Positions 1 through 45,445 of a stretch of 45,445 bases of DNA are shown piece by piece (position 1 is the first letter of the stretch; each line of letters opens with the position of its first letter). This DNA is from Polaromonas sp. (GTDB lineage Bacteria > Pseudomonadota > Gammaproteobacteria > Burkholderiales > Burkholderiaceae_C). Where the stretch lies: positions 1 to 45,445 of the forward strand of contig PNNC01000188.1 of NCBI GenBank assembly GCA_013824015.1, in the 5' to 3' direction. A program made the translations under genes and the position numbers. Under the pieces are notes generated by a model. It ran no database searches. It was given only the letters and a program-made list of their open reading frames with translations, and was not told the DNA's origin.

Positions 1-330
1 AGCGGGCTGGCCCTTGAGTTTGGTCAGGGTGGCCGGGTCATCGGTGAAACGCTTGAAGCGCCGCAATTCGCAAAAGGGCTTGTCGAGTTCGATGCGCTCA
101 TGGATCGCAATGTTGGTGCCATCCACGTCCACCGTGGAGATGCCAAACTGTGGCTTTTCGTAGTCCTTGCCGAGCCGGTAAATCAGGCTGTAGCCGGCAG
201 AGATGCGCTGGGCCAGCGGATTCTGGCCGAAGGGCGAGTTCGGGCTGTTGTAGATTTTGGCGGCGGCCTGGGCGAAGTCGACAAAAGGCTCCATCAGGGA
301 GCGCTGGGTTTCATAGACCTGGTAAAGCAT
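1..330 (-). CDS. phaZ: Intracellular polyhydroxyalkanoate depolymerase, N-terminal part (runs off the window)
   Basis: Cytoplasmic enzyme that hydrolyses stored polyhydroxybutyrate granules. Only the first 110 residues are present; the gene continues beyond base 1. Reading the minus strand from ATG at 330 gives MLYQVYETQRSLMEPF, followed by AQRISAGYSLIYRLGKDYEKP and CELRRFKRFTDDP (about residues 91-106), all typical of the N-terminal domain of PhaZ1-type depolymerases. The catalytic lipase-box serine region lies outside the window. A 15-bp perfect palindrome sits 26 bp upstream of the start codon and may be the operator. Two other PHB genes, bdhA and phaR, are elsewhere in the window but not adjacent. 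The identification is by recalled family sequence and is firm for the part seen. Confidence 0.88.
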   Translation of the reverse strand, partial: MLYQVYETQRSLMEPFVDFAQAAAKIYNSPNSPFGQNPLAQRISAGYSLIYRLGKDYEKPQFGISTVDVDGTNIAIHERIELDKPFCELRRFKRFTDDPATLTKLKGQPA

Positions 331-356
331 GCGGGTAACCTTTGGGCAACGAAGTA

Positions 357-371
357 TGTTGCAGTGCAACA
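357..371. promoter_or_regulatory. Perfect palindrome upstream of phaZ, candidate PhaR operator
   Basis: The 15 bases TGTTGCAGTGCAACA form a perfect inverted repeat around a single central base. The site lies just downstream, in the phaZ direction, of a possible -10 hexamer (TATTAT on the minus strand, 373-378) and 26 bp before the phaZ ATG, a good geometry for repression. TGCA half-sites of this type are typical of PhaR-bound promoters of PHB genes in betaproteobacteria, and phaR itself is encoded at 19342-19938. That PhaR binds here is inference. Confidence 0.5.
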
Positions 372-486
372 AATAATAACAGGTACGCTTATGATTTGAT
401 GGAGGGCAAACACCAATACGGCAGGTGTTTGCTGCTCGCTAACCCTTGTTTTTTCGACGCCTGGGGCTGGCCGCTGGCGACTTGCG

Positions 487-1404
487 ATGCCGCACCGACC
501 GCGGATCACCGCTGCCGCAGCCGGCCTGCAGGCCCTGACTGGATTGTTTATGACCGAGATACGCGGCGCTACGCCGCAGGACCCCTGGGGTTCCCTGAAA
601 AAATCCGACCGCATGCCGGTGCTGTTTGTCGGCCATGGCAGCCCGATGAATGCCATCGGCGACAACGAATACAGCCGCAGCTGGCAGGCGCTGGGCGCGC
701 GTTTCGGTGCCGACTTGCCGCCGCCGCAACTGATTCTGTGCATTTCTGCACACTGGCTGACCGAAGGCTGGTGGCTGACCGCCATGGACCAGCCCAAGAC
801 CATCCACGATTTCGGCGGGTTTCCGCAGGAGTTGTTCGACCAGCAGTACCCGGCGCCCGGTCATGCCGCGGCTGCGGGCGCGATCAGCCAGCAGGTGCGC
901 CAGCGTGGCTCGGCGCCGCTCGGTCTGGACCAGGCCGAATGGGGGCTGGACCACGGCAGCTGGTCGGTGCTCAAGCCGATGTTTCCCGGCGCCACCATTC
1001 CGGTGGTGCAGCTCAGCATGGACTACAGCCGCGCGCCCGAAGAACACTATGCGCTGGCCCGGCAACTCAAGGCCCTGCGCGAGCGTGGCGTGCTGATTGT
1101 CGGCAGTGGCAACATCGTGCACAACCTGCGCCAGGCGCAGCGCGGCGCCGCCGCCAACCAGGCCTACGACTGGGCGCTGGAGTTCGACCAGACCACCGGC
1201 GGCCTGATCCAGCAGGGCAACCTGGACGCACTGCAGAATTTCCTGAAGCTGGGCCAGCTTGCCAAAATGGCCCATCCCACCCATGAACATTATTTGCCGC
1301 TGCTGTATGCGGCAGGCGCGGTGGACAAGGGTGAACAGCCGCAGTTTTTCAACACCAATTTCCAGCTCGGCTCGATTTCCATGCGATCCGTGCTCTGGGC
1401 CTGA
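487..1404 (+). CDS. DODA-type extradiol ring-opening dioxygenase (YgiD-like)
   Basis: Member of the class III extradiol dioxygenase family that includes plant 4,5-DOPA dioxygenase and E. coli YgiD; family members use a bound divalent metal to cleave catechol-type rings. The motif GHGSPMNA near residue 50 carries the first metal-ligand histidine, and ISAHWLT, LDHGSWSVL and SGNIVHN carry further conserved histidines. The physiological substrate cannot be told from sequence. The start is uncertain: ATG at 487, 550 or 613 are all in frame and none has a clear Shine-Dalgarno sequence. The extra N-terminus from 487 (RITAAAAGLQALTGLF) looks like a degenerate export signal, whereas YgiD-type cytoplasmic members begin close to the GHGSPMN motif. 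The gene reads away from phaZ and is followed 20 bp later by a SnoaL-like gene. Confidence 0.8.
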   Translation: MPHRPRITAAAAGLQALTGLFMTEIRGATPQDPWGSLKKSDRMPVLFVGHGSPMNAIGDNEYSRSWQALGARFGADLPPPQLILCISAHWLTEGWWLTAMDQPKTIHDFGGFPQELFDQQYPAPGHAAAAGAISQQVRQRGSAPLGLDQAEWGLDHGSWSVLKPMFPGATIPVVQLSMDYSRAPEEHYALARQLKALRERGVLIVGSGNIVHNLRQAQRGAAANQAYDWALEFDQTTGGLIQQGNLDALQNFLKLGQLAKMAHPTHEHYLPLLYAAGAVDKGEQPQFFNTNFQLGSISMRSVLWA

Positions 1405-1424
1405 CTCCGGAACCTCGCCACATC

Positions 1425-1793
1425 ATGCCAAGCCGCCAAACCGTGCAAGCCTTTATCGCGCTGGTCGAACAAGGCCAGTATGTGGAAGCCATCGAGCAGT
1501 TTTATGCGCCCGACGCCAGCATGCAGGAAAACAGCCAGCCGCCGCGCCGCGGCCGGGAGGTGCTGGTCGCCTACGAACGCGCGGTGATCGCCGCCTGCAG
1601 CGCCATGCGCACGCTGCCGGTGGAGTCCTTCCTGGTCGATGGCGATTTTGTCGTGATCCACTGGGTCTTCGAATTCACCCGGCATTCGGGCAAGACCATG
1701 CGTATTGACGAGCTGGCGCACCAGCGCTGGGAAGGCGAGAAGATCGTGGAGGAGCGCTTTTTCTACGATCCGGTGGCGGCTGTCTCGGAATAG
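1425..1793 (+). CDS. SnoaL-like / NTF2-superfamily protein
   Basis: A 122-residue protein with the layout of the SnoaL-like NTF2 superfamily: an N-terminal helix pair (QAFIALVEQGQYVEAIEQFYAPDASM) followed by strands ending in GEKIVEERFFYDP. Such small cone-shaped alpha+beta proteins act as isomerases, hydrolases or ligand-binding proteins, so no reaction can be assigned. It starts 20 bp after the dioxygenase gene on the same strand and is probably co-transcribed with it, which hints at a shared small-molecule role. The stop at 1791-1793 is followed by a dispersed repeat that separates it from the convergent nucleotidyltransferase gene. Confidence 0.75.
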   Translation: MPSRQTVQAFIALVEQGQYVEAIEQFYAPDASMQENSQPPRRGREVLVAYERAVIAACSAMRTLPVESFLVDGDFVVIHWVFEFTRHSGKTMRIDELAHQRWEGEKIVEERFFYDPVAAVSE

Positions 1794-1808
1794 TTTCCGG
1801 CGCCATTT

Positions 1809-1871
1809 GCTATCAATTCAGGAGCTGCTCGCCCATGCGGGACATGGGCTGACGCCGTTTTTGATGCTTAA
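1809..1871 (+). repeat. Dispersed GCTAT repeat, intergenic copy A
   Basis: Copy of a short repeat family found throughout the window. It starts with the 17-mer GCTATCAATTCAGGAGC (1809-1825) and continues through a 7-bp perfect hairpin (GCCCATG 1831-1837, CATGGGC 1843-1849) into a GGGCTGACGCC arm and a TTTTTG run. It sits between two convergent genes, and its last bases include the stop codon of the nucleotidyltransferase gene (1868-1870, minus strand). The hairpin followed by T-rich sequence could act as a weak terminator. Confidence 0.7.
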
Positions 1872-2434
1872 TCCGGGACGTGAAGCCAGGGCCAGCGTGC
1901 CTGATAGTCGCGGGCTTTTTGGGCATACAGGGCGCCATGGTCCACGCCCGGGTTGCGGCGTAGCAGGCCCCGGTACAGGTCGTCCAGGCCGTGCGGCGCA
2001 TACACCTCGACGCCGGTGCCGGTCTGGCGCAATCCCACGCTGGTACTGCCCACCAGAAAACGCTTGATGCCTTCGCAGGCGTTTTGCAGCGGCGGACACG
2101 GCCGGCCGAAATACGCCGGATACCAGGTGTGGACCCGCGCCTGGTTCTTCAGTTCCAGCGGGACGCCCAGATCGCCGAACAGCCGCTGAGCGCGCTGGTT
2201 GACGGCAGTTTCTGCGGCTTCGGACAGATCGCCCGCATCGAAGTAGAAGATGTCGTAGTCGCGGATGCCGGCGCCCGGCGGCTGGCCGCCCCGCAGGTTC
2301 CACACGGTCTGGAACAGGCAGCCGCCGACCAGCCAGGCATCGGGAAGATTCAGTTCCGGCAGGCGTTCCAGCAGCACGGCATTGCAGCGGTTGCGCAGGG
2401 CATCCTGCACAAACCGCTGCGCCAGCGCGTCCAT
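1868..2434 (-). CDS. Nucleotidyltransferase family protein (NTP_transf_6-like)
   Basis: A 188-residue protein resembling the nucleotidyltransferase-like family PF06042. The signature is the run WLVGGCLFQTVWNLR followed by GIRDYDIFYFDAGDLS, where the Gly-Gly and Asp-x-Asp elements match the minimal nucleotidyltransferase fold; a C-terminal part contains LLRRNPGVDHGALYAQKA. The biochemical role of this family is unknown. I chose ATG at 2434: the longer open frame upstream runs inside the aminotransferase gene, whose stop is at 2449, so the two genes are 14 bp apart and likely form one minus-strand unit. The gene ends inside dispersed repeat copy A. Confidence 0.75.
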   Translation of the reverse strand: MDALAQRFVQDALRNRCNAVLLERLPELNLPDAWLVGGCLFQTVWNLRGGQPPGAGIRDYDIFYFDAGDLSEAAETAVNQRAQRLFGDLGVPLELKNQARVHTWYPAYFGRPCPPLQNACEGIKRFLVGSTSVGLRQTGTGVEVYAPHGLDDLYRGLLRRNPGVDHGALYAQKARDYQARWPWLHVPD

Positions 2435-2448
2435 GGCCTGCGGCGTCG

Positions 2449-3645
2449 TTACAGGACCTTGGCGATGGACGCGCAGACGTGGTCGATGTTCTGGCTGTTC
2501 AGCGCGGCCACACACATGCGGCCGCTGTCGGTGCCGTAGACGCCGAATTCATTGCGCAGGCGCACCATCTGGTCCTTGGTCAGGCCCGAGTAGCTGAACA
2601 TGCCGATCTGCTGGGTGATGAAGCTCATGTCCTGCTTGACGCCGGCAGCTTTCAGGCCGTCCACCAGCTTCTGGCGCATGGCCTTGATGCGCACACGCAT
2701 CTCGGCCAGTTCCTTTTCCCACAGCGCGCGCAGCTCGGGGTTGTTCAGCACGTTGGCGACCACGGTGGCGCCGTGGATCTGCGGGTTGCTGTAGTTGGTG
2801 CGAATCACCACCTTCATCTGCGACAACACACGTTCGGCTTCTTCCTTGCTCTCACAGACCACGGACAGCGCGCCGACGCGCTCTCCATAAAGGCTGAAAC
2901 TTTTGGAGAATGAGGTCGAGACGAAGAAATTGAGGCCGGCAGCGACAAATTTGCCGATGACCGCGCCGTCTTCGGCAATGCCGTGGCCAAAGCCCTGGTA
3001 GGCCATGTCGAGGAAGGCGGTGAGCTTGCGCGCCTTGACCGCGGCAATCACCTGGTCCCACTGGGCGGCGGTGATGTCATAACCGGTCGGGTTGTGGCAG
3101 CAGGCGTGCAACACCACAATCGTGCCTTCCGCCGCCGCATTCAGCGCCGCCAGCATGCCGTCGAAATTGACACCGCGTTTGGCCGCGTCGTAATAGGGGT
3201 AAGTTTCGACGGTGAAGCCGGCCTGCGCGAACAGCGCGCGGTGGTTTTCCCAGCTCGGGTCACTGATCAGCACTTTGGCGTTGGGGCTGAGTTTTTTCAG
3301 GAAGTCGGCGCCGATTTTGAGGCCGCCGGTGCCGCCAATGCCCTGTGCCGTGGCGATGCGGCCGGTTTTGACCGGCTCGCTGTCGGCGCCGAAAACCAGC
3401 GCCTTGACCGCAGCGTCATAGGCGGCGACACCGTCCATCGGCAGGTAGCCGCGCGGCTTGGGCGCTTCCATCATGGCTTTTTCGGCGATTTGCACACACT
3501 GCAGCAGCGGCAGCTTGCCCTTGTCGTCGTAATACACGCCCACGCCGAGGTTGACCTTGTTCGGGTTGGTATCGGCATTGAATTGCTCGTTCAGGCCCAA
3601 TATGGGGTCACGGGGGGCCATTTCGACGGCGGTGAAAAGCGACAT
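2449..3645 (-). CDS. Aromatic/aspartate aminotransferase (PLP-dependent, class I)
   Basis: Cytoplasmic pyridoxal-phosphate enzyme that transfers the amino group between aspartate or aromatic amino acids and 2-oxoglutarate. The 398 residues match the length of E. coli AspC and TyrB. Visible landmarks are NLGVGVYYDD near the N-terminus, HACCHNPTGYD in the cofactor-binding region, the Schiff-base lysine in STSFSKSFSLYGERVG (Lys248 by codon position) and the C-terminal GRMCVAALN containing the substrate-binding arginine. Whether it prefers aspartate (AspC) or aromatic substrates (TyrB) cannot be settled by eye. It is divergent from uvrB across 177 bp and is followed 14 bp later by the nucleotidyltransferase gene. 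Confidence 0.93.
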   Translation of the reverse strand: MSLFTAVEMAPRDPILGLNEQFNADTNPNKVNLGVGVYYDDKGKLPLLQCVQIAEKAMMEAPKPRGYLPMDGVAAYDAAVKALVFGADSEPVKTGRIATAQGIGGTGGLKIGADFLKKLSPNAKVLISDPSWENHRALFAQAGFTVETYPYYDAAKRGVNFDGMLAALNAAAEGTIVVLHACCHNPTGYDITAAQWDQVIAAVKARKLTAFLDMAYQGFGHGIAEDGAVIGKFVAAGLNFFVSTSFSKSFSLYGERVGALSVVCESKEEAERVLSQMKVVIRTNYSNPQIHGATVVANVLNNPELRALWEKELAEMRVRIKAMRQKLVDGLKAAGVKQDMSFITQQIGMFSYSGLTKDQMVRLRNEFGVYGTDSGRMCVAALNSQNIDHVCASIAKVL

Positions 3646-3822
3646 GAAAATCCTTTGTTGGCAAGGGTGGTTTGTGTTTTCTAACGTGCCGGCAAGCCAT
3701 CTGGTTTACCGGGTGTTACGCAGACAGCCGGACTATCGGCGGCCTTGCGGCTGCGCCCATGATCCAAATGTCGTATTCTGTTTGGTTGCCCCGGATTTTA
3801 GCGGGCCAAAATTGGGATTCTT

Positions 3823-5943
3823 ATGCCAGAACTGATTGAAGTCATGCCCGAGGCCGGCACAGACGCCACCGCGGGCGAATTTGTGCGTTTTCCGGATTCG
3901 CCGTTCGAGTTGTTCATGCCCTACCCGCCGGCGGGTGACCAGCCGGTCGCCATCGAGCAACTGGTCGAGGGTATCCACGACGGCGAGGTGTTCCAGACCC
4001 TGCTGGGCGTGACCGGTTCCGGCAAGACCTTCACGATGGCCAATGTGATCGCCCGTCTGGGCCGCCCGGCGATTGTGTTTGCGCCCAACAAGACGCTGGC
4101 GGCCCAGCTCTACAGCGAGTTCCGCGAGTTTTTCCCGAAAAACGCGGTCGAGTACTTCGTCAGTTATTACGACTACTACCAGCCCGAGGCCTATGTGCCG
4201 CAGCGCGACCTGTTCATTGAAAAAGACTCGGCGATCAACGAACACATCGAGCAGATGCGGCTGTCGGCGACCAAAAGTGTGCTGGAGCGGCGCGACACCA
4301 TCATCGTCGCGACCGTCAGCGCGATTTACGGCATAGGCGCGCCCGAGGATTACACCCAGATGCGTTTCATCGCGCGCACCGGCGACAAGATGAACCAGCG
4401 TGACGTGATCTCGCGCCTGATCCGCATGCAGTACGCACGCAACGACCAGGACTTTGCCCGCGGCACCTTCCGCGTGCGCGGCGACGTGATCGATGTGTTC
4501 CCGGCCGAACATTCCGAGCTGGCGATCCGCATCGAGCTGTTCGACGACGAGATTGAAGCCCTGTCGCTGTTCGACCCGCTGACCGGCCGCATCCGCCAGA
4601 AGGTGCCGCGTTTTGTGGTCTATCCGAAAAGCCATTACGTCACGCCGCGCGACAAGGTCATGGCCGCCGTCGAAACCATCAAGCTCGAGCTGGCCGAACG
4701 TGTCAAACAATTTGTCGGGGACGGCAAGCTGGTCGAGGCCCAGCGTATCGAGCAGCGCACCCGTTTCGACCTCGAGATGCTCAGCGAGATCGGCCACTGC
4801 AAGGGCATCGAGAACTACACGCGCCACCTGAGCGGCGCGCCGCCGGGTTCGCCGCCTTCGACCCTGTGCGACTACCTGCCGAAGGACGCGGTGATGTTTC
4901 TCGACGAGAGCCACGTGATGATCGGCCAGCTCAACGCGATGTACAACGGCGACCGTGCGCGCAAGACCACGCTGGTCGAGTACGGCTTTCGCCTGCCGAG
5001 CGCGCTGGACAACCGGCCGCTGAAGTTCGAGGAATTCGAGTCCAAGATGCGCCAGGCGATTTTTGTCTCGGCCACGCCCGCCGCTTACGAACAACAACAC
5101 GCCGGCAAGGTGGTCGAGCAGGTGGTGCGACCGACCGGGCTGGTCGATCCCGAGGTCGAGGTGCGTCCGGCCACCCACCAGGTCGACGATGTGCTGCAGG
5201 AAATCCGCATCCGCGTCGACAAGAACGAACGCGTGCTGATCACCACGCTGACCAAACGCATGGCCGAGCAGCTGACCGACTACCTGACCGACAACGGTGT
5301 CAAGGTGCGTTACCTGCACAGCGACGTGGACACGGTGGAACGGGTGGAAATCCTGCGCGACCTGCGGCTGGGCGCTTTCGACGTGCTCGTCGGCATCAAT
5401 TTGCTGCGCGAGGGCCTGGACATCCCCGAGGTCAGCCTGGTGGCCATCCTCGATGCCGACAAGGAAGGTTTTTTGCGTGCCGAACGCAGCCTGATCCAGA
5501 CCATAGGCCGGGCCGCCCGCAACCTCAATGGCCGGGCCATCCTGTATGCCGACCGCATCACCGACTCGATGAAAAAGGCCATGGACGAGACCGAAAGGCG
5601 TCGCAACAAGCAGATCGCCTTCAACCTCGAACATGGCATCACGCCGAGGAGCATCGTCAAGCGCATCAAGGACCTGATCGACGGGGTGTACAGCGAGAAG
5701 TCCGGCAAGGACGCGGAGAAGCTCGAACTGCAGAAGGCGCTGGTCGAGGACATGAGCGAAAAAGACATCGCCCGCGAGATCAAGCGCCTCGAAAAGCAGA
5801 TGGTCGAACACGCCAAAAACCTGGAGTTCGAGAAAGCCGCCCGGGTGCGCGACCAGTTGCACGTGCTCAAGGCGCAGGCTTTCGGCGCGCCGGGGACCGA
5901 CAACGTCTTGCCGTTTCCGGCGGCGGGATCCGGGACCGCCTGA
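3823..5943 (+). CDS. uvrB: Excinuclease ABC subunit B
   Basis: DNA-damage recognition helicase-like subunit of the UvrABC nucleotide excision repair system; it verifies damage handed over by UvrA and recruits UvrC. The 706-residue protein has Walker A GVTGSGKT at residues 62-69, the beta-hairpin region with [13 protein letters not shown] that inserts between strands, the helicase motif FLDESHVM, helicase motif VI-type sequence QTIGRAARN, and a C-terminal UVR domain ([19 protein letters not shown]) that binds UvrC. It has about 25 extra N-terminal residues before the [17 protein letters not shown] start of the core. I see no CTG-N10-CAG LexA box in the 177-bp upstream region, so SOS control as in E. 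coli is not evident. It stands alone on its strand. Confidence 0.97.
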
Positions 5944-6070
5944 ATAACCTTTCATCATTCTCGGGAACTGCCGGGCCGGACCTGACTCCAAAAAGCGGGG
6001 CAGGTGGCGTTTTCCGGGCGAGAAACCCCGGTTCCAGAGGGAGCCAGGCACTGCAACCGGACGTCCCCTG

Positions 6071-6099
6071 TGGTATACTTGATTAAAACAGTCAACAAC
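6071..6099 (+). promoter_or_regulatory. isc operon promoter with overlapping IscR type 1 operator
   Basis: An extended -10 element (TG at 6071-6072, then TATACT at 6074-6079) is overlapped by bases 6075-6099, which match the E. coli IscR type 1 consensus (ATASYYGACTRWWWYAGTCRRSTAT) at 22 of 25 positions by my count; the mismatches are at 6083, 6097 and 6099. IscR carrying a [2Fe-2S] cluster binds such sites and represses its own operon. The -35 region is poor (CTGCAA at 6051-6056). The 121-bp leader before iscR contains possible stems at 6105-6136 and 6152-6177. Confidence 0.82.
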
Positions 6100-6220
6100 A
6101 ATAAGCCCCGGACTGAAAAGGCCATTCGGCCGGGGTGGGTGGAGAAGAGTTCCTTGCGGGCCACAAGCTTTGCAAGGTGAGCCAAACGACAGTCAAGCCA
6201 ACTTTTTAAGGAGCTTGAAA

Positions 6221-6757
6221 ATGCGCCTCACGACCAAAGGCCGCTTCGCGGTCACAGCAATGATTGACCTGGCCCTGCGCCAGAACAACGGCCCCGTTAC
6301 GCTGGCTGCGATCAGCCAGCGCCAGCAGATTTCGCTGTCTTACCTTGAACAACTGTTCGGCAAGCTGCGCCGCCATGAACTGGTGGAATCCACCCGGGGT
6401 CCCGGCGGCGGTTACACGCTGGGCCGCAAGGCTGCCGAAATCACCGTGGCCGACATCATCGTGTCGGTGGACGAGCCGATTGATTCGACCCAGTGTGGTG
6501 GCAAGGAAAACTGCCTCGGCGACGGCGGGCGCTGCATGACGCACGAGCTGTGGGCCTCGCTGAACAGCCGCATGGTGGAGTTTCTCGACTCCGTCACCCT
6601 GCAAAAGCTGGTGGACGACCAGCTGGCCAAGGGTGTGGTGGTGGAAAACACGCCGATGGTGAAAAAAGCGATTTTCACTGCGCCGGTGGCCAAGCCGATG
6701 CGTGTCAATGCACCGAATTCGGTGTTTGCCCTCGGCAACGCTTTCTCGAAATCCTGA
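6221..6757 (+). CDS. iscR: Iron-sulfur cluster assembly regulator IscR
   Basis: Rrf2-family winged-helix transcription factor that senses [2Fe-2S] supply and controls the isc operon. The 178-residue protein opens with MRLTTKGRFAVTAMIDLAL; the recognition region is ISLSYLEQLFGKLRRHELV and the wing is STRGPGGGYTLGR. Cluster ligands are Cys92, Cys98 and Cys105 with His108; the last Cys and His are one residue further on than in E. coli IscR. ATG at 6221 is preceded by AAGGAG at 6208-6213, which decides the start over an upstream in-frame one at 6170. It is the first gene of iscRSUA-hscBA-fdx and is probably autorepressed through the operator at 6075-6099. Confidence 0.96.
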   Translation: MRLTTKGRFAVTAMIDLALRQNNGPVTLAAISQRQQISLSYLEQLFGKLRRHELVESTRGPGGGYTLGRKAAEITVADIIVSVDEPIDSTQCGGKENCLGDGGRCMTHELWASLNSRMVEFLDSVTLQKLVDDQLAKGVVVENTPMVKKAIFTAPVAKPMRVNAPNSVFALGNAFSKS

Positions 6758-6771
6758 TCCGGCCGGTCGCT

Positions 6772-6809
6772 GCCGGTGAAACACCGGCGGCGGACTGCCG
6801 ACTTTTTTT
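6772..6809 (+). other. Hairpin and T-run between iscR and iscS
   Basis: GCCGGTG (6772-6778) and CACCGGC (6782-6788) form a perfect 7-bp stem with an AAA loop, and a run of seven T lies at 6803-6809. The 14-base gap between stem and T-run makes this a poor intrinsic terminator, but a structured RNA here could separate iscR expression from that of iscSUA. Function is inference. Confidence 0.3.
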
Positions 6810-6847
6810 GATGCTGCAAGCCAGCCATGACATAAAAAGCTAGCCAC

Positions 6848-8065
6848 ATGGAAACGCCTCACTTCCCGATTTACATGGACTACAGCGCCACGAATCCCTG
6901 CGATCCGCGGGTGGTGGACGCCATGATCCCCTGGTTGCGCGAACATTTCGGCAACCCTGCTTCGCGCAGCCACGCTTGGGGCTGGGAGGCGGAAGCCGCC
7001 GTCGAAAAGGCGCGTGAACAGGTGGCCGAACTGATAGGCGCCGACCCGCGTGAGATTGTCTGGACCAGCGGTGCCACCGAGTCCAACAACCTGGCCATCA
7101 AGGGGGCTGCGCATTTTTACAAGTCCAGAGGCAAACACCTGATCACGGTCAAAACCGAACACAAGGCGGTGCTGGACACCTGCCGCGAACTGGAACGCCA
7201 GGGGTTTGAAGTGACTTACCTCGACGTGCAGGCCGATGGCCTGCTGGATCTGGAGGTGCTGAAAGCGGCGATCCGGCCCGATACGATTCTGGCCAGCGTG
7301 ATGTTCGTCAACAACGAGATCGGTGTGATCCAGGACATCGCTGCCATCGGCGCCTTGTGCCGTGAAAAAGGCGTGATTTTCCATGTGGACGCCGCGCAGG
7401 CGACCGGGCGTGTGGACATCGATCTGGCCACCTTGCCGGTGGACCTGATGAGCCTGACCTCGCACAAGACCTACGGCCCCAAGGGCATAGGCGCGCTGTA
7501 TGTGCGCCGCAAGCCGCGGGTTCGGCTGGAAGCGCAGATGCATGGTGGTGGCCATGAGCGCGGCATGCGATCGGGCACCTTGCCGACGCACCAGATCGTG
7601 GGCATGGGCGAGGCCTACCGCATTGCCAAGGCCGAGATGCATGAGGAAAACAAACGCATCCGCGCCCTCCATGAGCGCATGCTCGCGGGCCTCAAGGATG
7701 TGGAAGAGGTGTTCCTCAACGGCCACGCTGACAAACGCGTGCCGCACAACCTCAACATGAGCTTCAATTTTGTCGAGGGTGAGTCGCTGATCATGGGCAT
7801 CAAGGGCCTGGCCGTGTCCAGTGGCTCGGCCTGTACTTCGGCCAGCCTGGAACCCAGCTATGTGCTGCGCGCCCTGGGCCGCAGCGACGAACTCGCCCAC
7901 AGCAGCTTGCGCATGACGATTGGCCGCTGGAGCACCGAGGAAGAAATCGATTACGCGGTGGCGACCATCAAGGAGAACGTGGCCAAGCTGCGCGAACTCT
8001 CGCCGCTGTGGGAAATGTTCAAGGATGGCGTGGATCTGTCCACCATCCAGTGGGCAGCGCATTGA
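6848..8065 (+). CDS. iscS: Cysteine desulfurase IscS
   Basis: PLP enzyme that removes sulfur from cysteine and passes it as a persulfide to IscU and other acceptors. The 405 residues match E. coli IscS. The PLP-binding lysine is Lys207 in [12 protein letters not shown], and the mobile catalytic cysteine is Cys329 in [21 protein letters not shown]; both positions were computed from codon coordinates. The N-terminus [15 protein letters not shown] is typical, with a three-residue variation from the E. coli start. It lies 90 bp after iscR and 39 bp before iscU, in the same operon. Confidence 0.97.
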
Positions 8066-8104
8066 GCGCCAGCTTTAACGCACATCAGACCAGAGGTAAA
8101 CAAA

Positions 8105-8491
8105 ATGGCATACAGTGAAAAAGTGGTGGACCACTATGAGAACCCCCGCAACGTCGGCTCCTTTGAAAAAGGCGACGACACGGTGGGCACCGGCATGGTC
8201 GGCGCGCCGGCATGCGGCGACGTGATGAAGCTGCAGATCAAGGTCAACCCGCTGACCGGCGTGATCGAAGACGCACGTTTCAAGACCTATGGCTGCGGCT
8301 CGGCGATTGCGTCGAGCTCGCTGGTGACCGAGTGGGTCAAGGGCAAGACCCTGGACGAAGCGGCCAGCATCAAGAACAGCGCGATTGCCGAAGAGCTGGC
8401 GTTGCCCCCGGTCAAGATCCATTGCTCCATCCTGGCGGAAGACGCGATCAAGGCCGCCGTCAGCGACTACAAGCTCAAACACGCCCACTAA
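8105..8491 (+). CDS. iscU: Iron-sulfur cluster scaffold IscU
   Basis: Scaffold on which [2Fe-2S] clusters are built from iron and IscS-derived sulfur before transfer by the HscA/HscB chaperones. The 128-residue protein keeps the three ligand cysteines (Cys37, Cys64, Cys107), Asp39 and His106, and the HscA recognition motif LPPVK at residues 100-104. It is very close to E. coli IscU in length and sequence. The next gene, iscA, starts 22 bp after the stop. Confidence 0.97.
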
Positions 8492-8513
8492 ACTTTCCAC
8501 CGACCTGCGCACC

Positions 8514-8837
8514 ATGTCCGTTACCCTCACCGACGCCGCAGCACGGCACGTCACCCGCTACATGAGCAAGCGCGGCAAAGGCGTGGGCGTGCGACTGGGC
8601 GTGCGAACCACCGGCTGCTCCGGCCTGGCCTACAAGATCGAATATGCCGATGAAATTGCCCCCGAGGACGTGGTCTTCGAGGACAACGGCGTCAAGGTGC
8701 TGGTCGATCCCAAAAGCATGGCCTACATTGACGGCACCCAGCTCGACTTTGTGCGCGAAGGCCTGAATGAAGGCTTCAAGTTCATCAATCCGAATGAGCG
8801 CGATCGCTGCGGGTGCGGCGAATCTTTCCGGGTGTGA
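8514..8837 (+). CDS. iscA: Iron-sulfur cluster assembly protein IscA
   Basis: A-type carrier protein that accepts or delivers iron-sulfur clusters or iron. The 107-residue product has the three invariant cysteines at positions 35, 99 and 101 (TTGCSGLAY and RCGCGESF), exactly as in E. coli IscA. ATG at 8514 gives the usual start [10 protein letters not shown]; an upstream in-frame ATG at 8385 lies inside iscU and is not credible. Its stop codon at 8835-8837 coincides with the left edge of a large inverted repeat that separates it from hscB. Confidence 0.96.
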
Positions 8838-8978
8838 TTTTTGTGTGTAAAGCTACTGCGCGGCCGCCATGCGTCGTTGCGCAGTGCTCGAAATCCTCAC
8901 GTACCTGAGTACGTTCCGGTTTCTGCGCGCTGTGCGCCTCGCCTGACGACCGCTCGCTACGCTTTCCATCACAAAAAT
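8837..8978. repeat. 142-bp imperfect inverted repeat inside the isc operon
   Basis: The 152-bp gap between iscA and hscB is almost filled by one symmetrical element. Its ends are ATTTTTGTG (8837-8845) and the exact complement CACAAAAAT (8970-8978). Inside these, AAAGC (8849-8853) pairs with GCTTT (8961-8965), and the centre is CGTAC-CTGA-GTACG (8900-8913). All three pairs share a centre near 8907, so a single long hairpin or cruciform is possible. No clear target-site duplication or transposase is visible. It resembles dispersed intergenic palindromes of Comamonadaceae, but no second copy occurs in this window. Confidence 0.7.
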
Positions 8979-8989
8979 TTCGTCTCACC

Positions 8990-9511
8990 GTGCCCTCGCT
9001 CCAATCCAACGATTTCGAACTCTTCGATATTCCCGTGCAGTTTGCGCAGGACGGCGCCGTGCTCGATGCGCGCTGGAAAGAGTTGCAGCGCGAGGCGCAT
9101 CCTGACAAGTTCGCGGCGCAGGGCGCTGCCGCGCAGCGGCTGGCGATGCAGTGGTCGGTGCGTATCAACGAGGCCTACCAGCGGCTGAAAAACCCGCTCA
9201 AGCGGGCCATGTACCTGTGTGAATTGCATGGTGCGCCGATCGAGGCGGAAAGCAACACCGCCATGCCCGCCGACTTCCTGATGCAGCAGATGCAGTGGCG
9301 CGAGGCGCTGGATGACGCGGACGGCATCACCCATCTTGAGGAAATCGCGGCCCAGGCCATGTCCAGCAAGCGTGAGCAGCTATCAAAAATAGAGCGACTG
9401 CTGGACGTCGCAAAGGACTTTCCGGCGGCGGCCCGGCAGGTGAGAGGCCTTATGTTTATTGAGCGTTTTGCCGGTGAGGTCGATGCGCGCATCGACGCGC
9501 TGGGACAATAG
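8990..9511 (+). CDS. hscB: Co-chaperone HscB (J-domain protein)
   Basis: J-domain co-chaperone that brings IscU to HscA and stimulates its ATPase. The 173-residue protein has the J-domain HPD tripeptide at residues 37-39 (REAHPDKFA) followed by INEAYQRLKNPLKRAMYLCELHG, and a C-terminal helical IscU-binding domain. Translation appears to begin at GTG 8990, just 11 bp after a large inverted repeat; no strong Shine-Dalgarno sequence is visible. Codons 130-136 contain the 17-mer GCTATCAAAAATAGAGC, a core shared with a dispersed repeat family, without obvious length change relative to E. coli HscB. Confidence 0.94.
   Translation: MPSLQSNDFELFDIPVQFAQDGAVLDARWKELQREAHPDKFAAQGAAAQRLAMQWSVRINEAYQRLKNPLKRAMYLCELHGAPIEAESNTAMPADFLMQQMQWREALDDADGITHLEEIAAQAMSSKREQLSKIERLLDVAKDFPAAARQVRGLMFIERFAGEVDARIDALGQ
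9379..9395 (+). repeat. Core 17-mer of the dispersed GCTAT repeat inside hscB
   Basis: GCTATCAAAAATAGAGC lies in frame in hscB. It matches the 17-mer in dadA (GCTATCAAAAATGTAGC, 26802-26818) at 15 of 17 positions. The rest of the element is not convincingly recognisable here, so this may be a decayed or partial copy. Confidence 0.4.
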
Positions 9512-9545
9512 GCCTTCATAACCCATACAGCGCAATCCCAGACCC

Positions 9546-11420
9546 ATGGCCTTACTGCAAATCTCCGAACCCGGCCAGACGCCGGATCCGCACCAGCGGC
9601 GCATCGCCATCGGCATCGACCTGGGCACCACCCATTCGCTGGTGGCCAGCGTGCGCAATGGCGTGGCCGAATGCCTGCCCGATGCCCAGGGCCGGGTGAT
9701 CCTGCCCAGCGTGGTGCGTTACGGCATCGATGATTCGGGGACCGTGACCCGCCAGATCGGCTACGAGGCCCTGGCGGCGCAGGTGGCCGATCCCAAGAAC
9801 ACGATTGCCTCGGTCAAGCGCCTGATGGGGCGCGGCATGGCCGACATCGTCAGCCGTGCGCAGCTTCCCTACGAATTGATTGACAAGCCGGGCATGGTTG
9901 CCGTTCAGACCGTCGCCGGCGAAAAAAGCCCGGTCGAGGTCAGTGCCGAGATTCTGGCGACGCTGCGCTACCGGGCGGAAGACACCTTCGACGACGACAT
10001 CTTCGGCGCGGTGATCACCGTGCCGGCTTATTTTGACGATGCGCAGCGCCAGGCGACCAAGGACGCCGCCCAACTGGCCGGCATCCATGTGCTGCGCCTG
10101 ATCAACGAACCGACGGCTGCAGCCATTGCTTACGGCCTCGACAACGCCAGCGAAGGCGTCTACGCGATCTACGACCTGGGCGGCGGTACCTTTGACATTT
10201 CCATCCTGCGCCTGAGCCAGGGCGTGTTTGAAGTGGTGTCCACCGGCGGCGACTCCGCGCTGGGCGGCGACGACTATGACCGCGCGCTGGTTCAGTGGGT
10301 TCTCGACAAGGCCGGGGTGGCTTCCGACACGCTGACACCTGGCGACAAGGCGGCCCTGCTGCAGACCGCTCGGGCCTGCAAGGAGGCTTTGTCTGCTACA
10401 GATTCCGTAGCATTCTCGGCACGTCTGACAAGGGCCAACGTCCAATTTGACATGAAGGCGGAGGACTTCGAGGCGGCCACCGCATCGCTGACACAACGCA
10501 CGCTGGCGGCAGTGCGCAAGGCCCTGCGCGACGCGGAACTCGGCAAGGACGATGTGCAGGGCGTGGTGCTGGTGGGCGGCTCCACCCGCATGCCGCAGGT
10601 GCGGCGCGCGGTCGGCAGTTTTTTTGGACGCGAGCCGCTGACCAACCTGAACCCTGACGAAGTGGTGGCGCTGGGTGCAGCGGTCTCCGCCCATCAGCTG
10701 GCCGGCAATGCCGGCGGCAGCGAGTTGCTGCTGCTCGATGTGATTCCGCTGTCGCTGGGCATTGAAACCATGGGTGGCCTGGTCGAACGCATCGTGCCGC
10801 GCAACCAGACCATCCCGACGGCGATGGCGCAGGACTTCACGACCTACCAGGACGGCCAGACCGCCCTGGCCCTGCATGTGGTGCAGGGCGAGCGCGACCT
10901 GGTGGCCGACTGCCGCAGCCTGGCGCGTTTCGAGCTGCGCGGCATTCCGCCGATGGCCGCCGGTGCGGCACGCATCCGCGTGACCTTCACGGTGGATGCG
11001 GACGGCCTGCTCAGCGTCAACGCCAGGGAGCAGGGCAGCGGGGTGGAAGCGCGCATTGATGTGAAACCGTCCTACGGCCTGTCGGACGAGGACATCGCGC
11101 GCATGCTGCAGGAGAGCTTTTCCACTGCCCAGCAGGACATGCAGGCGCGTGCGCTGGCCGAGGCGCAGGTCGATGCCGACCGCATGTTGCTGGCCACCCA
11201 AAGCGCTATCACCGCCGATGGCGACCTGCTTCCCGCGGATGAACGTGCGGACATTGACCGCCTGATGGCCGAGCTGGCCCGGATTCGCCAGCAGGGCGAT
11301 GCCGCGCAGATCGAAGCCGCCGTCAAGGCACTGGCCAACGGTACCGAAAATTTTGCCGCGCAGCGCATGAACCGCGGCATCCGCCAGGCGCTGGCCGGCA
11401 AGAACATCGCCACGGTCTGA
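9546..11420 (+). CDS. hscA: Hsp70-type chaperone HscA
   Basis: Specialised Hsp70 that drives cluster release from IscU in an ATP-dependent cycle with HscB. The 624-residue protein has the actin-like ATPase domain with [14 protein letters not shown] near residue 20, [28 protein letters not shown] and [14 protein letters not shown], then the substrate-binding domain starting around [18 protein letters not shown]. It follows hscB by 34 bp and precedes fdx by 14 bp. Residues about 284-304 are encoded by a copy of a dispersed repeat (10396-10455); this falls in the ATPase domain between ACKEAL and TLAAVRKAL and adds roughly four residues compared with E. coli HscA by unaided alignment. Confidence 0.96.
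10396..10455 (+). repeat. Dispersed GCTAT repeat inside hscA (copy C)
   Basis: Begins with GCTACAGATTCCGTAGC (10396-10412) and contains ACAAGGGCCAACGTCCAATT at 10429-10448. Bases 10429-10451 match the minus strand of the dadA-rpsB intergenic copy (27571-27593) at 22 of 23 positions, which is strong evidence for a common origin. The copy is read through in frame by hscA. Confidence 0.75.
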
Positions 11421-11434
11421 ACAAGCGAACCACC

Positions 11435-11773
11435 ATGCCCATCATCAAGATACTGCCCCATCCCGAGTACTGCCCGAACGGCGCCGAGGTTTCCGCGCCT
11501 GCCGGCACCTCGATCTGTGAAGCGTTGCTCGACAACAAGATCAACATCGAACACGCCTGCGACATGAGCGCGGCCTGCACCACCTGCCATGTGATCGTGC
11601 GCCAGGGTTTTGCATCGCTCAACGAACCCGACGAAACCGAGGAAGACCTGCTGGACCGCGCCTGGGGACTGGAGCCCAACTCGCGGCTGAGCTGCCAGGC
11701 CCTGCTGGCGCAGAGCGATGTGACGGTCGAGATACCCAAGTACTCGATCAATCACGCCAAGGAAGTGCATTGA
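11435..11773 (+). CDS. fdx: ISC-type [2Fe-2S] ferredoxin
   Basis: Adrenodoxin-like ferredoxin that supplies electrons to cluster assembly on IscU. The 112-residue protein has cluster ligands Cys42, Cys48, Cys51 and Cys87 (ACDMSAACTTCHVIV and LSCQALL), at the same positions as E. coli Fdx. It is the last gene of the isc operon here: no iscX follows, and the next gene is on the opposite strand 41 bp away. No clear terminator hairpin is visible in the short convergent gap. Confidence 0.95.
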   Translation: MPIIKILPHPEYCPNGAEVSAPAGTSICEALLDNKINIEHACDMSAACTTCHVIVRQGFASLNEPDETEEDLLDRAWGLEPNSRLSCQALLAQSDVTVEIPKYSINHAKEVH

Positions 11774-11814
11774 GGCAGTGAGCGGGGCCGCGCGCCGGAT
11801 AGCCCGGTTTGCGG

Positions 11815-12930
11815 TCAGCGCACGTAGCCGCCGTCCTTGCGCAACATGGACAGCTCGGAAAAATTCATGCCCTGGTGATCGGTCGGGCCGTAGCGCACGA
11901 AGACGCCGCCGAGGTCCAGCGACTTGAAGCTTTCAAGCGCTTTTTTCAGTGATTCGGCTGTCGGGTTGGCGCCGGCGCGCTTGAGGCCTTCGATCAGCAC
12001 CTTGGTGCTGAGGTAGCCTTCGAGGCTGCCATAACTGAGCTCCGTGGCACCCATCTTTTTCATCGCCGCCTGGTATTCCGCCAGGATCGGCAGCGCCGGA
12101 TTCCAGGGGTAGGGCACCACCTGCGACACCACCACCCCCACGGCATCCGCGCCGATGTCCTTCTGCAGTTGCTGCCCGTTCAGGAAAGAGAAGGAATAAA
12201 ACCGGGCTTCTGCCCCGGCGGCGCGGTAGGCCTTGATGAATTTGGCGGTGACTGCATTGGTTGCCGACAGCACGATGGCGGTGGGCTTGAGTTTGGCCAG
12301 TTCGACCGCTCTGGCTTCTGCATCGGAGCCGTCGTTCTGGATGGCGGCGCTGCCGACCATCTTGCTGCCACGCTCTTCGATGAATTTGCGCGTGCTTTCC
12401 ATCGCCGAGCGGGCGCCGGGATTGTCGTTGTGCGCAAAGGCAATACGTGTGATGCCCACCGTGAACAGGTGGTTGACGATGCGCCCGTACTCCTCATCGA
12501 AGCTGATACGCACCGGAAATCCGTAGTCGGAAAATTTGACGACCGGTGCGGCGCCGGTGTAGGGCGCGACCAGCGGGATCTTCAGTTCATTGGCCGCCTT
12601 GAGCGCGCCGACAGACGAGGTGGTGCCAATCGGCATCAGGATCGCCACGGCGCCTTCCGCCTCCAGCTTTTTGACGTTGTCGGCTGCCCGGACCGCATCG
12701 TAGGCGTCATCCATCTGTTTGAGTTCCACCGGGCGGCCATAAACACCACCGGCCGCATTGACCGCCCTGAGCATCGCGCGTATGCCCGTCAGCGGCTCGT
12801 TCGCCAGCGATGCGAGCGGGCCGCTCTGTGGATAGGTCTGCCCGATCAGAATCGGTCTGGAATCGGCCTGGACCGACAGGCTGGCGGACAGTGCCAGCAC
12901 GGAAGCGAGGATGCGAAGGGCGGAGGTCAT
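11815..12930 (-). CDS. Periplasmic substrate-binding protein, branched-chain amino acid transporter type
   Basis: Secreted receptor of the Peripla_BP_6 (LivJ-like) class; such proteins bind amino acids, amides or aromatic acids for an ABC importer. I start it at ATG 12930, which gives a clear signal peptide (MTSALRILASVLALSASLSVQA, cleaved before DSRPILIGQTYP) and a 371-residue precursor. The longer open frame upstream is only the antisense of dnaQ. Family signatures are TYPQSGPLA, VNAAGGVYGRPVELKQMDD and VAPYTGAAPVVKF. No permease or ATPase genes flank it, so it is an orphan receptor and its ligand is unknown. A possible promoter lies at 13012-13039. Confidence 0.85.
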   Translation of the reverse strand: MTSALRILASVLALSASLSVQADSRPILIGQTYPQSGPLASLANEPLTGIRAMLRAVNAAGGVYGRPVELKQMDDAYDAVRAADNVKKLEAEGAVAILMPIGTTSSVGALKAANELKIPLVAPYTGAAPVVKFSDYGFPVRISFDEEYGRIVNHLFTVGITRIAFAHNDNPGARSAMESTRKFIEERGSKMVGSAAIQNDGSDAEARAVELAKLKPTAIVLSATNAVTAKFIKAYRAAGAEARFYSFSFLNGQQLQKDIGADAVGVVVSQVVPYPWNPALPILAEYQAAMKKMGATELSYGSLEGYLSTKVLIEGLKRAGANPTAESLKKALESFKSLDLGGVFVRYGPTDHQGMNFSELSMLRKDGGYVR

Positions 12931-13011
12931 GGTTTTCCGGTGGGTTGAAAAAGAAAAGGCACGTGAAAAATGGCTGGCACAGGGCGATGCCTGCGCCAGG
13001 TTGTTTAGGTT

Positions 13012-13039
13012 TAAATAATTGGCCTTTAATGTAGTGCAA
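13012..13039 (-). promoter_or_regulatory. Possible sigma-70 promoter of the binding-protein gene
   Basis: On the minus strand, TTGCAC (13039-13034) is followed after 16 bases by TATTTA (13017-13012). Three of six -35 bases and four of six -10 bases match consensus, in a locally AT-rich stretch 82 bp before the start codon. This is suggestive only. Confidence 0.35.
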
Positions 13040-13110
13040 GAAGCGCGCCGGGGCTGCTGGCCGCCTGAGTCGCCCGCGGCAGGGCGCCGGCGTGGAGCGA
13101 TAATCCGGGC

Positions 13111-13818
13111 ATGCGCCAAATCGTTCTTGACACTGAAACCACCGGGCTGTCCGCGGAAAACGGCGACCGCATCATCGAGATCGGCTGCGTGGAGTTGCTG
13201 GGACGCAAGCTCACCGGCAACAACAAACACTTCTACCTGAACCCGGAGCGCGACAGCCATGAAGACGCGCTGAAGGTTCACGGCATCAGCAACGAGTTCC
13301 TGCGCGACAAGCCGAAGTTCGCCGTGATTGCTGATGAACTGCTGGCTTACCTGGAGGGCGCCGAGGTCATCATCCACAACGCGCCCTTTGACATCGGTTT
13401 CCTGAACAAGGAGCTGGAGCTGATCGGCCGGCCGCCGGTCACGGCGTGTATCGCCAAAGTCACCGACAGCCTGATGATGGCCAAGGAACTGTTTCCGGGA
13501 AAACGCAACTCGCTCGACGCCCTGTGTGACCGGCTCGAAGTCGACAATTCCGGACGGACGCTGCACGGCGCCTTGCTCGATGCCGAATTGCTGGCCGATG
13601 TGTACATCAATCTCACGCGCGGGCAGAACGCGTTGGTGATGGACCTGGGCAACACCGCTGGCGACGGCGGCAGCATCGCCGTGATGGACCTGAGCGGATT
13701 CGACCTGCCCCTTTTGCGGGCGAACGAGCAGGAGACAGCGGCCCACGAATTACTGCTGACCGACATCGATAAAGCCAGCAAGGGCAAAACAGTCTGGCGC
13801 GTGGCCGAGAACGTCTGA
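13111..13818 (+). CDS. dnaQ: DNA polymerase III epsilon subunit (3'-5' proofreading exonuclease)
   Basis: Proofreading exonuclease of the replicative polymerase core. The 235-residue protein has Exo I DTETTG at residues 7-12, Exo II HNAPFDIGF, and Exo III HGALLDAELLADVY with the catalytic histidine and aspartate, which identify it as a DEDDh exonuclease. The C-terminal segment after about residue 190 is the polymerase alpha-binding tail (FDLPLLRANEQETAAHELLL). It is divergent from the binding-protein gene and followed 31 bp later by tRNA-Val. In E. coli dnaQ neighbours rnhA; here no rnhA is adjacent. Confidence 0.95.
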   Translation: MRQIVLDTETTGLSAENGDRIIEIGCVELLGRKLTGNNKHFYLNPERDSHEDALKVHGISNEFLRDKPKFAVIADELLAYLEGAEVIIHNAPFDIGFLNKELELIGRPPVTACIAKVTDSLMMAKELFPGKRNSLDALCDRLEVDNSGRTLHGALLDAELLADVYINLTRGQNALVMDLGNTAGDGGSIAVMDLSGFDLPLLRANEQETAAHELLLTDIDKASKGKTVWRVAENV

Positions 13819-13827
13819 GAAAACCGC

Positions 13828-13833
13828 TATAAT
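13828..13833 (+). promoter_or_regulatory. -10 element of tRNA-Val(CAC)
   Basis: A perfect TATAAT lies 16 bp before the mature tRNA 5' end and just downstream of the dnaQ stop codon. No good -35 hexamer is visible at 16-18 bp spacing, as that region is still dnaQ coding sequence. Confidence 0.55.
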
Positions 13834-13849
13834 CTGAGGCTGACCGACA

Positions 13850-13924
13850 GGGCGGTTAGCTCAGGGGTAGAGCACTGCATTCACACTGCAGGGGTCGCAA
13901 GTTCGAAACTTGCACCGCCCACCA
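13850..13924 (+). tRNA. tRNA-Val, anticodon CAC
   Basis: A 75-base cloverleaf with encoded CCA. The acceptor stem is GGGCGGT (13850-13856) with ACCGCCC (13914-13920); the anticodon stem is CTGCA/TGCAG (13875-13879 and 13887-13891) with anticodon CAC at 13882-13884; the T arm contains GTTCGAAAC. It reads GUG codons. A strong hairpin terminator follows at once. Confidence 0.97.
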
Positions 13925-13930
13925 GAACAC

Positions 13931-13963
13931 AAGCCCCACGTCCTTGCGACTTGGGGCTTTTTT
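13931..13963 (+). terminator. Intrinsic terminator after tRNA-Val(CAC)
   Basis: AAGCCCCA (13931-13938) pairs with TGGGGCTT (13952-13959), an 8-bp stem with a 13-base loop, followed by a run of T to 13963. It lacks a matching T-run on the other strand, so it is directed to the tRNA transcript. Confidence 0.85.
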
Positions 13964-13978
13964 CATGCCCGGGAATTT

Positions 13979-14587
13979 CTAGAACCGGTACTTCAGGCCC
14001 AGGGTGGTGGCGTTGATGTTTTCGCGTCCGGCGCCAGCAAACTTGAAATCATGGCGATCCCACTGCAGGACCGCCGACCAGCGCTCGGAGAAGTCGTAGC
14101 TGACGCCAGCACCGACAGACAGCCCGAAGCCGTCTTCCTTGCCGGCGGTCACGCCCGAGCCGGGCAGGCTGGAGACGTTGGTGCGGCCGTAGGTGGTACC
14201 GACCTTGCCGAACAAACCGAAGGACGGGCTCAGTGGCAGCTTGCCCACCAGACTCAGGTTGATGCCCTCGGCTTTGGTGGTGCCGCCGCCGCGTCCGATG
14301 TCGCCCATGTTGACGTAACCGAGCTCCAGTCCGAAGTTGTTGCTGAACATGCTGCCGCCGTAAATGCTGTAGGCATCATCCTTGTCACCGCAACTGAAGG
14401 CGCCGGTGCCGCAGCCCTGGCGGTAGTTCGATTGCCCGGCATTCAAGCCGATGTAGGCGCTGTTCGGCGCGTACCAGGACGTGGCGCTGGCGGAAGGGCT
14501 GCTGGTCTGTGCGTGGGCCGCAGTTGCGCTAGCCCATGCGGCTGTCGCGACAACGATGCTGGAAAAGAGGGTCGTGGATGGTTTCAT
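13979..14587 (-). CDS. Outer-membrane beta-barrel protein (OmpA/OmpX-like porin fold)
   Basis: A 202-residue exported protein. ATG at 14587 has a good Shine-Dalgarno sequence (AGGAG, 6 bp away), and the signal peptide MKPSTTLFSSIVVATAAWASATAAHA ends before QTSS. The mature part is made of alternating strands such as AYIGLNAGQSNY, GLELGYVNMGDIG, INLSLVGKLPLS and FGLSVGAGVSYDF, and ends in TTLGLKYRF with the C-terminal Phe recognised by the BAM machinery. Two cysteines (CGTGAFSCG) sit in an early loop. This is an eight-stranded barrel of the OmpA-like type by pattern; the function is not known. It stands alone. Confidence 0.78.
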   Translation of the reverse strand: MKPSTTLFSSIVVATAAWASATAAHAQTSSPSASATSWYAPNSAYIGLNAGQSNYRQGCGTGAFSCGDKDDAYSIYGGSMFSNNFGLELGYVNMGDIGRGGGTTKAEGINLSLVGKLPLSPSFGLFGKVGTTYGRTNVSSLPGSGVTAGKEDGFGLSVGAGVSYDFSERWSAVLQWDRHDFKFAGAGRENINATTLGLKYRF

Positions 14588-14767
14588 GGTGTGCTCCTGG
14601 GTGGATGACAAACCAGCCCCCAAACAGGGGGTGGTCACGCTGGCTACAGCACCAATCTAGGACGCCGGTGCCGGCGTGAATGTCGGAGCCGCCCGGTCGC
14701 CGTTGTAGGACACGGCGAAGCACCCCACCGTAGACGAAAGAGCCTGCCCTGGCAGGCCGCTTCGGGT

Positions 14768-15550
14768 CTATTGCGCGGCCCAGCCGCCGTCCATGTTCCA
14801 CGCCACGCCGCGCACATTGTTGCCAGCGGGCGAGCAGAAAAACACGGCCAGCGCACCCAGTTCCTCGGGCGTGGTGAATTGCATGGACGGCTCTTTTTCA
14901 CCGAGCAACTGGCGTGTCGCCGCGTCGTTGGAGATGTTGCCGGCGGCAGCTTTGGCATCCACCTGTTTCTGCACCAGCGGCGTCAACACCCAGCCGGGGC
15001 AGATGGCATTGCAGGTCACGCCGGTGGTGGCGTTTTCCAGCGCGGTGACCTTGGTCAGGCCGACGATGCCGTGTTTGGCCGCGACATACGCGGATTTTTC
15101 AGCCGACCCGACCAGGCCGTGGACGGATGCGACGTTGATGATGCGTCCCCAGCCCTTGCCGCCAGCGGCGGCCTGCATGGCGGGCAGGGCCAGGCGGGTG
15201 GCATGGAAGGCGCTGCTGAGGTTGATCGCGATCACCGCGTCCCAGCGCTCGACCGGAAAGTTTTCAATCTTCGCCACATGCTGGATGCCGGCATTGTTGA
15301 CCAGGATGTCCACCTGGCCGAACTTCGCAGCTGCAAATGCCATCATCGCTTCAATCTCTGCGGGTTTGCTCATGTCGGCGTTGTGGTACGCCACCTGGGC
15401 GCCGAGGGCGGCAATTTCTGCCTGCGGCCCGTCAGCGTCGCCGAAACCGTTGAGCACGATATTTGCACCCTGTTGCGCCAGGGCCCTGGCGATTCCCAGG
15501 CCGATGCCGCTGGTGGAGCCGGTCACGAGGGCAGTTTTACCTTTGAGCAT
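14768..15550 (-). CDS. bdhA: 3-hydroxybutyrate dehydrogenase
   Basis: Short-chain dehydrogenase that oxidises D-3-hydroxybutyrate, the product of PHB breakdown, to acetoacetate with NAD. The 260-residue protein starts at ATG 15550 with MLKGKTALVTGSTSGIGLG (cofactor glycine motif), then NNAGIQHVAKIENFP, the catalytic serine in VASVHGLVGS, and the YVAAK Tyr-Lys pair. The IQHV and WVLTPLVQKQ segments are characteristic of the 3-hydroxybutyrate dehydrogenase subgroup rather than acetoacetyl-CoA reductases. It is divergent from the hydrolase gene. phaZ and phaR in this window belong to the same storage-polymer metabolism. Confidence 0.92.
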   Translation of the reverse strand: MLKGKTALVTGSTSGIGLGIARALAQQGANIVLNGFGDADGPQAEIAALGAQVAYHNADMSKPAEIEAMMAFAAAKFGQVDILVNNAGIQHVAKIENFPVERWDAVIAINLSSAFHATRLALPAMQAAAGGKGWGRIINVASVHGLVGSAEKSAYVAAKHGIVGLTKVTALENATTGVTCNAICPGWVLTPLVQKQVDAKAAAGNISNDAATRQLLGEKEPSMQFTTPEELGALAVFFCSPAGNNVRGVAWNMDGGWAAQ

Positions 15551-15639
15551 GAAGTTTTCTCCGGATGATTTACGATGCAATCGAAACGCTGAAGAGCGGC
15601 TGCAGCAATTATCAAGCCTCCAACCCGGATTCCCGCGCA

Positions 15640-16539
15640 ATGACCGAACCTACGCTGAACTACCTACCCTGTGCCGACGCCTCCGGCGGTCACCGCATGG
15701 CGTACTGGCAGTGGGGTGATGCGGCCAACCCTCATCTGGTGATGTGTGTGCACGGCCTGTCGCGACAGGGCCGGGATTTTGATGTGCTGGCGCGTTACAT
15801 CGCGGATCAGGCGCGCGTGGTCTGCCCGGACGTGGCAGGGCGCGGACAGAGCGACTGGCTCAAGGACCCGCTGGCTTATCAGATCCCGCAGTACGCGGCC
15901 GACATGGTCACACTGCTGACCCACCTGGGCCAGCAGTCGCCCATCACCACGCTGGACTGGGTCGGCACCAGCATGGGTGGGTTGATCGGCATGGCGATTG
16001 CCGGCCAGCCGGGTTTGCCCCTGCCTGCGCCGGTGCGCAAGCTGGTCCTCAATGATGTGGGCCCTGCCGTCGAATGGGCCGCCATCCAGCGGATCGCCGC
16101 CTATCTCGGCAAGGCCGGTCATTTCGCATCCTTGCAGCAGGCCGCCGATGCGATGTGGGCGGTGTCCACGAGTTTCGGCCCGCACACCCCCGAGCAGTGG
16201 CTGGACTTGTCGCGCCCTATGGTCAAGCCGGTGCCGGGGGCGGACGATGGCAGCGTGATGCTGCATTACGACCCGGCGATTGCCGTGGCCGTGCGCGCAG
16301 TCACCGCGGAGTCGGCGCGCCAGGGCGAGGCCCAGTTGTGGGCGCTGTACGACCAGATCCAGGCGCAGGTGCTGATCTTGCGTGGCGCCGAATCCGACCT
16401 TCTCAGGCACGAGACCGCGCTGGCCATGACGCAACGCGGACCGCGTGCCCGGGTGGTGGAGTTTGAGGGGGTCGGGCATGCGCCCACGCTGGTGAGCCCT
16501 GACCAGGTCAGCACCGTCAGTGATTTTCTTTTTGTCTGA
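15640..16539 (+). CDS. Alpha/beta-fold hydrolase
   Basis: A 299-residue cytoplasmic hydrolase. The oxyanion region is VHGLSRQGRDFDVLA, the acid/strand region VVCPDVAGRGQSDW, the nucleophile elbow GTSMGG, and the catalytic histidine lies in EGVGHAPTLV close to the C-terminus. Substrate unknown. I take ATG at 15640 (MTEPTLNYLP) over an upstream in-frame ATG at 15565, whose extra 25 residues show no family similarity. It is divergent from bdhA and ends 9 bp before relA, so it may be co-transcribed with relA. Confidence 0.82.
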   Translation: MTEPTLNYLPCADASGGHRMAYWQWGDAANPHLVMCVHGLSRQGRDFDVLARYIADQARVVCPDVAGRGQSDWLKDPLAYQIPQYAADMVTLLTHLGQQSPITTLDWVGTSMGGLIGMAIAGQPGLPLPAPVRKLVLNDVGPAVEWAAIQRIAAYLGKAGHFASLQQAADAMWAVSTSFGPHTPEQWLDLSRPMVKPVPGADDGSVMLHYDPAIAVAVRAVTAESARQGEAQLWALYDQIQAQVLILRGAESDLLRHETALAMTQRGPRARVVEFEGVGHAPTLVSPDQVSTVSDFLFV

Positions 16540-16548
16540 AGTCTTGTC

Positions 16549-18813
16549 ATGAAACATACCGGGGGCGGGCAGGGTGCCTCGCCTGCAGCGCCCATTCAAC
16601 CAACAGCCAATGCGTCCATCGTGACGGCGACGGCCGACAGCCTGTCGGACCAGCCGCATGCCCTGGTTCGGGCACGGGCGTTTGCCGAGCCGCTGATTGC
16701 CAGCGAGACGCTGGACACCGGCGAAAACATCCTCGCCCATGCCGACGGGGTGGCGGCCATCCTCAAGGCCATAGGCGGCTCCGAAGCGATGCAGGCCGCG
16801 ACCTACCTGGTGCATGCCTGTGCGCACCTGAACAAGCCGCAGGAGCTGATCGCGAAAGCCTTCGGCGCCAACTTTGCCGCGCTCGCCATGGAGACGACCA
16901 AGCTGGTCAATGTGCAAAAGCAGGCTCGCGCTGCCGACGCCAAGGCCCAGCTGACGGAAGATCCGGCTGCGCAAACCGAGAATGTGCGCAAGATGCTGCT
17001 GGCGTTTTCACGCGACTTGCGCGTTGTGATGCTGCGGCTGGCATCGCGCCTGCAGACCTTGCGGCACTTTGCGTCGATTCGGCAACAGGCACCGCTGGCG
17101 GTCGCGCGCGAATCCCTGCATGTGTTTGCGCCGCTGGCCAACCGCCTGGGCATCTGGCAGATCAAATGGGAGATGGAAGACCTGGCCTTCCGCTTTCTCG
17201 AGCCGGATACCTACAAGCAGATCGCCCGCCTGCTCGACGAAAAACGCGCCGAGCGCGAGGGTTTCATGGAGGCCTTGCGTGCGCAACTCGAACGCGACCT
17301 GAACAGCGCCGGTATTGCGGCGCTGGTGCAGGGCCGGCCCAAACACATCTACAGCATCGTCAAGAAGATGCGCGGCAAGTCGCTGGACTTTGACCAGGTC
17401 TTCGATATCCGCGCCCTGCGTGTGATTGCCGCCGACGTGAAGGGCTGTTACGCAGCGCTCGGGTTTGTGCATGCCAGTTTCACGCCGGTGGAGGGGGAAT
17501 TCGACGACTACATCGCCAAGCCCAAATCCAACGGCTACCAGTCGCTGCACACGGTGGTGCGCGATGCGCAACAACGGGCCGTCGAGATCCAGATCCGCAC
17601 CCAGGCGATGCATGACCACGCCGAGCACGGGGTGGCCGCGCACTGGGCCTACAAGGAGGCCGGCGCCAAGGGTTATGGCGGCGTGTCCGCGAGCAGCGAG
17701 TACGACGCGAAAATTGCGGTGCTGCGCCAGTTGCTGGCCTGGGAACGTGACCTGTCCGGGCCGGCATCGGAGAAAGCGCGTGAGTCGCGGCAGGGCCTGT
17801 TCGAAGACCGGATTTATGTGTTGACGCCGGATGCGGCCGTGGTTGAGCTGCCGCAGGGCGCGACGGCACTGGATTTCGCCTACAGCGTGCACACCAGCCT
17901 GGGCCACCGCTGTCGCGGCGCGCGGCTGGACGGCGCCATGGTGCCCCTGAATACGCCGCTGCAAAACGGGCAGACCGTCGAGGTCGTGACCACAAAAGAG
18001 GGTGGCCCCTCGCGCGACTGGCTCAACCCCGAGCTTGGCTTCCTGGCGAGCCACCGCGCGAAGTCCAAGGTGCGCGCCTGGTTCAATGCACAGGCCATGG
18101 CGCAGACCGTGGCGCGCGGACGCGAGGCGGTTGAAAAACTGCTGCAGCGCGAAGGCAAGACCGCGATGAAGCTCGAGGATGTGGCGACACAGCTGGGCTT
18201 CAAGAGCGCGGAGGATCTGTTCGAAGTGGTTGGCAAGGACGAACTGTCGCTGCGCACGATAGAAAACATGCTCAAGCCGCCCGAGCCGGCGCCGACGCAA
18301 GACGACTACGTGCTGGCCAAAAAAGCCCGGCCCGACAAGTCCGGTGGCGGCAAGGGTGGGGTGCTGGTGGTGGGCATCGACTCGCTGCTGACGCAGCTCG
18401 CCAGGTGCTGCAAGCCGGCGCCACCGGATGCCATCCTCGGCTTTGTCACCAAGGGCAAGGGCGTGAGCATCCACCGCAGCGATTGCAGCAATTTCCGCAA
18501 CATGGCCGGCGGCAGCCCGGATCGCGTGATCGAGGTCGAGTGGAGCCAGCCCAAGAACAGCGGTGGCTCGGTCTACCCGGTGGACGTCGCCATCGAGGCC
18601 GCCGATCGCCAGGGATTGCTGCGCGATATTTCCGAGGTATTCGCCAAGGAGAAAATGAACGTGATCGGCGTGCAGACGCAGTCGGTCAAGGACAACCGCG
18701 GCGGCACCGCATGGATGACCTTCACGGTGGAGGTGACCGAGTCCGGGCGCCTGAACCAGGTGCTGGCGGTGGTGGCCGACGTGGCCGGTGTGCGTTCGGC
18801 GCGCCGCCGCTGA
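16549..18813 (+). CDS. relA: GTP pyrophosphokinase RelA ((p)ppGpp synthetase)
   Basis: Ribosome-associated stringent-response enzyme that makes (p)ppGpp from ATP and GTP or GDP. The 754 residues cover a degenerate N-terminal hydrolase domain, in which the His-Asp pair of SpoT (HDVIED type) is replaced by YLVHACAHLN, a synthetase domain (GRPKHIYSIVKKMRGKSLDFDQVFDIRALRVI and AKPKSNGYQSLHTVV), the TGS domain (ALDFAYSVHTSLGHRCRGARLDG), a conserved-cysteine region (ARCCKPAPPD and HRSDC) and a C-terminal ACT domain. Loss of the hydrolase residues marks it as RelA rather than bifunctional SpoT. It lies 9 bp downstream of a hydrolase gene, and a repeat-rich spacer follows it. Confidence 0.94.
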   Translation: MKHTGGGQGASPAAPIQPTANASIVTATADSLSDQPHALVRARAFAEPLIASETLDTGENILAHADGVAAILKAIGGSEAMQAATYLVHACAHLNKPQELIAKAFGANFAALAMETTKLVNVQKQARAADAKAQLTEDPAAQTENVRKMLLAFSRDLRVVMLRLASRLQTLRHFASIRQQAPLAVARESLHVFAPLANRLGIWQIKWEMEDLAFRFLEPDTYKQIARLLDEKRAEREGFMEALRAQLERDLNSAGIAALVQGRPKHIYSIVKKMRGKSLDFDQVFDIRALRVIAADVKGCYAALGFVHASFTPVEGEFDDYIAKPKSNGYQSLHTVVRDAQQRAVEIQIRTQAMHDHAEHGVAAHWAYKEAGAKGYGGVSASSEYDAKIAVLRQLLAWERDLSGPASEKARESRQGLFEDRIYVLTPDAAVVELPQGATALDFAYSVHTSLGHRCRGARLDGAMVPLNTPLQNGQTVEVVTTKEGGPSRDWLNPELGFLASHRAKSKVRAWFNAQAMAQTVARGREAVEKLLQREGKTAMKLEDVATQLGFKSAEDLFEVVGKDELSLRTIENMLKPPEPAPTQDDYVLAKKARPDKSGGGKGGVLVVGIDSLLTQLARCCKPAPPDAILGFVTKGKGVSIHRSDCSNFRNMAGGSPDRVIEVEWSQPKNSGGSVYPVDVAIEAADRQGLLRDISEVFAKEKMNVIGVQTQSVKDNRGGTAWMTFTVEVTESGRLNQVLAVVADVAGVRSARRR

Positions 18814-18844
18814 TGCCTTTCGTCGCCAGCGGTCATACGGGAGG

Positions 18845-19089
18845 TTTTCCGCAGGGCCGCCCCAAGGAAAACACGCCCCCAAGGGGCTGGAGCCTGCGGC
18901 TCCAAAGCTGCTTGAGCAGCTTTGGACAGGCGACAGAGGCGAAGCGTCTCGCGAGCCGCGGCCTGCAAGGCCTCGAGAATTACACGCAGTGAATGAGCGT
19001 GGGGGCCATTTTTCCGCAGGGCCGCCCCAAGGAAAACACGCCCCCTCGGGGGGCAGAGAATTACACGCAGTGAATGAGCGTGGGGGCCA
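18845..19089. repeat. Composite repeat block between relA and tRNA-Val(GAC)
   Basis: This fills most of the 313-bp gap from 18814 to 19126. A 36-base unit beginning TTTTCCGCAGGGCCGCCCCA occurs identically at 18845-18880 and 19010-19045. A 34-base unit beginning GAGAATTACACGCAGTGAAT occurs identically at 18975-19008 and 19056-19089. The order is A, spacer, B, A, B, so the right half looks like a tandem duplication with the spacer lost. The spacer holds a long palindrome. Short GC-rich self-complementary stretches (CCCCCTCGGGGGG) recur. No coding potential is credible here. Confidence 0.85.
18901..18926. repeat. Perfect 12-bp inverted repeat
   Basis: TCCAAAGCTGCT (18901-18912) and AGCAGCTTTGGA (18915-18926) are exact complements around a TG centre. 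It lies within the first composite repeat unit after relA, next to a smaller hairpin GAGCC-TGC-GGCTC at 18890-18902. There is no T-run behind it, so it is not a typical terminator. Confidence 0.8.
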
Positions 19090-19100
19090 AATTCTCCTGC

Positions 19101-19106
19101 TACAAT
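19101..19106 (+). promoter_or_regulatory. -10 element of tRNA-Val(GAC)
   Basis: TACAAT, 21 bp before the tRNA 5' end and immediately after the last repeat unit. The expected -35 region overlaps that repeat and shows no good hexamer. Confidence 0.45.
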
Positions 19107-19126
19107 AGCTGAGTCGAACAGTCCTT

Positions 19127-19203
19127 AGGCGCGTAGCTCAGCTGGTTAGAGCACCACCTTGACATGGTGGGGGTCGTTGGTTCGAGTCCAATCGCGCCTA
19201 CCA
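19127..19203 (+). tRNA. tRNA-Val, anticodon GAC
   Basis: A 77-base cloverleaf with encoded CCA. The acceptor stem is AGGCGCG (19127-19133) with CGCGCCT (19193-19199); the anticodon stem is CCACC/GGTGG with anticodon GAC at 19161-19163; the T arm contains GGTTCGAGTCC. It reads GUC and GUU codons and complements the CAC isoacceptor 5 kb upstream. Confidence 0.97.
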
Positions 19204-19341
19204 ATTTCCCGAAGTTTCCCGATCACTGTGGTCTGCACAGTGCACACAGGGTAAACCAAGGGGATTGTTGGTATACATACTTCCTAGAATGCAAGCCAGA
19301 CCTGCGCACCAGCACAGGCAGCCATCCCAGGAGTTCGCTCA

Positions 19342-19938
19342 GTGTCCAAAAGCAAGTCCACCAGTTCGCCCAAAAGCCAGGCCGCCGATCCGGGGCCGTC
19401 GCCCGGCAATGTTGCGGCAGGCAAGGGCAAGGTGGCCAAACCACGCATCATCAAGAAGTACCCGAACCGCCGGCTCTACGACACCGACACCTCAACCTAC
19501 ATCACGCTGGCCGACGTCAAGCAACTCGTGATGGACACGGCCGATTTTGTGGTGCGTGATGCCAAAACCGGCGAGGACCTGACGCGCAGCATCATGCTGC
19601 AGATCATTCTCGAGGAAGAAACCGGCGGCGCGCCCATGTTCACCGAGGCGGTGCTGGGCAACATCATCCGTTTCTACGGCAACGCGATGCAGAGCTTCAT
19701 GGGCAGCTACCTGGAAAAAAACGTCCAGTCCTTCATGGACCTGCAGGTCAAGATGAGCGAGCAGTCCAAGGGGCTCACGCCGGAGCTGTGGGCGCAATTC
19801 ATCAATGCGCAGTCGCCGATGATGCAGGGCATGATGGGCAGTTATGTCGAGCAGTCCAAAACCGTGTTCACCCAGATGCAGGAACAGATGCAAAAGCAGA
19901 GCGAACAGATGCTGGCTGCGCTGGGCCTGAAGCGCTGA
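19342..19938 (+). CDS. phaR: Polyhydroxyalkanoate synthesis repressor PhaR
   Basis: DNA- and PHB-binding repressor that shuts off phasin and other PHB genes until granules form. The 198-residue protein has the PhaR DNA-binding domain (RIIKKYPNRRLYDTDTSTYITLADVKQLV, about residues 35-63), then the accumulation-regulator domain (DLTRSIMLQIILEEETGGAPMFTEAVLGNIIRFYG), and a Met/Gln-rich helical tail likely to contact the granule. Start is GTG at 19342 with AGGAG at 19329-19333. The 138-bp upstream gap holds an inverted repeat CACTGTG/CACAGTG (19224-19230 and 19236-19242), which could serve autoregulation. It is not beside phaC here. Confidence 0.94.
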   Translation: MSKSKSTSSPKSQAADPGPSPGNVAAGKGKVAKPRIIKKYPNRRLYDTDTSTYITLADVKQLVMDTADFVVRDAKTGEDLTRSIMLQIILEEETGGAPMFTEAVLGNIIRFYGNAMQSFMGSYLEKNVQSFMDLQVKMSEQSKGLTPELWAQFINAQSPMMQGMMGSYVEQSKTVFTQMQEQMQKQSEQMLAALGLKR

Positions 19939-20003
19939 CCCGGGCTTGAAGGTGCTTTGCGGAGCGGGCACCGCGAGGCAGCCGGCTCTGAGACAATAGG
20001 GGC

Positions 20004-21413
20004 ATGAGTTCTGTCCTTTCCCCCGCACCCACCACTTCCATCAACAAGGCCCCGCGCGTTGGCTTTGTGAGCCTAGGTTGCCCCAAAGCCCTGACCGATT
20101 CGGAACTGATCCTCACCCAGCTGAGCGCCGAGGGTTACCAGACCTCGAAAACCTTCGAGGGCGCCGACCTGGTGATCGTCAACACCTGCGGGTTTATCGA
20201 CGATGCGGTCAAGGAAAGCCTGGACACCATCGGCGAAGCGCTGGCTGAAAACGGCCGCGTCATTGTCACCGGCTGCCTGGGCGCCAAGGCCGGCGACGGT
20301 GGCGGCAACCTGGTGCGGCAAATGCACCCCAGCGTGCTGGCCGTCACCGGCCCGCACGCCACCCAGGAGGTCATGGATGCGGTGCACCTGAACCTGCCCA
20401 AGCCGCATGACCCCTTTGTGGACCTGGTGCCCAATTCCTTCGGCATCGCAGGCATCAAGCTGACGCCACGGCACTACGCTTACCTGAAGATCAGCGAAGG
20501 CTGCAACCACCGCTGCACCTTCTGCATCATCCCGTCAATGCGCGGTGACCTGGTGTCGCGGCCTATCGGCGATGTGCTCGGCGAAGCCCGCGCCCTGTTC
20601 GAAGGCGGTGTCAGGGAACTGCTGGTGATCAGCCAGGACACCTCGGCCTATGGCGTCGACGTCAAGTACCGCACCGGGTTCTGGGACGGCAAACCGGTCA
20701 AGACCCGCATGCTGGAACTGGTGCAGGCGCTGGGCGAAATCGCCGAGCCGTATGGCGCCTGGGTGCGGCTGCATTATGTGTACCCGTATCCCAGTGTTGA
20801 CGAGATCATTCCCCTGATGGCCAGCGGCAAGGTGTTGCCTTACCTCGATGTGCCGCTGCAGCACAGCCATCCCGACGTGCTCAAACGCATGAAGCGGCCG
20901 GCCAGCGGGGAAAAGAACCTGGAGCGTATTGCGCGCTGGCGCGAGATGTGTCCCGAGATTGTGATCCGCAGCACCTTCATCGCCGGTTTTCCCGGCGAGA
21001 CCGAGCAGGAGTTCGAACACCTGCTGGACTTCATGCGCGAGGCAAAGATAGACCGCGCCGGCTGTTTTGCCTACAGCCCGGTGGATGGCGCCACCGCCAA
21101 CCAGCTGCCCGGCATGCTGCCCACCGAGCTGCGCGAAGAGCGCAGGGCGCGTTTCATGGCGGTGGCTGAGGCGGTGTCCAGCCAGAAGCTGCAGCAGCGT
21201 GTGGGTGCGACCATGCAGGTGCTGGTGGATTCGGCGCCTGGCATGGGCAAAAAAGGCGGCGTGGGCCGCAGTTATGCCGATGCGCCCGAGATCGACGGCG
21301 TGGTGAAACTGCTGCCGCCCGAGAAAATCAGCAAGACGCTGAAGGTCGGAGAATTCACCCGGGCCCGGATTGTCGGTACCCAGGGCCATGACCTGGTGGC
21401 GGTCCCGGTCTGA
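20004..21413 (+). CDS. rimO: Ribosomal protein S12 methylthiotransferase RimO
   Basis: Radical-SAM enzyme that adds a methylthio group to the conserved aspartate of ribosomal protein S12. The 469-residue protein has the N-terminal UPF0004 domain with three cluster cysteines ([24 protein letters not shown]), the radical-SAM motif CNHRCTFC at residues 167-174, and a C-terminal TRAM domain ([12 protein letters not shown] through [19 protein letters not shown]). [11 protein letters not shown] is a RimO-type rather than MiaB-type signature. A strong bidirectional terminator follows, shared with the convergent tRNA-Leu gene. Confidence 0.95.
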
Positions 21414-21480
21414 TGTGGCCGGTCAAAGCCCCGCCGTCAAAACGCCAGAGCGCTTGAACAACAACAGCCTGAAAAACAAA

Positions 21481-21510
21481 AAGGCCACTGTGTTGGCAGT
21501 GGCCTTTTTT
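21481..21510. terminator. Bidirectional terminator between rimO and tRNA-Leu
   Basis: AAGGCCACTG (21481-21490) pairs perfectly with CAGTGGCCTT (21497-21506), giving a 10-bp stem with a 6-base loop. A T-run to 21510 serves rimO, and the A-rich left flank (AAAAACAAA) gives a T-run on the minus strand for tRNA-Leu. Confidence 0.9.
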
Positions 21511-21539
21511 GATCCAGCTTTCGCTGGTTTTGATGTATC

Positions 21540-21624
21540 TGGTGCCCGGGAGAGAACTCGAATCTCCACATCTTGCGATACACGGACCTGAACCGTGCGC
21601 GTCTACCAATTCCGCCACCCGGGC
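21540..21624 (-). tRNA. tRNA-Leu, anticodon CAG
   Basis: An 85-base class II tRNA on the minus strand with encoded CCA. The acceptor stem is GCCCGGG (21624-21618) with CCCGGGC (21550-21544); the anticodon stem CACGG/CCGTG encloses the loop TTCAGGT with anticodon CAG; a long variable arm and GATTCGAGTTC in the T arm follow. It reads CUG codons, abundant in this GC-rich genome. Confidence 0.96.
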
Positions 21625-21686
21625 ACAGCCAGCAGTGTACCATTACAGAATGGAGTTTTCGGGGCGGACTCCAAAAAATTTCATCG

Positions 21687-24143
21687 ATGTTGCAGCGGTT
21701 TGGGCTGCCCCCACTTGAAGCAGGAGCGGGCCGGCAACCGGCGCGATTTTTGCTGACTTTCGACAATCAACCATCTCAAGAAAAGAGATCACTTATCAAA
21801 ACAACTCCACAGAGCACCGGCCAGGGCGCCGGGCTGCTCGCAGAATTTGAAGGCACCGTTTCGGGTCACCGCGATGGCCACGGCTTTGTCCAGCGTGATG
21901 ACGGCGAGGCGGACATCTACCTGCCGCCCAACGAGATGCGCGCCGTGCTGCACAAGGACCGCGTCAAGGCGCGCATCGTGCGGCACGACCGCAAGAACCG
22001 GCCCGAGGGCAGGGTCACGGAAATCATCGAGCGCTCCTCCAACCCGATCATCGGCCGCCTGCTGCAGGAAAGCGGTGTCTGGCTGGTCGCGCCGGAAGAC
22101 AAGCGTTACGGCCAGGACGTGCTGATTCCCAAAGGAGCCACCGGCACGGCCAAAGCCGGCCAGATTGTCGTGGTGCAACTGACCGAGCCGCCGGCGCTGT
22201 TTGGCCAGCCGGTCGGACGTGTCAAGGAGGTGCTCGGCGAGATCGACGACCCCGGCATGGAGATCGAAATCGCGGTGCGCAAGTACGGCGTGCCGCACGA
22301 GTTCAGCGAGGCGGCGCTGGCGCTCGCGCGCGCCTTGCCTGACGGGGTGCGTGCGGCGGACAAAAAGGGACGCGTCGACCTGACCGACGTTCCGCTGGTG
22401 ACCATCGACGGCGAAGATGCCCGCGATTTCGACGATGCGGTTTACTGCGAGCCGACCAGGGTCGGCCGCGGCAAGGGCTGGCGACTGCTGGTGGCGATTG
22501 CCGATGTCAGCCACTATGTCGAGACCGGCAGCGCGATCGACGTCGATGCCTATGACCGGGCCACCAGCGTGTATTTCCCGCGCCGCGTGATTCCCATGTT
22601 GCCGGAAAAACTCTCGAATGGGCTGTGTTCGCTCAACCCGAATGTCGAGCGCCTGTGCATGGTCTGCGACATGCTGGTCAATGCCAAGGGCGAGGTGCAC
22701 GCCTACCAGTTTTACCCGGCCGTGATGTTCAGCCACGCCCGCTTCACCTACACCGAAGTCGCGGCGATTCTCGGCAACACGCGCGGCCCGGAAGCCATGC
22801 AGCGCAAGGCCCTGGTGCCGAACCTGCTGGACCTGCACGATGTGTACCAGGCGCTGCTCAAGGAGCGCAGCGTGCGCGGCGCGGTGGATTTCGAAACCAC
22901 GGAAACCCAGATCGTCTGTGATGACGCCGGCCGCATCGAAAAAATCGTGCCGCGCACGCGCAATGTGGCGCACCGGCTGATCGAGGAATCCATGCTGGCG
23001 GCCAACGTGTGTTCGGCCGACTACATCTCGCAGAGCAAACATGTGGGCCTGTTCCGCGTGCACGAAGGTCCGACGTCCGAGAAAAAGGACATGCTGCGCA
23101 ACTACCTCAAGGCCATCGGCCTGGGCATGACCATCAGTGATGACCCGACGCCGGGCGAGTTCCAGCAGATCGCGGTGGCCACCAAAGACAGGCCGGACGC
23201 CCAGCAAATCCATTCGATGCTGTTGCGCTCCATGCAGCAGGCGATTTACACGCCGATGAACAACGGCCACTTCGGCCTGGCCTATGAGGCCTACACCCAC
23301 TTCACCAGCCCGATCCGGCGTTACCCCGACCTGCTGGTGCACCGCGTGATCAAGGCCATCCTGAACCAGACGACCTACCAGTTGCCGACCTTGCCGACGC
23401 CCGGTGAGGCCGAGGCCAAGCTGTCCAAGCGGCTGGCCTCGCGGGTCAGCGACCCGACGCAAAAGCCGAAAAAATTCAGTGTCGACCAGCTGGCCTGGCT
23501 GGCCGCCGGCCTGCATTGCAGCGCCAACGAACGTCGCGCCGACGAAGCCAGCCGCGACGTCGAGGCCTGGCTCAAGTGCAAATACATGCGCGAGCATCTC
23601 GGCGAGGAATTCGGCGGTGTGGTCACGTCGGCGGCCGGCTTCGGCATCTTCGTCACGCTGGACGCCATGTACGTCGAGGGCCTGGTGCACATCACCGAGC
23701 TGGGCGGCGAGTACTTCAAGTTCGACGAGGCACGCCAGGAGTTGCGCGGCGAGCGCACCGGCATCCGTTACGCCATCGGCACGCGCGTGCGGGTGCAGGT
23801 CAGCCGTGTCGACCTGGACGGCCGCAAGATCGACTTCCGGCTGGTCCGGGAAGGCGAGGAGTTGCTGACCCGGGCCATGAAGGACAAGGCCGGCGGGCGC
23901 GCCAGCGACCTGCCGGAGCAGGAGCGCGGATCGGCCCGTGGCGGAGGTGAGCCGCGCAGCGACAAACGTGCGGAAAAACGCGGTGACAAACGTGGCGACA
24001 AGCGAAGCGGCCCGGGTGCCGGCGGGCGCGGCAGCCCTGCCGGCGGCAGCCGCGCGGTTTCCCCGATCCAGGCACTCAAGGCAGCGGTCAAGAAGTCGGC
24101 CGGCAGTCCCGGGCGCAAGTCCAGCAAGAAACCCAGGCGCTGA
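21687..24143 (+). CDS. rnr: Ribonuclease R
   Basis: Processive 3'-5' exoribonuclease of the RNB family that degrades structured RNA. The cold-shock domain begins EFEGTVSGHRDGHGFVQRDDGEADIYLP, the RNB catalytic site is TIDGEDARDFDDAV (about residues 238-251), then HFTSPIRRYPDLLVHRV, an S1 domain (EEFGGVVTSAAGFGIFVTLD) and a very basic Lys/Arg/Gly-rich tail. The start is unsettled. ATG at 21687 gives 818 residues but has no ribosome-binding site; ATG at 21573 overlaps tRNA-Leu; and the best purine-rich stretch (AAGAAAAGAGAT, 21778-21789) precedes a non-canonical ATC at 21795. The N-terminal helix-turn-helix domain of E. coli RNase R is not apparent. Confidence 0.92.
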   Translation: MLQRFGLPPLEAGAGRQPARFLLTFDNQPSQEKRSLIKTTPQSTGQGAGLLAEFEGTVSGHRDGHGFVQRDDGEADIYLPPNEMRAVLHKDRVKARIVRHDRKNRPEGRVTEIIERSSNPIIGRLLQESGVWLVAPEDKRYGQDVLIPKGATGTAKAGQIVVVQLTEPPALFGQPVGRVKEVLGEIDDPGMEIEIAVRKYGVPHEFSEAALALARALPDGVRAADKKGRVDLTDVPLVTIDGEDARDFDDAVYCEPTRVGRGKGWRLLVAIADVSHYVETGSAIDVDAYDRATSVYFPRRVIPMLPEKLSNGLCSLNPNVERLCMVCDMLVNAKGEVHAYQFYPAVMFSHARFTYTEVAAILGNTRGPEAMQRKALVPNLLDLHDVYQALLKERSVRGAVDFETTETQIVCDDAGRIEKIVPRTRNVAHRLIEESMLAANVCSADYISQSKHVGLFRVHEGPTSEKKDMLRNYLKAIGLGMTISDDPTPGEFQQIAVATKDRPDAQQIHSMLLRSMQQAIYTPMNNGHFGLAYEAYTHFTSPIRRYPDLLVHRVIKAILNQTTYQLPTLPTPGEAEAKLSKRLASRVSDPTQKPKKFSVDQLAWLAAGLHCSANERRADEASRDVEAWLKCKYMREHLGEEFGGVVTSAAGFGIFVTLDAMYVEGLVHITELGGEYFKFDEARQELRGERTGIRYAIGTRVRVQVSRVDLDGRKIDFRLVREGEELLTRAMKDKAGGRASDLPEQERGSARGGGEPRSDKRAEKRGDKRGDKRSGPGAGGRGSPAGGSRAVSPIQALKAAVKKSAGSPGRKSSKKPRR

Positions 24144-24148
24144 CCGCC

Positions 24149-24709
24149 ATGCTGATCCGCATCCTGTCCTTCCTGCTGGAGACGCTGTTTTTTGTGCTGA
24201 TCGGCGCGGCCTTGCTGCGCGCCTGGATGAACTACCAGCGCATCAACATGCGCGCGCAGCCTGGCATCTTCGTGATGGCCGTGAGCGACTGGATCGTCAA
24301 GCCGCTGCGCCGTGTGTTGCCCACGGCAGTGGCGCAAGCGCGGGTGGACTGGGCCAGCCTGCTGGCCGCCTTTGTGCTGGCGCTGCTGTCTGCGCTGCTC
24401 GGCGTGCTGCTGATCGGCATGTTGTCGGGCGGCCTCCAGGTGTTCAGTCCCATGCTGCTGCCGGCCTTGCTGCTGGGGGCGCTGAAGATGCTGCTGCGGG
24501 TGGCCCTGCAGGTGGCTTTTATCGCGGTGCTGGCGTTTGCGATCATCTCCTGGGTGCAGCCCGGCTCGCCGATGTACGGCTTGCTGGGCCGCCTGACCGA
24601 GCCGCTGCTGGCGCCGCTGCGCCGTGTCATTCCGCAGATCGGCGGGGTTGATCTGTCAGCGCTGGTGCTGCTGCTGTTGCTGCAGATCGGCCTGATGGTT
24701 CTCGGCTAG
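24149..24709 (+). CDS. YggT family inner-membrane protein
   Basis: A 186-residue, very hydrophobic protein with two YGGT repeats. Each has a transmembrane helix followed by a conserved motif: ETLFFVLIGAALLRAWMNY then DWIVKPLRRVLP in the first, and IAVLAFAIISWVQPGSPMYG then TEPLLAPLRRVIPQIGGVDLS in the second. Homologues are implicated in osmotic tolerance, membrane organisation or cell division in various bacteria; no function is set here. It starts 5 bp after rnr, and its last 54 bp overlap the 3' end of the convergent nnr gene. Confidence 0.85.
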   Translation: MLIRILSFLLETLFFVLIGAALLRAWMNYQRINMRAQPGIFVMAVSDWIVKPLRRVLPTAVAQARVDWASLLAAFVLALLSALLGVLLIGMLSGGLQVFSPMLLPALLLGALKMLLRVALQVAFIAVLAFAIISWVQPGSPMYGLLGRLTEPLLAPLRRVIPQIGGVDLSALVLLLLLQIGLMVLG

Positions 24710-26227
24710 CGCCGAAGCAGTCAGTGCCTGCCCAGGGTGGCTGGCCGGCCAGGCATCGGCCAGCAGGCCATGCTGCAACACCGCGCTGCAGGCCGCTTCC
24801 AACGCCGGTAACCCCGCCGCCAGCGCCGCGCCCAGCATGCCTGCCAGCACATCGCCGGTGCCGGCTGTGGCCAGGCGCGCATTGCCGCTCGGGTTGATCA
24901 CCGGGATGGCACCGGGCGCGGCGATCACCGTGCCCGAGCCCTTGAGCACCACCCCACACTGAAACTGCGCGGCCAGCCGCGTTGCCGCATCCAGCCGATC
25001 CGCCTGCACCGCGGCTGTGCTGCTGCCCAGCAGCCGCGCCGCTTCCAGCGGGTGCGGGCTCAGCAGGGTGCGCCAGCCTCTCGCGGCGCGGGCGCGCAGC
25101 AGGGCCTGCAAGGAGGTGTCGCCGGCCACCGCGTTGAGCCCGTCGGCGTCGAGCACCAGGGTCTGGGCCTTCGACAGGACGCGCGGCAGCACCGCGGCCA
25201 TGGCCGCGCCGCCGCCGCAGCCGCAGACCACGACCTGACGGGCCAGGTCGAGGGCGTCCAGGCTGCGGAACATCAGCTCGGGCTGCTGCGGGTCCACCGT
25301 GATGGCTGGCTTGCCCAGCAGCGCGACAAACACCCGGCCGGCACCCGCATGCAGGGCGGCGCGGCCGGCCAGCAGCGCGGCGCCGGCCATGTGCGTGGTG
25401 CCGGCGGACTCGCCGCCGATGATGGCCACATCACCAAAGCTGCCCTTGTGGCTGCTGTGGCGCGCCTGTGCGCGCCCGGCCGCTCCATAACGATCCTGTC
25501 CCGCCAGCCAGGCATCGGGCGCCGTGTCCGCAGGCGGCGTGACCCCCAGGTCGTCCCACCAGACCTGGCCGGCCAGATCCCGTCCGGCGGCGGGGAACAA
25601 ACCCGGCTTCAGGGTCAAAAAACTCAGGCAAAAACGGGCGCCAGCCCTTTCCGAACAAGGGGATGCAGCTATGAATTCAGGAGCAAGGTCGGTTCCGGTG
25701 CCGGCCTCCAGGCCGCTCGGGATGTCGAGTGCCAGCACCGGCGCGCTGCAACTGCGCAGACAGCGCAGCCAGTCCGCCAGGCGACTGGCCTCCGCGCTGG
25801 CGTCGCCGGTTCGCGGCGTGGCGCCTATGCCCAGCAGCGCATCGATGGCGAAGTCAAAGCCGGCCGGCGGTACGTCGGCAAAGGGCACACCGGCGGCGCG
25901 CGCCCGCCGCAGCGAAGCCAGCGCGTCGGCCGGCAACCGGCCTTCGCGTTCAGCCCGTTCGCCCAGCCAGGTCACGCTGACGGCTTGGCCCCAGCGGTGC
26001 AGGTGTAGCGCCGCTTCCAGGCCGTCACCACCGTTGTTGCCGGGTCCGCAGGCAATCCAGATGTTTTGCGCATGGGGTGCCAGGGCCAGCGTCAGCCGTG
26101 CGGCGGCCAGACCGGCGCGCTGCATCAGCGTGTGGGGGGGCAGCGTCGCGGCCGCTTGCTGTTCCAGCCGGCGCGTTGCTGCGACGCCATGAAGGGGCAG
26201 GGTGAGGGCGGTGGAAAGCTGGTGCAT
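24656..26227 (-). CDS. nnr: Bifunctional NAD(P)H-hydrate epimerase / ADP-dependent dehydratase
   Basis: Metabolite-repair enzyme that restores damaged NADH and NADPH. The 523-residue protein joins a YjeF N-terminal epimerase domain (ACGPGNNGGDGLEAALHLHRWG at about residue 60, IDALLGIGATP) to a C-terminal ribokinase-like dehydratase domain (HKGSFGDVAIIGGESAGTTHMAGAALLAGRAAL and SGNARLATAGTGDVLAGMLGAAL). Residues about 182-202 are encoded by a dispersed repeat, and the linker between PSGL and FLTLKPGL is about ten residues longer than in E. coli YjeF by my alignment. It lies 18 bp downstream of dadA and overlaps yggT antiparallel by 54 bp. The final residues are Gln-rich (QADLQQQQQHQR). Confidence 0.92.
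   Translation of the reverse strand: MHQLSTALTLPLHGVAATRRLEQQAAATLPPHTLMQRAGLAAARLTLALAPHAQNIWIACGPGNNGGDGLEAALHLHRWGQAVSVTWLGERAEREGRLPADALASLRRARAAGVPFADVPPAGFDFAIDALLGIGATPRTGDASAEASRLADWLRCLRSCSAPVLALDIPSGLEAGTGTDLAPEFIAASPCSERAGARFCLSFLTLKPGLFPAAGRDLAGQVWWDDLGVTPPADTAPDAWLAGQDRYGAAGRAQARHSSHKGSFGDVAIIGGESAGTTHMAGAALLAGRAALHAGAGRVFVALLGKPAITVDPQQPELMFRSLDALDLARQVVVCGCGGGAAMAAVLPRVLSKAQTLVLDADGLNAVAGDTSLQALLRARAARGWRTLLSPHPLEAARLLGSSTAAVQADRLDAATRLAAQFQCGVVLKGSGTVIAAPGAIPVINPSGNARLATAGTGDVLAGMLGAALAAGLPALEAACSAVLQHGLLADAWPASHPGQALTASALAENHQADLQQQQQHQR
25624..25684 (-). repeat. Dispersed GCTAT repeat inside nnr (copy D)
   Basis: On the minus strand it starts GCTCCTGAATTCATAGC (25684-25668) and continues TGC...GGGCTGGCGCCCGTTTTTG. 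The arm aligns with intergenic copy A (1826-1863) at roughly 27 of 38 positions, including the GGGCTG-GCC-TTTTTG landmarks. It is translated in frame as part of the loop APEFIAASPCSERAGARFC in Nnr. Confidence 0.7.
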
Positions 26228-26245
26228 GGCCCGATTGTGGCGCTG

Positions 26246-27508
26246 CTAGCGCCTGAGGCGGCTGACGTCGAAGCCGTCCATGTCGATCGCCGGCGTTTTG
26301 CCGCCGACCAGGTCGGCCACAGCCCGTGCGCTGCCGCAGCTCAGGGCCCAGCCGCTGGAGCCATGGCCCAGATTGAGCCACAGGCCGGGCAGGCCGCTGG
26401 CGCCGAGGATGGGCGGGCCGTCGGGCAGCATGGGCCGGGCGCCTTTCCATTCCTGCACGCTGGCGCCGGTGCTGGAAGTGTGGGCCGCCCCCGGAAACCA
26501 GTCCTGCAGCACCTTGTACAGCGTCTGCACCGAGGCCGCGCGTTTTTTGTCGGGGTTGCCGCCGATCTCGGCGCTGCCGGCCACGCGCACGCGGTTGCCC
26601 AGCCGGGAAATCGCGACCTTGTAGCGTTCGTCCATCAGCGCGCTGCGCGGCGCGTTGAGCGGCTCGCGAACCGGCGCGCTGATCGAGTAGCCGTAGACCG
26701 CTGCCAGCGGGATGGACAGGCCCAGCGGCCTGAGCAGTCGGGCCGATGCCAGGCCGGCACACAGTACCACCGCGTCGAAGCTGCGTGGCGCACTTTCGCC
26801 TGCTATCAAAAATGTAGCTGGTTGCGACCGTTCCATATGGGCTACCGCCTTGTTGAACTCAAAACTGACACCCAGGCGCTGGGCTTCGGTTTTGAGCAGC
26901 AGTGCGAACTGCCGGCAGTTGGCAACTTCGTCGTCGGGCAGGTGCACCGCGCCCAGCAAGGCCGTGTCCGGGTTCAGCGCCGGCTCGATCTTGCGCGCCT
27001 CGTCGCTGCCGACCTGGCGGAAAGCCACACCGGCGTCGCGCAGTACCTGCAGGCCGGGCTCCACCATGCGGGCGTCGGCTTCGGCGCGCAGCAGCACCAG
27101 GTAACCCGGGCTGCGGTCGTACTCGAGCTGCCGGTCGGCGCTGATCTGGTGCAGGCGTTCCCGGCTGTAAAACGCCAGGCGCTGCAGCCGGGCCCGATTG
27201 GCCAGGTAGGTGTCCAGCCGGCAGGCGCGCCACCATTTCCACATCCAGGCCAGCTCGCTGCCGGACAGGGGCAGGCCCAGGGTCACGGGTGCATGGCGGC
27301 TGAACAGGTGGCTCAGGACCTTGCGTGGCATGCCCGGGCTGGCCCAGGGGGTGACGTAGCCGGGTGCGACCACGCCGGCATTGGCAAAACTGCCTTCTTC
27401 GGCGGCCGCGCCACGGCGTTCAAACACGGTGACCGTGTGGCCGTCCATGGCCAGCTCCCAGGCGGTGGTGATGCCGATGATGCCGGCGCCGATGACGGCG
27501 ACTTTCAT
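26246..27508 (-). CDS. dadA: D-amino acid dehydrogenase (DadA-like FAD enzyme)
   Basis: Membrane-associated flavoprotein that oxidatively deaminates D-amino acids such as D-alanine and passes electrons to the respiratory chain. From ATG 27508 the protein begins MKVAVIGAGIIGITTAWELA (FAD-binding GxGxxG), with FANAGVVAPGYVTPWASPG, EWKGARPMLPDGPPILG and the C-terminal NLGHGSSGWALSCGSARAVADLV that closes the flavin site; 420 residues, close to E. coli DadA. An upstream in-frame ATG at 27574 adds 22 residues without family similarity. Residues about 216-236 coincide with a dispersed repeat copy. It is the first gene of a dadA-nnr unit; the alanine racemase gene often paired with dadA is not present. 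Confidence 0.88.
   Translation of the reverse strand: MKVAVIGAGIIGITTAWELAMDGHTVTVFERRGAAAEEGSFANAGVVAPGYVTPWASPGMPRKVLSHLFSRHAPVTLGLPLSGSELAWMWKWWRACRLDTYLANRARLQRLAFYSRERLHQISADRQLEYDRSPGYLVLLRAEADARMVEPGLQVLRDAGVAFRQVGSDEARKIEPALNPDTALLGAVHLPDDEVANCRQFALLLKTEAQRLGVSFEFNKAVAHMERSQPATFLIAGESAPRSFDAVVLCAGLASARLLRPLGLSIPLAAVYGYSISAPVREPLNAPRSALMDERYKVAISRLGNRVRVAGSAEIGGNPDKKRAASVQTLYKVLQDWFPGAAHTSSTGASVQEWKGARPMLPDGPPILGASGLPGLWLNLGHGSSGWALSCGSARAVADLVGGKTPAIDMDGFDVSRLRR
26802..26862 (+). repeat. Dispersed GCTAT repeat inside dadA (copy E)
   Basis: Plus-strand core GCTATCAAAAATGTAGC (26802-26818), then an arm containing CATATGGGCTACCGCCTTGTTG that aligns with CATGGGCTGACGCCGTTTTTG of copy A. 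The element lies antisense to dadA and is read through in frame, giving the protein segment EFNKAVAHMERSQPATFLIAG. Confidence 0.65.
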
Positions 27509-27570
27509 GGCCGGGCCTGGCGTGAACGGATGGACATCGATGGAATCAGGGTAAAACGCATGTTTCTTGC

Positions 27571-27626
27571 TCAAATTGGCCGTTGGCCCTTGTTGTACAA
27601 GGGCATTCAGCTATCATTTTTATAGT
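27571..27626 (-). repeat. Dispersed GCTAT repeat, intergenic copy I
   Basis: Plus-strand core GCTATCATTTTTATAG (27610-27625); the arm lies to the left and reads on the minus strand as ACAAGGGCCAACGGCCAATT (27593-27574). Bases 27571-27593 match copy C in hscA at 22 of 23 positions. An internal hairpin CCCTTGT-TGT-ACAAGGG spans 27588-27604. Confidence 0.8.
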
Positions 27627-27707
27627 ATTCCGGCCGACCGGGGGGACCGCGCCTGCGCCCGGAGGCGGTGGCGGGGTGAGCCGACCGGCGACTACGGGTG
27701 ACGGGGA

Positions 27708-27716
27708 TGTTATACT
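27708..27716 (+). promoter_or_regulatory. Extended -10 promoter of rpsB-tsf
   Basis: TG-T-TATACT is an extended -10 element; no convincing -35 hexamer is present at 16-18 bp, which an extended -10 can tolerate. Transcription starting near 27723 would give a leader of about 134 bases before the rpsB ATG. Confidence 0.6.
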
Positions 27717-27762
27717 CAGCGGGTTGTACGAAAGGCCGTCGGCCCTTCGCGCAACAAATCGC

Positions 27763-27831
27763 AAATCAGCCATTCAAGGTGTTGCCTGCGGGACTTTTCA
27801 AAAGAGCTCTCCAGGCGATAAGCGCTGATTT
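27763..27831 (+). promoter_or_regulatory. Structured leader of rpsB, possible S2 autoregulatory RNA
   Basis: AAATCAGC (27763-27770) is an exact complement of GCTGATTT (27824-27831), closing a 53-base domain that contains a smaller hairpin around CTTTTCAAAAG. The domain ends 15 bp before the rpsB Shine-Dalgarno sequence GGAG (27846-27849). S2 represses its own mRNA through the leader in E. coli; whether this fold does so here is inference. Confidence 0.4.
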
Positions 27832-27856
27832 TAGACACAACCTTTGGAGTATCTCT

Positions 27857-28609
27857 ATGTCAACAAGCATGCGTGAAATGCTGGAAGCCGGCGTCCATTT
27901 CGGTCACCAAACCCGCTTCTGGAATCCCAAGATGGCCCCGTATATCTTCGGCCATCGCAACCGTATCCACATCATCAACCTCGAAAAATCGCTGCCGATG
28001 TTCGAGGAGGCGATGAAGTTCGCCAAGCAGCTGTCCGCCAACCGCGGCACCATCCTGATGGTCGGCACCAAGCGCCAGGCCCGCGAGCTGGTTTCCGCTG
28101 AAGCCAAACGCGCCGGCGTGCCTTTTGTCGACCAGCGCTGGCTCGGCGGCATGCTGACCAACTTCAAGACGGTCAAGACCTCGATCAAGCGCCTCAAGGA
28201 AATGAAGGCCCAGCAGGAAGTCGGTCTCGATTCCCTGAGCAAGAAAGAGCAGCTGACCTTCAAGCGCGAAATGGAAAAGCTCGAAAAAGACATCGGCGGC
28301 ATCCAGGACATGAATGCCCTGCCTGACGCGATTTTCGTGATCGACGTGGGCTTCCACAAGATCGCCATCCTCGAAGCCAAGAAGCTGGGCATCCCGCTGA
28401 TCGGCGTGGTCGATTCCAACCACTCGCCCATCGGCATTGACTATGTGATTCCCGGCAACGACGACTCGTCCAAGGCCGTGGCCCTGTACGCACGCGGCAT
28501 CGCCGACGCCATCATCGAAGGCCGCGCCAGCGCCGGCAATGAAGTCGTCAAGATGGTTTCCGCCGAAAGCGCCGATGAATTCGTCGAAGTGGAAAACGCC
28601 GCTGCCTGA
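27857..28609 (+). CDS. rpsB: 30S ribosomal protein S2
   Basis: Small-subunit ribosomal protein needed for S1 recruitment. The 250-residue protein begins [26 protein letters not shown] and contains [12 protein letters not shown] and [21 protein letters not shown], all diagnostic. ATG at 27857 follows GGAG by 7 bp; the in-frame extension back to 27698 is untranslated leader. It heads the rpsB-tsf-pyrH-frr group, and a strong hairpin separates it from tsf. Confidence 0.98.
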
Positions 28610-28633
28610 TCGCTGCGGCCCTGCGCCTGACGC

Positions 28634-28662
28634 GAAAAAGGGGCTCGCGTAGCCCCTTTTTC
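28634..28662 (+). terminator. Terminator or attenuator between rpsB and tsf
   Basis: GAAAAAGGGGCT (28634-28645) pairs perfectly with AGCCCCTTTTTC (28651-28662) around a CGCGT loop, giving a 12-bp stem whose 3' side is itself T-rich. As tsf lies 61 bp further on in the same direction with no obvious promoter of its own, partial read-through is likely, giving different S2 and EF-Ts levels. Confidence 0.85.
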
Positions 28663-28723
28663 ACAGCCTTTGTTCAAAGGCACGTATTTATTTGAAGTCA
28701 ACACGACACACGGAGAACCCAAG

Positions 28724-29635
28724 ATGGCAATCACAGCAAGCATGGTCGCAGAACTGCGCGCAAAAACCGACGCCCCGATGATGGAGTGCAAGAAGGCCCT
28801 GACCGAGGCCGAAGGCAACTTCGAAAAAGCCGAGGAAATCCTGCGCGTCAAGCTGGGCAACAAGGCTGGCAAGGCCGCTTCCCGCATCACCGCTGAAGGC
28901 GTGATCGCCTACCACAGCGAAGGCGGCATCGGCGCGCTGGTCGAGATCAACTGCGAAACCGACTTCGTCACCAAGAATGACAGCTTCCTGGCCTTCACCG
29001 ACGCGGTCGCCAAGGGCATCGTCAAGAACAACCCGGCCGATGTGGCCGCGATCGGCGCCATGCCTTTGAGTCTGGACGGTTTCGGCCCGACGGTCGAAGA
29101 CGTGCGCAAGGGTCTGATCGGCAAGATCGGCGAGAACATGTCGGTGCGCCGCTTCCAGCGCTTCGAAAGCGGCAAGCTCGCGTCCTACCTGCATGGCACG
29201 CGTATCGGCGTGGTGGTGGAGTTTGACGGCGACGAAACCGCCGCCAAGGATGTGGCCATGCACGTGGCAGCCATGAAGCCGGTGTCGCTGTCCAGCGACC
29301 AGGTGCCGGCCGAACTGGTGGCGCGCGAGCGTTCCGTGGCTGCGGCCAAGGCCGCTGAAGACGCCGCTGTGGCCACCGCCGCCGGCAAGCCGGTGCAGTC
29401 CCCTGAAATTGTTGCCAAGCGCATCGAAGGAGGCGTGCAGAAATACCTGAAGGAAGTCAGCCTGCACAACCAGACCTTTGTGAAGAACGACAAGCAGACC
29501 GTCGAGCAGATGCTCAAGGAAAAGGGCACCAGCGTGAAGTCCTTCACCCTGTACGTGGTCGGCGAAGGCATCGAGAAGAAGGTGGACGATTTCGCCGCTG
29601 AAGTGGCCGCCCAGGTGGCTGCTGCCAAGGGCTGA
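28724..29635 (+). CDS. tsf: Elongation factor Ts
   Basis: Nucleotide exchange factor for EF-Tu. The 303-residue protein starts [29 protein letters not shown] (ubiquitin-associated-like domain that contacts EF-Tu) and contains the core motif [17 protein letters not shown] near residues 73-89, followed by the dimerisation and C-terminal modules. ATG at 28724 has GGAGA at 28712-28716. It lies behind the attenuator-like hairpin after rpsB. Confidence 0.97.
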
Positions 29636-29698
29636 TCAGCCCGAACCTACCCGGAAGGCCGCTAAACTTACGCCCACAAAACGACAGGAACTTCCCTC

Positions 29699-30409
29699 AT
29701 GCCAGCCTACAAGCGAATCTTGTTGAAACTTTCAGGCGAAGCCTTGATGGGAGACGATGCCTTCGGCATCAACCGCGCGACGATCGTGCGCATGGTTGAG
29801 GAAATCGCCGAAGTCACGCGCCTGGGTGTGGAAGTCGCCGTCGTGATCGGCGGCGGCAATATTTTCCGCGGCGTGGCGGGCGGCTCGGTCGGCATGGACC
29901 GCGCCACCGCCGACTACATGGGCATGCTGGCCACCGTGATGAACGCGCTGGCCCTCGGCGACACCATGGACAAGGCGGGCCTGACGCCGCGTGTGATGTC
30001 GGCCATCGGCATCGAGCGTGTGGTCGAGCCCTACGTGCGCCCCAAGGCCCTGCAGTACCTCGAAGAGGGCAAGGTGGTGATTTTTGCGGCCGGCACCGGC
30101 AACCCGTTTTTCACGACCGACACCGCCGCCGCCCTTCGCGGCGCCGAGATCGGCGCGGAGATCGTGCTCAAGGCCACCAAGGTGGATGGCGTCTATTCCG
30201 CCGATCCGAAGAAGGATCCGGCGGCCACCCGTTACACCAACATCACCTTCGACGAAGCCATCGGCAAGAACCTCGAAGTGATGGATGCCACGGCCTTTGC
30301 GCTGTGCCGCGACCAGAAGCTGCCGATCAAGATATTCAGCATCTTCAAGCATGGCGCGCTCAAGCGTGTGGTGCAGGGCGAGGACGAGGGCACGCTGGTT
30401 CACGTCTGA
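29699..30409 (+). CDS. pyrH: Uridylate kinase (UMP kinase)
   Basis: Hexameric bacterial-type UMP kinase, which phosphorylates UMP to UDP for RNA, DNA and cell-wall precursors. The 236 residues begin [15 protein letters not shown] and contain [11 protein letters not shown] and [19 protein letters not shown], typical of the amino-acid-kinase fold. It lies 63 bp after tsf and 66 bp before frr in the conserved translation and nucleotide group. Confidence 0.97.
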
Positions 30410-30475
30410 GATGTCCCGGCCGCTGCCGGCCCCCGCAACTTTTGCAAAAACAGGATAGATCCGGAGATTTCCATC

Positions 30476-31036
30476 ATGAGCATTGTTGATATCAAGAGCA
30501 GCACCGAACAGAAAATGCAGCAGTCGCTGGAGTCCTTCAAACAGGCGCTGACCAAGATCCGCACCGGCCGCGCCAACCCCGGCCTGCTCGATACCGTGCA
30601 GGTCGACTACTACGGCGCCATGGTGCCGATCAGCCAGGTGGCCAACGTTTCGCTGCTCGATGCCCGCACCATCAGCGTGTCCCCGTGGGAAAAAGGCATG
30701 GGCGCCAAGATCGAAAAGGCCATTCGCGACTCCGACCTCGGCCTCAATCCGGCCACCCAGGGCGACCTGATTCGCGTGCCGATGCCGGCCATGACGGAAG
30801 AGCGCCGCAAGGAGCTGACCAAAGTCGTGCGTGGCGAGGGCGAACACGCCAAGGTCGCGATCCGCAACCTGCGCCGTGACGCCAATGACGGCGTCAAGAA
30901 ACTCGTCAAGGAAAAGCTGGCATCGGAAGACGACGAGCGCCGCGCCCATGACGACGTGCAGAAGTCCACCGACCGTTTCATTGCCGAAGTCGACAAGCTG
31001 GTCGCCGCCAAGGAACAAGACATCATGGCGGTCTGA
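30476..31036 (+). CDS. frr: Ribosome recycling factor
   Basis: Splits post-termination ribosomes together with EF-G. The 186-residue protein has the two-domain tRNA-like layout: helical bundle residues flanking a beta domain, with [27 protein letters not shown] and [16 protein letters not shown] as hallmarks. ATG at 30476 is preceded by a GGAG-type site (CCGGAGATTTCCATC). It precedes uppS by 26 bp. Confidence 0.97.
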
Positions 31037-31062
31037 TCAGCGCCCCGGCGTTGATTGCTGAC

Positions 31063-31806
31063 ATGACCACCTCCAGCCCTTCACCGGTTCCGCACCATGT
31101 TGCCATCGTGATGGATGGCAATGGCCGCTGGGCCACCAAACGCTTTTTGCCGCGGGTGGCCGGCCACCAGCAGGGTGTGAGCGCCCTCAGCCGCTGTGTC
31201 AAGGCCTGCATGGCACGCGGCATCGGTGTGCTGACGGTGTTTGCGTTTTCCTCCGAAAACTGGAACCGCCCGGCCGAAGAAGTCTCCGGCCTGATGGAGC
31301 TGCTGGCGTTGTCGCTGGCGCGCGAGGTCCCCTCACTCAAGGCCAACGGTGTGCAACTGCACTTTGTCGGCGAGCGCCAGCAGCTGTCCGACAAGGTCAG
31401 GGCCGGGCTGGCACAGGCCGAGGCCGCGACCGCAGACAACAGCCGGCTGATTCTGAATGTGTGTTTCAACTACGGCGGACGCTGGGACATTGCCCAGGCC
31501 GCGCGCAAGCTGGCCGCCAGCGGCCAGGAGATCACTGAGATGGCGCTGGACCGCGCGCTGGCGCTGGCCCATGTGCCGGATCCGGACCTGCTGATCCGCA
31601 CCGGCGGTGAACTGCGCATCAGCAATTTCCTGCTCTGGCAGGCCGCTTATTCCGAGCTGCATTTCTCGGACAAGCTCTGGCCCGATTTCGACGATGCCGC
31701 GCTTGATGAAGCGCTGGCGGTGTATGCCAGCCGTGAGCGGCGTTTCGGCAAGACCTCCGGCCAGCTCGCGCCCGCCACCCCATCTTCCACCGTGAAAGCT
31801 GCCTGA
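31063..31806 (+). CDS. uppS: Isoprenyl transferase (undecaprenyl diphosphate synthase)
   Basis: cis-prenyltransferase that builds the C55 lipid carrier for peptidoglycan and O-antigen synthesis. The catalytic Asp lies in HHVAIVMDGNGRWA (Asp18), followed by the conserved FAFSSENWNRP and, near the C-terminus, DLLIRTGGELRISNFLLWQAAYSEL with the RxG(G/E)xRxSNF signature. Start is taken as ATG 31063 (247 residues); an in-frame TTG at 31051 is the alternative, and neither has a clear ribosome-binding site. Its TGA stop overlaps the cdsA ATG by one base. Confidence 0.96.
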   Translation: MTTSSPSPVPHHVAIVMDGNGRWATKRFLPRVAGHQQGVSALSRCVKACMARGIGVLTVFAFSSENWNRPAEEVSGLMELLALSLAREVPSLKANGVQLHFVGERQQLSDKVRAGLAQAEAATADNSRLILNVCFNYGGRWDIAQAARKLAASGQEITEMALDRALALAHVPDPDLLIRTGGELRISNFLLWQAAYSELHFSDKLWPDFDDAALDEALAVYASRERRFGKTSGQLAPATPSSTVKAA

Positions 31807-32642
31807 TGCTCAAGCAACGCGTGATTACCGCCCTCGTGCTGCTGGCCATCCTGCTGCCGGCGCTGTTTTATCCGACCCCTGTTCCGTTTGGCGCCCTCGC
31901 CGTGGTGCTGATCTCCGCCGGCGCCTGGGAATGGGGCCGTCTGAACGGCTACGGGCCGATGGCCTCGCTGGGGGCCGGCTTCGCTTGCGTGTTGATGTGC
32001 GCCATGTCCTGGGACCTGGGCATGCTGGAGCAGCCCTTGCCGCTGCTGTGGCGTCTGGCGGGCGCTGCCTGGGTGCTGGTCGGTGCCTGGCTGCTGCGTG
32101 GTGGCGTGGCCGGCTGGCCCCGCATTCCGCGCCCGGTCCGGCTGGTGGTGGGCGTGCTGGCGCTGTGGCTGGCCTGGCTGGCGGTGGCACAGGCGCGTTT
32201 CATGGGCATTGAATTCCTGCTGTCCCTGCTGCTGCTGGTCTGGGTCGCCGATATCGGCGCCTACTTTGCCGGCAAGGGGCTGGGCGGGCGTTTCAGCAAG
32301 GGCAAGCTGGCGCCGGCGATCAGCCCGGGCAAAAGCTGGGAGGGGGTCTGGGGTGGCATGGTGGGCGTGCTGGTGCTGTGTATCGCCTGGGTGGCGCTGG
32401 ACAGCACCGGGAACAGCCTTTATGCACGCCTGGCCGCGCAGTACGGCCTGCCGGTGACCTTGCTGGCCATGATTTTCCTGGCGGCTTTCAGCGTGGTCGG
32501 CGATCTGGTCGAATCCCTGGTCAAGCGCAGTGCCGGCGCCAAGGATTCCAGCGGCCTGCTGCCCGGCCATGGCGGCGTGCTGGACCGCGTTGATGCCCTG
32601 GTGCCGGTGCTGCCGCTGGCCCTGATGCTCGTGACCGTCTGA
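31806..32642 (+). CDS. cdsA: Phosphatidate cytidylyltransferase
   Basis: Integral membrane enzyme that makes CDP-diacylglycerol, the precursor of all phospholipids. The 278-residue protein has multiple hydrophobic helices from the N-terminus (TALVLLAILLPALFY) and the CDS signature SLVKRSAGAKDSSGLLPGHGG with following DR near residues 238-262. The start codon overlaps the uppS stop as TGATG, indicating translational coupling. Confidence 0.96.
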   Translation: MLKQRVITALVLLAILLPALFYPTPVPFGALAVVLISAGAWEWGRLNGYGPMASLGAGFACVLMCAMSWDLGMLEQPLPLLWRLAGAAWVLVGAWLLRGGVAGWPRIPRPVRLVVGVLALWLAWLAVAQARFMGIEFLLSLLLLVWVADIGAYFAGKGLGGRFSKGKLAPAISPGKSWEGVWGGMVGVLVLCIAWVALDSTGNSLYARLAAQYGLPVTLLAMIFLAAFSVVGDLVESLVKRSAGAKDSSGLLPGHGGVLDRVDALVPVLPLALMLVTV

Positions 32643-32652
32643 TCCGGCGCCC

Positions 32653-33840
32653 ATGACCCTGCAGAAACAACGCGTTACCGTTTTGGGCTCGACCGGCTCG
32701 GTCGGCGTCAACACGCTGGATGTGATCGCCGGCCATCCCGACCGCTTCGAGGTGTTTGCCCTCAGTGCGTCCACCCAGACCGAACTGATGCTGGCGCAGT
32801 GTTTGCGCTTCCGGCCGGCCTATGCCGTCATGGCGAGCGCCCCGCATGGCCGCGATCTGGCCGAAAAATTGAAGGCAAATGGGCTGTCGACCCATGTCCT
32901 GCTTGAAAACAATGCTCTTGAAATCATAGCGTCCGACGAACGTGTCGACACCGTGATGGCGGCCATCGTCGGCGCCGCGGGACTGGGCGCCTGCATGGCG
33001 GCCGCGCGGGCCGGCAAACGCCTGCTGCTGGCCAACAAGGAAGCCCTGGTGGTCGGCGGCGAGGTCTTCATGCAGGCGGTGCGCGAGGGCGGCGCCCAGT
33101 TGCTGCCGATCGACAGTGAACATTCGGCGATTTTCCAGTCCCTGCCCGAGGACCCGGCGGCCTGGGCCGAGCGGATTGACAAGATCATCCTGACCGCCTC
33201 CGGCGGCCCGTTCCGTACCCGTGCGCCGGCCAGCCTGCGCGACGTCACGCCGGAGCAGGCCTGTGCCCACCCGAACTGGGTCATGGGGCGGAAAATTTCG
33301 GTGGATTCCGCCACCATGATGAACAAGGCGCTCGAAGTGATCGAGGCGCGTTACCTGTTCGGACTGGCGCCGGCGCAGATCGAGGTGGTGATCCATCCGC
33401 AAAGCATCATCCATTCGATGGTCCAGTACCGCGACACCTCGGTGGTGGCCCAGCTCGGCACGCCCGACATGCGGGTGCCGATTGCCTACGGGCTGGCCTG
33501 GCCCGGCCGGATCAGTTCGGGCGCCCAGGCGCTCGACTTCCGGGCGCTGGCCACCATGACCTTCTCGGTGCCCGACGACGCGCTGTTTCCCGGCCTGCCG
33601 CTGGCCTGGGAGGTGCTGGACGCGCCGGCAGGCACCACGGCCGTGCTGAATGCGGCCAATGAAGTGGCGGTCGCGGCTTTTCTCGAAAAACGGATACGCT
33701 TCGACCAGATTCATGCCGTGAACCGCGCGACGCTGGACGCAGTGTTTGCGTCCGCCATTCGCGGCATCGGGGATTTGCTGGAACTGGACCAGCGGTCGCG
33801 CGCGGTGGCGACCGGCCTGGCTGCGAACCTGACCACCTGA
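32653..33840 (+). CDS. dxr: 1-deoxy-D-xylulose 5-phosphate reductoisomerase
   Basis: First committed enzyme of the MEP isoprenoid pathway, NADPH- and metal-dependent. The 395-residue protein has LGSTGSVGVNTLDVI (NADPH binding) at the N-terminus, ANKEALVVGG, the metal and substrate region PIDSEHSAIFQSL, and GRKISVDSATMMNKALEVIEA. It supplies isoprenoids used by UppS two genes upstream. Residues about 71-93 are encoded by a dispersed repeat copy, yet the segment from YAVM to VMAAIVGAAG has the same length as in E. coli Dxr by my count. Confidence 0.97.
   Translation: MTLQKQRVTVLGSTGSVGVNTLDVIAGHPDRFEVFALSASTQTELMLAQCLRFRPAYAVMASAPHGRDLAEKLKANGLSTHVLLENNALEIIASDERVDTVMAAIVGAAGLGACMAAARAGKRLLLANKEALVVGGEVFMQAVREGGAQLLPIDSEHSAIFQSLPEDPAAWAERIDKIILTASGGPFRTRAPASLRDVTPEQACAHPNWVMGRKISVDSATMMNKALEVIEARYLFGLAPAQIEVVIHPQSIIHSMVQYRDTSVVAQLGTPDMRVPIAYGLAWPGRISSGAQALDFRALATMTFSVPDDALFPGLPLAWEVLDAPAGTTAVLNAANEVAVAAFLEKRIRFDQIHAVNRATLDAVFASAIRGIGDLLELDQRSRAVATGLAANLTT
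32865..32930 (-). repeat. Dispersed GCTAT repeat inside dxr (copy G)
   Basis: On the minus strand it begins GCTATGATTTCAAGAGC (32930-32914), which matches the copy D core read on the plus strand (GCTATGAATTCAGGAGC) at 14 of 17 positions, and continues into GGACATGGGTCGACAGCCCA, resembling the GGACATGGGCTGACGCC arm of copy A. It is read in frame by dxr. Confidence 0.55.
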
Positions 33841-33853
33841 CCGGAGTATTGCC

Positions 33854-35221
33854 ATGCTGACCTTGGTCGCCTTTGTTGTTGCGCTGGGCATCCTGATTGC
33901 CATCCACGAGTACGGCCACTACCGCGTGGCGGTGGCCTGCGGCGTCAAGGTGCTGAAGTTCTCGGTGGGGTTCGGCAAGCCGATCTACAGCTGGCGGCTG
34001 AAAAACCGGCCGACCGAATTTTCCATCGGCATGTTGCCGCTGGGCGGTTACGTCAAGATGCTGGATGAACGCGAGGGCCCGGTCGATCCGGCCGAGCGCC
34101 ATCTGGCGTTCAACAACCGTCCGCTGGGCGCGCGCGCGGCGATTGTGGCTGCCGGCCCGGCCGCCAACCTGCTGCTGGCCATCGTCCTGTACGCCGTCGT
34201 CAACTGGAGCGGCATGCAGGAGCCGCAGCCGGTGCTGGCCAGTCCGGTGGCCGGCTCCATCGCCGAGCGTGCCGGCCTGCGCGGTGGTGAACGGGTCCAG
34301 CAGGCCGCCCTGGACGGTGAAACGCTGGAGCCGGTTCGCTCCTTCGAGGACCTGCGCTGGCGCCTGACCCGCGCGGCGCTGGGCGGGCGCGACGTCCAGT
34401 TGCAGGTCACCGACGGTGTCGGCGAGTCCACCGGTGGCACGGTCACGGCGACCCGCAGCGTGCTGTTGCCGCTGGGACAGCTCAATGCCGCCGATGCCGA
34501 TGCGCAGCTTTTCAGGAAAATCGGCATTCTCGGCCCCTGGACGCAAGCGGTGATCGGCGAGGTCATGCCTGGAGGCGCCGCAGAAAAAGCCGGCCTGCGC
34601 GCCGACGACGTGGTGCAACGCATCGGTGACCGGGCCATCGTCGACGGCCAGCAGCTGCGCGAAACCATACGCAACGCCAAAGGCGTACAGAGCTGGCAGA
34701 TCGTGCGGGGCGGGCAGACCCTGCAGCTGCCGGTCGCACCGGAGATCCGGGAGGAGGGCGGCCAGTCTGTCGGCCGCATCAGCGCCTATGTGGGCACGCC
34801 CCCGGCAATGGTGACGGTGCGTTACGGCCCGCTCGATGGCCTGTGGAACGGCGCGGTACGCACCTGGGAGGTGTCGGTGCTGACGCTCAAGATGATGGGC
34901 AAGATGCTGATCGGCGAGGCATCCCTGAAAAACCTCAGTGGTCCGTTGACGATCGCTGATTACGCCGGCAAGTCGGCGAGCATAGGCTGGAGCGCTTACC
35001 TGCTGTTTCTGGCGCTGATCAGCGTCAGCCTGGGCGTGCTCAATTTACTGCCGCTGCCGGTTCTGGACGGTGGGCACCTGATGTATTATCTTTGGGAGGC
35101 GATCACCGGCAAGAGCGTGTCTGACGCCTGGATGGACCGGTTGCAGCGCGGTGGCGTTGCCATCCTGCTGGGCATGATGTCTGTTGCCCTGTTTAACGAT
35201 GTCACCCGGCTTTTGGGTTAA
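33854..35221 (+). CDS. rseP: RIP site-2 zinc metalloprotease RseP
   Basis: Inner-membrane intramembrane protease that cleaves anti-sigma factor RseA and remnant signal peptides. The 455-residue protein has HEYGH at residues 18-22 in the first transmembrane helix, two central PDZ domains (around PVAGSIAERAGLRGGERVQ and VMPGGAAEKAGLRADDVVQRIGD), and the third metal ligand in NLLPLPVLDGGH (Asp405). It lies between cdsA-dxr and bamA, the usual envelope-stress context, since its target pathway monitors BAM-dependent folding. Confidence 0.96.
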   Translation: MLTLVAFVVALGILIAIHEYGHYRVAVACGVKVLKFSVGFGKPIYSWRLKNRPTEFSIGMLPLGGYVKMLDEREGPVDPAERHLAFNNRPLGARAAIVAAGPAANLLLAIVLYAVVNWSGMQEPQPVLASPVAGSIAERAGLRGGERVQQAALDGETLEPVRSFEDLRWRLTRAALGGRDVQLQVTDGVGESTGGTVTATRSVLLPLGQLNAADADAQLFRKIGILGPWTQAVIGEVMPGGAAEKAGLRADDVVQRIGDRAIVDGQQLRETIRNAKGVQSWQIVRGGQTLQLPVAPEIREEGGQSVGRISAYVGTPPAMVTVRYGPLDGLWNGAVRTWEVSVLTLKMMGKMLIGEASLKNLSGPLTIADYAGKSASIGWSAYLLFLALISVSLGVLNLLPLPVLDGGHLMYYLWEAITGKSVSDAWMDRLQRGGVAILLGMMSVALFNDVTRLLG

Positions 35222-35234
35222 TTCCATATTTTTC

Positions 35235-37529
35235 ATGCAAAAACAAATCAAACGATTCAAGCTCCGCAGCGTTTCCGCGATGGTGGCCAGCTTTCTGATC
35301 GCGCAAGCCGCCTGGGCCGTGGATCCCTTCACCGTGCGCGACATCCGCGTGGAAGGATTGCAGCGCGTGGAGCCGGGAACCATTTTTGCCTCGCTTCCCT
35401 TTCGTGTGGGCGAAACCTACAACGATGACAAGGGAGCGAGCGCCATTCGCGCGCTGTTCGGGCTGGGTCTGTTCAAGGATGTGCGCCTGGAAGTCAGCGG
35501 CGACGTGCTGGTGGTGATCGTGGAAGAGCGGCCGACCGTGGCCGATGTCGACTTCGTCGGCACCAAGGAATTTGACAAGGAAGTGCTGAAAAAGGCGCTG
35601 CGCGACATCGGACTGACCGATGGACGGCCTTTCGACAAGGCCCTGGCCGACCGTGCCGAGCAGGAACTCAAGCGCCAGTACATCAACCGCAGCCTCTACG
35701 GCGCTGAAGTGCTGACCACCGTCACCCCGATCGAGCGCAACCGCGTCAATATCACCTTCAGCGTGATTGAGGGTGATATTGCCAAGATCAAGGAAATCCG
35801 CGTCGTCGGCAACAAGGCCTTCAGCGAGTCCACCTTGCGCGGCCTGTTTGACCTGAACACCGGTGGCTGGCTCAGCTGGTACACCAAGTCCAACCAGTAT
35901 TCGCGCGCCAAGCTCAATGCCGACATTGAAACCCTGCGGTCTTACTACCTGACGCGTGGCTACCTCGAGTTCAAGGTCGATTCCACCCAGGTGGCCATTT
36001 CGCCGAACAAGCAGGACATCTCCGTCACGCTCAACATCACCGAAGGTGAACGTTTCACCGTCTCCGGCGTGAAGCTGGAGGGCAATTTCCTTGAGCGTGA
36101 GGAAGAATTCAAAACCCTGGTCGCCATCAAGCCCGGGGATGCCTACAACGCGGATCAGGTGGCGCAGACCGTCAAGGCCTTCACCGAGTACTACGGCAGT
36201 TTTGGTTTTGCCTTTGCCAAGGTCGAGGCCAAGCCCGAAATCGACCGTGCCAACAACCGCGTGGCTTTTGTGCTGCAGGGTGATCCCTCGCGCCGTGCCT
36301 ATGTGCGACGGGTCAACATCAGCGGCAACAACCGCACGCGCGATGAAGTGGTTCGCCGGGAGTTTCGACAGTTCGAGGCGTCCTGGTATGACGGCGACAA
36401 GATCCGCCTCTCGCGCGACCGCGTGGACCGCCTGGGTTATTTCACCGAGGTCAACATCGACACCCAGGAAGTGCCCGGCACGCCGGACCAGGTCGACCTG
36501 AATATGACGGTGGTTGAAAAACCGACCGGCAACCTGCAGCTGGGCGCGGGTTACTCCAGCGCCGAGAAGCTGTCGCTGATCTTCGGCTTCAAGCAGGAAA
36601 ATGCGTTTGGCACCGGCAACTACCTGGGCCTGGAAGTCAACACCGGCAAATACAACCGGCAGTTTGTGCTGAGCACGGTGGACCCCTATTTCACGACCGA
36701 CGGCATCTCGCGCACCTTTGACATCTACTCGCGCACATCCCGGCCCTACGACAGCCAGGGCGGTGACTATGCCCTGAAAACCACCGGCGGCAGCGTGCGT
36801 TTCGGCGTGCCTTTCAGCGAGGTGGACACGGTTTATTTCGGCATCGGCGTGGAGCAGATCGATATTTCCGGTCCTGTCCTGCCAGTGGTTTACCAGGATT
36901 ACATCCGCACCTTCGGTGCCAAGAGCAATTCGGTGCCGCTGACCATCGGCTGGTCACGGGATGACCGGGACAGTGCCCTGGTCCCGAGCAAGGGTACCTT
37001 CCAGCGCGCTTATGGCGACTGGGGTATTGCCGGTGATGCCCGTTTCCTGCGTGGCAACTACCAGGTGCAGCAGTACATTCCGCTGAACAAGCAGTTCACG
37101 GTTGCGCTGAACGGCGAACTCGGCTGGGGCAAGGGATTGAACGGCCAGCCGTTCCCGGTGTTCAAGAATTCCTACTCGGGTGGCCTGGGATCGGTGCGTG
37201 GCTTCGAGCCGGGCACCCTCGGCCCCCGCGATGCCCAGGGCAACTCCATCGGCGGACCGAAAAAGATCACGCTGAACGCCGAAATTCTGGCGCCATTCCC
37301 AGGCGCCGGCAACGACCGGACCCTGCGCCTGTTCGGCTTTGTGGACGCCGGCAATGTGTTTGGTGAAAACCAGAAATACAGCCTGGGTGACCTGCGCACG
37401 TCCGTGGGTATCGGTATCAGCTGGATCTCCCCGCTCGGGCCCCTGCGCCTGGCAATTGCCAATCCGCTGCGCAAAACCCCAACAGATAGAATCCAGAAAT
37501 TGCAATTCCAGATTGGTACATCGTTCTAA
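35235..37529 (+). CDS. bamA: Outer membrane protein assembly factor BamA
   Basis: Central Omp85 component of the BAM complex, inserting beta-barrel proteins into the outer membrane. From ATG 35235 the 764-residue precursor has a signal peptide ending AQAAWA before VDPFTVRDIRVEGLQRV, five POTRA domains to about residue 420, and a 16-stranded barrel with the conserved lid motif VRGF at residues 654-657 and a terminal Phe (FQIGTSF). An upstream in-frame ATG at 35184 lies inside rseP and is not used. Its TAA stop overlaps the skp ATG by one base (TAATG). Confidence 0.97.
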   Translation: MQKQIKRFKLRSVSAMVASFLIAQAAWAVDPFTVRDIRVEGLQRVEPGTIFASLPFRVGETYNDDKGASAIRALFGLGLFKDVRLEVSGDVLVVIVEERPTVADVDFVGTKEFDKEVLKKALRDIGLTDGRPFDKALADRAEQELKRQYINRSLYGAEVLTTVTPIERNRVNITFSVIEGDIAKIKEIRVVGNKAFSESTLRGLFDLNTGGWLSWYTKSNQYSRAKLNADIETLRSYYLTRGYLEFKVDSTQVAISPNKQDISVTLNITEGERFTVSGVKLEGNFLEREEEFKTLVAIKPGDAYNADQVAQTVKAFTEYYGSFGFAFAKVEAKPEIDRANNRVAFVLQGDPSRRAYVRRVNISGNNRTRDEVVRREFRQFEASWYDGDKIRLSRDRVDRLGYFTEVNIDTQEVPGTPDQVDLNMTVVEKPTGNLQLGAGYSSAEKLSLIFGFKQENAFGTGNYLGLEVNTGKYNRQFVLSTVDPYFTTDGISRTFDIYSRTSRPYDSQGGDYALKTTGGSVRFGVPFSEVDTVYFGIGVEQIDISGPVLPVVYQDYIRTFGAKSNSVPLTIGWSRDDRDSALVPSKGTFQRAYGDWGIAGDARFLRGNYQVQQYIPLNKQFTVALNGELGWGKGLNGQPFPVFKNSYSGGLGSVRGFEPGTLGPRDAQGNSIGGPKKITLNAEILAPFPGAGNDRTLRLFGFVDAGNVFGENQKYSLGDLRTSVGIGISWISPLGPLRLAIANPLRKTPTDRIQKLQFQIGTSF

Positions 37530-38035
37530 TGAAGCATTTCCCATCCAAGTTGTTTCTGGCTGCCGCGATGGCACTGGTCACCTGCGCTGCGGCGGCGCAG
37601 GAGTTCAAGATCGGCATTGTCAACATTGACCGTATCTTCCGCGAGGCCAACAGCGCCAAGGCGGCCCAGGCCAAGCTCGAGCAGGAGTTCGGCAAGCGTG
37701 AAAAAGAGCTTGGTGATCTCGGTACCCAGCTGAAAACACTGGCCGACAAGTTTGAGCGCGAAGCGCCGACCCTGTCCGAAAGCCAGCGCGCCACGCGTCA
37801 AAAGCAGCTGGTCGAGCAGGACCGCGACTTCCAGCGCAAGCGCCGCGAATTCCAGGAAGACCTCAATGCACGCAAGAACGAGGAACTGCAACAGGTGATC
37901 GAGCGTGCCAACAAGGTGGTCAAAACGGTTGCCGAAACCGAAAAATACGACCTGGTGCTGCAGGAGGCGGTGTACGCCAATCCCAAGCACGACATCACCG
38001 ACAAGGTCATCAGGGCGCTCAACGCTGCCAGATAA
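37529..38035 (+). CDS. skp: Periplasmic chaperone Skp/OmpH
   Basis: Trimeric periplasmic holdase that carries unfolded outer-membrane proteins to BamA. The 168-residue precursor has a signal peptide ([23 protein letters not shown] before [11 protein letters not shown]) followed by a long charged coiled-coil region (residues about 50-130, rich in Lys, Glu, Gln and Arg) that forms the tentacles, and a C-terminal return to the body ([22 protein letters not shown]). Directly coupled to bamA by overlap and followed 20 bp later by lpxD. Confidence 0.94.
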
Positions 38036-38055
38036 GCATTGATCACAGGTCCGGC

Positions 38056-39123
38056 GTGACGCTCAGACTCGGGGACATCGTTGCATCGCTGGCCGGTGAG
38101 TTTGACGCCAGGCTGGTCGGCGACCCGGATGTCCTGATCCAGCGGCTCGCGCCCCTCGAATCCGCCGGCCCCGCCGAACTCAGCTTCCTGAGCCACATCA
38201 GATACCAGGGCAAGCTGGCCCAGTCGGCCGCAGCCTGTGTGGTGGTCGGCCCGCAGGCAGAGCCGGTGGCGGCACTGCGCGGTGCCTGCATCGTCGTCGG
38301 CGATCCCTATCTCTATTTCGCCCGCATCACCCAGCTCTGGAAAAAAAGCCACCAGTTTGCTGCGGCAACGGGTATTCATCCGACGGCATTTGTTGACCCT
38401 TCGGCCCGGCTCGCGCCGGACGTGTCGGTTGGCGCGTTTGCCTGCATTGGCGCGCATGCCGTGGTGGGGGCGGGTGCCCGCATTGGCGAGCATGGCGTGA
38501 TCGGCCGCGACGTGGTGATCGGCGCGCAAACGCGGCTGGCGGCGCGTGTCACGGTGGCGGACGGCTGCGTCATCGGCGAGCGCTGCATCGTGCATCCGGG
38601 CGTGGTGATCGGCGCCGATGGTTTCGGCTTTGCGCCGAACAACGGGGCGTGGGAAAAAATCGAGCAGCTCGGCGCGGTGCGTATCGGCAACGACGTGGAA
38701 ATCGGCGCCAACACCTGCATTGACCGCGGCGCCCTGCAGGACACGGTGATTGAGGATGGCGTCAAGCTCGACAACCTGATCCAGATCGGCCACAACGTCC
38801 ACATCGGCCGGCACAGCGCGCTGGCCGGCTGCGTCGGCGTGGCGGGCAGCGCCAGCATAGGCGCTCACTGCACCGTCGGCGGCGGCGCGGTGGTGCTGGG
38901 GCACCTGAGCCTGGCCGACCACGTGCATGTCTCGGCGGCATCGGTGGTCACACGTTCCATCCGCAAGCCGGGGCATTACACCGGGCTGTTTCCCATCGAC
39001 GACAATGCGAGCTGGGAAAAAAATGCCGCCACGCTCAAACAGCTTCACGGATTGCGTGAACGCCTCAAGCTGATGGAGCAGACCACCGCCACCGCTTCTC
39101 GAAAGAACCCCGAAAAATCATGA
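38056..39123 (+). CDS. lpxD: UDP-3-O-(3-hydroxyacyl)glucosamine N-acyltransferase
   Basis: Third step of lipid A synthesis: transfers the second 3-hydroxyacyl chain. The 355-residue protein has an N-terminal uridine-binding domain, then a left-handed beta-helix of hexapeptide repeats from about residue 110 ([26 protein letters not shown]), with the catalytic-type histidine in [10 protein letters not shown] (His246), and a C-terminal helix. Start is GTG 38056. Its TGA overlaps the fabZ ATG by four bases (ATGA). Confidence 0.96.
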
Positions 39124-39560
39124 TGGACATCCACCAAATCCTCAAGCAGCTGCCGCACCGCTACCCCTTCCTGCTGGTGGACCGGGTGCTCGAACTCGAA
39201 AAGGGCAAACGCATCAAGGCGCTGAAAAACGTCACCATGAACGAGCCGTTTTTCACCGGCCATTTTCCGCACCGGCCCGTGATGCCGGGTGTGCTGATGC
39301 TCGAAGCCATGGCGCAGGCCGCGGCGCTGCTGGCCTTTGACATGCAGGGCATCACGCCTGACGAGAAGACGGTGTATTACTTTGCCGGCATTGACGGCGC
39401 GCGTTTCAAGCGGCCGGTGGAGCCGGGTGACCAGCTGATCATGGACGTCACGCTGGAGCGGCTCAAGGCCGGTGTGTTCAAGTTCAAGGGCGTGGCCCGC
39501 GTGGACGACAACATGGCCTGCGAGGCCGAACTGATGTGCACCATGCGCACCATCGCCTGA
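39120..39560 (+). CDS. fabZ: 3-hydroxyacyl-[acyl-carrier-protein] dehydratase
   Basis: Hot-dog fold enzyme that removes water from 3-hydroxyacyl-ACP in fatty-acid elongation, in balance with LpxA/LpxD, which draw on the same substrate. The 146-residue protein has catalytic His48 in [12 protein letters not shown] and Glu62 in [16 protein letters not shown]. The start may be ATG 39120 or the adjacent ATG 39123. It overlaps lpxD and is 22 bp from lpxA. Confidence 0.96.
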
Positions 39561-39582
39561 GCCAGACAGCGAAAGCGCTTCC

Positions 39583-40377
39583 GTGACAGGCATTCACTCC
39601 ACCGCGCTGGTCGATCCCGCGGCCGAGCTCGACAGCAGCGTCAGCGTCGGTCCCTACACCGTGATCGGTCCCCATGTCCGCATCGGTGCCGGCACCTCGG
39701 TCGGCGCGCACTGCGTGATCGAAGGCCGCACCACCATCGGCCAGGGCAACCGCATCTTCCACTTCGTTTCGCTGGGTGCGGTGTCGCAGGACAAGAAGTA
39801 CGCGGGCGAGCCCTGCGAGCTGGTGATCGGCGACCGCAACACCATCCGCGAATTCAGCACCTACCACATTGGCACCGCGCAGGACGCGGGTGTCACCCGC
39901 CTGGGCAACGACAACTGGATGATGGCCTACACCCATCTGGCGCACGACTGCCAGGTCGGCAACAACACCACCTTCGCCAACAACGCGCAGATTGCGGGCC
40001 ATGTGCACGTGGGCGACTTTGCCATCATGGGCGCCTACACCAACGTCCATCAGTTCGTGAGGATAGGCGCGCATGCGATGACCGGCATGGGCACCACGCT
40101 GCTGGCCGAAGTCCCGCCGTTCGCGATGGTGTCGGGCAACCCGGCGGCCGCCCGGTCGATGAATTACGAAGGCCTGCGCAGGCGCGGGTTTTCTGCAGAA
40201 CGCATCGCCGCCGTCAAGGCCATGCACAAGGCCATCTACCGCGACGACCTGACGCTGGAACAGGCGCGCGAACGGATCGCCGGCCTGGCGGAGAAGACGC
40301 CGGAAGCCGCGCCTGACGTGGCGATGATGGTCTCTTTTCTCGCCGCCGTTTCGCCGCAACGCGGCATTGTGCGTTAG
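39583..40377 (+). CDS. lpxA: UDP-N-acetylglucosamine acyltransferase
   Basis: First enzyme of lipid A synthesis, acylating UDP-GlcNAc at the 3-position. The 264-residue protein is a left-handed beta-helix ([26 protein letters not shown] onward) with the catalytic histidine region [13 protein letters not shown] and [22 protein letters not shown], ending in the helical C-terminal domain. Start GTG 39583; an eight-base gap separates its stop from the GTG proposed for lpxB, or the genes overlap if lpxB starts at TTG 40367. Confidence 0.96.
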
Positions 40378-40384
40378 GCCCGTC

Positions 40385-41584
40385 GTGCCGCACGCAAGCA
40401 GCTCTCTGCCGGCCCGTGGAGTGGCTGGTTCCCCGACCTCTCCGTCGTTCGCCCTGGTGGCCGGTGAAACCTCCGGCGACCTGCTGGCCGGGCTGCTGCT
40501 GGACGGTTTTCGCGCGCGCTGGCCGCAACTGCGGGCCGGCGGCATTGGCGGCACGCAAATGGTACGGCGTGGTTTCGAGGCCTGGTGGCCCAGCGAAAAG
40601 CTGGCGGTGCGCGGTTATGTCGAGGTGTTGCGGCATTACCGCGAGATTGTCGGCATCCGTACGCAACTCAGGCAGAAACTGCTGACGGAACGGCCCGATG
40701 TCTTCATCGGCGTCGATGCACCCGATTTCAACCTCGATCTGGAGGCCGACCTCAAGGCGGCCGGCATCCGGACGGTGCATTTCGTCAGCCCCGCAGTCTG
40801 GGCCTGGCGTGCCGAACGGGTGGAGAAAATCCGGCGCAGCGTGGACCATGTGCTCTGCATTTTTCCCTTTGAGCCGGCCTTGCTGGCGCAGCACGGCATC
40901 GCGGCCACCTATGTCGGGCATCCGCTGGCCAATGTGATTCCCCTGCAACCGGATCAGGCGGCGGCGCGGCGGCAACTGGGCCTGTTGCCGGAGGATCTCG
41001 TGCTGGCGCTGCTGCCGGGCAGCCGCCGCTCCGAGGTCGATTACCTGGCTGATCGCTTCTTTCAGGCTGCAGCCCTTGTCCGGCAAGCGCATCCAGCTAT
41101 CAAAATCATCGTGCCTGCGGTTCCGGCCCTGCGTGCACAGATCGAGCAGTGCGCGCAGGCGGCGGGCATGCTGGCCCATGTACAGATTTTTTCCGGCCAG
41201 TCCCACAGCGCGCTGGCGGCCTGTGATGTGACCCTGATTGCCAGCGGCACGGCCACGCTGGAGGCGGCGCTGTACAAGCGCCCCATGGTGATTGCCTACA
41301 ACATGAACTGGCTGTCCTGGCAGATCATGCGGCGCAAGAAGCTGCAGCCCTGGGTCGGCCTGCCCAACATCCTGTGCCGCGATTTTGTGGTGCCGGAACT
41401 GCTGCAGGACGCGGCCACCCCGCGAGCGCTGGCCGCTGGCGTGTTGCAGTGGCTGGATGCGAAAATCTCGGCGCCCGACAAAATCACCGTCCTCGAACAA
41501 CGATTTACAAAGCTGCATGAGGAATTGCAGCGCGATACCGCGAAAATAGCCACCGATGCGATCCAGAACATTCTTGCAGGCTGA
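40385..41584 (+). CDS. lpxB: Lipid-A-disaccharide synthase
   Basis: GT-B glycosyltransferase that joins UDP-diacylglucosamine and lipid X into the lipid A disaccharide. Taking GTG 40385 gives 399 residues with [18 protein letters not shown] near the start, [42 protein letters not shown] and [24 protein letters not shown], all hallmarks. An alternative start is TTG 40367, which overlaps lpxA. Residues about 226-243 ([17 protein letters not shown] region) coincide with a candidate dispersed repeat copy but align to E. coli LpxB without length change. Confidence 0.95.
41060..41112 (-). repeat. Candidate dispersed GCTAT repeat inside lpxB (copy F)
   Basis: The plus strand has GCTATCAAAATCAT at 41096-41109; to its left the minus strand reads CCGGACAAGGGCTGCAGCCT (41083-41064), resembling the GGACAnGGGCTG-GCC arm of other copies. 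The far end of the 17-mer is not conserved, so this copy is less certain. Confidence 0.45.
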
Positions 41585-41591
41585 ACAGGTC

Positions 41592-42173
41592 ATGCTTTCC
41601 TGGGACACGCCGGGCCTCTGGGCCGGCGTGGACGAGGCGGGGCGCGGGCCGCTGGCCGGCCCAGTGGTGGCCGCAGCGGTGATCCTGGACGACCTGCAGC
41701 CGATCAAGGGCCTGGCCGACTCCAAGGTGCTGACCGCGCTGCGCCGTGAAAAGCTGTACGACGAAATCCGCGCCAAGGCGCTGTGCTGCTCGATCGCGAT
41801 GGCCACGGTGGAAGAAATCGACAGCCTCAACATCCTGCAGGCCACCATGCTGGCGATGCGGCGCGCGGTCGAGGGCCTGCGCCTCAAACCGGTGAAGGTG
41901 CTGGTGGACGGCAACCGGCTGCCGACGCTGAGCATCCTCGCCGAAGCCATCGTCAAGGGCGATTCGCTGATCCCGGCCATCTCTGCCGCCTCCATCCTCG
42001 CGAAGGTGCACCGCGACCGCTGGTGCGAGCAGTTCCACCTCGAGTACCCGCAATACGGTTTTGCCGGCCACAAGGGGTATGGCACGGCGGAGCATCTGGC
42101 GGCCTTGCGCGAACACGGCGCCTGCCCGCAGCACCGCCGCTCTTTCAGCCCCGTCGCCGAGGTTTTGCGTTGA
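41592..42173 (+). CDS. rnhB: Ribonuclease HII
   Basis: Cleaves RNA in RNA-DNA hybrids and at single ribonucleotides. The 193-residue protein has the [21 protein letters not shown] motif with two acidic catalytic residues, [16 protein letters not shown] and [18 protein letters not shown], and [11 protein letters not shown] near the C-terminus. ATG 41592 follows AGGT; an earlier in-frame ATG at 41556 lies inside lpxB. Its TGA overlaps the TTG start of the next gene by four bases. Confidence 0.95.
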
Positions 42174-42949
42174 GCGCCGGCGCGCCCGTTCTGGTCACGT
42201 CCCGCGACAATACCCTGCTCAAGGACCTGCGCAGGCTGTCGCAGGACAACACCGCCTACCGCAAGCAGGGCCGGGTCTGGCTCGAAGGTGACCACCTGTG
42301 CCGTGCCGCGCTGGCCCGTGGCATACAGCCCGCGGTCGCCATCTTTTGTGAATCATTCTGGCCGCTGGCCCCTGCCGAATGGGCGCAGGCTGCTACCAAA
42401 ACCATAGTGATTCCCGACCCGCTGATGGCTGACATCAGCGGGCTGGAGTCGCCGGCGCGCATGGGGTTTGTGCTGGACCTGCCGGCGCCAGCGGCGCTGG
42501 CACCCGGCGCCGCCTCGCTGATCCTGGACCGGGTGCAGGACGCCGGCAATGTCGGCGCCATGTTGCGCAGCGCCGCCGCCTTTGGATTCCGCCAGGTGCT
42601 GGCGCTCAAGGGCACGGCGGCCTTGTGGTCACCCAAGGTGCTGCGCGCCGGCATGGGGGCGCATTTCGCGCTGCAGCTGATCGAAGGGTTGGCGCCGCAA
42701 GACCTCGATGGCCTGGCCGTGCCGGTGCTGGTGACCAGCTCCCATCACGGCGGTTTTCTGCACCAGCAGGCCCTGCCCATGCCCTGCGCCTGGGCCATGG
42801 GCCATGAAGGGCAGGGCGTCGGCGATGAGCTGATGGCCAGGGCCAGCCTGACAGTGCGCATCGCTCAGCCCGGTGGGGAGGAGTCGCTGAACGTGGCCGC
42901 CGCGGCAGCGATCTGTCTGTACGCGAGTTCGCTGGTCGGGCGCTGCTGA
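42170..42949 (+). CDS. SpoU/TrmH-family RNA 2'-O-ribose methyltransferase
   Basis: SPOUT-class enzyme that methylates a ribose of rRNA or tRNA. From TTG 42170 (TTGA overlap with the rnhB stop) the product is 259 residues: an N-terminal substrate-binding domain ([35 protein letters not shown]), then the trefoil-knot domain with [38 protein letters not shown] and [16 protein letters not shown]. The target nucleotide cannot be deduced. The UUG start is supported by the coupling with rnhB and by the frame opening directly into family sequence. A CTGCTG-AGTC-CAGCAG hairpin covers its stop codon. Confidence 0.88.
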
Positions 42950-43025
42950 GTCCAGCAGTGCCGCGCGACCGGCCCATGCAGGGGCCCATGTCACAAACGC
43001 ATAAAGAGCGGTGTCATCCTCAAGC

Positions 43026-43031
43026 TATAAT
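43026..43031 (+). promoter_or_regulatory. -10 element of the carA promoter
   Basis: A perfect TATAAT lies 132 bp upstream of the carA GTG, in the 214-bp gap after the methyltransferase gene. No good -35 hexamer is seen at 16-18 bp. No recognisable arginine or pyrimidine regulatory motif was identified in the leader. Confidence 0.5.
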
Positions 43032-43163
43032 CAGTGGCTTTTCAAAACACAGTTTCGCCCAGCGCATACCAAGCCAACCCCCTCACAAAAGCAACCCGCA
43101 AGAGTCTGACCGAGACGTTTCTTGTGCACGCTTGGGCGAACCGTAAACCATCCGGAGAACCCA

Positions 43164-44333
43164 GTGCTTTTGTCTCTTCAGGGAAATAACCCGCACGCCA
43201 TCCTGGCGCTCGCAGACGGCACGGTCTTTATCGGCAATTCCATAGGCGCTGCCGGCGCCACCGTCGGTGAAGTGGTGTTCAACACCGCGATGACCGGCTA
43301 CCAGGAAATCCTGACCGACCCGAGCTACTGCCAGCAGATCGTGACGCTGACTTACCCGCACATCGGCAACTACGGCATCAATGCCGAAGACGTCGAAGCG
43401 GAGAAGGTCCACGCCGCCGGCCTGATCATCAAGGACCTGCCGCTGCTGGCCTCCAACTTCCGCATGGACATGACCCTGACCGACTACCTGGTCAAGGAAA
43501 ACACCGTCGCCATCGCCGGCATCGACACGCGCCAGTTGACACGCCACCTGCGCACCCAGGGCGCGCAAAACGGCTGCATCCTGGCGCTGCCGGCCGGCGA
43601 AGAAGTCACCCAGGCCGCCAGGGACAAGGCCGTCGCCGCCGCGAAGGCCGCGCCCAGCATGGCCGGCCTGGACCTGGCCAAGGTGGTGTCGGTCAAGCAG
43701 ACCTACGAGTGGACCCAGACCGAATGGAAACTGGGCGCCGGTTATGGCGTGCAGATCACGCCGAAGTTTCATGTGGTGGCCTTTGACTTCGGGGTCAAGA
43801 AAAACATCCTGCGCATGATGGCCGAGCGCGGCGCGCGCATCACCGTGGTGCCGGCGCAGACGCCGGCGGCCGACATCCTCAAGCTCAAACCCGACGGCAT
43901 CTTCCTGGCCAACGGCCCGGGTGATCCGGAGCCCTGCGACTACGCGATCGCCGCGGTGCGTGAGCTGATCGACACCGGCATCCCGACCTTCGGCATCTGC
44001 CTGGGTCACCAGATCATGGCCCTGGCCAGCGGCGCAAAAACCTTCAAGATGAAGTTCGGCCACCACGGTGCCAACCACCCGGTCAAAGACCTGGACAACG
44101 GCCGCGTCAGCATCACCAGCCAGAACCACGGTTTTGCGGTCGACGAAAAAACCCTGCCGGCGAATCTGCGCCCGACCCACATCAGCCTGTTCGACGGCAC
44201 CTTGCAGGGCCTGGCCCGCACCGACAAGCCGGCCTTCTGCTTCCAGGGTCACCCGGAAGCTTCGCCCGGCCCGCACGACATTTCGTATTTGTTTGATCGT
44301 TTCACGGCGCTGATGGAGAAAGCGCGTGGCTGA
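43164..44333 (+). CDS. carA: Carbamoyl-phosphate synthase small subunit
   Basis: Glutamine amidotransferase subunit that feeds ammonia to CarB for carbamoyl phosphate, used in arginine and pyrimidine synthesis. From GTG 43164 (GGAG 7 bp upstream, at 43153-43156) the product is 389 residues: an N-terminal CarA domain ([35 protein letters not shown]) and a class I amidotransferase domain with nucleophile Cys279 in GICLGHQ and His363 and Glu365 in [11 protein letters not shown]. Upstream TTG 43122 would add 14 unconserved residues. The gene ends inside the start of an unusual ORF rather than next to carB. Confidence 0.96.
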
Positions 44334-44874
44334 CGTGGGAGATATCGGTAACCTGAGATCAAGGCAAGTGGTTTCAGGCGATTCTCATCTCGTCGAGTTC
44401 ATTGTTGACGAGGTTTTGAATTACGTTTACCACCCTGCCGGGAACTCTCTCGATAGCGCGAGTTTCACATTTCGTTCAGACGGTGAGATCATTCACGTTA
44501 AAGCGATGTCGGGTCGACCCCATGTATACAAAGGACAGCGTCTGGTCGCTTGGCTAAGGAGGCCAGACGACTCGCAATCTGTAGTTGCGTTTGTAGATAC
44601 CTCTGATGGGAAGATTTCCGGATTGGCACCGGGCGCGTACCTGTTTGTGATGGCGCTATTGGCCGCAAGCATCGGTCTGGGTTTTGTACTTACCAACTTT
44701 GCAGAAAAAACACGGCTTCGCGGAGCCATCTTTGGTACTGAAATCGATCTCGCTATTTTGGTAACGATTGGATTGAGCAGCCTGGCCATTGGGGTTGTTG
44801 GTTTCTTCGTTCTCATCCGGAATATCCGCATTCAAATCCAGCTGCAGCAGTTTGCTGCGAAATCAAATGCCTAA
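44326..44874 (+). CDS. Unknown two-TM membrane protein between carA and carB
   Basis: I do not recognise a named family. From GTG 44326 the 182-residue product has a soluble, strand-rich N-terminal domain of about 100 residues ([55 protein letters not shown]) and two hydrophobic helices (about residues 103-122 and 140-163, [19 protein letters not shown]), ending in a short basic tail. The domain pattern resembles small bacterial membrane proteins that place a beta domain before two helices. It overlaps carA and carB by 8 bp each. GC content of the first 180 bases I counted (44341-44520) is about 49%, against 68% in a 60-base sample of carA, suggesting acquisition from elsewhere. Another possible start is GTG 44335. 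Confidence 0.7.
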
Positions 44875-45445
44875 AAGAACAGACATTAAAAGCGTCCTCA
44901 TCATCGGCGCCGGCCCCATCATCATCGGCCAGGCCTGCGAGTTCGACTATTCCGGTGTGCAGGCCTGCAAGGCGCTGCGTGAGGAAGGTTACAAGGTCAT
45001 CCTGATCAACAGCAACCCGGCGACCATCATGACCGACCCGGCCACGGCCGACGTCACCTACATCGAGCCCATCACCTGGCAGACGGTTGAAAAAATCATC
45101 GCCAAGGAGCGCCCCGACGCGATCCTGCCAACCATGGGCGGCCAGACCGCGCTCAACTGCGCGCTGGACCTCTGGCACAACGGCGTGCTCGACAAGTACA
45201 AGGTCGAGCTGATTGGCGCCACGCCCGAGGCGATTGACAAGGCCGAAGACCGGCTGAAGTTCAAGGACGCGATGACCAAGATCGGGCTGGGCTCGGCGCG
45301 CTCGGGCATTGCCCACAGCATGGAAGAGGCCTGGACCGTGCAGAAGACGCTGGGTTTCCCGACGGTGATCCGCCCCAGCTTCACGCTGGGCGGCACCGGC
45401 GGCGGCATTGCCTACAACTCGGAAGAGTTCGAAGTCATCTGCAAA
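44867..45445 (+). CDS. carB: Carbamoyl-phosphate synthase large subunit, N-terminal part (runs off the window)
   Basis: ATP-grasp subunit that makes carbamoyl phosphate from bicarbonate, ATP and the ammonia supplied by CarA. The first 193 residues are present: [56 protein letters not shown] and [13 protein letters not shown], all diagnostic of the first carboxyphosphate domain. The ATG at 44867 overlaps the end of the unknown ORF by 8 bp. Codons 2-8 (CCT AAA AGA ACA GAC ATT AAA) are AT-rich, unlike the GC-rich codons that follow from about 44890, although the amino acids are the conserved ones. Confidence 0.96.

Follow-up and report, generated by a model that had tools for sequence, protein, structure and literature searches.

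A degenerate motif of about 67 nucleotides at largely fixed sites within and between genes of Polaromonas and many genera of its family

Introduction

Why does one degenerate sequence recur inside the reading frames of unrelated core genes? The question is raised by 45,445 nucleotides of Polaromonas sp. DNA (assembly GCA_013824015.1, contig PNNC01000188.1), here called the window. The initial annotation recognised seven copies of a 55-65 bp repeat in this stretch, plus a bare core in hscB, and suggested a mobile or copied element that may spread by replacement rather than simple insertion. We find a degenerate ~67-nt motif that lies in and between genes, at sites largely fixed between species, in many genera of the host family. 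In most window genes its presence or absence goes with substitutions and not with length change.

Copies in the window

A covariance model (R1), trained on 28 copies from elsewhere in the window genome (G000) and applied to the window, matched nine copies (Table 1). These comprise all seven listed earlier, at 15.8 to 58.5 bits, and those in hscB and an rRNA methyltransferase gene. The earlier tally had missed the last of these, and its hscB core, although a genuine copy, is full-length and not bare. The measured unit is likewise about 67 nt and not 55-65 bp. All window copies are single, with 40-56% G+C; genes were called with a hexamer-based gene finder. The identity of 22 of 23 bases described between hscA and positions 27571-27593 is right once the hscA coordinates are moved by one base (10428-10450). 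In-gene copies of core genes are indeed read through in either orientation. An Rfam search of the window returned only two tRNAs at the gathering score and nothing at the motif copies.

Table 1. Motif copies in the window, as matched by covariance model R1
Copy	Position	Strand	Location and orientation	Score (bits)	Remarks
1	1807..1874	+	intergenic	58.5	E 9.6e-13; final 7 bases overlap called gene 1868-2434 (minus)
2	9330..9397	-	hscB, antisense	20.1	full-length match
3	10393..10460	+	hscA, sense	21.1	
4	25619..25686	-	nnr, sense	29.3	variable-length loop
5	26800..26867	+	dadA-type gene, antisense	39.2	
6	27561..27628	-	spacer between dadA-type gene and next gene	44.4	14 bases overlap start of called ORF
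7	32865..32932	-	dxr, antisense	15.8	weakest; E 0.023 in window; PWM 25; alone, below significance at genome scale
8	41047..41112	-	lpxB, antisense	31.8	
9	42343..42410	-	SpoU-family rRNA methyltransferase gene 42170-42949, antisense	31.7	gene matches Pfam SpoU_methylase

Motif make-up and genome-wide distribution

The motif has sharp boundaries and two hairpin-like palindromes, and its arms vary by genus in a dialect-like manner. Information is spread across the whole ~67 nt and amounts to 50-58 bits per site, whereas by our own arithmetic about 13.6 bits suffice to mark some 620 sites; such an excess is what molecular drive would predict.

The initial annotation had proposed a profile scan for a genome-wide family, and such a family exists. 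Searched genome-wide with at most two mismatches, a 26-base pattern has 282 matches, 145 forward and 137 reverse; read backwards, it has two. With a 68-column PWM and a score of at least 5, 128 matches were found in 786 kb of the window genome, 32 training copies included. The reversed 786 kb and a dinucleotide-block shuffle gave no matches, which places the repeat beyond chance; 32.8 kb from two congeners without model matches also gave none.

The copies had been described as lying mostly inside open reading frames. This is true of the window, with 7 of 9, but in the examined genome DNA 44 of 128 matches are in genes against 90% coding DNA. Between convergent genes there are 35 of the 128 sites, or 3.2 per kb of spacer, compared with 0.86 per kb in tandem and 0.38 per kb in divergent spacers; overall density is about one site per 6 kb. 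In-gene copies from two genomes show no clear orientation preference (45 antisense, 35 sense), and two of the six reading frames take 60 of these 80. Close site pairs fall below the simulated mean, within the simulated range. Along the G139 chromosome the best 150 matches have a weak strand bias, equalled in strength by 6 of 300 permutations. With a model derived from the window genome, which may miss other dialects, the motif was found in at least 48 of 141 sampled genera among the best 20 candidates scored per genome.

Window genes and their orthologues

Among aligned orthologues, six of the seven window genes have no internal gap at the motif site. The exception is nnr, in which gaps between species fall at the motif loop. 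At hscB, aligned without gap to 10 orthologues, PWM scores are 40 in the window genome, 38 in G017 and 37 in G004; the site is weak in several other bearing species (5 in G014, -3 in G011, 8 in G012, 13 in G024, 23 in G010, 24 in G019) and scores -50 and -39 in G005 and G013. These last two are motif-free, having no model match genome-wide among the best 125 scored candidates, and score -13 to -54 at all five aligned sites. The hscA motif is limited to close relatives: its site, again gapless against 10 orthologues, scores 31 in the window genome, 19 in G017 and 26 in G004, and is negative in the remaining 8 of 11 species; six of these eight carry the motif at other sites. For the dadA-type gene, 12 of 13 orthologues score at least 9.8 at the same codons, and G003 scores -44.

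For lpxB, dxr and the methyltransferase gene, 80 named loci were classed by their other motif matches (two or more, one, or none). The motif is present in lpxB at 36/38, 5/8 and 1/34 loci of these classes, in dxr at 27/34, 3/6 and 0/26, and in the methyltransferase gene at 36/37, 5/8 and 0/32, and scores of all three genes are bimodal across the loci. The lpxB site aligns without gap at 80 of 80 loci and the methyltransferase site at 74 of 77. Most bearing species thus have the motif over the same codons, and it is lacking in motif-free relatives; Hydrogenophaga loci are among those without it. Variation in presence between orthologues had been predicted for such a repeat and is borne out, as is the absence of length change in dxr and lpxB. 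LpxB reads AIKFIV at the motif in strains YR568 and b69 and AVRFVV in JS666. Ranks of synonymous entropy, bearing minus motif-free with the lowest rank best, give mixed support: dxr ranks 2 of 371 windows (core 3/384), lpxB 20/382 (core 25/394) and the methyltransferase gene 50/235 (core 5/248).

Site sharing and lineage loss

The window genome shares 43 of 49 alignable sites with G017, including 17 of 18 in genes and 26 of 31 intergenic. Its 51 rows divide into the 43 shared, six unshared (one in-gene, five intergenic) and two in-gene unalignable, and the 47 rows of G017 into the same 43, three intergenic unshared and one intergenic unalignable. Copy 6 is among those common to both, gapless, and no clean 67-bp presence/absence (empty site) was seen between the two genomes. 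At 14 gapless in-gene sites, identity is 92.2% at high-information positions, 86.5% in the flanks and 74-82% at other site positions. The differences at these sites are within motif-allowed letters in 71% of cases, against 37% for random. Both comparisons are partly circular because the sites were picked by score. One in-gene site (G000:C1:55277) differs gaplessly between two genomes with clustered changes, so that block replacement may have occurred there.

Within Polaromonas, JS666 and CF318 have lost nearly all copies, by substitution where aligned. Among the best 150 scored candidates per genome, matches number 4 in JS666 and 6 in CF318, compared with 107 in their sister YR568. Eight comparisons of YR568 or b69 sites with JS666, covering five distinct sites, include seven that are gapless and seven that score below 5, with one at 14. 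Eight such comparisons with CF318 include seven gapless and one with 12 gap columns, and one site still scores 9. Because the root of our tree (69 rows, up to three genes) is arbitrary, gain and loss are polarised only for losses nested inside Polaromonas and not at family depth. The isolate NC_groundwater_594 was considered as a further loss lineage and set aside; it looked decayed at lpxB, dxr and the methyltransferase gene, yet has at least 101 matches genome-wide.

Insertion and mobility

A mobile or copied element that is now spreading finds no support at the in-gene sites compared: many bearing species have the motif at the same codons without gaps, JS666 and CF318 lost it through substitution, and two species showed no clean 67-bp presence/absence. 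The suggestion of replacement rather than insertion pointed in the right direction, but the data mostly fit substitution towards the motif and not block copying.

Motif-bearing proteins were compared with solved homologues only, including chains 3kty, 4xbo, 1nzj, 5w8n and 7qiu. LpxB has no gap against 5w8n at the motif site, the methyltransferase is 4 residues longer than 7qiu around its own site, and the motif loop of the nnr product exceeds that of the solved protein TM0922 by 10 residues. For TrmJ the net excess over the 3kty chain is 19 residues, with gaps across the motif region, and the excess over 4xbo is 20 between aligned blocks; extra residues are also found at strong copies in GluQ-RS (+34), CobU (+10) and PutA (+7). 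In trmJ, gluQ, cobU and putA, and also in nnr, the loop that contains the copy is longer than in the solved homologues, so an older insertion is possible in these genes.

A Y1_Tnp transposase gene is present in 29 of 30 genomes, some of which lack the motif, and a link with this transposase family, the only one considered, was rejected as it does not track the motif. The consensus had one match in 72,556 plasmid records and none in phage records, a search of low power. In viral contigs, to which host-family viruses may contribute much or little, seven stretches match a pattern and none its reversed form.

Interpretation

A mode of evolution in which the motif is maintained probably holds for most sites. 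A trans-acting factor would recognise the motif in double-stranded DNA, whichever way it points, selection or transmission bias would retain better matches where coding constraint permits, and once the factor was lost, base and codon bias would erase the sites. The factor would most likely be sequence-selective DNA uptake in natural transformation, which would give the motif the kind of role that uptake sequences have in Neisseriaceae and Pasteurellaceae. In Haemophilus, the uptake sequence has an extended form of about 30 nt. According to the available part of PMC4212676, Verminephrobacter eiseniae has type-IV-pilus-dependent, sequence-selective transformation, and Acidovorax temperans is transformed by same-species DNA only. 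We give an uptake signal a little less than an even chance; the whole reading, that is a trans-recognised motif held at fixed sites, most likely uptake-signal-like and unusually long, seems to us evenly poised. More tentatively, the motif could be an independent, very long (67-bp, two-palindrome) signal of DNA self-recognition, subject to molecular drive via natural transformation, with genus dialects, near-complete lineage losses and an amino-acid imprint on core enzymes such as LpxB.

Several features count against uptake, namely the length of ~67 nt, the palindromes, the patchy hscA and hscB sites, the longer loops and the weak strand bias of G139, which is not expected of uptake sequences. 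Neither ComEC nor the ComP_DUS-type pilins separate bearing from motif-free genomes: ComEC is present in 55 of 55, whether or not they carry the motif, and the pilins are present in 43 of 44. As a lead only, PF16732 has two matches in YR568 and one each in JS666 and CF318.

Alternatively, the motif could be bound inside the cell by an architectural protein, such as gyrase, an IHF/HU-like protein or a factor of the nucleoid or of segregation, with sites retained at gene ends and tolerated within genes. Enrichment between convergent genes, palindromic make-up, weak strand bias in G139 and the lack of a clear orientation preference all agree with such a site, the almost total disappearance from one lineage is consistent with the factor having been lost, and a comparable topological role has been proposed for BIMEs. 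We nevertheless consider it unlikely: 50-58 bits are far above the need of one binding protein, low constraint also gives gene-end enrichment, and the motif alters residues of a core enzyme, yet its absence from Hydrogenophaga loci and near-complete loss in JS666 are tolerated. An ancient mobile palindromic repeat (REP/MITE/RPE-like), now immobile and with in-gene copies as relics, appears improbable. It would explain the sharp boundaries, the extra residues in TrmJ, GluQ-RS, CobU, PutA and the nnr product and the widespread Y1-transposase gene; the same gene, however, occurs in motif-free genomes, six window genes have no internal gap (nor does LpxB against 5w8n), the window genome and G017 show no clean empty site, and relics are unlikely to hold high-information positions above flank identity.

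The two hairpin-like palindromes and gene-end location also recall a structured RNA element or terminator in transcripts. No pairing covariation was seen in core or arm, where pairing is about equal to or below the independent-column expectation; with both orientations found in genes and no Rfam match, this makes a transcript element very improbable. Chance resemblance combined with ordinary coding conservation is scarcely credible: the weakest copies (dxr, hscB, hscA) do reach only 16-21 bits, but controls gave no matches, and motif-free orthologues with comparable protein identity have clearly negative scores at the corresponding codons.

If a long DNA motif shapes codons of core genes and has been erased from almost the whole genome of a sister lineage, nature would have run a clear experiment on molecular drive. 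The motif is also a candidate signal behind the sequence-selective transformation that is reported for Comamonadaceae but unexplained; JS666 or CF318 against YR568 provide paired strains in which to seek the recognising factor. Even without a role in uptake, this is a motif system spread over at least 48 of the 141 sampled genera for which the top-ranked results of our literature searches contained neither a description nor an assigned function.

Comparison with known systems

REP/BIME and MITE elements are extragenic or inserted. Like them, the motif is palindromic and occurs in hundreds of copies close to the ends of genes; it differs in that no transposase link was seen (Y1_Tnp, 30 genomes) and in that window gene sites show no gain in length in six of seven genes. 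Rickettsia palindromic elements, integrated and ~150 bp long in the part of PMC10969869 available, resemble it in their in-frame residence in unrelated genes and recurring peptides (here, the two favoured frames), whereas six of seven window gene sites are without length change, with lengthening possible in trmJ. Another Comamonadaceae repeat, the beta-proteobacterial repeat element (BRE), is described in the accessible part of PMC3110155 as ~90 bp long, with a mean of 69% G+C in Bordetella, tandem arrays, some copies wholly in coding sequences and 29 copies in JS666; the shorter, single motif of lower G+C reported here, with 4 matches in JS666, is set apart by that description.

The same genus has a spaced pentamer motif, ATAGCT(N)22CAAAAG, in Polaromonas naphthalenivorans CJ2, for which the portion of PMC5217627 at hand gives no function. 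Of its 125 copies, 101 are intergenic, 18 lie within genes and 34 are found between convergent genes, a distribution similar to that of our motif, with which it shares ATAGCT. The CJ2 spacing is absent from the 786 kb of the window genome, 827 kb of G017 and 636 kb of named loci from other Polaromonas, so the CJ2 motif may be a dialect or sibling of the 67-nt motif.

Known uptake sequences (DUS/USS) are 9-11 nt long (PMC4212676, as far as available) and, in the part of PMC1939737 at our disposal, are not palindromes, arise by point mutation and have no chromosomal orientation bias. The motif differs in its ~67 nt and 50-58 bits, its two palindromic blocks and its lower density, and has no short core of ~10 nt. 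Origin by point mutation fits six window genes and the losses in JS666 and CF318, leaving aside nnr, trmJ, gluQ, cobU and putA and with the direction of gain unrooted. In its many copies in genes and spacers, its presence and loss free of insertion at most window genes, its enrichment at gene ends, its dialect-like genus variants and its preferred reading frames, the motif resembles the DUS and USS.

Motif structure and copy number

The window lies in a 3.8 Mb genome of 234 contigs (G000), and its lpxB, methyltransferase and dxr genes cluster with Polaromonas. A covariance model built from 28 copies of the degenerate repeat, about 67 nt long, finds nine copies in the window (E <= 0.023): two are intergenic and the others lie in hscB, hscA, nnr, dadA, dxr, lpxB and a SpoU-family rRNA methyltransferase gene. 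The initial annotation had counted seven copies and a bare core in hscB; its list was incomplete, as the model adds one copy (see table), and the hscB core proved to be a full copy.

Genome-wide, a 26-base pattern derived from copies in the window occurs at 145 forward and 137 reverse places, compared with 2 and 0 in a reversed control. A 68-column position weight matrix (PWM) made from 32 copies, with a cut-off score of at least 5, finds 128 matches in 786 kb of G000 and 137 in 827 kb of its relative G017, a density that extrapolates to about 620 copies per genome. No matches were found in 32.8 kb of two further genomes (G005 and G013), nor in G000 DNA that was reversed or shuffled, so the repeat withstands the shuffled-DNA control that had been proposed as a refuting test (0 matches versus 128 in the real 786 kb). 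Per-position information spans approximately positions 2 to 68 and is near background on either side. An imperfect palindrome, GCTAT...ATAGC, is followed by a second, GCGCTTG...CATGGGC, and then by TGGAGGCC, ATTT and AA; in both palindromes base pairing is about equal to, or below, the expectation for independent columns. The G000 gene for the competence channel ComEC holds one in-gene copy (PWM score 26). Elsewhere in the window, a tRNA gene is adjoined by short repeats.

Coordinates of the motif copy added by the model and of other features
Feature	Location	Remark
Added motif copy	42343-42410 (window)
tRNA gene	19127-19200 (window)
Short repeats adjoining the tRNA gene	18845-19089 (window)
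42-nt repeat units	18845 and 19010 (window)	95% identical
34-nt repeat units	18975 and 19056 (window)	identical
comEC	L185:4576-6960	G000:C11, ~45657
Y1-transposase (RAYT-like) gene, example	G000:C23:32616-32939
EamA-type transporter gene	G000:C7:51046-51963	matching place G017:C126:31045

Genomic placement

According to our home-made gene calls, 44 of the 128 G000 sites lie in genes (24 antisense, 20 sense), and 35, 40 and 9 lie in convergent, tandem and divergent spacers, or 3.2, 0.86 and 0.38 sites per kb of spacer, respectively. The distribution is similar in G017, with 36 of 137 sites in genes and 34, 62 and 5 in convergent, tandem and divergent spacers. In-gene copies of G000 have a lower mean score (39.8 versus 52-61). 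Two of the six reading frames account for 60 of the 80 in-gene copies of both genomes, and the encoded peptides are alike. Spacings below 1 kb number 11 in G000 and 9 in G017, both below the simulated means (16.6 and 18.6) yet within the simulated ranges (6-29 and 7-32).

Distribution among relatives

Model matches occur in 73 of 250 genomes and 48 of 141 genera of the family sample (best 20 candidates per genome). Among the best 125 candidates per genome, matches were found in 20 of 25 genomes of the genus, G000 included, and in none of 16 genomes from other families of the order. With a retrained PWM, 200 kb of each of two complete genomes from other genera yield 42 and 52 copies, with none in the reversed control, and the 3' side of the second palindrome there reads GCGC, not GGGC. 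A degenerate 68-nt query, of low power, gave one weak match in 72,556 plasmid records and none in phage records. A Y1-transposase (RAYT-like) gene is present, mostly in single copy, in 29 of 30 genomes of the group, whether they bear the motif or not. GCTTAT(N)5AAGCG, reported for Acidovorax ebreus, is perhaps a second motif family; it occurs at 7 and 3 places in 200 kb each of two other genera (genomes G160 and G112, L268-L287) and at none in the tested G000 and G017 DNA.

Across 80 named loci around lpxB, classed by the number of other motif matches per locus, motif presence is bimodal. The lpxB motif is found in 36 of 38 loci with at least two other matches, 5 of 8 with one and 1 of 34 with none, this last locus being 3.7 kb long; the corresponding counts are 36/37, 5/8 and 0/32 for the methyltransferase and 27/34, 3/6 and 0/26 for dxr. 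Alignments are gapless at the site in 80/80 loci for lpxB, 66/68 for dxr and 74/77 for the methyltransferase. Bearers include Polaromonas, Curvibacter delicatus, Hylemonella, Rhodoferax CA144, Ramlibacter PRO44 and Xylophilus. Exceptions among bearing loci are Burk 336R and Xylophilus for lpxB, Ramlibacter PRO44 for the methyltransferase and seven loci for dxr, three of them from the Curvibacter delicatus/PD_MW3/Hylemonella group. Hydrogenophaga had no matches in any locus so named, nor in three whole genomes searched with the model (best 150 scored candidates each).

Drift and loss at shared sites

In orthologues drawn from up to 27 genomes, the sites in hscB, hscA, dadA, dxr, lpxB and the methyltransferase have no internal gap, which bears out the initial annotation's observation of no length change in dxr and lpxB. 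G005 and G013, which have no model match genome-wide among the best 125 candidates each, score -13 to -54 at five aligned sites. The motif is present in 12 of 13 dadA orthologues, in lpxB and the methyltransferase of every bearing congener aligned, and in dxr of most. Among congeners the hscA motif is restricted to G017 and G004 of those aligned, and the hscB motif is strong only in these two and weak in others; the two sites, likewise gapless, therefore look younger or decaying from the alignments.

Median nucleotide identity between G000 and G017 is 88%, and 17 of 18 alignable in-gene sites and 26 of 31 intergenic ones are common to both. The single unshared in-gene site is gapless, with rather clustered substitutions. 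None of the eight unshared intergenic sites, counted from either side, is a clean empty site: seven have at least one flank with no counterpart in the contig compared from the other genome, and a gene is inserted at the eighth. At 14 gapless shared in-gene sites, identity is 92.2% at high-information positions, 86.5% in flanks and 74-82% at other site positions, and at seven shared intergenic sites it is 90.1%, 73.6% and 69%, a contrast partly built in because sites were picked by score in both genomes. G000 has an EamA-type transporter gene that itself contains three motif sites (scores 63, 20 and 5). This gene is missing at the matching place in G017, where the junction also carries a site.

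In a three-gene tree built without site codons, strain JS666 together with CF318, and isolate LacPavin, nest inside bearing Polaromonas clades. Among the best 150 scored candidates per genome, they have 4, 6 and 6 model matches, compared with 107 in YR568. When YR568 and b69 sites are aligned with JS666 (eight comparisons, five distinct sites), seven alignments are gapless and the other has one gap column. The scores, 25-57 in YR568 and b69, drop into the range -27 to 14 in JS666 (below 5 in seven of eight), and identity is 0.63-0.87 at the site versus 0.77-0.91 in flanks. Against CF318, which scores -32 to 9, seven of eight are gapless and the other has 12 gap columns. The LpxB peptide varies with the motif, reading AIKFIV in YR568 and b69 and AVRFVV in JS666. 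YR568 has two ComP_DUS-type pilins and motif-poor JS666 and CF318 one each, a difference that offers a lead as a candidate trace of a lost receptor.

Proposed origin and maintenance of the motif

Older insertion of the motif is possible at in-gene sites borne on loops, as length comparisons of the encoded proteins suggest. TrmJ, with the top-scoring in-gene site (PWM 85), has a net 19 additional residues relative to the 3kty chain, with gaps across the site region, and 20 relative to 4xbo between aligned blocks. GluQ-RS has 34 additional residues relative to 1nzj between the two aligned blocks that flank the site, CobU and PutA have 10 and 7 around it relative to solved homologues, and the nnr product, whose site falls in a loop of variable length among orthologues, has 10 relative to TM0922. 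At the window's own sites, LpxB is gapless relative to the solved 5w8n chain, and the methyltransferase has four additional residues around the site relative to 7qiu. Most likely, the motif behaves as a target recognized in trans, which selection or drive would retain where proteins permit and which would be erased once that maintaining force ceased.

Comparison with known systems

The top-ranked results of long literature lists contained no account of the 67-nt motif. BRE as described differs from it in length, G+C and genome counts. In section 13 of PMC5217627, ATAGCT(N)22CAAAAG of P. naphthalenivorans CJ2 has 125 copies, no function given and a gene-end distribution that resembles that of the 67-nt motif. 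Because its spacing is absent from the 786 kb of G000, 827 kb of G017 and 636 kb of named Polaromonas loci, it is at most a sibling or dialect.

For uptake sequences, excerpts of earlier work argue an origin by point mutation in unconstrained regions (PMC1939737) and describe dialects and gene-end pairs (PMC3630211). Passages of PMC4212676 report selective DNA uptake via type IV pili in Verminephrobacter eiseniae and transformants of A. temperans only with same-species DNA, and those passages name no uptake sequence for either. The motif differs from known uptake sequences in its length, palindromes and low density, and competence genes (ComEC, ComP_DUS pilins) do not separate its bearers from other genomes; a role in DNA uptake is accordingly proposed only tentatively, at slightly under even odds. 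The likeness lies in the evolutionary mode, since the one that we infer for the motif is the one described for uptake sequences.
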